64,000 bases of DNA from Dysidea avara (Eukaryota > Porifera > Demospongiae > Dictyoceratida > Dysideidae), in contig NC_089275.1 of assembly GCF_963678975.1 (NCBI RefSeq), positions 1,693,001 through 1,757,000 of the forward strand, in the 5' to 3' direction. Below the pieces are notes generated by a model, which saw only the letters and a program-made list of their open reading frames with translations, was not told where the DNA came from and ran no database searches. A program made the translations under genes and the position numbers. Below, in pieces: positions 1 to 64,000 of the stretch (the stretch's first letter is position 1; each line of letters starts with the position of its first letter).

Positions 1-712
1 AAATTGCCCTGTAGAGAATTCAGCTACAAACAAATCACCTTGTAGAAAGATCAGCTAGAAGAAGTTACCTTGTAGAGAGTTCAGCTACAAACAAATCACC
101 CTGTAGAGAGTTCAGCTAGAAACAAGTCACCCTGTAGAGAGATCAGCTAGAAACAAGTCACCCTGCAGAGAGTTCAGCTAGAAGAAGTTACATTGTAGAG
201 AGTTCAGCTACAAGGAAACTACCATGTACAGAGTTCAGCTGCAAACAAATTGCCCTGTAGAGAATTCAGCTACAAACAAATCACCCTGTAGAAAGATCAG
301 CTAGAAGAAGTTACCTTGTAGAGAATTCAGCTACAAACAAATCACCCAGTAGAGAGTTCAGCTAGAAACAAGTTACACTGTAGAGAGATCAGCTAGAAAC
401 AAGTCACCCTGTAGAGAGTTCAGCTAGAAGAAGTCACATTGTAGAGAGTTCAGCTACAAAGAAACTACCATGTAGAGAGTTCAGCTGCAAACAAATTTAC
501 AAATTGCCTTGTAGAGAATTCAGCTACAAACAAATCACCCTGTAGAAAGATCGTCTAGAAGAAGTTACCTTGTAGAGAGTTCAGCTACAAACAAATCACC
601 CTGTAGAGAGTTCAGCTACAAACAAGTCATCCGGTAGAGAGATCAGCTAGAAGGGTCACTTTGCAGAGAGGTCAGCTACAAAGAAATCACCCTGCTTCAT
701 CTTTTCTTCTTC
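1..712. repeat. 31-bp satellite array, first block
   Basis: This is a tandem array of a monomer of about 31 bp with the core GTAGAGAGTTCAGCTACAAA. Monomers differ mainly in the last third (endings such as AAATCACCCT, AAGTTACCTT, AAACTACCAT), and these variants recur in the same order, giving a higher-order repeat of about nine monomers. The array runs off the left edge of the window. It ends in a conserved junction (CACCCTGCTTCATC) that is nearly identical to the end of the second array at about 6385. No ORF of note is present. Confidence 0.95.
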
Positions 713-748
713 CTGTAGTAAAGAAAAAATGCCAGGTTAAAAAGTCCT

Positions 749-771
749 AAAGCCGGCCATAGGCCGGCTTT
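749..771. repeat. Short GC-rich palindrome between satellite and hairpin
   Basis: AAAGCCGGCC and GGCCGGCTTT face each other across a 3-nt loop. The equivalent site near 6442-6465 is partly degraded (AAAGCCAGAC on the left), so the two copies have diverged. It sits between the satellite end and the large hairpin in both copies. Confidence 0.7.
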
Positions 772-799
772 GGGGTATACAAATATAAAAAGAAGTGAA

Positions 800-1126
800 A
801 TCTAATCCAAAACAGCCAAGCTGTAAAAAAAAAGTGCGGCCCTGAGAAAGGCTATGGTGAAAAAAGATGTGAAATCCAAGGTGGCGGCCAAGAAATGGCT
901 GTGATGGTAGGTTAATGGTAAAAATTTTAATAACGACAATTCAGGTGAATTTTGTGCCAAGACCAAGCGGCACCAAATTCACCTGAATTGTTGTTATTAA
1001 AATTTTACCATTAACCCTATCATCACAGCCATTTCTTGGCCGCCACCTTGGATTTCACATCTTTTTCACCATAGCCTTTCTCAGGGCCGCACTCTTTTTT
1101 TACAGCTTGGCTGTTTTGGATTAGAT
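800..1126. mobile_element. Foldback (hairpin) element, copy 1
   Basis: The left arm starts ATCTAATCCAAAACAGCC and the right arm ends with its complement, GGCTGTTTTGGATTAGAT. The arms are about 155 bp each and pair almost base for base across a short loop around 955-970. The element has no coding capacity. Its transcript would fold into a long double-stranded hairpin. A second copy with the same ends lies at 6493-6820, and both follow a 31-bp satellite array. I could not identify a target-site duplication. Confidence 0.85.
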
Positions 1127-2160
1127 TGTAATGTCTGTGATATTGTAATACCTTTGTATTGTAATAACCTGTGGTATTCTAAAGGACACATGCTGGATAC
1201 AAGCAAATAAAGATGCAGGAATTATATTTTCAGGAATAATGATAGTGTAAAAGAAATGAGAATTTTAGGGAGTTTGAAGTGGTAGTTTCATCTCTCTATT
1301 ACATTAGTCACAAACCATCTTAATAGATTTCCACCGTAGTTGGTACAACTTATTATTAACACTTTACAGTGACCAGCACTGAAGGTCTGACAGCAACATG
1401 TGCTGCAGCCTTATATAGGATTACCTAACCTAATTTAAAGGACAGACTTAATGACTGATAAGGCTTAATGACTTGACTTAATGACTGAAAAGGTGTAACA
1501 GAAAAGGGCACTGCTTGAAGGTTCTTAGTTTACTAATTTGTTAAGATGCCTTACTGTAGTTACACTGATAGTAAAGTGTCAGTAAACTTAAGTATATGGA
1601 ACATAATTATTTTACTAAGTTTTAAACTCTCAGTAAAACATAAGTGAATGCGGGTTTACTGAAAAACTACTAAAATAACAAACAATTAACTGTTCCATAT
1701 ACTGGGGATATACCACTGTAGTAAACTAAGATACTTCTAGCAGTGGGGGCCAAAATAAAGGAAAAAAGGGGCCAACTACTATAGCTGTTTCAATTTCTTG
1801 CTGAACGTCTCAGATTACAGAGAGGAAGAAAGATTATATAAAGATTGGGAATATTTTTAGGAATCAGTAGTTCATTTTGCAGTTATTTAAAGCATAATGT
1901 CAAGATAAATTCAAAATAGAAATCTTTAAAATAAAATTTGCAAGGCGGCCTAGGTGCAAGGTGAAGACACTTATGGCTGTTATTAGTATACACCTGTGTT
2001 CCTTTTATGGTGGTTTACATAATTAAAAGAAGATAATTCACTATATACACTGTAAATTCAAATGGGTACAAATGACTCAAATTTTTGGGTTGTTTTACCT
2101 GCAATTCAAACGACCAATTTTTTGGTAATAATGACCCAAGGATGTACTTGGTTATTTTAA
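1127..2160. repeat. Diverged non-coding duplicated segment, copy 1
   Basis: No gene is visible. 1260-1350 matches 12640-12720 (GGTAGTTTCATCTCTCT is shared), and 1745-2045 matches 7575-7885 closely (for example GCAAGGCGGCCTAGGTGCAA) and 12725-13020 more loosely. The order of the matching blocks is kept, so these are segmental copies and not chance similarity. A separate inverted pair, AGTATATGGAACA near 1590 and TGTTCCATATACT near 1690, brackets a short internal segment. Confidence 0.7.
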
Positions 2161-2173
2161 CTTTGCAAGATCT

Positions 2174-2330
2174 AGACACACGATAGTGTGTCGTGCGGCC
2201 CAAGAAGCCGGCGCGCCACACCGTGAGTATATTAACAGGAAGAAAGAAATCAAGACACACGATAGTGTGTCGTGCGGCCCAAGAAGCCGGCACGCCACAC
2301 AGTGAGTATATTAACAGGAAGAAAGAAAAC
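2174..2330. repeat. 79-bp tandem duplication containing a small hairpin
   Basis: Two adjacent copies start AGACACACGATAGTGTGTCG at 2174 and 2253. The first 16 bases form a perfect hairpin (GACACAC, loop GATA, GTGTGTC), followed by a GC-rich stretch CGGCCCAAGAAGCCGG. A related sequence (AGACTCACGGTAGTGAGTCG) occurs at about 37045, where the stem has compensatory changes, so the hairpin itself seems to be conserved within a dispersed repeat family. Confidence 0.8.
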
Positions 2331-3120
2331 ACAATTTTCACACCTATGTAGCTCTGTGATCCCTTATCCGATTGGAACCAAATTTGCTAAAGACGTGTCG
2401 CCCAGTTAGGGGAGTCTACATACCAAATTTGAAGACAATCGCTCCAGCCATTTCCAAGATACGATCGAACAAAATTTCGTTTTAATTTCTTCGTTTTTTT
2501 TCTTCTTCTTCTTCATCTTCTTCATTTCGCACACTTCGCAAAATTCGCCATAAAACACGAGTGCGTGCTCGGATTGGGCTGAAATTTGGCACACTTGAAG
2601 GGCTCATTAAGGCGGATCTCCGTACCAACTTTGGTAGGAATCCGATGAACATTCACAGAGTTATGACCGATTATTTGCGTAAAATAAGGTCGAAGGTCTG
2701 TCACGCCTACAGGGTAAACCCCTTGGAGGAATCAGTTGAAAATTGATATGTAGATGGAGCAACCATCGTAGGAGTGCCTTTTTGTGGTTTGAAAGGAATC
2801 GAGATAAAGACCATGGAGATATGATACAAAACCCAACCTGTGTCAAAATTACGCGATCGATTTTTATGAATAAAAAAATTATTAGTTTTCGTGTCTACCA
2901 GACAAACCGCTTGGAGCAACGAGCTGAAAATCTGTATGTAGCTGGAATAATCATCATAGCAAGTTCTTGCAGTAGTACAGAAGAATCGGATTACAAATTA
3001 CTGAGTTATGATTCGAAAGGGAACTAAGTGCAGCAAATGCGAGATCGAGTTACTCTAATAGAACAGTCACCCTAATAAAGCATTCAGTTGCATGTATAAT
3101 TTACTCAGTTATATTACATT
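2331..3120. repeat. Dispersed repeat body, no gene; ends in two cassette copies
   Basis: The stretch after the hairpin repeat holds a TTC/TTT pyrimidine tract (2488-2525) and moderately GC-rich sequence with short overlapping ORFs on both strands (60-108 codons). None resembles a known family. The composition differs from the AT-rich flanks, which suggests a decayed mobile element. Two copies of the CTCTAATAGAACAGTCAC-type cassette occur at 3052-3085. Confidence 0.45.
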
Positions 3121-6100
3121 GCAAGTTATTCTGTAGGGAATTCAGCTACAAACAAGTCACCCTGTAGTCAGATCAGCTAGAAGAAGGTACCTAATAGAGA
3201 GTTCATCTACAAAGAAGCCATCCTGTAGAGAGTTCAGCTGAAATAAATCACCCTGTAGAGAATTCAGCTACAAACAAATTGCCCTGTAGAGAGATCAGCT
3301 AGAAGAAGTTACCTTGTAGAGAGTTCAGTTACAAAGAAACAATCATGCAAAGACTTTAGCTGCAAACAAATCACCCAGTAAAAAGTTCCGCTATGAACAG
3401 ATCACACTGTAAAGAGTTCAGTTAGAAACAAGTCATCCTGTAGATAAATCAGCTAGAAGAAGTCACTTTGTAGAGAGTTCGGCTACAAAGAAACCACCAT
3501 GTAAGAGAGTTCAGTTGCAAACAAACCACTCTGTACAGACTTCAGCTACGAACAGATCACCCTGTAGAGAGATCAGCTAGAAACAAGTCATGCTGTAGAG
3601 AGTTCAGCTAGAAGAAGTTACATTGTAGAGAGTTCAGCTGCAAACAAATCACCTGTAGAGAGTTCAGCTAGGAACAAGTCACCCTGTACTGAGATCAGCT
3701 AGAAACAAGTCATTCTGTAGAGAGTTCAGCTAGAAGAAGTTACATTGTAGAGAGTTCAGCTACAAAGAAACCACCATGTAGAGAGTTCAGCTGCAAAAAA
3801 ATTGCCCTGTAGAGAATTCAGCTACAAACAAATCACCCTGTAGAAAGAAGAAGTTACCTTGTAGAGAGTTCAGCTACAAACAAATCACCATGTAGAGAGT
3901 TCAGCTAGAAACAAGTCACCTGTAGAGAGTTCAGCTAGAAGAAGTTACATTGTAGAGAGTTCAGCTACAAAGAAACTACCATGTAGAGAGTTCAGCTGCA
4001 AACAAATCGCCCTGTAGAGAATTCAGCTACAAACAAATCACCCTGTAGAAAGAAGAAGTTACCTTGTAGAGAGTTCAGCTACAAACAAATCACCATGTAG
4101 AGAGTTCAGCTAGAAACAAGTCACCCTTTAGAGAGACCAGCTAGAAACAAGTCACCTGTAGAGAGTTCAGCTAGAAGAAGTTACATTGTAGAGAGTTCAG
4201 CTACAAAGAAACTACCATGTAGAGAGTTCAGCAGCAAACAAATCACGCTGTAGAGAATTCAGCTACAAACAAATCACCCTGTAGAAAGATCAGCTAGAAG
4301 AAGTTACCTTGTAGAGAGTTCAGCTACAAACAAATCACCCTGTAGAGGGTTCAGCTACAAACAAGTCACCCTGTAGAGAGTTCAGCTAGAAGAAGTTACA
4401 TTATAGAGAGTTCAGCTACAAAGAAACTGCCATGTAGAGAGTTCAGCTGCAAACAAATTGCCCTGTAGAGAATTCAGCTACAGACAAACCACCTTCCAGA
4501 AAGATCAGCTAGAAGAAGTTACCTTGTAGAGAGTTCAGCTACAAACAAATCACCCTGTAGAGAGTTCAGCTAGAAACAAGTGACCCTGTAGAGAGATCAG
4601 CTAGAAACAAGTCACCCTGTAGAGAGTTCAGCTACATTGTAGAGAGTTCAGCTGCAAAGAAACTACCATGTACAGAGTTCAGCTGCAAACAAATTGCCCT
4701 GTAGAGAGATCAGCTAGAAGAAGTTACATTGTAGAGAGTTCAGCTACAAAGAAACTACCATGTACAGAGTTCAGCTACAAACAAATCACCCTATAGAAAG
4801 ATCAGCTAGAAGAAGTTACCTTGTAGAGAATTCAGCTACAAACAAATCACCCTGTAGAGAGTTCAGCTAGAAACAAGTTGCACTGTAAAGAGATCAGCTA
4901 GAAACAAGTCACCCTGTAGAGAGTTCAGCTAGAAGAAGTTACATTGTAGAGAGTTCAGCTACAAAGAAACTACCATGTAGAGAGTTCAGCTGCAAACAAA
5001 TTGCCCTGTAGAGAATTCAGCTACAGACAAACCACCTTCCAGAAAGATCAGCTAGAAGAAGTTACCTTGTAGAGAGTTCAGCTACAAACAAATCACCCTG
5101 TAGAGAGTTCAGCTAGAAACAAGTGAACCTGTAGAGAGATCAGCTAGAAACAAGTCACCATGTAGAGAGTTCAGCTACATTGTAGAGAGTTCAGCTGCAA
5201 AGAAACTACCATGTACAGAGTTCAGCTGCAAACAAATTGCCCTGTAGAGAGATCAGCTAGAAGAAGTTACATTGTAGAGAGTTCAGCTACAAAGAAACTA
5301 CCATGTACAGAGTTCAGCTACAAACAAATCACCCTATAGAAAGATCAGCTAGAAGAAGTTACCTTGTAGAGAATTCAGCTACAAACAAATCACCCTGTAG
5401 AGAGTTCAGCTAGAAACAAGTTGCACTGTAGAGAGATCAGCTAGAAACAAGTCACCCTGTAGAGAGTTCAGCTAGAAGAAGTTACATTGTAGAGAGTTCA
5501 GCTACAAAGAAACTACCATGTAGAGAGTTCAGCTGCAAACAAATTTCCCTGTAGAGAATTCAGCTACAAACAAATCACCCTGTAGAGAGTTCAGCTAGAA
5601 ACAAGTTACATTGTAGAGAGATCAGCTAGAAACAAGTCACCCTGTAGAGAGATCAGCTAGAAGAAGTTACATTGTAGAGAGTTCAGCTACAAAGAAACTA
5701 CCATGTAGAGAGTTCAGCTGCAAACAAATTGCCCTGTAAAAAATTCAGCTACAAACAAATCACCCTGTAGAAAGATCAGCTAGAAGAAGTTACCTTGTAG
5801 AGAATTCAGCTGCAAACAAATCACCCTGTAGAGAGTTCAGCTAGAAACAAGTTACACTGTAAAGAGATCAGCTAGAAACAAGTCACCCTGTAGAGAGTTC
5901 AGCTAGAAGAAGTTACATTGTAGAGAGTTCAGCTACAAAGAAACTACCATGTAGAGAGTTCAGCTGCAAACAAATTGCCCTGTACAGAATTCAGCTACAA
6001 ACAAATCACCCCGTAGAAAGATCAGCTAGAAGAAGTTACCTTGTAGAGAGTTCAGCTAGAAACAAATCACCCTGTAGAGAGTTCAGCTAGAAACAAGTCA

Positions 6101-6385
6101 CCCTGTAGAGAGATCAGCTAGAAACAAGCCACCCGTAGAGAGTTCAGCTAGAAGAAGTTACATTGTAGAGAGTTCAGCAGTTTAGCTGCAAACAAATCAC
6201 CCTGTAGAGAATTCAGCTACAAACAAATTACCCTGTTTAAAGATCAGCTAGAAGAAGTTACCTTGTAGAGAGTTCAGCTACAAACAAATCACCCTGTAGA
6301 GAGTTCAGCTACAAACAAGTCATCCGGTAGAGAGATCAGCTAGAAGGATCACCTTGCAGAGAGGTCAGCTACAAAGAAATCACCC
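3121..6385. repeat. 31-bp satellite array, second block, with higher-order structure
   Basis: About 105 monomers of the same 31-bp satellite as 1-712. A higher-order period is visible: the rare variant CAGACAAACCACCTTCC occurs at 4481 and again at 5024, and the intervening ~543 bp repeats almost exactly. Some monomers carry deletions (for example near 3843 and 4048). The array starts abruptly after single-copy sequence at 3120 and ends at the same junction as the first array. It has no coding capacity. Confidence 0.95.
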
Positions 6386-6492
6386 TGCTTCATCTTTTCT
6401 TCTTCCTGTAGTAAAGAAAAAAATGACAGGTTAAAATCCCTAAAGCCAGACATAGGCCGGCTTTGGGGTATACAAATACAAAAAGAAGTGAA

Positions 6493-6820
6493 ATCTAATC
6501 CAAAATAGCCAAGCTGTAAAAAACGAGTGCGGCCCTGAGAAAGGCTATGGTGAAAAAAGATGTGAAATTCAAGGTGGCGGCCAAGAAATGGCTGTGATGG
6601 TAGGTTAATGGTAAAAGTTTTAATAACAATAATTCAGGTGAATTTTGTGCCAAGACCAAGCGGCACCAAATTCACCTGAATTGTTGTTATTAAAATTTTT
6701 ACCATTAACCTACCATCACAGCCATTTCTTGGCTGCCACCTTGGATTTCACATCTTTTTTCACCATAGCCTTTCTCAGGGCCGCACTCTTTTTTTACAGC
6801 TTGGCTGTTTTGGATTAGAT
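6493..6820. mobile_element. Foldback (hairpin) element, copy 2
   Basis: This has the same 328-bp structure as 800-1126: left end ATCTAATCCAAAATAGCC, right end GGCTGTTTTGGATTAGAT, with ~155-bp complementary arms and a loop near 6650. It differs from copy 1 at scattered positions, so it is an older duplicate or an independent insertion. As in copy 1, it lies about 110 bp downstream of a satellite array. Confidence 0.85.
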
Positions 6821-7400
6821 ATAGTCATATTACCCAGATGCCCTAAAGTCTCTTCAACCTCTAGCCAAGTGTTTGAAATAACTTTGCCATTATGGTTATT
6901 TTAACCATCTGCATGTGGTAAAATTAACTCACGTCACAAAATATTTGTTTGTTTGTTTACACTAATTAACAAGTCAGTCATCATTAGTGATAACATACAT
7001 TAATCTGTCCATGACAATATACTGCATCTTAATACTTTAAACATAGCTACCTAATCTTATAGAGTTTTCAAATTGTATATAAACCTAAGTTCTCCATGTT
7101 CACTTTTGATTGTGGGATGTAACACAAATATTATAATGGCCTGTGTACTGTAAATTTAACCATGTAGCTGGTCATCTAATCTGTACCATAGTAGACTTGA
7201 CCATACACACTGAAATTGCCCAAATATGTTATTTCAACATCCTAAGTGAACAGTTATATTGACCTTCTCTAGTTATTTTGCCTGATTTAGTCCAAAAACC
7301 TACCCTAGTTATAACCACTTTTAGATGGTCATTTTAACAAAAAAGTTTGTAGTTTAAATTTACCCATGGAGGTTGAATTGATCCATTTGAATTTACTGTG
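6821..7400. other. AT-rich intergenic stretch, nothing recognised
   Basis: No ORF, TIR pair, tandem repeat or RNA gene was seen. Confidence 0.5.
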
Positions 7401-8042
7401 TACGTAGCAGAACCCGTTAATATGAACACTCATAATTCAGTCAAACACACAAAATTTCTCTTAGCAAATCTAGGACATTTTGATAATCAAGGCATGTTAT
7501 TAATTTTATGCCAATAACAAAGTGTACTATTCACTATACACTTATACAGATTGAATGACTAATAAGGTGTAACAGAAAAGGGGCCAAAATAAGGGAAAAA
7601 AGGGGCCAATTACTACAGCTGTTTCAATTTCTTGCTGAACATCTCAGATTACAGAGAGGAAGAAAGGTTATAAAGATTGGGAATATTTTTAGGAATGAGG
7701 AGTTAATTTTGCAGTTATTTAAGGCATAATGTCAAGATAAATTCAAAATAGAAACCTTTTAAATAAAATTTGCAAGGCGGCCTAGGTGCAAGGTGAAGAC
7801 ACTTATGGCTGTTATTAGTATACGTACACCTGTGTTCCTTTTATGGTGGTTTACATAATTAAAAGAAGATAATTCACTACTTAGCAGAACCCGTTAAATT
7901 AAATGTGAACACTCATAATTCAGTCAAACACACAAAATTTCTCTTAGCAAATCTAGGACATTTTGATAATCAAGGCACATTATTAATTTTATGCCAATAA
8001 CAAAGTGTACTATTCACTATACACTTATACAAATTGAATGGT
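7401..8042. repeat. Local direct repeat of ~155 bp around a duplicated segment
   Basis: A block starting TAGCAGAACCCGTTAA at 7401 recurs at about 7884 and runs to about 8042, nearly identical (AAATTTCTCTTAGCAAATCT is in both). The ~300 bp between the two is the second copy of the 1745-2045 segment. A third, diverged version of the block follows the corresponding segment at 13010-13170. The order suggests repeated unequal exchange. Confidence 0.75.
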
Positions 8043-9000
8043 TAACAAGTGGCCTGATTATCAATCCCTCCATACCAGCCAACACTACATGTTTCTCTTA
8101 TAGCTAGTTCTGCACAGAGTCAAAGTTCAGTTATTCAGTGTAGTGAAGCTACATCACAACCATTACCATCAGTGGAGTAGGTGGGGGTTACTGGGATACT
8201 ATATAGAAACCCTCTGAACTTAGAACTTGTATAGGCAATACCAGTATTTGGTAGCACAAACACACAGAAAAACACAACACAGTAAAGTACAATTCCTTGA
8301 AAAATTATAGCATACATGTAACCACAAGGAAAGGCAAAATTTAGATTGAGGTACTTTAATAGAGCAGTCAGAACTACTGTTATGGAATAGTTATAGAGAT
8401 CCATAGCAAAATACCTTATAAAATGAGTAAGAAGAATCTAAGTATAGTTTAGAAGAATAATTTAGAGCCCCTAATAATATAGATTTTTAGAGAATGTTGG
8501 CATTTGTTCAGATCTAGATCTCCACTAACACTGATGACTATACAGTATATAGTGACTGGGACTAAAACAAATCATGTGGGCATATACATCAATTTTGCCT
8601 ACATACAAGACTAATTTTCATGACTCATGATTACCAATAAGCTAGATGCTTTGATTCCTGTTTCATACTTTAATGGAGATGTCATGCACAGAATTTCATT
8701 ATTTCCACCTCAAGGATTTTCATCAGCTGGGTTTTACTCAAAGTTTTCTACAATAACAAGTAAGTTATAGTTAAATTTCCACCATATAAGTAGGACATTG
8801 TTGTTATCAACCCAAGGCTGACTCAAAGCCAAGGCTGCGATATGGTTAAACTATTTCATACACTTTGAAATGCTTGACTTCATAAACAACATTGGAATAT
8901 TTGAAATTGAGATGTTGATAGGAACATGACAAGGTATTCTTCTATCCCACATGTAATTTGACTTCATAAACAATGTGATAACAAGGCTAGATAAATATGT
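8043..9000. repeat. Duplicated segment, paralogous to 13.1-15.5 kb
   Basis: GTTAACAAGTGGCC at 8040 matches 13168. The minus-strand open frames at 8135-8404 and 13276-13788 share the strings FAFPCGYMY and GFLY in the same order. 8640-8940 resembles both 14690-14960 and 15360-15500. Because non-coding flanks match as well, I read the shared peptide strings as a trace of DNA duplication and not as proof of a gene. A splice-linked protein was not found. Confidence 0.55.
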
Positions 9001-9260
9001 AAGCTAATTAATTTTCAATATGGTTACATGTGGACTGGGCCTGCAACAATAGGACATGTGAGTACATAATATTGCAGAATTTTCAGTTCTGATGGAGCAA
9101 TTATAATTAAATAATAACATTTGCCCAATTTTTTTCAAACTTTTATTAACCACAACTTTTGGTGTCACCATCCTATGGCTTTAAATTTTAAAGCTGGTAG
9201 TAAGCAATTAAATGGCTTTTTGATAAAAGTTACAGAATGCAAATATTTCATTCCAATAGT

Positions 9261-9405
9261 TAGGCACCAGCCTATTATGCTGGCATAATTTTGAGCATAA
9301 TCTGAAACATCGATCGAGCATAATTTTGAGCATAATGGGTTAAATTCTTGAGCACTGCAGCATAGCATAATAGGTGAAATTGAAAGTATAATAGGCTGGT
9401 GAATA
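9261..9405. mobile_element. Small hAT-like MITE (145 bp)
   Basis: The element is bounded by a perfect 8-bp TSD, CCAATAGT (9253-9260 and 9406-9413). The ends are inverted: TAGGCACCAGCCTATTAT on the left and ATAATAGGCTGGTGAATA on the right. The body is rich in the motif GAGCATAATTTTGAGCATAA, which is also seen in the longer element at 48072-48519, so the two belong to related families. An 8-bp TSD is the hAT hallmark. Confidence 0.85.
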
Positions 9406-9631
9406 CCAATAGTGAGATATGGCTAGTTGTGTGACATGGTGTAGTTTATGCCCACATGCCTTCTTGTTGCAGGCCCAGTCACAATTGTTATGCTGTGTGC
9501 ATAGTGTTAGGAAATAATTACAGTTTCAGGAGTGGATATAAAAATAATAACAATAGTATTCCGGTACTGAGTTATATATATGTAGGCCTGCATCAAATAT
9601 GTCAGCAGAATAAGAGGCATAATAGGAGTAC

Positions 9632-9982
9632 CAGGGCGGATCCAGAGTTTCGAAAGAGGGGGGGCACCTTTCTGAAAAACAGTTGAAGACCAAAAAAACT
9701 TGCTGAAAACCAGTTGAAGACCAAAAAAAAAAAAAAAAAAAAGGTCACAACAATAATAGCTAGTTATCCTTACCTACTATATCACGTCTGTTATGTAAAA
9801 TAAAATCCTATTTGTAGCTTCATAGGTAAGCTATACTGCCTCATGAACATTGTGACTGCTTTATTAGAGTAATTGACTGCTCTATTAGAGTATATCGATC
9901 TTGTATGCAATTTCTTGAAGGGGGGGGGGGGGGGGGGGGGGGGGGCATTTGCCCCAAATGCCCCATCCTGGATCCGCCACTG
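9632..9982. mobile_element. MITE with CAGTGGCGGATCC-type ends, 5-bp TSD, copy 1
   Basis: The left end is CAGGGCGGATCCAGAG and the right end CCTGGATCCGCCACTG, flanked by the direct repeat AGTAC (9627-9631, 9983-9987). The body carries a poly-A run (9723-9741), a poly-G run (9920-9945) and two copies of the ATTAGAG cassette (about 9858-9897). It matches 13828-14155 in the opposite orientation. A 5-bp TSD fits the hAT5 group; that assignment is inference. Confidence 0.9.
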
Positions 9983-10059
9983 AGTACTATGCCAACACAT
10001 AATGCTAGCATATTAGGTGGATATTTCAAACTATGGAGCTTAATTGCTTGCAAATAGAT

Positions 10060-10190
10060 TAATACTCCCTAATAGAGCAGTAATTGGAAAACAGGGCACT
10101 CAAATGTATTGTTCATGCTCCTTAGATTGATACTCTCTAATAAAACAGCCACTTTTGTAGTGAAATACTCTAATAGAGCAGACTTATAAT
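10060..10190. repeat. Three diverged copies of the TCTAATAGAGCAG cassette
   Basis: Copies occur at about 10065, 10127 and 10165 (CTCCCTAATAGAGCAG, ACTCTCTAATAAAACAG, ACTCTAATAGAGCAG). No element ends were found around them. Confidence 0.6.
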
Positions 10191-10200
10191 GTTTTTTGCA

Positions 10201-12480
10201 CTTTCTTTGTTGTTGTTGCTGTTGTTGTTTACTTTTTTATGTATGTAGTTAACATAGTTTTCCTTGTCATGTCCACAACAGATCTATCAGATATGTGGTA
10301 GCATGTTTGTCTGAGGATTCACATACTGTTTTTTTCTTCATACATTTCATCATTTTTTCTTCATACATTTAATCATTTCATTATTTTGTTCATCATTAAA
10401 GAACAATAACTGCCCACTCACACCAGTTTACTAATAGAAATGAGAATCAAGGAATATCCTTATAAGGACTTTAAGAGAATAATCTACATGTGGGTATTTA
10501 GAACCGTTTTAATATTCAAAATCTGTCAGTCGAATGGGCTGCACCCCAAAACCATTGCATCTCTAACTCAAGCATCTTCAAACTATGACATTGGAAACTA
10601 AAAAGTCACTGTTGGACATCTTAAGTAGCAGTTTATAAGAATGAAATAGTTAACCATGACCACTCTAAAGCTATTGATGTACTATGCATATACAAAATTA
10701 CCATTTCCCTGCCGTTTATAGGTTGAAAAGGTCACATTAATGATATAGTAGGGATTCCACAATAGTCATGACATATGACATATCATGACATGGTATGTCA
10801 TGACAGAGAAATAGCACACAAATTTGGCTACCTTATAATGTACAAATTTAAATATTGGGTCCAAAACTATACATGTGAATGCATCAAATAAAAATCAGGA
10901 ATTATTCACACCCAATAGTTTTTCTCTTTATTTAATAATATCACTAAACAAGGCATTAGCTACATAGTATTAAGTTTTGATGCAATTTTAATGTAATAAT
11001 TGATGGCATCATGTAAAATTTTGACTGCGTACATATTTTTATTGAAATTCTTTATCAAAATACAAATGGCAACAACTTTCATATGCCATAGTGCACAGAC
11101 TTGTAATAAAGTTCAACAGATTTGCTACATCATGTCATTTACAGCAAGATGCCATTTAGTTATTGCTGATAGGACCAACCATTCCAAAGGTATGAATATG
11201 TGAAAACAGTGTATGAAAGTCGATGTAATGAAGGACAAATTAACTTCAAGAACTTGTTCTCAGGATTTCTAAAACGTGTTTTATTCCTGAAATTTACTTG
11301 TCTGACTCCCTGTTCCACAGGCTAATTTGTTGCCTCCCTGTGGGTCCCTAGAGGGATAGTTGAACAACAATGATAAATTCCTGTGATAATGACATAAACA
11401 TTTCTTATGTTGTGGCATCCCTATGGTATAGGCTGTTAGCTGAGTTACCATTTGTATGATAGTCTATGAATGGCTCACTTTGAAATTTTACTTTCAAGAA
11501 TTTCTAAAAATTAAAATTATGTCCTCTAGTTACAATATGTTTAAACAGTGAATAAAATACTTTAATGCATCAACTGATGTGCAGTGTATGTACACACTAA
11601 TAGAGTAGTGACTTGGGCACAAATGTAATATTTAACTTGGTGAGTTAGTGCACTAATGTGCAATTTTACATGACACAAATGATCATCATAAATAGCTAAC
11701 ATGTAAAACATATCTGGTATGTAGTTTAGATAATAATATTATAGAAATTACGACCCACCAAATTAATTAATTATTCAAAGATTGCTACATGCTATACACA
11801 TATAGTAGGTTGCATTCTTGTATCAATTTGTGATATGTGTATACAGGAGGGCCGTAGGGCTGTAGTCAGGCTACTTTCATGGGTAGTTACTTAGATGAAA
11901 ATGTCGACCATTTGAAAACTTTTGAAAATAGATACTGTTTGGTGATATTTCAGTTATTAATGACATCTGTTACCACTAACAATTTTTACACTTTTGTACT
12001 GAAAATTTGGACTCTTATTGTTGAGCTGAAGTTACTAATTAGGGATGTGGTGATTGCGCTGACACAATTATAGTTATCTGTGGGAATTATATCTGGAATG
12101 TTAAAGAACAATTCCATTAAAAAGATCAAGATACTCTAATAGAACAGTCATAAATTCAAATGGAATGGTCACACAATATTTATAATGTATTATACTCTTC
12201 AGTCACACAGAATGAAATATTCCTTCTGCTATGCCACTCTTACTAGATGAATACGTGATACTCTTGTAATTGTCATCTTCTCCAAAAACCTTTTGTGTAC
12301 ACACTGACAAATAAAGATCTCTATAGCTAACTGTTCTAGTTATAGTAATGCTTGATAGCAGCATTCATTGTTTGTGTCATATTCTTCATAGTTTGTTAAT
12401 ATCATTACTATCATATATAGCCAAGTTTCTTAGCAACCTGTCTTCACCTGATGATCCTCTGAACTAGTACACCATTTGTG
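10201..12480. other. AT-rich intergenic stretch, no gene recognised
   Basis: Scattered short ORFs (up to ~67 codons at 11000-11203) show no family resemblance or splice context. 10750-10805 contains overlapping ATGACATATGACATATCATG palindromic words preceded by TAGGGATTCCAC; a similar arrangement occurs near 63770, so an old element end is possible. A cassette copy occurs at about 12128-12150. Confidence 0.4.
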
Positions 12481-13270
12481 ATCAATAAATTATGGTATGT
12501 CAAATGACATCATTGTAATACCTGTGATATTCCAAAGGGAACATGATGAGTTTGTAGCAGTTTTTTAGAGTATACATGCAGTACAGTAATTAGCATATTA
12601 ATACTTGAGATACTCTAACAGAACAGTCACTTAATCTAATAGAACAATCAGTGGTAGTTTCATCTCTCTGTTAAATTAGTCACTAACCATCTTGATAACA
12701 ATAACACTGCGTAATTGATACAACTAAATTCAGGAGGTTTTACTGTTTCAATGTCTTGCTGAATATCTTGCAATTGAATAGACATTAAAGGTTATACATC
12801 TAAAATTGGGAGCGAATACTTTTAGGAATAATGAGTCCATTTAAAGGATAATGTCAACAGTTTGAATAAATCCAAATTAGAATAATGATGAAAAGTTTTG
12901 AGCAAAATTCACAAGACTCAGGTGTGAGGTGAAGACACTTATATGACTACAGTACTTGCCAATGTTCTCATAATGGAAATCTGCATGATTATATAAAGAA
13001 GATAATTCAGTAATCAGCAAAATCTGTTAATCGAACAGTCCCAAAATTTCTCTTAGCAAGATAAACAGTAACTGACCTAGAAAATATGAACATTTTAATA
13101 ATCTGTACACTTTTAAATCCAGGCAAAAAGTGTACTATCCACTGTACACTTATACAAATTGGATAGTTAACAAGTGGCCCTATTATCCTTTTATGTATAG
13201 GAGCACTTACCTCCATATCAGTCATTACTAATCTAGATCTAATGACATGTTTGTTTTGAGTTCCATACAG
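12480..13270. repeat. Diverged duplicated segment, copy 3
   Basis: 12500-12545 matches 1140-1190, 12640-12720 matches 1280-1350 and 12725-13020 matches 1745-2045 and 7575-7885, all collinear but with many substitutions and indels. Cassette copies lie at 12605-12650. No ORF is supported. Confidence 0.65.
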
Positions 13271-13275
13271 GGTAT

Positions 13276-13788
13276 CTATAACAAATTCACTAATTTATTG
13301 AGGCTGCAATACTGAAAGCTAGTACAGTATATCTGGATTGTATATAGAAACCCCACTCTCAAATTTGAATTTATAGCCAACACAAAATTTTGGCAGCACA
13401 AAGGCGCAGAAATACAAACACAGTTAACAGTGCAATAGATATAAGTTCTCAGAAATGGGTAAAATATAAGAACGATAGTATACATGTAACCACAAGGAAA
13501 TGCAAAATTTTTATATTGATTCTTTAATAGAACTATTCTAATAGAACAGTCATTTGAAGGGCTCTGTTTCTTTATATACAGTCTTCTTCTTAACCATCCT
13601 ATCTTTTTATCATCAAACCTTCCGGCCACTGTTTTTGACTTCTTGTTGTGTAGTGAATAGTTAATTGTATTCTTATTTACATAATACAGTTGTTTCTGTA
13701 TAATGTCACCTTGTCTGCTTGTCATTGTACTGTTATGTGTAACCTTGTATGTGTGTAATGCTCCAGTAAGAAACACAGCAATACTCAT
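13276..13788 (-). other. 170-codon open frame of doubtful coding status
   Basis: This is the longest non-repetitive open frame in the first 20 kb. The C-terminal half is hydrophobic and matches the 8135-8404 minus-strand frame (NFAFPCGYMY, then GFLYTI versus GFLYSI). The N-terminal half has no counterpart there and includes the translated cassette repeat. There is no recognisable domain, and the match extends into untranslated flanks. I think this is a chance open frame in duplicated DNA. A lineage-specific membrane peptide is the alternative. Confidence 0.2.
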
Positions 13789-13827
13789 ATTCTGATACTG
13801 ACTAACCCCGTATTTTACTCCATATTA

Positions 13828-14155
13828 CAGTGGCGGATCCAGGGGGGCGCAGGGGGCACGTCCCCCCCCATCCCTTAAAAAAATGTATATAAGATCGAGA
13901 TACTCTAATAGAGCAGTCAATCACCAATCACTCTAATAAAGCAGTCACAGTGTTCATGGGGAAGTGTAGCTTACTTAGGAAGCTATAAATAGGATTTTAT
14001 TTTTTACATAACATACGTGATATAATATATTTGGTAAAGGATAACTAGCTATTATTGTTGTGACCTTTTTTTTTTTTTTTTTTTTTTTTTTGTTTTGCTC
14101 TTCAATTTTTTTCAGCAAGGTGCCCCCCTCTTTCCAGACTCTGGATCCGCCCCTG
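13828..14155. mobile_element. MITE with CAGTGGCGGATCC-type ends, 5-bp TSD, copy 2
   Basis: The left end is CAGTGGCGGATCCAGG and the right end CTCTGGATCCGCCCCTG, flanked by TATTA on both sides (13823-13827, 14156-14160). Internally it is the reverse complement of the 9632-9982 element, including the long poly-T (14067-14092) and two cassette copies at 13895-13945. Confidence 0.9.
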
Positions 14156-15640
14156 TATTACTCTGTCTTAACTCCATCTTGGGACCATTATTTAAAATTT
14201 ACACAGTAATAGTCTACTGTTCTGACTAGTAATCTAGTTTTGCTTCAGGCTAGGTTGTGTTGCACTTGGGAAAAAAATGTTCCAAGACTGAGTAATACTG
14301 AGTAAAATTCAGTAAATATGGAGTTAGTATATCAGTATTAGTTAGTATATCAGTATTAGTTAGTATCCATACATGAGTTTTAATATGCTGTGAAAGAACA
14401 GCTATATAATTATGCTGATTACCATGACATTAAATTAAAAGATCACTAAATAAATCTACATGTATAAGGTGTTCTGCTATGAATCTGTATGACTATTCTA
14501 TTCTATTAAAGTATCTTAATAAAAATTATGGTTTTTTTAATAAGGTGTTGATATTTGTTCATATCTATAGATGTCTGCATGTTGCCTACAGTATTAGCTA
14601 TAGTAAATTGACCTGGTCTGTGAAAACAGAGCATGTATGAGCGGCACATTAATTTTCCTTATAATTTTTTTAAACTTTTGTGCCTTAATGAAAAAACAAT
14701 GCACAGATTTCATTACTGATATTATGGTTATTTCCACCTCACTGAAAGTCTTGTACATGCAGTTGTGCTTTTGCCATAATTATTATAATTCAACACCCAG
14801 GATATTGTTATTATCCCAAGGATGAAGTCATGCAAGGCTGAGGTATGAAAAACAAAATACGTGAGTACAGTTTAACTAGCTTCAGTTCCACATACTTTGA
14901 AATACTTGACTTAACATGACAATTGCTGAAATCGAGGTGTTGATAGCAATGTAGTAATACCTTCTGTTTTATAACTTCATATAAAGACATGACATGAGGC
15001 TATAGATAAACATGTAAGCTAAGTTACATTTTTTTTCTGTGCTCATAGCGTTAGGAAGTAATATGGTTTTATCACTGCTTGAAGAAGGCTGCTTTGCCAC
15101 TATCAAAATCAAGCAGTGAACTAACAGATAAGAACGTTTTGTTTACTTTACTCATAATTTACCTAGACTGAACCAATCAACATTTTTGTAGTGTCAGTTT
15201 ACTAGTTGATTTACCTTGAGTAAATAATCAGTAAACAAACGTTTACTGATTATTTACCCTATATTATTATTAGCTTTCTGGTACTGAGATAGGTGATAAG
15301 GTACATGTAGTTAGTGATCATTTACCCTATATCACATGATCACCCTTATGCATGAGTCATGTAAAGTAGATTCTTTGATTCCTGTTTCAACCCACATGCT
15401 TTAATGGAAGTGTCATGGACAAGATTTCATTGCGTTATACATGTATTTACACCTCAAGCATTTGCAAAAAAATTTTTCATTATAGTCTCAAGGTTTTCTG
15501 CCATAGCTAATGAGTTATGAATAGTAACCATAAAATGATGTAAACTACTGTGTTATTCAGTAAACTACTGTGTTATTCAGTAAATTCTTTGCATGTTATA
15601 CCTTAAGGTGGATCTAGGTTTTGAGTCAAAGACATTACTC
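14156..15640. repeat. Non-coding stretch with further diverged segment copies
   Basis: 14690-14960 and 15350-15560 both resemble 8640-8950 (shared words TTGATTCCTGTTTCA, CACTTTGAAAT/CATACTTTGAAATA). The stretch also contains a short triplicated TATCAGTATTAGTTAG at 14330-14362. No gene is supported. Confidence 0.5.
15220..15257. repeat. 17-bp perfect hairpin
   Basis: GTAAATAATCAGTAAAC faces GTTTACTGATTATTTAC across a 4-nt loop. Related sequence (CAGTAAAC) recurs at 1570-1660. Confidence 0.75.
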
Positions 15641-16677
15641 AGTTTGTAGAAATTCCAATTGGAAGTCTTGGTACATCAATATCACACGTATGTATTGCAT
15701 ATTAAATGACATGTTCATTTGGTTGACATGCAAGCTGGTGGTTATATGATGTAGTGGAAATTCTTTAACAGTTGCATGACCATATTAAGCAAAATCTTGG
15801 ACGTTGCATGCGTGGGTATAAGCTTGGGAGGTGTGATAATGTGTTGCATTATATGCTACAGATTCTATCTGCAGTAAAAGAAAGACTAGGCAAGCTTATT
15901 CAAATGATATAGCTATTATTTCTTTGCAGGCAAGGGGAGGAGCACAAACAGGCTAAGTTTTAGGTGGTGGGGGAGAGCAGGATTCTCTTGTTATAGTTGC
16001 TGTATATTTGAAGCAGCAATTATTCACTTCTTAGTAGTGTCTCACAGCTCATTTTTGTCATTTTAGCCTTTGCAGATGGTTGTGAAGTCTTTAAAAGGCT
16101 ATACACCAGCAACACGACAAATATTTCAGAGGTGTTTAGTATGCACGAAGATGCTGGGTGACGGTTTGACAAATGTTTTGAGTTCGGTTTCAGGTGAGTT
16201 TGCAATAAATTATAGTAAAAAACACGCATATTGTTCATGAGCTATTGCTAACAAGATTTAGTATTTTAATCAAAAGAAGTAGCTATGCATGGTTCCTCCA
16301 CAAAGGGATGGAGGGGCATTTGCCCTAAATGGATCCGCCATTGCTTTTAGAGAGCGTCTAACTGCCAGTACAGCCTTTACAAAAGCACTGCTACAAGTTC
16401 ACTTTTGATTATATGAACATGTACACCTCTAGCCTGACCTACTGATGACAGAGAACTGTTGATAGGTGATATTATGAGTTCTTGGTTACATCAATGAGCT
16501 TTCCTAAGAACTTAGTACATATCACCTGACACTACTGGATATTAAAAATTCCCTCGTGGAATGATCTTTGAATCATCAAAAAGATATGAAATACATTTAA
16601 AGAAAAGGTCTAAATCAGCAGCTTTTGATCAATAGCTTACAACACTGAAGTGTGAACAATAATAATTATATGAAATT
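15641..16677. other. Intergenic stretch; a degraded MITE end only
   Basis: Near 16300-16345 a fragment reads GGGGCATTTGCCCTAAATGG then ATCCGCCATTG. It matches the right end of the 9632-9982 element without a partner end. Nothing else was recognised. Confidence 0.4.
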
Positions 16678-17050
16678 CATACGAGGCAGAAGGATGCTAA
16701 AGTTGGGGGTGCCCAAAGTTTATGTTGGTGGTAGTAATTTTAGGAGGGTCTGGGGGCATGCCCCCCCGGCCCCCTCCCCCAGGAAAAGTTTTGAAAATTA
16801 GGTATTAGCAGATTGGATTTGGGGGCATTTTTGGTGGATTTAGCTGTTAATGAAATGCTACCAATTTTAATACATGCTTGACTGTGGTATTATTAGGGTG
16901 ACTGCTTTATTAGAGTATCTTGATCGTGATTGACAAGTTTCTGGAAACCTTGCAGGAGCACACGTGATGACTATTGCACAATACAGCTTTGAGTTGGGAG
17001 TGCTCAGCACCCACAGTAAAATCCCAGCACCCCCTCTTCCGCCGCCTATG
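16678..17050. mobile_element. MITE with CATAGGCGGCGGAAG-type ends, copy 1
   Basis: The left end is CATACGAGGCAGAAGG and the right end CTTCCGCCGCCTATG, with TSD AAATT (16673-16677 and 17051-17055). The body matches 59779-60159 over its full length (shared GGTGCCCAAA, TTTAGCTGTTAAT, CATGCTTGACTG, CAATACAGCTTTGAGTTGGG). It includes one cassette copy at about 16900-16920. Confidence 0.9.
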
Positions 17051-17384
17051 AAATTAGAGTGACATCAACTACATATTCTTTCAATGAATTTCTGTGAAAT
17101 TTGCAAAGTGAAGGGATCATTTTCAGTTATCCTTGCTTACAGCTGGGTAGTCATGGAGGGCACAGACTTCCTCTCGGACTTCCTTTACCTCTTAGACATT
17201 CAACCTTCCTGAAATCAACTATCTCATATACCACATCTTCATCTTTGTCTAATTACTGATCTCTTTTCCTCACAAAGATTACACAGGTGTCTTCATTTTC
17301 AAGGGTCCTGTGTCATATCCCACAAGTAATTATTTCTTTACTAACGACAATTAAACCCACAATCGGTGTGTGTTGTTTTGTATG

Positions 17385-17475
17385 TGCTTTTTGTGAAGGG
17401 GAGCACGTTTACAGGCTTAGCCTTTTGTGTACCCTTGTCTTTTGACAAAAATGGATAATCTAATCTAATCGTTCC
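17385..17475 (+). mobile_element. LINE-like 3' end, copy 1
   Basis: The block GGGGAGCACGTTTACAGGCT ... TGTCTTTTGACAAAAATGG ends in a short repeat tail ATAATCTAATCTAATC. A copy with the same tail lies at 57803-57888. A conserved block ending in a simple repeat is how 3' ends of CR1/L2-like LINEs look. No ORF remains upstream that I can recognise. Confidence 0.55.
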
Positions 17476-17923
17476 TTTTTAATGCTTCGCTCTCACCTGG
17501 CTGTTGTGATTACTAGTGCCGCTAAGGACAGTTCAGTAATAGTATGCTGTAAGATTTTGTTAAAGTGTTCAGTTCGTCATTTCGGCGGTTTAGTGCTTTC
17601 CGTTCCGCGTTCCGTTGCTTTAATATGTTCGCGCGTGGATCCTCTACCCAACTTTGAATATTGTGTCCGACTACCGACTCTTCGCTTTACTCTCACTTCA
17701 ATAAGTGAGTTATTATGTGTACATAATAATATAGTTGAATATCGTGTGTATGTGTAGTCTCACCCCAGTCTGTGTCACTATCACTAACTAAATTTTCTTA
17801 GAGAACACAAACTACACAACAACTCATACAGACCTACAACAACAACTGCTAAGGATTCATCACACACATATACAGGGATTGTGGTAAGAATTTTCAGTGT
17901 CAAGACAAATTTCCTTGCATTTA
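17476..17923. other. Unresolved stretch between elements
   Basis: A 91-codon open frame (17482-17757, +) has a slightly higher GC content than its flanks but no recognisable domain. Confidence 0.3.
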
Positions 17924-18234
17924 TACACCTATCAATGTTAAGCCCCACTACCCCCCTCCCGGGCTTACTAGGGGATTAGTGGGGGATTTTGACCTGAAAC
18001 TCTGCTCCACTAGTGGGGCATTTGACCGCTCGAAATTTTAGGCGTTTGTTTTAACTTGTAAGCTAAAGGAATTGACCTGTTTCCTAAAGCACCTAACAGC
18101 CATACTACATGGAGATTTGACCACTAGTCGTTCCCCCATGGGTGGAGAATTTGATTTCTCAAAAAGTCAAATCCCCACCATTTCCCCCACTACGCCCGGG
18201 AGGGGGTAGGTGGGGGATAACATTGATAGGTGCA
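17924..18234. mobile_element. MITE with TGCACCTATCAATGTTA ends, TTA TSD
   Basis: The left end TACACCTATCAATGTTA and the right end TAACATTGATAGGTGCA are inverted repeats that extend through CCCCTCCCGGG. The flanks are TTA on both sides (17921-17923 and 18235-18237). A 3-bp TWA target site is typical of PIF/Harbinger elements. The same family occurs at 60791-61160 with TAA. The 3' TTA is also the 5' TTA of the next element. Confidence 0.85.
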
Positions 18235-18237
18235 TTA

Positions 18238-18625
18238 GGCAAACTTGATTAATTGTTTCATCCCCGCCCACCGGCATCCCCCTTTACCCCACCATAGATA
18301 TATAAGCCCCCTGGTTCCTGGGGTTTATATATCTATGACCCCACTGCCTCTAATTTCAGTATTGCTGTTATCAATCATGTGCACATGTATTTTGATGTTA
18401 AGAAGGCTGGCTATCATTTTACAGCACAGCAAATATCACTTGCACCTCAGAAAGCTTTGTAAAACGTAAGTACTAGTTCTTAAAAGACTTTGGCTAACCT
18501 TTTAATAACAGACAGCTTGATTAGAGTATTTTCTTTAATAGTGAATAATGAAAAAAATGACCTCCCGCCCGCATGGAAATCTGAGTTTTTGTGGATGAGA
18601 AACAATTAATCAAGTTTGCTTGGCC
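18238..18625. mobile_element. Harbinger-like MITE with GGC..AAACTTGATTAATTG ends
   Basis: The left end GGCAAACTTGATTAATTG and the right end CAATTAATCAAGTTTGC then TTGGCC are inverted repeats with TTA on both sides (18235-18237, 18626-18628). Inside, 18287-18337 is a second hairpin (CATAGATATATAAGCCCCC / GGGTTTATATATCTATG). A degraded cassette copy lies near 18515-18530. Confidence 0.85.
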
Positions 18626-20346
18626 TTAGTAGGACAAACTTGTGATTAGCTGGATATACCAATAGAGGGTGTCAGCTTGTGCCATTTTTAGTTGGTAACA
18701 GTTGCTAGATGCTATGTTTTTAAACCCATGTGAGAAAATGAAACTTTTTTGCAGCTGTGCACAATGAAAGAAAGACTGGGGAAATTTGCTATAGTATATT
18801 GAGTTGGTTACTAATAGTCAATTCAACAGTGGGATATAGGGGATGGGTTAACCCTGTGGTACAAGTCACGAGCAGCTGGAGTTTAATGGTTCCAGCTGCA
18901 AAATTACTAAGCAATAATTAACATAACACATGCACCACAATTTTCTTATTATCACCAGCTTTTAACTCACTCTTGCCTCGCGTATTCATGAAGATTATAC
19001 GGAAAATATTTAAACAGATATCCTGTATAGACTCAATGCACTGCACTTTGCCTGTTGTGTTCCCAAGTAGCCTGAGTGTTGTTTGTCAGTACAGCAGAGG
19101 GATTCTCTCCCTTGGGTTGCAAGAATGTAGCATCTCTTAGCAACCAACTGGTAGTTATTGGTTAGAATAACAGCTCAGACAGTAGGCTCCCTCTTATACT
19201 TTGAAAGCACAAAATGTCCTGACAAATCCAATTATGATCAGAAAATTGACAATTTGTTGTCTGACTGTTATCACAAGCCCTGACATTATATCACACCAAC
19301 CCCCATATTATAACCCAACTATAGTCTAAGACAAAACTAATTTCTAGCTTGTACCCAGACTACTTTTGTATGCATTCTGGTGACTAGACTATTATACATG
19401 TTCAGCAGTGACTTATTTTCAGCTGTTCATTACCCATAATGTTACCAGCTATGTGTTACTGTCAACAACAGACTTGTACTAAGTGCATTAAATGGAATAT
19501 CCAGGAGATCGTGATCACAAATATTTTTTTGTTTCAACTTTTTTCTACCCAGACGTTTTGCATATAGGCGCAGGTGGCCCATAAATGGAATGGCAACTTT
19601 AAGGTGACGGTCACCTGGACTTCCAGTCTGAATTGTGTGTTTCCCTAACTCCGCCGCAAGCTCATCTACCCATGTGTGCCAAAGAACTCAACACCAGGTG
19701 ATACATCAATTCCCTATGCTAATTTTCATGGTGGTGGCTTGTTGACAGTTGATATTACGTATGAGGCTGATTGTAGGAGTATGCAAATATTCTTTTGGCA
19801 TTACTTTACATGAAACTCTTTGCCAAAGACAAACTCTACTACGAATCTACTTTCCAATAGCATATACAGGGCGCAATGAACACTATTTAACACCGTGCCA
19901 AGTAGAAACAATGTTAACAGATTTCAAACATTTGAAAGGAGCCAAAAGCCGCTACAACATAGACTGGTAGTCCAAAAAAATCTTTTTTCTCAACATACTG
20001 CCCTGTGCCTACTACTAATCGCTTATGTTACACAACAATAGAGGTCTCCCTCACTAGTATACAAGAGATGTAGAAAGTATTATAAGCTCTCTAGCGTACC
20101 ATCCTAACCAACAGATGATGTATACCACCAACAGTTTCGTGAACTTTCTTTAACAAGGCATTTCTGCTACTCTACTTACTTTCAGGGTTGTTACCACATT
20201 GAGTGACCATTTAATATTATGCAAAAGCCATAAACTAATGAATTCTTGTGGCAAGACATATGGCTTCACTATTCCCAAGCTTCATAAACCACAACCTTCC
20301 AGGTGACCACCAGCTTGAAGATCATCAATTGTCTGCATAGTAAGTA
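18626..20346. other. Intergenic stretch, no gene recognised
   Basis: Only a 73-codon open frame (19749-19970, +) of unknown nature was seen. There is no TIR pair, RNA gene or coding exon that I can support. It lies upstream of the duplicated F-BAR exons, so a missing first exon of that gene could be here, but I could not identify one. Confidence 0.35.
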
Positions 20347-20861
20347 CTGTATAATGGGTTATTTTCAAAGGAGTTTAATTTTCGAATTTTTCGAAGAACA
20401 CAGCTTCTACGAAAATTTAACTCGTCAAATATAAAGCTGCCTTGTGCCAGGTTGGCCGAATTCTGTCCACTATTAACAGAAGGCCGCATCTTATCATCCC
20501 AGGTAGAAGAGAATATAGAACGAATACATGACATCTCTTCCCGTACCTAGTAGGCCAACACCTTTGCTTTTCTTGATGCTGCAATTGCCATGCCCACAGC
20601 AAATTGGTAGTGAAGATTATTCATTTTCCATTGGCAAAACCATCTTTCCTATAATGAAGCAGTCCCAATACAATAACACGTAATGAATGTCTCAATTTCG
20701 ATTGTACAACTACACGTGGTCATCGTCTTCACTGCACTCTTACAAAAAATAATTTTAGTGGCGATAAGCATGACGATAGAGTATTCGAAAATTAACTTTC
20801 GAAATTTATTTTAGCAGCTGTTCATCAAGAATTTCCCTTTCGAAATTAACTCATTATACAG
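20347..20861. mobile_element. Tc1/mariner-type MITE (515 bp), TA TSD
   Basis: The left end CTGTATAATGGGTTATTTTC and the right end CGAAATTAACTCATTATACAG are inverted repeats flanked by TA (20345-20346, 20862-20863). TTCGAA-rich subterminal repeats occur at 20382-20400 and 20785-20805. No transposase frame remains. TA target sites are characteristic of the Tc1/mariner superfamily. Confidence 0.85.
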
Positions 20862-20937
20862 TATTTCTCTTGTAACAGCAGTTTACACATCAACTATGAG
20901 TGAATGTTTGTCAACACCTACGTACATTGTATGGCAT

Positions 20938-21003
20938 CACACACACACACAAGTACGCACGCACACACACACACACACACACAGAGGTACGCACGCATGC
21001 ACG

Positions 21004-21052
<49 letters not shown>
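20938..21052. repeat. (CA)n microsatellite
   Basis: Imperfect CA dinucleotide runs at 20938-20982 and 21010-21052 are separated by GCACGCATGCACGCACCC. Frames reading His-Thr or Cys-Val across it are artefacts of the repeat. Confidence 0.95.
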
Positions 21053-21053
<1 letters not shown>

Positions 21054-21440
21054 TGCTCCATATTTCTCAGCACTAGTTCAGTTTTGTGGCTACTACACTT
21101 CAAACTTGAAGTGGTTGGTCCAGTGGTATACTACTGGTGGATCAGTGGATGTCTAGTTTGGATCAGAGTATAAATTCTTGCCAAAAAGCGACTAATGATC
21201 ATAGGCTGTGGATCAGGTAATTCACAGCTAAGGCCCTATTCTCTAAATATGGAAGATTACCTGTTTCTTCTGTTATTAATTGTTGGCAATATATTGTTGT
21301 TGTGGCCAGCACCATGTAGCTACACAGCACCACTAATAGGTTCACACATACACTTTTAAGGTAATTCACCACAAGCCACAAATGTGATATACCCACTAAT
21401 ACTATACACACATACACACATTATTAGTGTTTCATATTGT

Positions 21441-23491
21441 TACAAATACTTCTATGCCACCTCATCATTCAATTCCTCTGAACAACTACTGGATGAACTA
21501 GAGACTGAAGCTAAGGTGTGTACATGTGTGCCAGAATACCACATGAATTATATATAGTAACTATTGTATTGTACTTATATGGAGATGTATGTACAGTGGA
21601 ACCTGTGTAAGAATTTTTGGTCTCATTTTACTGTAATATATGAGGTTGTCCTCTAAAACGAATGACCAGACCAAAATTTTGTCATGGAGGTTTCCTTACT
21701 CCAACTGTTGTCCCTGTAACATGTAACATACATGTTAACAGACACCAACATGAATGTTTAGCAGTACATGAGTGTCACATGTGTGTGAGGTGCATGTGAT
21801 CTACATGATCCAGTGACATACATGTTATAGTGAGGGTGACATGCACATGACATGTATGGTATGGTCATGTTGCAGGGAATATGTGTTCATTAATAAAGTA
21901 CTGAGTAGAAAAAGTCCCTCCACCAGAGAAGATGTAAATAAAAGAGAGAATTCTGTAATTGCTATATTTTCAGAGATTTCTTTACATTGTTGAAAAATAC
22001 AATGTGCAAAAAATTTTGTTCCCAAAATATCTCTTATAGAGATGTCCCATCACAATCCCTTCTCCAGTAGTAACTCTACCCCCACACCAGTTAACACATT
22101 TCACATGTTACTATTCCTATTGTGTACAGAGTTATCCAGCAAGTTAAGTGAGACCACATCACAACCTCTACAAAAAACTGTTATCAAGAAGAAGTCAGTG
22201 TTGAAGAAGGTAAACAGGAGTGGTACTAGTGTTTGATGTTGTGTACATGTTGTGTGTGTGTGTTTTGATAGTGTTATCCATTCTTAGGAGTGTGGAGACA
22301 TGTAGTAATGCTGTTTGTTATTTTCAATACACCGTACACAACTACATATTTAACTACAATAAAGGGAAAAGTGGAGACTTTAATAACATCCTCAATTGTC
22401 ATAAAATTAAAAACACTTCCTATTATTAGTGCAGTATTTGCTGTAAGTTTTCTGATAAAGTTCTTATTGTTTTAGAGCCATTTGTGACCTGCTGAGCAAA
22501 ACCCAACCTGTTTGCATAATTCCATTGAAATATATAGGGTAAAAAATGTGTGCCACAAGAATAATTTTACACACATTTTAATTGCTCCAGAAACAATGAA
22601 GGAAGACACGGATTGAGGCCTCCAATACACTACTGGATTCACCACATCATGGAATGTAAGAATACCGTTGTTTCATTTCTCTACCACGAAGCAAACGTGA
22701 GTTAGGCGTGTTTGTTTATGTTGTGGTAAAACATGACTTTGTCATTGCTTGAGCAGTTTGAACAGCCTTCTTGCTAAATGGCCTGGGTGTACTTAGGCCA
22801 AAAACTATGCCTTGTTGAATGGCCCAGTTCATAGTAAATAGAATGACACATGTTTCACTCAAGACTTATAATTGATTAAGCAAGCACCTGTAGTTTTTTC
22901 TTGTGTAGTCACTGTACAAATTGATTGTTTTGCTCTCTTGTTGTCTATCACTGTAACTCCAAAAACACTTACCATATAAGGCTGAAACTAACAGCTCGTT
23001 GGGTTTTCCCTCTAGACAACAAAAAGGTCATAAACTGAGGTTCGAGGAAAATGCAAACAAGTTGGATTTTTGCTCACCGGGTCACATTTAGACACTGAGA
23101 TCGAGAGACGTGGTGGAGAGCTCTCCCTTGACAACAATGTTCTCTAGCTCCATCAGAAGATAGTTTGCCACCATTTGTAAATGATTTAGTAACTTCTTGA
23201 TAGGTATTTTTGGGATGGTGCAGCCTCAGGCTTTTGAGATAATCATTCACTTATTCTTGGCATCTACTGTGGCTACAGTAGCTATACATATCATTGGTAC
23301 ACACACCAAATATTCACCTTAGTGTACATATAGACATACATAGCTCATGATGACCTTCAGCAAAGCAGATATTGCTGAGTGTGTATGATGTAATAGTAGG
23401 TGTGTCAAGTGTATCACATGATCTACAGGCCCAGGAGGAATACAGTGACCAGTGGGTTAAGTTTAACCAACAAGACAAGGATAGTGTGAAG
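21441..23491 (+). pseudogene. Duplicated F-BAR exons, degenerate copy
   Basis: Three exon-like blocks parallel those at 24404-28637. Block 1 (about 21441-21515) encodes EQLLDELETEAK, but its splice acceptor, CAG in the other copy, here reads CAA. Block 2 (22132-22209) encodes LSSKLSETTSQPLQKTVIKK and keeps both splice sites. In block 3 the first part (about 23345-23385) has lost bases and its donor, while the second part (23429-23491; EEYSDQWVKFNQQDK) is intact with donor AAG|GTGTGT, in phase with the exon at 29985. The blocks are partial F-BAR helices. I infer a local tandem duplication followed by decay. Confidence 0.6.
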
Positions 23492-24403
23492 GTGTGTAGT
23501 GTGGTTGTCAGTGTGTGGTGGAGTGTAAGGGATACACACAGTACTAAGAGTTCATAATTATAATAATAATTATAATATACCTGTACATACTATATGGGGT
23601 ATGTACACTGTATGTGTATGATGTAGAAATTTAGAATTTCTTTTCTTCTGAATGTTGACTCAAGGTCTATTCTGTTATTACACTGTAACTACTTTGGTTA
23701 GGATGAAATGTTGTCATTTCTCCTACACTTTTGGTGACCTTACCTGAGCATGTCCAATGTCCATGACATTGGAGGTTTTGGCTTTTACTTTGATTGTTAA
23801 ACCAGTCATGCTCCTGGTTTTATTGAAATCCCTATAAGCTTGACAATGTATCTGTATGTATACATCTCTGTCCACACACCCATGTGAGCAAACAAGCTTC
23901 ATTCGTGAAAATTGTTTATATTTCCTTCTAAACTGTTTCGTCATACAGGGTAGTGTGGCCCGTCACTGAACCCACTTAATAGGGGGCCCATCGACTAGTT
24001 GATGATGCACTCCATTGCTTGTACAATAGTGGACTAAACAATAGGTCCTTGGCCGTCATGGAAGGTTGCTTCACATCACTGTCTGTGTTCTTATTGTCAT
24101 ACAGTATGCACACATGTAGCTCTACAATACAAAGACACATGTACATGTATGTGTGTATACTTGTATGTACAGTCTGTATGTACAGTCTGTATGTACAGTC
24201 TGTATGTACATTAATAACATTATGTATATACAGTATGTTTGTATGTGTTGGCAAATAAGAATGAAGACATTTCTCTTCTTATAGTGCATGTAATGAAGTC
24301 TTGTACAGAGCACACACTACACTTGCTTACTTATGCTAATACTTCACACATACTGTACATATACACGTACTATTATGGGATAACATGTTTGATATTGTTA
24401 CAG

Positions 24404-43612
<19,209 letters not shown>

Positions 43613-46012
43613 TGAATATCACTAGATTGTATATAGCCCATTTACTGTACAGTGCTTTAACCTATTGAGAATGTGTGTTTGCTTTGTGTATGTTCAATAT
43701 GTAACTGTTAAAGCTGTTGCTACTGTAGTGGCATTTATAATTAATTTTAATGTGGCTACATACAAAATGCAGTGGACAATGTATACATACATGTAGTAGA
43801 ACAATTTTATTTCACAGTTGTGTTAATGTGAGATGTTATGCAATGAAGTGATGATCTATTGTACATTTGTGGTGGTCTTTGGAGCCATGAATACCGTGTG
43901 AACAATTCGGACTGCCATGAAGAGTAATGGTATGATTTGTGGTGCCACAAGACCAAACATCAAACAAACTTTTGAAGTTTGAATAGCAGCCTATTTGTGT
44001 TTGTCAGCTATATATGAAAGTACAAAACCTGTCTTCCAGTGTTACCTATATCAGATGTATTCCTGGGATCAAAGATTGGATATTACTTCCAAGTCAAGAA
44101 AATACTCTGATAGTACACACAGTTACTTACACAAAATTTCTACATGATAAACTCAATGAGTTGACTTGTGTGTCTATTAGCTACATCATATTAGTAGTCT
44201 AAAGAAATTGCACCTATTATGCCAGCATTTTGCTCATTGCTTTAACCCACCCATTTAATATGCCAAAAATATTTGCCGGCGAAATCGACTCGTCCCTACA
44301 GTTCACCTAACTTCAGATCTACACCAGATTCTGTTTTTTGTACATCATTATCCCCATTGTATCTGTACCTATTTGTATACAGGTTACCATGGAAACAACC
44401 ACTGCAATTTGTATGGTTTTGTATCTAGATTTCTATACTTTTGAGTTTGGCAATAATAGTTGTAACAAATGCTAGCTCTCATTGAGCCCGATATTTCATA
44501 GGACCAGACTTTAAAAGCTTTACAAGTGAATTATGATCATGCTTGTGATTTCCATTATAGGGTTTTGAAAAAACGTATCTAGTTTCACTTACTTCATAAT
44601 TAATTTAACACATTTACTTTGGAAGAAGATAGACCTGCCTGTAATTCATAGGAGGGTTTTCGTGAAAGTTTGTTTAGTGTTTATTTTATGAGATCACGAG
44701 CCCAGATAATGGATACTTTAGTGAATTTTGTTTAAAATGTGCTTCAAGACAGTACAAACATGTATAACCACAATAAAACAGTAATGAGCAGAGCACTGCA
44801 TGAAAGCATAATGGACATTGTAGAATGTATCTAGTGAGATATAGAAAAAAATGCATGGGCAGTTGAGTAAAAAACTTTTGGAAGTTTGTGTATATGGCTA
44901 CACCTGCTGACAAGAACAAAATGGCATAATCAGTTTATTTTAAAAGTACTTTTATTGACTTCATATTTTCCATTTCTTGCAAATAAACTTTTAAGGCTTC
45001 TTAAGTGGTTGGGAAGTTTTCTAAGGTGGTGTTTAGGTGAGTGTTCTATTAGGATTTGACAAAAACATAGGTGACTTCTATGATAACATGGGAAGTTTCT
45101 GAAATGCACTTATATTGCTTCCTTTACACTTGATACTAGTGGACTTATACTCCTTACAAAGAACCAGAGTTGAAGGATGCTTTTCAAGGTGGATTTTAGG
45201 TGAGTGTTCCATTAGGAGTTTTACAAAAAAAAACAAAGAAAAAACATTGGCGATCTCTATTATGAACCCTCTATCCCGGTTTATGGATAACTTCATAAAA
45301 AATCCTTGAAAGTAAAATTTCCTACCTTGAAATTTTGAATAGGAGTAATCTGCAAAAAAATCTATTTCTGAAAAAAAAATCTGCTGGCTACACAATTGAG
45401 ATATGTTCATCTTCTGTTTATTGTAACTACCCCACCTGATGTCAACATGTGTATTTGTAAAGCAATGTAATGTCATAAATAAATAAGTCAATAGATAGCT
45501 AACTTGCCTATAAATCAATTCTTTCATTAATGTTGCCATTCCGAAAACTGATTGCTAGCTTTACATTATCATCTGTCTAATTCCATGCAGAGTATACCAG
45601 TTAAATAATCACTAATTTTTGCATTTTGAGTCATAATCGTCTTGCCAGAATAAGTGCATCTAGTATTTCTAACAAGTAGAGCCACATAGATGCTAAATGC
45701 TAATTAAATTCTTTGCAATAATAAGTAGTATAGGGACATACACTGTTACTTTTGTCCTGCAATTAGTTGTGATGTTCAAAGAGGAAAATTAATTTTATAT
45801 CTCTGAAAGCCAGTGGCAGAGGAAGTAGTTGATATATATGAGGGGGGGGGGGGGCTGACTGGAGTATAGAGTCTCTGGCAGCAGGGGGTCTGGGGGGCTG
45901 TGCCCCCCCAGAAGCTGTAGCCATTTTAGCTTTCACAATGTCTCAAAGTTAATGTATAGCAATTTTATAGGTACAATTTAACGCATTTCAACTAAAACAC
46001 CAACTTTTTGTC
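43613..46012. other. Downstream intergenic stretch
   Basis: 44212-44300 holds remnant words of the GACCCGCC/TATTATGCCAGCAT family seen at 48072-48519. 45078-45539 is a 153-codon minus-strand open frame without recognisable features; its composition matches non-coding flanks. 45830-45910 has a G-run and GGGGTCTGGGGGGCTGTG like the CATAGGCGG-end MITEs, but no element ends were found. Confidence 0.4.
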
Positions 46013-46441
46013 AAACTTGAACTATTTAGAACAGGCTATTAGGAACTATATAGGCACCTGGAAAGGGGGGGGGGGGGGGGAAGACACCTATATAGGCACC
46101 TATATAGGCACCTAGGCACCTATATAGGCACCTGAACTATATAGGCACCTGAACCAGGAACTATATATAGGCACCTGGAAACACTTGATACAGTGGTAAG
46201 ACACCAACCTTTAAAGTAAGAGGTACCTACTTTTTGTCAAACTTGAACTATTTAGAACAGGCTATTAGGAACTATATAGGCACCTGGAAAGGGGGGGGGG
46301 GGGGGGGGAAGACACCTATAGGCACCTAGGCACCTATATAGGCACCTGAACTATATAGGCACCTGAACCAGGAACTATATATAGGCACCTGGAAACACTT
46401 GATACAGTGGTAAGACACCAACCTTTAAAGTAAGAGGTACC
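46013..46441. repeat. 216-bp direct repeat with GGCACCTATATA units
   Basis: ACTTTTTGTCAAACTTGAAC begins both copies (46013, 46229). Each has a poly-G run (about 46065-46080 and 46291-46308) followed by several AGGCACCTATATAGGCACCT palindromic units and a tRNA-like start (GATACAGTGGTAAGACACC). The copies are almost identical, so the duplication is recent. Confidence 0.85.
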
Positions 46442-46491
46442 TGGTTCGATTCCCGCTGTAGGCAACTTTTTTCATTTAAAAAAAAAAAAAA
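46400..46491 (+). mobile_element. tRNA-like SINE remnant
   Basis: GATACAGTGGTAAGACACC resembles an A box, and CTGGTTCGATTCCCGC is a good B box (GGTTCGANTCC) about 35 bp downstream. An A-rich tail follows at 46479-46491. The anticodon stem does not fold well, so it is not an intact tRNA. The first repeat unit (46184-46229) has only the A-box part. Confidence 0.5.
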
Positions 46492-46596
46492 TTATTTTTA
46501 AAAGTTATAACTTTTAGGAACACGTTTTTATGAAGGCCTTGACTGCTCTATTAGGGAAAGATAATTTTGGCGGGATATCATTCTGAGCGGGCTAAC

Positions 46597-46624
46597 CCCC
46601 TCCCCCCCCCCCCCCCCCCCCCCC
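46597..46624. repeat. Poly-C tract
   Basis: About 28 C residues, preceded by GGGCTAACCCCCTC. It follows one inverted cassette half at about 46540. Confidence 0.9.
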
Positions 46625-46859
46625 TTTCTGCTACTTATGCTAAAAGCAGGATTTGGGGGCACAACAGATTGTGTAAAATTTTACTATAGTAATTATAGCA
46701 AACTGTGAGTACTTTTGGGGATAAAAAACTACATAATTTCCTCCCCTATATCTTTCTTCATGTTCATGCATATTGCAATGAGTACATCCAAAGGTGTCAT
46801 GACCAGTGAGGCCAAAGCCTCACCACTTTTTGGGTGAAAATTCAGTTTTGAAAAAATTA

Positions 46860-47255
46860 GTGATTGTTGTGAATACAGTGATTGTACTACAATCACTGCA
46901 ATCACTACAATCACTGCAATCACTACAATCATTGCAATCATTGTATTCACTACAATCACTATAATCACCGTATTCACTATAATCACTGTATTCACTACAT
47001 TCACCGCAATCATCGCAATCACTAAAATCACTGTATTCACCACAATCACTGCATTCACCACAATAACTGCATTCACTACAATCACCACAATCACTACAGT
47101 AGTGATTGTGGTGATTGTAATAATTGTGATGAATGCAGTGTTTGTAGTGATTATAGTGATTGCAATCACTATAATCACCAGAATCACTGCATTCTCTGCA
47201 ATCATTGTATTCACTGCAATCACTACAACTACTGCATTCACTGCATGAAAAGTAA
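46860..47255. repeat. AATCACTNC minisatellite
   Basis: The unit CAATCACTA/G (9-10 bp, with CATTCAC variants) is repeated about 40 times, with an internal inversion around 47095-47160 where the motif changes to GTGATTGTG. The 182-codon minus-strand frame (VIVV-type repeats) is an artefact. The same unit occurs at 59637-59778 and 60160-60450. Confidence 0.9.
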
Positions 47256-48063
47256 GATGTCCTGCTTGTGTCAGCATGTAGGAAATTTTTTTAATGATTT
47301 CCTTTAGAATTTCCTATTTGAGTTATCATGCAGGAAATGTTTTTGAACATTTTCTGTACAATTTCCTGTTAGTGTCACATTGCAGTAAATTGTTTTAACA
47401 TTTACAAGAAATGTAGATAAAATCAGTATTAAGATTTTCACCACATTCATGACTAGTGAAAATGCAGCTGTAAACTGATCAAATGGATACTGCAGGTTTC
47501 TTGTGTTTAGCTCAGTGTAATACTGAGCCAAAACTTGGTTCTCAACACAACATAGGCTTTCAACATCATATAACAGAGTGTCTCTACAACAATGTGTAAC
47601 ACTGTAACCCATATTATGCTGCTGCAATAACTTTTTAGTGGTATATGAATTGTTATACTAAGGAAGCTCTATTTTACTTTTAAAATTAACTTTACGTGAT
47701 GCCAGAATTGTATCTAAATCAACTACACCATATTTCTCAGTGACTTACCGTGCTACAGAAAAAAGAAGCTATGGCATACAGTGATGATACTCAACCCTTT
47801 AGGGCTTTCAACATGACAATGTAAACAGTCAACACACGGAGCTGGATAGTTATGTACTGTATCCCAAGGTAAATATTACATGAATTTATGGCCTTAATTG
47901 TGTGTTACACTTTGTGTCTTTGTACAATATGGATGTTAGAATTTGTCATGAATAGTGACAGACAGCTGGGGAGTATGGCGTTGTGACAAAGTGTTTATTT
48001 TAGTAAATATCTAGCGATGGCTTTACTTACTGTTTCAGTGGTTCACCATCTTCATGCTATGTA
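47256..48063. other. Intergenic stretch, nothing recognised
   Basis: Imperfect repeats of AGGAAATTTTT/AATTTCCTGT occur at 47278-47385. A 107-codon minus-strand open frame (47304-47627) has no recognisable domain. Confidence 0.35.
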
Positions 48064-48071
48064 CTTTAATG

Positions 48072-48519
48072 TAGGGACCCGCCGATTATGCTCATAATTT
48101 TACCTATTATGCTATGCTGCACTGCTCAAATATTCACCTATTATGCTTAAATTAATGCTCAATACTTACCTATTATGCTCGATTATGCTCAATGTTCATG
48201 CCTTAGTTCATATGCTTTGCTACTAGTTTAACACTATATAGAAAGAAAAAAATGAGTGGCTGGAACACAAATAATAAATTCTTGCTGCATGCCTGCATGT
48301 AAGAGGAAAGATCGATATACTCTAATAGAACAGTCAGTTTGATGATTGTTCTATTAGAGTTACTGACTGCTCTATTAGAGTATATCGATCTTATTTTGCA
48401 ATTGTCATTTTTCCAGCAAGAATTGTACAAATATTTAACCTATTATGCTGGCATTATGCTCAATGCTTTTAGGTACCTATTATGCTCAAAATTATGCCAG
48501 CATAATCGGCGGGTCCCTA
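48072..48519. mobile_element. hAT-like MITE with TAGGGACCCGCCGATTATG ends
   Basis: The left end TAGGGACCCGCCGATTATG and the right end CATAATCGGCGGGTCCCTA are perfect inverted repeats. The TSD is a perfect 8-bp CTTTAATG (48064-48071, 48520-48527). The body has many CCTATTATGCT words. 48309-48391 is a palindromic trio of cassettes starting AAGATCGATATACTCTAATA and ending with its complement. Confidence 0.95.
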
Positions 48520-48527
48520 CTTTAATG

Positions 48528-49268
48528 TATACTACAATGATATACCTGGATTTGTGGAAAGGTGCTGATTACTACGATAAAATAACCTGCACTTGGTTGC
48601 CAGGAGATAAAAAAGAAATAGTGCATTTCATGAATATAATTATAAAGGAAATGTAAGTGGCTATGAATATTATACATGTACACCATAAAAATTTCCCTAG
48701 TGTATATATAAGGAATGGGAATATATGCCTTTACAGTCATGTGGGTGATTATGTGTAACATAGCTACAGTGCAGTGACTAAGTTGATGCCATCCTAGCAT
48801 TCCTGGTTATCGCTCGGGTGACATATTATTGTAATGTTGCTTTGCATTAATTTTATAACTGAAGCAAGCTATCGACTTAGCTATGATGATATCACATCAT
48901 TTTACATATAGCTAGTATCTGTATGCATTAGCTACATCATACTGTCTACATTACCTGATACATGATGCACGCAAGTCTACATTCATTTGACAATATACAA
49001 TATGGCTAATCTCAACTCTTTGGTCAGTCATGGATGACGTCAACACAGTATACTGTAATGTTGTGACCTCCCCTAGTCTCTGTTGATGCACCACAGCCAA
49101 CTGTGGTATAGTCTTTCTTGCAATTTTTTTTTTTTTTTTTGAAACCATCAGAATAATGATGAAATGACAAAATTACATACAGAGCCTCGGACACATGCGA
49201 CTACAAAGATAAGATCCGCGTAGGCATGGCAAGGATACATACAAAAATAATCAACTACAAAACTTAAC
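48528..49268. other. Intergenic stretch, nothing recognised
   Basis: Only short open frames and a T tract (49123-49140). Confidence 0.35.
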
Positions 49269-50010
49269 TTAAAGTGTCCAGGTTGGATTACTACGTGCAT
49301 AAAAGATTCTCTGAGAGGAAGTTATAGCCACAGCAGCTGCTCTATCAAGCAATGCTTTCGTCTTGGAAAAACTCAGATTTGAAACTCTTTTCATAGATGT
49401 TACTGTCTCTGTAAGGTAATGGCCAAGGCAACCAATTTCAACTGTGTGGTAATGACTAACAAAACCCAAGCGGTCAAGCTCAGCAATAATTTGCAGATAT
49501 TCTGGCTTCTCCTGCTTACGTTCTCGTGCAGCAGAAAGGTCAGCACGAGAATTAAATGGGCAGGTAAGTTCCAGAAGTACAACAGATTTCATTTCTGCAT
49601 TATATATAACAATGTCAGGTCGGTGAGAACACACTAGTACAGCAGGGGGAATGGTGGCAGGAGGAGAGTCAGACGCACGTTTGCCATCCAAATCAGCAAA
49701 TATTTCTACATTATCCAAACAAGCTTGCAACCCAGACATCAAACATAATAAAACAGCATCATGACGAAAAGTAAATCTGCCTTGCTGCAAAGCCACAGGA
49801 CACCCATTTAGCACATGGTGACAAGTTGGACGAGGTGACAAACAAAGTGAACAAGTTGCACCAGTTTGTATATGCCAGCGACGTAAATTTAACGGAGTTG
49901 GTAATGTATCTGATGAAGCTCGCAGCACAAACGAAAGCTGGCCTGGATGAAAACCCAACAGGAGTCGATTCCACAGCTTAGAGTCAGCTTCCAGAACAGC
50001 ACTTGATTCA
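49269..50010 (-). pseudogene. Retrotransposon C-terminal part with restriction-like endonuclease
   Basis: The open frame (229 codons downstream of a TTG, open further upstream to about 50010) has a CCHC-type knuckle, CSLCLSPRPTCHHVLNGC (C-x2-C...H-x4-C), followed by RPDIVIYN and VVLLELTCPFN and then Lys-rich AARERKQEK. RPD plus E-L-T resembles the PD-(D/E)xK restriction-like endonuclease at the C terminus of R2-type non-LTR retrotransposons. It is the 3' half of the element whose upstream part lies at 50834-51530; the two were separated by the insertion between them. Confidence 0.75.
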
Positions 50011-50016
50011 AATTTA

Positions 50017-50017
<1 letters not shown>

Positions 50018-50065
<48 letters not shown>
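50018..50065. repeat. (TTA)n run, 3' tail of the inserted LINE
   Basis: About 16 ATT units. On the minus strand it reads (AAT)n and follows the end of the LINE frame at 50154, so it is best read as that LINE's 3' tail. Confidence 0.8.
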
Positions 50066-50700
50066 GTTACTGAGCAGACAGCGCAGCTGATATGCTCAGG
50101 AAAAGAAAAGCAATCATAAAATGAATTTAGCTACGTAGTTACAAAGATTACAGTTATTGAGTTCTATACAATGTTTGCAGTTCCGCTGAAAAAGAGTCAA
50201 TATTGTTGCTCTCAATGATGGAAGATGGTAAGTTGTTCCAATCCTTAATTGATCTGGAGAAAAAGCTCTGTTGGTATGAATAGGTGGATGAGTTTGGTAG
50301 AATAAAACGATGTGGGTGATATAGTCTGGTGGATCTTGTCATTGAAATAAAATGAGGAGGAATTGACAGTAAATAATCTTGATGTATAATTTTAAAAAGT
50401 GCTTGTAATCTGGATATTTTACGTCTCAGCTGAAGGCTTGGCCAAGAAAGATGCTGTAACATAGCTGTGACTGAGCTGATTCGATTGAAATCATTTAGGA
50501 CCCATCTAGCTGCCCTACGCTGTACTTTCTCTAGCTGTTGAATATTGTTATGGTGGTATGGGTCCCAGATGACTGCAGCGTATTCCATTGACGGTCGTAC
50601 TATCGTAAGGTAGGCTGTTGCTTTGATGTTAGACGAGCAGCAACTCAGATTGCGTTTCAAAAAGTTTAATGTTCTATTGGCCTTAGCAGCGAGAGTGTCC
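50066..50700 (-). pseudogene. 5'-truncated LINE ORF2 C terminus, inserted in the retrotransposon
   Basis: The frame 50154-50700 encodes KANRTLNFLKRNL, YLTIVRPSMEYAAVIWDPY, LEKVQRRAARWVLNDF and ends SAELQTLYRTQ. This series is the well-known region after the reverse transcriptase in CR1/Jockey/RTE-type LINEs. Only the last ~180 codons remain, typical of 5' truncation. It ends in (AAT)n at 50065-50018. It interrupts the endonuclease-type element in the same orientation. Confidence 0.8.
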
Positions 50701-50885
50701 AGAGCGACATTGAACAGAGAGAGTGTCCAGCTTCTCTTTGCATAGTGACATTGAACAGAGAGAGTGACATTGTCCAGCTTCTCTGCAGCGACATTGTCCA
50801 GCTTCTTTGCATAGTGACATTGTCCAGCTTCTCTTAGCAGCGACATTGAACAGAGAGAGTGTCCAGCTTCTCTTTGCATAGTGTC
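50696..50885. repeat. Short tandem repeat at the insertion junction
   Basis: GTCCAGCTTCTCTTTGCATA and GACATTGAACAGAGAGAGTG words alternate five to six times with length variants. The unit is part of the retrotransposon frame (minus strand LCKEKLDTLSVQC), repeated next to the LINE 5' junction. The repeat lets the minus-strand frame stay open through the junction. Confidence 0.8.
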
Positions 50886-51530
50886 AATTCTCTAGAAATG
50901 GCAAGGTGTTTGCTAGCTGTGTAGAGCTTGCGAGCCGTAGGAATAGAGTCCAGTTGAGCTCTGGCTTCATTGAGTAACTCCTGATGAGAACTGTTAATCT
51001 GGAGGAAATTGGAGGAAAGATCCACTTGTAAGGCCAACTCCTTAATCATCGGATCTGATGAGGAGGAGATGTTGGCAAGTAAACTAAGTTTACACTGCTT
51101 TGAAATTGAACGCACACTAGGACAGCAAACACCTGGATAGTTCAAGATCACACGAGTGGCACTGCGAGGTAAACAGAGCCAACGTTTCAGGTATTTAGTA
51201 GCTAGATTTTCCATTTTATTGATAGTGGATGGTCCAACACTATCAACAGTGAGATGGAATCTGATGATTGAGAGAACATAATTCCTATAAATCCATACTT
51301 GGTACTCAGGTCTTAATGGCAAACTATCAACTTTCTGTATAAGGTCAGAGAACCTAGCAAACATAGCTTTGCCAGAAGCACTTTTGGTAGCATGAGCAGA
51401 AACTCCAATCAACTTCCCCAAAAATTTGGTCGGGCCATCTAAGATAGTTTTGGTAGTACCACCAGATAGAGTTATTCCACAAGAACAAAATTTTGTGCCA
51501 TCAAACAATAAGGAAACACATTTAGATGGT
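50834..51530 (-). pseudogene. Retrotransposon fragment upstream of the endonuclease part
   Basis: The open frame encodes FLGKLIGVSAHATKSASGKA, LRPEYQVWIYRNYVLSIIRF and a long helical region ending LCKEKLDTLSVQC. It resembles the thumb/connection region after the reverse transcriptase in non-LTR elements. The catalytic reverse transcriptase part is absent; the copy starts at about 51530, so it is 5'-truncated. It continues functionally into 50010-49269. Confidence 0.65.
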
Positions 51531-51941
51531 CCTATAGTGGATGGTTGTCAAACCAACAGGTGTTAGTCTTTGTGTCACTGCCACTGGGCACTTTCTGACA
51601 AGTGTATGTTATGTATAACAATAAATTACTGATTTTTGATTGTATATGTGTACTATCAATAGTTCATAATAAAGAGGTCTTATAGTATGGACTCTTGGTA
51701 CAAGAGGTTGTTGGTAGAACTTTATTGCAGGAAAAAAACACTAATGACACTTAGATGGTTTATTAATTGCAATGTTGGTTTACGGTTAAATGGCTTCTAT
51801 CCATGGAAGAATTATGATGTTGTAAGAAAACAAAATGTTTGGATTACAGCACTCTCGTATGGTGGTCTATAGCTAGTATCACATTAAATTTTTTTTAGTT
51901 CACAGATTTACTATACAGATTTGGAGACCTGTATGCCTTAA

Positions 51942-52322
51942 GGCCACTCCAATTGGTAATTATGTTTCTGGTCCTTTGAAAATCAGTTTTAGGTGCGGGC
52001 GGGCGGAATTCGGCAACAGAGCAACAATGAAGTGACTGATTAATTAGAGTATTTTTGTGATTTACTGACTGTTCTATTAGAGTATATCGATCCATACTAT
52101 GCACTGTGCCCATTTCTTGTAGGTATTCACTGATAAAATACAAACTATGACACTTAGATAGTTAGATTTAGCATACTTGTTGCAGCCCAACAATCGTTTC
52201 TGGAATCCAGGTTTTCCAAAAGGCTGATGCGGGCATTTTACCTATGTATTTCTGAAATTTCACACTCTCCAATATAGGATGCGGGCGGAGGGCCAGAAAC
52301 ATAATTACCAATTGGAGTGGCC
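51942..52322. mobile_element. Harbinger-like MITE with GGCCACTCCAATTGG ends
   Basis: The left end GGCCACTCCAATTGGTAAT and the right end ATTACCAATTGGAGTGGCC are perfect inverted repeats for about 30 bp. The target site is TAA (51939-51941, 52323-52325). Two cassette copies lie at 52030-52092. GCGGGCG motifs near both ends parallel the elements at 18238 and 57948. Confidence 0.92.
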
Positions 52323-52354
52323 TAATAACATTATGAGACCAACTAGATGTGATC

Positions 52355-52815
52355 CAGCGTTGAAACCGGGTCGGGTCATCCGGGTCATCCGGGTCACATT
52401 TTCTCCGGGTCATCCGGGTCTGACCCGGATTGGATCACGTGAGAAACGAAATTGTTCATTTGACGACGTGGAACTTATAAACGCTATCGCGTAGCTCTTT
52501 CGTGAGCCACGCCCACTTATCGCATTACCAACATATGCTCAGCCACGCCTATTTGTTAGTAAGTGCAGTATGTAGCACGAAACTGAGGGTATCTATGGTG
52601 AAGGGTAGCTATTGTCAGTAGGTGAAGACCTTTTTTTTTTTTTTTTTGGTCTTCAACCTACAGCTAGGCTGAAGTTGCAATATTTACTCAACACGAATCA
52701 AACGCTCAAAATGTAGACTCGTTCGCTCGCCCCACGTCTCGGCTTTAATTAATCCGGGTCACATCCGGGTCAGTGGGTCATCCGGGTCAGCAGTAGTGAC
52801 CCGGTTTCAACGTTG
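52355..52815. mobile_element. hAT-like MITE with CAGCGTTGAAACCGGGTC ends
   Basis: The left end CAGCGTTGAAACCGGGTC and the right end GACCCGGTTTCAACGTTG are inverted repeats. The TSD is a perfect 8-bp ATGTGATC (52347-52354, 52816-52823). GGGTCATCCGGGTCA units are repeated near both ends. A poly-T tract lies at 52630-52647. Confidence 0.93.
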
Positions 52816-53051
52816 ATGTGATCATCATTCACATGTAACTAGTAGCTAGTAATGTGCAAGGACTTGCATGAGGAATAAAGTTCTCCTAAAATTAACTATT
52901 TGCTAAGAAACTGCATGTCTTGATTGAGTGAGAAGGGTGGTGGCAGCTAATTGGTCATATTCATAGAGTTGAAGAATTACACATAACTATATTCAAATGT
53001 TTTGGTAGACCTTTTGGTTAAATACATAAACTATAGCTACCTGCCCATTTC

Positions 53052-54350
53052 TTTGTTCTGTTGTAAATGAGTTTCTGGTCACCTCTTAGCAGCAATGTGT
53101 AAACAAAATTCTATCATGTCAGCAAGGTAAGAGTTTAATCTCAGAGGCTCGTAAGATGGAATGCAATCCATCTATGTACATGTGTCCTGCTTAACTATGT
53201 TACCTGATCCTGCATGGTGGTAGCTGCAACTTTATGTGTTTAAAGTGTCAAGTGTTCACATTTTTTTCACAGCAATATGTGAAACACATTGCTCTTCAAA
53301 GCAGGCAGTGAAGTGTAGCTTAGTAATCTACTCTATGAATTTCCATACTGCATGGGCATCCACCACAGCGTGTTAACGTTAGTTCATTAGTGGTTATATC
53401 CATTTAGTGGCTTGAAGTAACAGCTGTTAGTGTGTTTGTGTCGCCAATGCTTGGAAGGGACTTATATACTTTGCTATTCATTCATGTAAACATGGTCTAT
53501 AGACATTTTGAATCGCAAAAAACCTTCTATAGCTGCTAACGGTCTGTCAGACTGTCACTATCAAATGCATGAATTTTAGTAGGCACAATCAAAGTTTGGT
53601 AATTGTAAGGTTTCAGCCAGGGTTGATGCTAAGTTGTTGTTGCTGCTTCCTTGAGCAAGAAAGGTTACTCACATTGCTCCGGTTTACCCAGTTGTTAAAT
53701 AGGGACCTTTCTTAAATGGTGACTTTTTTGGTAGCCCTATAGTTTTAAATGCTTTTGGTTGAATACTATAACATTACTTTGTTCTGTTGTAAATGAATTT
53801 TTAGTCACCTGTTAGCAACTATTGTGTGCACTATAATACATATCTACATGTCAGGAACATGCATTAAGCATGTAGCAAAGTAAGTTTCAATCACAGAGGC
53901 TCTTAAGATGGAATGCAATTCATCTATGCACATGTGTCCTGCTAATGGTGGTAGCTAGCTTTTTCTATATTAAAACTAACTTAAAAGTGCCAAGTGTTCA
54001 CAATAATCTCCACAGTGATGTGTGAAGCATATTGAGTAAAAGCTCTTCGAAGCAGGCAGTAATGTGTAGTGCAAAAAATTCTATGAATTTGCATACTGGG
54101 AATCCACCACAGCACATTATTTCATTAGTGTTAATGGTTATATTCATTTTAATGGTTTGAAAGAACAGCTGTTAGTCTGTGTGCCAATAGTTTGAAAGGA
54201 CTTATACTTTGCTATTGCTTTTGACTCATGCATGCATGCAAGCACGGACATTATAAATCACAAAAAAATTCTGTAGCTGCTAACAGTCTGTCACTATCAA
54301 ATCCATTACCTTTGGTAGGCACAATCGGTGCTTTGATACATGGAAAAATT
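53052..54350. repeat. Tandem duplication of ~727 bp
   Basis: TTTGTTCTGTTGTAAATGA begins both copies (53052 and about 53778). Collinear matches run through CAGAGGCTC.TAAGATGGAAT, ATGTGTCCTGCT, AGCAGGCAGT and CTGCTAAC.GTCTGTCA. The first copy ends GGTTTCAGCCAGGGTTGATG (about 53620); the matching end of the second copy is at about 57140-57172, because a microsatellite and the foldback element interrupt it. Neither copy has a coding frame. Confidence 0.85.
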
Positions 54351-54369
54351 TAATGTTGTGTAGTAGCTA

Positions 54370-54535
54370 GTGTGTGTGTATGAGTGTGTGTGTGTGTATG
54401 AGTGTGTGTGTGTATGAGTGTGTGTGTGTATGAGTGTGTGTGTGTATGAGTGAGTGAGTGAGTGAGTGAGTGAGTGAGTGAGTGAGTGAGTGAGTGAGTG
54501 AGTGAGTGAGTGAGTGAGTGAGTGAGTGAGTGAGT

Positions 54536-54593
<58 letters not shown>
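54370..54593. repeat. Compound (TG)n / (GAGT)n / (GA)n microsatellite
   Basis: TGTGTATGAG units are followed by about 25 GAGT units and about 27 GA units, directly upstream of the foldback element. Minus-strand frames with Ser-Leu and Thr-His runs are artefacts. Confidence 0.97.
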
Positions 54594-54598
<5 letters not shown>

Positions 54599-54610
54599 GC
54601 AGTTAAGATA

Positions 54611-57123
54611 GGTGGGGACTATTCTACGGAACGAAACGGAACGGAATGATGGACTAAACCACGGAACGGAACGCTTTCTCAAATTGAAGCTTGCAACTTA
54701 CCATTGCTGAAACTTCTCTTATAAGTTAGCAGTGGCATCTCCAGTGGGTGATTAAACATAAGATAAAAAGAATTAACGGATCGATTGTGGGTTTTTGTTG
54801 GTTGTCATTAGTAACAAAGTATTATTGTGGGATGAGCTGTATCAGTGATGTTCATCCGTACGGAAGGGAACTTTATGTGAGCTGTGTTTCTTTAGAAAAC
54901 AGTCTGGGCCGGTCTTTCAAGTCATAAGTCAGTGTATAAATAAAGCAAGCAGGAAGATACTGGTAACAGGAAAGAGCCAGCTGAATTAAAACTTGAAGAA
55001 TTTTGTGCAGTGTGTGAGGAGCAAATATTTTGGCAGACCGCAAGGAGGGTATATTCTGCAAACATCACTGAAGTGTATGCATGGAGTTATTTATATATTA
55101 ACAGCTGGTGCAGTGGACTAATGCCGTATTCAATAGTGAGCTGATTTTATCTGTTGCACAATTCAAGGATGTGTCTGACTGCTAGCCTTGAATCAGGCTA
55201 AATGCCAAAACTCCAAGATCAGCCAAATCTCTATTATAAGCCGCATGTGAAACCATGCCCATAGCCACCAGGCAAACGTGATTTGGACCAGGATGTGTGT
55301 GTAATTTCAATGTATCTAGTCAGACCTGAAATGGAACACTCACATTAATTACATACCACCTAAGAATCCTAGGATTTCTTAAGTGTAACATTTCACATGC
55401 TTCACTTCAAACAAAACAGGTTAAATTTGTTCGTCTATTTTCAATTCCCAGTCCAGCTGGTCCATGAAATTACAATGGGATCACATGTATTTGTTACAGT
55501 GCGGGCTGTCCTGTGTTGGATCTACTCTAGAGTTGAGATTTCAAGGTAGACTCACTGCCAATGTACTGACACTAATACTGTTGTAGCATGTTTAAGTGGA
55601 GGACAAATGAAATAGTAATGCTAGATTATTTATGTATACAAATTTTTCATAATGAAATTGATATCCCATTTTGATTTGTACTTCCACTTTGCAACATATT
55701 CAAGAGCAAGAAGCTACCACACTTAATCTCCAACCACTGTCATTAATTAACCAAGATCTCACTAGTCTGTAATTCACCTTACTGTAGTGATTTTATTGAT
55801 TCATCTGTATGTTTTCTTCATTTCCTTCGAAGTTGTACCAAGAGTTCATAATAAGGTGGAGAGTGTCTAACTTGAATGCATTCACCAAACACCCTGCTTA
55901 AAGTAACACCTCGGCCTTATTTCAGAACAAAGGCTTTACCTTCTTCAGCAACACTAATCAACAGTTTTCTATCCCCCAGTAAAGGTGTTGATTTGATGAA
56001 AGGTGAACTTTACGCAGGGTGTTTGTACAGGCCATACTGAGAGTTAGACTCTCTCCCCCATACAAATCAGTATTATGAACTCTTGGTTGTACAGTATCGG
56101 TAAACAAAGATAAGTTTCTCTCCCATCTTATTCTAGGATTTCTATTGACAAGGAAAATTCAATTATTTGTGTACAGGCTCAAAATTGAGAAAATATAAAG
56201 AAAGTGAATTAATATTATACAATCAGTTTACTTTTGGATATTTAATGTCTCCAACCACAACAAAAATTCGATGAATCCATGCATCTCATCACTGGTCGTC
56301 TGAACATTCTGAAAGTGATACCTCACTCAATCAACCATATATTCTGTTTATTAGACTGAATAAAGTCATGATTACCTAAACAATCACTTAATTAATGTTT
56401 TATAATTATCCTATTCCATTTTCCTGGAGGTTCCACTGATAAAATGCAATTTCAGCAATGATAGCAGCTAGCCAAGCTGCAAGTTGATTCAGAAAGCATT
56501 CCATTCTGTAAAATAGACCCCATCCAGAATTCAACTCAGTACTCAGGCTGAGATATCTGACAATAGTCCACTACTCTGTTAATGAATCATTGATGTTCAC
56601 ACAATATAGCCTCCTTGAGGTATCTGAATGTTTGCTCCTCACACACTGCACAAAATTCCTTTAGATTCTACTTAGACTGAGTTGATTCAGCTTGTCACCA
56701 TACTTGTTTCCTTTGTAGTGTAGCTATACACATACTGATTTATGCCGATTAGAAAGGCTGGGCCTCAGACTGTACATTCTAAAGTCAAGTAAATAAAAAT
56801 AACTCACATACTAGTAAAAACAAGTCATGCATTAAGTTCCCTACTTGATATATCCGAAGATGAACACACTGAGTCAGCTATTCCCACAATTAGTACTTCG
56901 TTACTAATGACAACCAACAAGAACCCACAATCGATCCTTAAATTCGTTTTATCTTTCTTGGGGTACGTTTGATTACCTGCTGGAAGTGCCACTGATAATT
57001 TGTACAGCAATGGTAAGCTGCAAGCTTCAATCTGAGAAAGCATTCCGTTCCGCAGTTTAGTCCATCATTCCGTTCCGTTCCGTTCCGTTCCGTTCCGTTC
57101 CGTTCCGTAGAATAGACCCCACC
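54611..57123. mobile_element. 2.5-kb long-TIR foldback element, 9-bp TSD
   Basis: The left end GGTGGGGACTATTCTACGG and the right end CCGTAGAATAGACCCCACC are inverted. The TSD is a perfect 9-bp GTTAAGATA (54602-54610, 57124-57132). The inverted similarity extends inwards for several hundred bp (CGATTGTGGGTT near 54783 against AACCCACAATCGAT near 56925), and matching inverted words occur close to the centre (CCAAGAGTTCATAATA near 55838 against TATTATGAACTCTTGG near 56073). GGAACG arrays expand near the ends, more on the right. There is no transposase. A 9-bp TSD with long TIRs suits Mutator-like elements. Confidence 0.85.
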
Positions 57124-57802
57124 GTTAAGATAAGTGGTCTGAGTTTGGTAATTGAAAGGTTTCAGCCAGGTTTGATGCCCAGTACAGTTACCCAGGTGTT
57201 AAGTGGCAACCTAGTGACAACTGGGGAGGCAGACCATCCATAGCTCTGATATAACATATGTAGTGGGTGAAGGTACAGGTGATATTTAATTGGGCTGCCA
57301 TTCCCATACATTCACATGAGATACTGTATGGTACAACTTTCTGTGAGTTACGTATAATACAAGTCCTGCCCTCGAAGGATTATGCTTACGATGACTCTTA
57401 GCACCAGCCTACATGAGTAGCTAGCACACAGATGCAGTCAGGTAAGCAAGTGGTAGCTGAAGGTATTGTCTTTTGTGTGTATGTGTGTGTGTTGGGCTTT
57501 GCTCTGTTAGTGTAGGCTAAGGCTGACTAAGAAGTTGACAGGAATGCATTCAAGTACATGAATATTTTTACTAATCAGTGTGGACAATCTAATTAGCCAC
57601 AGTGCATCCACCGCACTAGCTATATGGCTGCGCATGGATGAGGTCTATGCTCTATCATGCTCGTATATATATATACCAACAGCATGCATGCATGCACAGA
57701 TGCACACAATCACCTTCGCTGCATGTTTCTTCCGATTATTCTAGTCGCAGTTAATAACGAGGCTCTAGCAATGATGCAGCTTGTTAACTGTATGTATGTA
57801 TG

Positions 57803-57890
57803 TATGTCTTTGTAAGGGGAGCACGTTTGCAGGCTTTGCCTTTTGTGTGACCCTTGTCTTTTGACAAAAATCGATAATCTAATCTAACTA
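57803..57890 (+). mobile_element. LINE-like 3' end, copy 2
   Basis: GGGGAGCACGTTTGCAGGCT ... TGTCTTTTGACAAAAATCG, ending GATAATCTAATCTAAC, matches 17385-17475 closely. It follows a short (GTAT)n run at 57790. Confidence 0.55.
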
Positions 57891-57947
57891 GAACAGTGCT
57901 TGTGGCCTTGTGCTCCATGGCAGACTTACCTGCAGGTATAGCTATAA

Positions 57948-58327
57948 GGCCAATGAAACTTGATTAGCAGTTTCACGTCATTGCCCGCTTGCTTTTGATA
58001 CACCCGCATGGAATTTCATTATTGATATTTCAGATCGAAATACTCTAATAGAGCAGTCACTTTTATTCTAATAGAGCAATCAGCTATACTCTAATGGAAA
58101 AATCACTGTTTAGGAGCTACAGAAATAACTGAATATTCTTATATGGATTAGTAACATACTTTAATGCAAGAGTAATCAATGTAGATCTCACTGTTTTTGG
58201 TAGAAATCTTTATGTTTGGGATGTGTGTTGTACTTTTGGAAAATTATGAATAATGAATAATAACCGCCCTCCCGCATCAAATTTTCAAAAATCTGAGCGA
58301 GAAACTGGTAATCAAGTTTCATTGGCC
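57948..58327. mobile_element. Harbinger-like MITE with GGCCAATGAAACTTGATTA ends
   Basis: The left end GGCCAATGAAACTTGATTA and the right end TAATCAAGTTTCATTGGCC are inverted repeats with TAA on both sides (57945-57947, 58328-58330). It carries three cassette copies at 58024-58105 and CCCGC motifs near both ends. It is the same family type as 18238-18625. Confidence 0.92.
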
Positions 58328-59636
58328 TAAAGACTGTCACAGCATTTATGATCGTTCATAGATATCGCCTCTTCCATCCTTTTCCGCCAGTTTCTAGCGA
58401 CGCCACAATTGTATACCTTTGCTACAGTAGCTAGCTACAGTGCTACACGCATTTGGCGGCTACATAATCACATGTTGCTTGCTGGCAAAAGGAGTAGAGG
58501 ATAACACCCCCTGGGTCGAGAGACAACTGGGTGCATTCCACAAGCACTCATCATCTCTATAGTACGACTACCTCACAGTAAATTGGTTAAGTCTACTTTA
58601 TAGATGACTGCAAGTGCAAGCTACCCTGACATAGGGAACTTTGCAGAAAGACATATAGGAAGAGCTGCATTTGTAGCAATTGTGAGGTAACAAGATGTGG
58701 CTAATTCATGATTCATTATTAATTTGTTATCTATCATTGCATGGCAGTGGGATCTGCCATCAACATCACCTAGCTACGTAAAGTTGTCAAAGGAAGTTAC
58801 AAAGTAGTTACTGATGCTTTCAAAACTTGGACTGCTGATGAAGATGTCTTGTGGTAGTACTGTAGATGAAATCACATAGTAAGTTCTGCTCGGTAAGTTC
58901 TGCTATAGTTCTTGGAAATGAGTATTTTGTGGTCTATTGAAGTTAGGCAGTGGAGAAACCTGTGGTCATGGCTGGATCTTGTGAAAGCTATGAATGACAC
59001 TGTACAAGGAATAGTATACATTAATTCAAGGTTTGTCACAGAAAAAAATTGCCATAGCAATATTTTTAATGTAACAACATTTTTACAGATGCTACCTATA
59101 AGAAATATATATAACTAGTGATGAAACAGATTAGGAGAAGAAAGCTGCACTCAACGGACAGAAGTAAAAGAGCAAATCTACATTAATTTTAGTGATCTAA
59201 CATCCCTCAGAAAAAAAAGAATCCTGAAGGTGTCAAGAACTTCAATTTGTGAACTGAAAATTTTAGTTGCTGTACAAATGATGTGCTTTTTTACTTATTA
59301 ATGAAATACGTATTGTGGGTAGTAAATACAACACAGGAGCGAGACATTGCTAGCTATATTACTAGTGCAGTATAAAGCAGATGCACATTATAGAAAATGT
59401 TGATTTCAGCTACAGGATTTCTTACATCCTGTATGCATTTCACAGTGTTAAAATGTACATTTCTTCACTGCCTCATTTCCAGCACCATTCTAGATGCAGT
59501 GAATCTTTCTTTATCCTCTGTATGAAACTTTACTGAAATCTACTAATGTTCTAAGTATGAAATGTGGCTGAAATGACAAATTTCATGGCCATTTTATATG
59601 CATTACATACAAGCGGACATGGAACTTTTCGCCCAG
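58328..59636. other. Intergenic stretch, nothing recognised
   Basis: Short open frames only (62-68 codons at 58872-59118). No TIR pair was seen. Confidence 0.35.
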
Positions 59637-59778
59637 TGATTCACCACAATCACTACAAACACCGCAATCACTGTATTCACTACAATCACTGTAATCACTA
59701 CAATCACTACAATCACCACAATCACTGCAATCACTGTAATCACCACAATCACTGTAATCACTACAATCACTGCATTCA
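59637..59778. repeat. AATCACTNC minisatellite, left half
   Basis: The same 9-10-bp unit as 46860-47255. The array is interrupted by the MITE at 59779-60159 and resumes at 60160. Confidence 0.9.
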
Positions 59779-60159
59779 CATAGGAAGCGGAAGGATGCTA
59801 CAGTTGGGGGTGCCCAAAATTTATGGTGGTAGTAGTAGGTGTGCGAAGCACACCAAGGATGCTAATTCTAGGGGGGTCTGGGAGCATGCCCTCCCAGGAA
59901 AAAATTTGAAAATTAGGTGTCAGGAGATTGAATTTGGAGGCATTTTCGGTGGTTTTAGCTGTTAATCAAATACTAGTACTATTACTTTTATTTTAATACA
60001 TGCTTGACTGTTGTATTAGGGTGACTGCTCTATTGGGGTGACTGTTCTATTAGAGTATTTCGATCGTGATTGACAAGTTTCTGGAGGTTCGTGTGACGAC
60101 TATTGCGCAATACAGCTTTGAGTTGGGGGTGCTGGAGCACCCCTCTTCCGCCGCCTATG
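59779..60159. mobile_element. MITE with CATAGGCGGCGGAAG-type ends, copy 2
   Basis: The left end is CATAGGAAGCGGAAGG and the right end CTTCCGCCGCCTATG. The TSD is ATTCA (59774-59778, 60160-60164), a word of the minisatellite it landed in. It is a full-length match to 16678-17050. Two to three cassette copies lie at 60018-60063. Confidence 0.92.
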
Positions 60160-60450
60160 ATTCACTACAATCACTGTAATCACCTCAATCACCGCAATCA
60201 CTACAATTACTGCAATCACCACAATCACTGTATTCACTACAATCACTGCATTCACCACAATCACTGCATTCACCACAATCACTACAAACACCGCAATCAC
60301 CACAATCACTGCATTCACTACAATCACTACACTACAATCACTGCATTCACCACAATCACTATAATCACTGCAATCACTACAATACAACCACTGTAATCAT
60401 TGCATTCACCACAATCACTAAAATCACTGCAAACAATCACCACAATCACT
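60160..60450. repeat. AATCACTNC minisatellite, right half
   Basis: Continuation of the array at 59637-59778 after the MITE insertion. Frames on both strands (HYNHC or VIVV repeats) are artefacts. Confidence 0.9.
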
Positions 60451-60790
60451 GCGTAGCTAGTGGTTTTGTAACATCTCCGTATACTATTGTGCACTAATTC
60501 CGTGTTACGGAATCGTTCCTGTCTTTAGCAAGTAGTTATAGGAATGTGGGGGTGCCTATTATCTATAGACTACAGTGAGTTTTGTGTGTATGTTTAGTTT
60601 ACTATACATGTATGCATGTACCCCAGTGACTTATTTCCAGCGGTGTATTAGTTTACCAACGACTTTATCGACTTTGCAACACTGAAATTACGAGAGCAGA
60701 CTTGTTACACTGTGTGTTAATTGGAGCAGTCAAGATGCGCGTTGGTGTCACTGTCAATTACATAGTGTTAAACCACAGCGGCGAGTGTAA

Positions 60791-61160
60791 TGCGCCTATC
60801 AATTGTAACCCCCAGTACCCCCAGTACGGGATCCATAGGGAGATTATAGGGGGTTTATACGGGGGTTCACCTACTGGCAAAGTCACCCCCAGTAGTGGGG
60901 CTTTTGACACAAGCATTTTTTATAACAGTCGAATTGTGTAGCTACATTTAGTTAAATCACGTGACGTTGACCCGTAGCCAGCGAAGCGGCGTTGTTCATG
61001 GAGTGGGGGAATACCTCGGGGAGTATAGGGAGTAGGTAGGGGATTAGACAAACACTTAGGCCCCAGTAGTGGGGTTATTGCTCTTGCAGGGTGTCAAATC
61101 CCCACCTTGTCCCCACATGGCCCGTACTGGGGGGGTAGGGGCCTAACATTGATAGGTGCA
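60791..61160. mobile_element. MITE with TGCACCTATCAATGTTA-type ends, TAA TSD
   Basis: The left end TGCGCCTATCAATTGTAA and the right end CTAACATTGATAGGTGCA are inverted, flanked by TAA (60788-60790, 61161-61163). The terminal 17 bp is duplicated once more at 61161-61177 and again followed by TAA. CCCAGTACGGG / CCCGTACTGGG words lie inside both ends. It is the same family as 17924-18234. Confidence 0.85.
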
Positions 61161-61184
61161 TAATATTGATAGGTGCATAATAAG

Positions 61185-61570
61185 AGGCCAGATGGCATGT
61201 CAATGATTCCTTGGTCACGGGGCTTACCCTTGCTCTGGGACTTTACCTGTTCAGACACCCTGGCCCCATCTAATTTATCAACTTCTGCAAGTGGTGCCAG
61301 CCGGCTGGCAAACTCTTCAGAGTCAGAAAGTATACTTCTCTGATTCCATCATTTCACTTCACCCCTTTATGTATTGAGACCCTAGGTGCTTGGGAATCAT
61401 GTGCACGCTCATTAGTGAAGTGGATAGGTTCCCGGGTAATGGAACAGTCTGGTGATAATAGGGCCACCCAATTTTTGATTCATATGATTGCCATTGATGT
61501 TCAATGTGGCAATGCTGCTACTGTAATGGCAACAATACCATCATCCCAGAGTTTGCCTCTCTGCTCACTG
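61185..61570 (+). pseudogene. Retrotransposon endonuclease-domain fragment, one frameshift
   Basis: Frame 1 (61185-61340) reads [20 protein letters not shown], then [10 protein letters not shown], and ends in TGA. A neighbouring frame continues [20 protein letters not shown], then GAWESCARSLVKW and IDVQCGNAATVMATIP. RPDG...WD.T..DTLAPS...KY...ETLG.W...QRGNA is the layout of the C-terminal PD-(D/E)xK nuclease region found in many invertebrate non-LTR retrotransposons. The fragment starts directly after the MITE's TAA, so its 5' part is missing. Confidence 0.75.
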
Positions 61571-62456
61571 TTTAAGTGTTTATTATTGATTTACGAAAAT
61601 ATAGCACTATACGAACATACTATAGGTTGGGTCTTGAGCCAAATTTCCTGCTATATTTGCCACCATATCAAGACATTCAAGCTGAAAAAGGAAATACAGT
61701 ATCCGAACTGAGTACTAAATAACACTGTAAATTTTACAAACCAACCTGCAGAGTGATTTCACAATGCTTTTGTTTCTTTGAATCACTAATGTCCTGAGGG
61801 TCAATGGGTGTCAAGACGTTGGGATGCCACTGGAGCGTTCTCTTTCCAAATAGCTATCCACCATTCATTTTGCAATAGAACAATTTTCAACTTTAAAATG
61901 ATGAACCTAAACATCTTCTGATTTCCTCCTAGTATTTCCTCCTATTCACTGGTCTTTACAAATCTAGTTGTGAATCTGAGTTATCTCACGTGTCACAGGT
62001 TATTACACCATAATGGCTCTGAAATTCCCAATGCAAAAAATTTATATATTGGGGAATTTTCTAAACCGCTTTGGTTAATTAGGCCATTTTGACGAGCCTA
62101 AATTTCGTGTCCTTTTAACGTTATTAGACTCACAGAATTGCTTTACATGTATTATACCCTAAAAGTTGCTAAATGGACTCGAGGTGAGCAGTACGCAATA
62201 ATTAATTCATTTTAAATAGTTTTTCCTGTATTGGACATGCCTGTAACAGCTATTATTTTTGTCATAAACAAATGCATGGCAAATTTTCAAAATGTCTTGA
62301 TATGTGACAAGGGGGTGTCATGTAGGTACGTGCTGTAGGTAGATCTTTGACCTATGAAAATCAACCTTGACTGTTTACTTGGCACGAATTTGGTGGCCTT
62401 GACATTTGACCTAAACTTTGACCGCGGTCGCAGATCTACCTATAGTGAGTGCCTAT
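61571..62456. other. Intergenic stretch, nothing recognised
   Basis: After the retrotransposon fragment the frame degrades (to 61711). No further feature is supported. Confidence 0.35.
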
Positions 62457-62464
62457 GTGTCACC

Positions 62465-62805
62465 CGGGGTGTCCGCAACTCTGAAAAATCCTGTATGAGA
62501 TTTCTAATCTTTGTGATTTCAAGCAATTTATGGCAAGATTTCAAGATTTCAGAGCATTTAATATCTTAGATATCTGGATTAGTAGAATCACACGATACAT
62601 AGTATACAGAAATATGCAGAATCCTTTCTTGAGTTCTCTGCATACTTGTGGAGATGCTGGATGTAGCTATGTGACGCTGCAAATATGGAAGTATACAGGA
62701 AATATACGGAACTTTATAACAATTTTCAGAGATTTCAAAATCTGCGATTTTAACAAGATTTCAAAGTTGGCTGTACAAGATTTCAAGGGAGTTGCGGACC
62801 CCTTG
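62465..62805. mobile_element. hAT-like MITE with GGGTCCGCAACTC ends
   Basis: The left end CGGGGTGTCCGCAACTC and the complement of the right end, CAAGGGGTCCGCAACTC, match. The flanks GTGTCACC (62457-62464) and GTGTCATC (62806-62813) agree at 7 of 8 positions. The body is rich in AAGATTTCAAGATTTCA words. The open frames in it have no known domain. Confidence 0.8.
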
Positions 62806-63229
62806 GTGTCATCCCCTTACACTGACACCCGGGTGCTATATTCTCTGTAGTTCATGAGCGTATGCGGTGCTTTAATGTATGAATTTGGAGTTATGCCGAT
62901 TAAGATTAGCTGTGGCGGTTGGTAAGAAGAAGCTTGTGATTGTTAGGCCTAGTTTAATCCAAGGGATTATGTATAGCTACGGTCCACAGTTTGACCTGGG
63001 GAATGGCTCCCAAAAGCATATCAAAACTGTTTTCAAAATATGCTATGCACACCTTGTAATGGTGGTTATGACAGTACAATGGTAGTTTACGTGACCACAG
63101 CACCAAAAATGCTGTGGAAACATTTCTATCACTACCAGGTGGTTTAGGATTGGCGGAGAAAAGAGGGATTTGAGCCTCATAGATTCTCCACACCTTCGTG
63201 TTATACCCACAATCAAATGTAATACGTAC

Positions 63230-63593
63230 TAGGGCTGAAACTATCATGGTTTTTTAGTATTCAAGTGCTCTCTAGAGTTAACGAGAGTACTCATGAATAC
63301 TAGCTACTTGTAGTCATACCCATATGACATGTTTTGTACCAACCTTAAACATTTTATTGCTTTTCAAGTAATAACAATGATACACACACTGTATTAAAGT
63401 ACTGATATCAGTGTCCCTGACAAAAAAATGCTATTCAAAACTCTATAGCCTTCAATATGTCACTCCCTGATGACAAATACATCATGTGAGCTAGGTCACA
63501 TGATTTTAACGAGTACTCGAGTACCAATTTTACTATCTGAGTACCAACTCCTTAACAAGTACTCTCCGAGTATTAGTATTTGTTTCAGCCCTA
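63230..63593. mobile_element. hAT-like MITE with TAGGGCTGAAAC ends
   Basis: The left end TAGGGCTGAAACTATC and the right end GTTTCAGCCCTA are inverted. The flanks ATACGTAC and ATGTGTAC agree at 6 of 8 positions. Repeated GAGTACTC words occur near the right end. It is without coding capacity. Confidence 0.75.
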
Positions 63594-64000
63594 ATGTGTA
63601 CACATACTTTACAGATATGCACACATCAATAAATACGTACAACTAATGATATAGTCAACTATAGTTCAGTCTCTATGGCATCCTCAGGAGGAGGATGGCT
63701 CACTCCTTCACCTGGTTGACACAGTTCCTTGTAGCAGGTTGTTGTGGACGAATATCGCCAATCCCAGAGTAGGGATGCCACGCCATAGAAATTTTTATGT
63801 CACGTATGTCATAGAGGTTTATGTCACAACATGTTGTATGTCACGACATAAGCAATTCTTAAAGTTTCACAACTGAAGCTCATGTTACTTATGAAACTGT
63901 ATAGCTATTTTGATTCAAACATGTCAATTAAACATCAGCAACATTAACTATGATGTCATTGTTCATACTTATTTGTCATTTTTTCTGATGTTTATCGCAT

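Follow-up and report, generated by a model that had tools for sequence, protein, structure and literature searches.

A short sequence cassette shared by unrelated DNA transposon groups of the sponge Dysidea avara, a candidate binding-site module

Introduction

Mobile elements can carry binding sites of host zinc-finger proteins, as in the Su(Hw) site array of gypsy, where the sites stand in tandem, and in the CTCF sites of the rodent B2 SINE. Each of these sites belongs to one element family, whereas the cassette described here is common to unrelated DNA transposons. Tandem units also occur in non-autonomous elements, in the form of minisatellites inside MITEs and Helitron-related elements. 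The cassette resembles these in that the long minisatellite of one repeat, family J, begins at it, but its units keep their core while the linkers change, and the unit recurs across transposon groups.

A placozoan chromatin-loop motif, for which looping was measured, sits in the terminal inverted repeats (TIRs) of Mutator elements, and the transposon-associated loop anchors of ctenophores are bound by CTEP1 and CTEP2 (PMC12221973). Like the placozoan motif, the cassette is short and has been dispersed by DNA transposons in an animal of an early-branching lineage; however, the former lies in the terminal repeat of Mutator elements, while the latter is internal, occurs in several transposon groups and is known here from its sequence. 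Sequence-specific DNA-binding proteins are named for the ctenophore anchors (PMC12221973), whereas the protein of the cassette is putative.

The short interrupted repeat cassettes (SIRC) of Arabidopsis are a structural class with repeats of 10-29 bp in about 3,000 places (PMC10342631). The likeness lies in the short direct repeats, the unrelated spacers and the tie to MITEs and other mobile elements (PMC10342631). In contrast to SIRC, the present cassette is one single motif that recurs at ~130,000 places, its first unit bears a prefix and its linkers are mostly short. As a structural class, SIRC would take in the multi-core cassettes with linkers, but not those with a single core or with 0-nt linkers. 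No report of the motif was among the open-licence papers listed in searches by sequence strings and by topic.

Results

In the window, i.e. the whole 64-kb stretch analysed, the 17-bp core was matched 35 times with at most 3 mismatches, while 0.24 matches were expected and the largest number obtained in a shuffle was 2. The recurrence of the core and its presence inside elements with differing target-site duplications (TSDs), both pointed out by the initial annotation, are borne out. With at most 2 mismatches the core was found at ~130,000 places of the 551-Mb genome against 37 for the control, which corresponds to one site per 4 kb, in near equal numbers on the two strands. The full unit is 29 bp long and polar, and consists of a prefix and the core (WAGATYRAKATA-CTCTAATAGARCAGTCA), often followed by further 17-bp cores. 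The prefix is apparent in the matrix made from 23 aligned window copies, where the information drops at a sharp 29-bp boundary across unrelated flanks; in a 264-kb genome sample 31 of 55 first units had it (at most 3 mismatches of 12). The size of the unit, which is in the piRNA range, the many copies and the balance of the strands would suit a small-RNA target or decoy, but transposons should lose silencing targets rather than keep them, and we consider this explanation very improbable. The 27-bp form had 0 exact matches in the prokaryote and viral contig collections, which may leave out records near this genome. Six viral stretches matched the 17-bp form, all without prefix, and were taken as chance. 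RNA families (at the gathering threshold) and tRNAs were sought in the window and none was found.

The 5' edge of the cassette is fairly constant and its 3' side contains 1 to 5 cores, separated by linkers of 0 to 38 nt (a 40-nt limit was applied). Linkers of 4 nt were observed in 12 groups and of 0 nt in 8 groups of the sample, and in 29 and 26, respectively, among the 100 genome places listed. When similar linkers of these 100 places were merged, only 5 linker families with 4 nt were left, as well as 4 with 10 nt and 4 with 15 nt; fixed spacing as a strong rule was therefore dropped, and the spacing is regarded as a preference. The linkers resembled the bases upstream of them (0.475) no more than those upstream at other loci (0.472, n=33), thus local tandem duplication was rejected as the origin of the extra cores.

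The host elements at 13828-14155, 48072-48519, 51942-52322, 57948-58327 and 59779-60159 were found by script, those at 9632-9982, 16678-17050, 18238-18625 and 42254-42719 were assigned by reading. Two families have 5-bp TSDs. The first contains the MITEs at 9632..9982 (minus strand, CA..GGCGGATCC ends, TSD AGTAC, cassette at 9853-9902; from sequence reading) and 13828..14155 (plus strand, CAGTGGCGGATCC ends, TSD TATTA, cassette at 13891-13947), the second those at 16678..17050 (minus strand, TSD AAATT, cassette at 16899-16927; from sequence reading) and 59779..60159 (minus strand, CATAGG..GCGG ends, TSD ATTCA, cassette at 60005-60067 with three cores and 0-nt linkers). Judged by their ends, both families can be placed in a single CA..GGCGG group, whose elements have the cassette by plain descent.

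Elements with GGCC ends and TAA or TTA duplications are found at 51942..52322 (a MITE, minus strand, TSD TAA), where the cassette at 52033-52094 points outward, at 57948..58327 (a MITE, plus strand, TSD TAA), where the cassette at 58031-58105 has three cores with 6-nt linkers, the third core with 4 mismatches, and at 18238..18625 (minus strand, GGC..GGCC ends, TSD TTA), where a degraded cassette at 18510-18538 has a core with 4 mismatches. The latter two elements are homologous and have the cassette at the same place, which indicates inheritance. Palindromic cassettes were detected in the TAGGG MITE at 48072..48519 (unstranded, 8-bp TSD CTTTAATG), with one plus and two minus cores at 48308-48392, and in the nested TAGGC element at 42254..42719 (plus strand, imperfect 8-bp TSD, 6/8), whose cassette at 42441-42533 has two cores in direct and one in inverted orientation. 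A remnant at 26930..27574 (minus strand) with a TAGGGCTGCACCGAT-type end, assigned by reading, has a cassette at 27264-27313. In the genome sample, L050 with CAGTGGAACC..GGTTCCACTG ends carries the cassette and has a TA duplication, a class which rests on this single element, its TIR phase being set by reading.

The hosts of the cassette thus include elements with 5-bp, TAA/TTA, 8-bp and TA duplications, as well as a minisatellite edge in a multi-kb repeat, and the ends of the CA..GGCGG, TAGGG (8-bp TSD), GGCC (TAA) and CAGTGGAACC..GGTTCCACTG (TA) groups are unrelated. Between groups the flanks are also unrelated, and the position of the cassette differs, in one case together with its direction. 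When the window was compared with itself (rows of at least 50 columns), similarity between cassettes of different families mostly extended over 50-69 columns about the cassette and reached at most 97 columns, between the two palindromic cassettes at 42438-42534 and 48307-48395. The initial annotation had argued that the sharing goes beyond descent of whole elements. This is supported across groups, with four TSD classes, a non-TIR repeat and unrelated flanks, but not within the CA..GGCGG group or for the 57948/18238 pair, where the cassette is inherited; the contrary case it had named, that of one family with a homologous interior, was found within these only.

The prefix is directed towards the nearer element end in 14 of 15 listed elements, 9 of the 15 being from one group; this tendency fails at 51942 and has little meaning for palindromic or central cassettes. 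Such an off-centre position, usually towards one end, and the short sites repeated inside the elements in direct and inverted orientation recall the subterminal sites which are present in several copies in some DNA transposons, and the core could be the binding site of a transposon-encoded factor used by several groups. We find this improbable, because groups with different ends and TSDs should use different transposases, and the cassette is one-sided in most listed elements. Moreover, two elements that belong to these host types, the GGCC/TAA element L019:2099-2465 and the TAGGG element L035:1274-1986, had no core within 3 mismatches.

Two hAT transposase regions (L025 and L030, ends unmapped) were present in the sample, and no cassette could be assigned to either of them, which would speak against a plain transposase promoter. 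The nearest cassette at L025 (L025:7162) lies within a GGCC/TAA element at 7012-8146 (TSD TAA, by reading) that is inserted in the hAT gene. Downstream of the cassette, TATAWAWR was found in forward direction in 8 of 72 loci as compared with 6, 6 and 4 in three control placements, and the initiator TCAKTY in 19 of 72 as compared with 14, 8 and 15. Both signals were rejected, since TATA-like sites were not enriched and the initiator showed no clear excess over the control placements.

The initial annotation had also listed free copies. No element was recognised around the cassettes at 12122..12150 (plus strand), 12601..12650 (plus strand, two cores, 4-nt linker) and 35619..35668 (minus strand, two cores, 4-nt linker), all from the core scan and aligned copies, nor around the core at 30316..30332 (minus strand, core scan). 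Three degenerate units lie at 10055..10184 (plus strand, core scan and aligned copies). A further core without recognised element at 46540..46556 (minus strand, 1 mismatch) and a 3-mismatch match at 11595 had been absent from that annotation. On the other hand, the copy at 3052, a prefix and two cores with a 0-nt linker (3041..3086, plus strand), forms the 5' edge of the minisatellite of the family J repeat at 2249..6820 (unstranded; left end at 2249, right boundary inferred). This multi-kb repeat contains a ~30-bp minisatellite from about 3122 and a palindrome at 6493-6820. The cassette at 8342..8370 (plus strand), around which no element was recognised, and that at 13524..13552 (plus strand), situated in the paralogue of 8194-8363, belong to an old local duplication, each paralogue of which has lost a different unit according to a reading of the alignment; free copies as sites conserved by the host were therefore rejected. 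In a 314-kb sample no element was recognised around 40 of 59 loci, one of the 40 being L025:7162, placed later in its GGCC/TAA element.

Both the very high copy number and the many loci without recognised host would be expected from a tiny mobile element, the second reading of the initial annotation. However, when a TSD of its own was sought around the cassette at 94 loci, related loci being kept, none was consistent at any offset; only weak, scattered excesses occurred, and out of about 2,000 combinations of offsets the best had 6 where 1.3 were expected. Constant ends were not found either, since core number and linker length vary on the 3' side. With neither a consistent duplication nor a fixed 3' end and unit number, this reading has very little to recommend it. 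A hAT-like element in L033 with a duplication resembling part of the core was dropped, as the joined flank was not a convincing cassette. The third reading, a sequence favoured by transposition, finds no support in the position of the cassette, which, as judged by reading, lies inside the recognised elements and not at their junctions.

In the 12 groups with 4-nt linkers, the linker showed 0.64 differences per site and the flanks about 0.7, while the two cores showed 0.07 and 0.19. In family A (7 copies, L046 and L049 near-identical) core divergence was 0.000 compared with a median of 0.196 over 17-bp stretches; its second core, which was not a criterion in fetching the copies, had 0/357 pairwise differences and the rest 981/5280, the pairs not being independent. 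Of the diverged families, A, G, H and D had the core within the best-conserved 0-0.7% of the 17-column windows; for J the figure was 1.2-4.9% and for I 3.9-9.1%. Less favourable were the diverged families L (8.4%), bC, where the excess conservation was weak (12-23% of such windows as good), and B, where it was absent (65% as good). No clear excess was obtained in the young families C, K and M, as is expected if the copies decay neutrally. The requirement of a near-intact core lowers core divergence by data selection, and the non-first units alone gave a Wilcoxon P of only 0.043 in 9 families. In small samples and with some selection bias, constraint was thus confined to the site; the families B, C, K and M were exceptions, and bC was a weak one.

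These data bear on passive hitch-hiking, in which an abundant micro-repeat would be copied from one family to another through nested insertion, template switching or gap repair and would spread along with the elements without any benefit. Part of the sharing is indeed plain descent, the repeat is common enough to be captured plausibly, families A, G and I have common sequence downstream of the cassette, and the young families and family B agree with it in their lack of excess conservation. Nevertheless, hitch-hiking predicts common linkers and some common flank, whereas the linkers vary nearly like unrelated flanks and the cores stay; in most diverged families, the cores are kept far better than the remainder. 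We regard it as possible, but rather doubtful.

Discussion

Among the three readings offered by the initial annotation, a regulatory module would fit best. As far as sequence comparison can tell, the chances are about even that the cassette is a cis-acting binding-site module, not mobile by itself, which is kept by selection on transposons. Such a module would be one bipartite 29-bp site, prefix and 17-bp core, with the extra cores optional; several unrelated DNA transposon groups would hold it in their interior and it would travel with its hosts. Element lineages keeping the core may multiply better, which would account for its retention. The simplest cause would be a sequence-specific host DNA-binding protein, e.g. 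a long zinc-finger protein, that binds the core, so that the element stays accessible, insulated or expressed in germ cells, while neutral drift after insertion would give rise to the free and decayed copies throughout the genome. The sharing, the sharp boundaries, the conservation of the core compared with linkers and flanks in most diverged families and the lack of a consistent TSD around the cassette are results of the sequence analysis, while the binding protein, the benefit and the route by which each group acquired the cassette are inferred.

It is a tentative suggestion that at least four unrelated DNA transposon groups and a minisatellite repeat may hold the 29-bp site of one host protein, so that the ~130,000 sites sown could amount to a binding network which transposons have built across the genome. 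Should the core be a binding site that is kept, unrelated transposons would have made convergent use of one regulatory signal, and mobile DNA would have a direct route to spread one site over a whole genome. If true, this would bear on the question of how animals without CTCF could gain regulatory or architectural motifs.

Abundance and shape of the cassette

The core CTCTAATAGAGCAGTCA was found 35 times in the window at up to 3 mismatches, versus 0.24 matches expected. In the whole genome (550,814,596 bases in 108 contigs, including the window) 64,722 forward and 65,253 reverse matches were obtained at up to 2 mismatches and the reversed-pattern control gave 19 and 18, while near-consensus core pairs not more than 30 bases apart numbered 6,786 and 6,855 (control: 0 and 0). 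The matrix built from 23 window copies delineated a polar unit of approx. 29 bp in which WAGATYRAKATA precedes the core; positions beyond the unit carry little information. The prefix occurs as TCGA, TCAA and TTGA, a pattern that CpG decay would give. It was present at up to 3 mismatches in 31 of 55 first units of the 264-kb sample, and had 5 or more mismatches in 33 of the 35 later units.

Elements carrying the cassette

The window hosts, identified by script and by reading, include elements with CA..GGCGG-type ends and 5-bp duplications, GGCC elements with a TAA or TTA duplication, and elements of the TAGGG or TAGGC kind whose duplications are 8 bp long. Elsewhere the genome was sampled as 250 kb in 25 stretches placed at round coordinates, which form a 314-kb sample together with the window, and 28 additional loci were picked for an exact core (L numbers, with local coordinates). 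CA..GGCGG-type elements of the sample include, among others, L017:846-1771, L019:8565-8884, L022:7222-7583 and L026:46-879. TAGGG elements were found at L056, with a clear duplication, and at L011, without one. The L050 element has the ends TA plus CAGTGGAACC..GGTTCCACTG (terminal repeat phase set by reading) and is taken by us to be pogo-like. At L025:7012-8146 (boundaries by reading) a cassette-bearing GGCC/TAA element of about 1.1 kb lies inside a hAT transposase gene, with a Pfam hAT dimerisation match downstream; DNA-transposon family membership was tested solely through Pfam matches to this domain, at L025 and L030. The superfamily names hAT, PIF/Harbinger, pogo and Helitron-like are our presumed assignments from duplication length and ends.

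The cassette also stands at the start of the minisatellite in a multi-kb repeat, presumably Helitron-related, that occurs at window 2249 to about 6820 and at L012, L018 (twice), L027, L048, L052, L055 and L057. In the window copy and in L018, L027 and L012 the constant left end is a short hairpin-forming start; the minisatellite has units of about 30 bp resembling the core, and a 330-bp palindrome lies on the opposite side. Two minisatellites of the CACTACAATCACTGCAAT type, related to each other, occur at window 46858-47246 and 59639-60452, the latter enclosing the MITE at 59779. The window also holds a near-perfect inverted repeat (33816-34384; 235-nt arms, 99% complementary, 99 nt between them) and, on the minus strand at 49272-51547, broken open frames like those of non-LTR retrotransposons, with a Pfam zf-RVT match at 49275-50018.

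Descent, sharing and mobility

The initial annotation held that common descent of whole elements does not explain the sharing of the cassette. This stands between families, where most stretches of similarity in the window cover 50-69 columns around the cassette and the longest, of 97 columns, links the palindromic cassettes of the elements at 42254 and 48072; families A, G and I have some downstream sequence in common as well. It does not hold within groups. In the CA..GGCGG group the cassette is inherited and lies near one end, in the same direction, in each of the 9 listed elements; the elements at 18238 and 57948 are related and carry it at the identical position. In the element at 51942 the direction is opposite, and cores at up to 3 mismatches were absent from two elements of related type, GGCC/TAA (L019:2099-2465) and TAGGG (L035:1274-1986). 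The sharing is thus due partly to descent and partly requires another cause.

The idea that the cassette is itself a tiny mobile element is rejected at present, since among 94 loci no convincing duplication around it was seen at any pair of offsets, and both the unit number and the 3' end are variable. By an element list made by hand, 40 of the 59 loci in the 314-kb sample lay outside any recognised element (one of them, L025:7162, was later recognised), thus many loci are decayed or of unknown origin. Free units are more decayed than embedded ones: among units with up to 4 mismatches, the level where chance matches start, 37 of 44 embedded versus 61 of 114 free units had 2 or fewer. At exactly 4 mismatches 33 were found in the 264-kb set, versus 13 for the reversed control and 17 for shuffled motifs. 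An old local duplication (window 7580-8363 and 12743-13531, about 65-68% identical) has, by reading, lost a different cassette unit in each copy.

Conservation of the core

Mean core divergence was below the median of the other 17-column windows in 9 of 12 families, equal to it in B and above it in C and K (Wilcoxon P = 0.006; P = 0.043 for non-first cores alone, in the 9 families possessing them); 8 of the 12 (C, M, K, H, B, bC, D and L) are pairs only. The core ranked among the best 0-0.7% of windows in A, G, H and D, at 1.2-4.9% in J, 3.9-9.1% in I, 8.4% in L, 12-23% in bC and 65% in B, and no clear excess of core conservation was seen in C, K and M, the young families. Such a contrast between diverged and young families is expected if active lineages are under selection and copies decay neutrally once inserted; family B is a case against this reading. 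An earlier pairwise run (core sites identical 458/491 versus flank sites 6566/7690) is given little weight, since the pairs overlapped and were selected by the core; its pair 42254/L013 had a lower core value, and by reading one core is deleted in L013.

Tandem cores were compared in 35 groups with dissimilar flanks; a linker of 4 nt was the commonest, in 12 groups, ahead of one of 0 nt, in 8. Among the twelve 4-nt groups, some of which may be distant relatives, the first three linker bases, which played no part in separating the groups, differed at 0.64 per site, versus 0.07 in core one, 0.19 in core two (both required at up to 3 mismatches) and 0.26 in the prefix. The flanks, at 0.69 and 0.73, are high by construction, since flank dissimilarity separated the groups.

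Possible role of the cassette

A plain transposase promoter is unsupported: there was no TATA excess, and neither hAT transposase region in the sample (L025, L030) had a cassette assignable to it. Matches to hAT transposase are plentiful in the genome (150 scored of 1,875 candidates). The cassette pointed inward in 14 of 15 listed elements, which is suggestive only, since 9 belong to one group and two are palindromic.

In the open-licence literature no report was found of the motif letters or of the topic. One paper describes a chromatin-loop motif within Mutator terminal repeats of placozoans and transposon-associated, CTEP1/2-bound loop anchors in ctenophores (PMC12221973), and another describes Arabidopsis SIRCs, MITE-linked short repeats with unrelated spacers (PMC10342631). 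As far as these descriptions go, neither the placozoan and ctenophore motifs nor the SIRCs are, unlike the cassette, a single motif common to several transposon groups.

The cassette resembles a protein-binding array, since the site is long and bipartite, the extra sites are mostly short-spaced, in direct and sometimes inverted order, and the linkers drift while the core is kept. The preferred reading is a putative host DNA-binding protein at the cassette, which would help the elements to persist or move.
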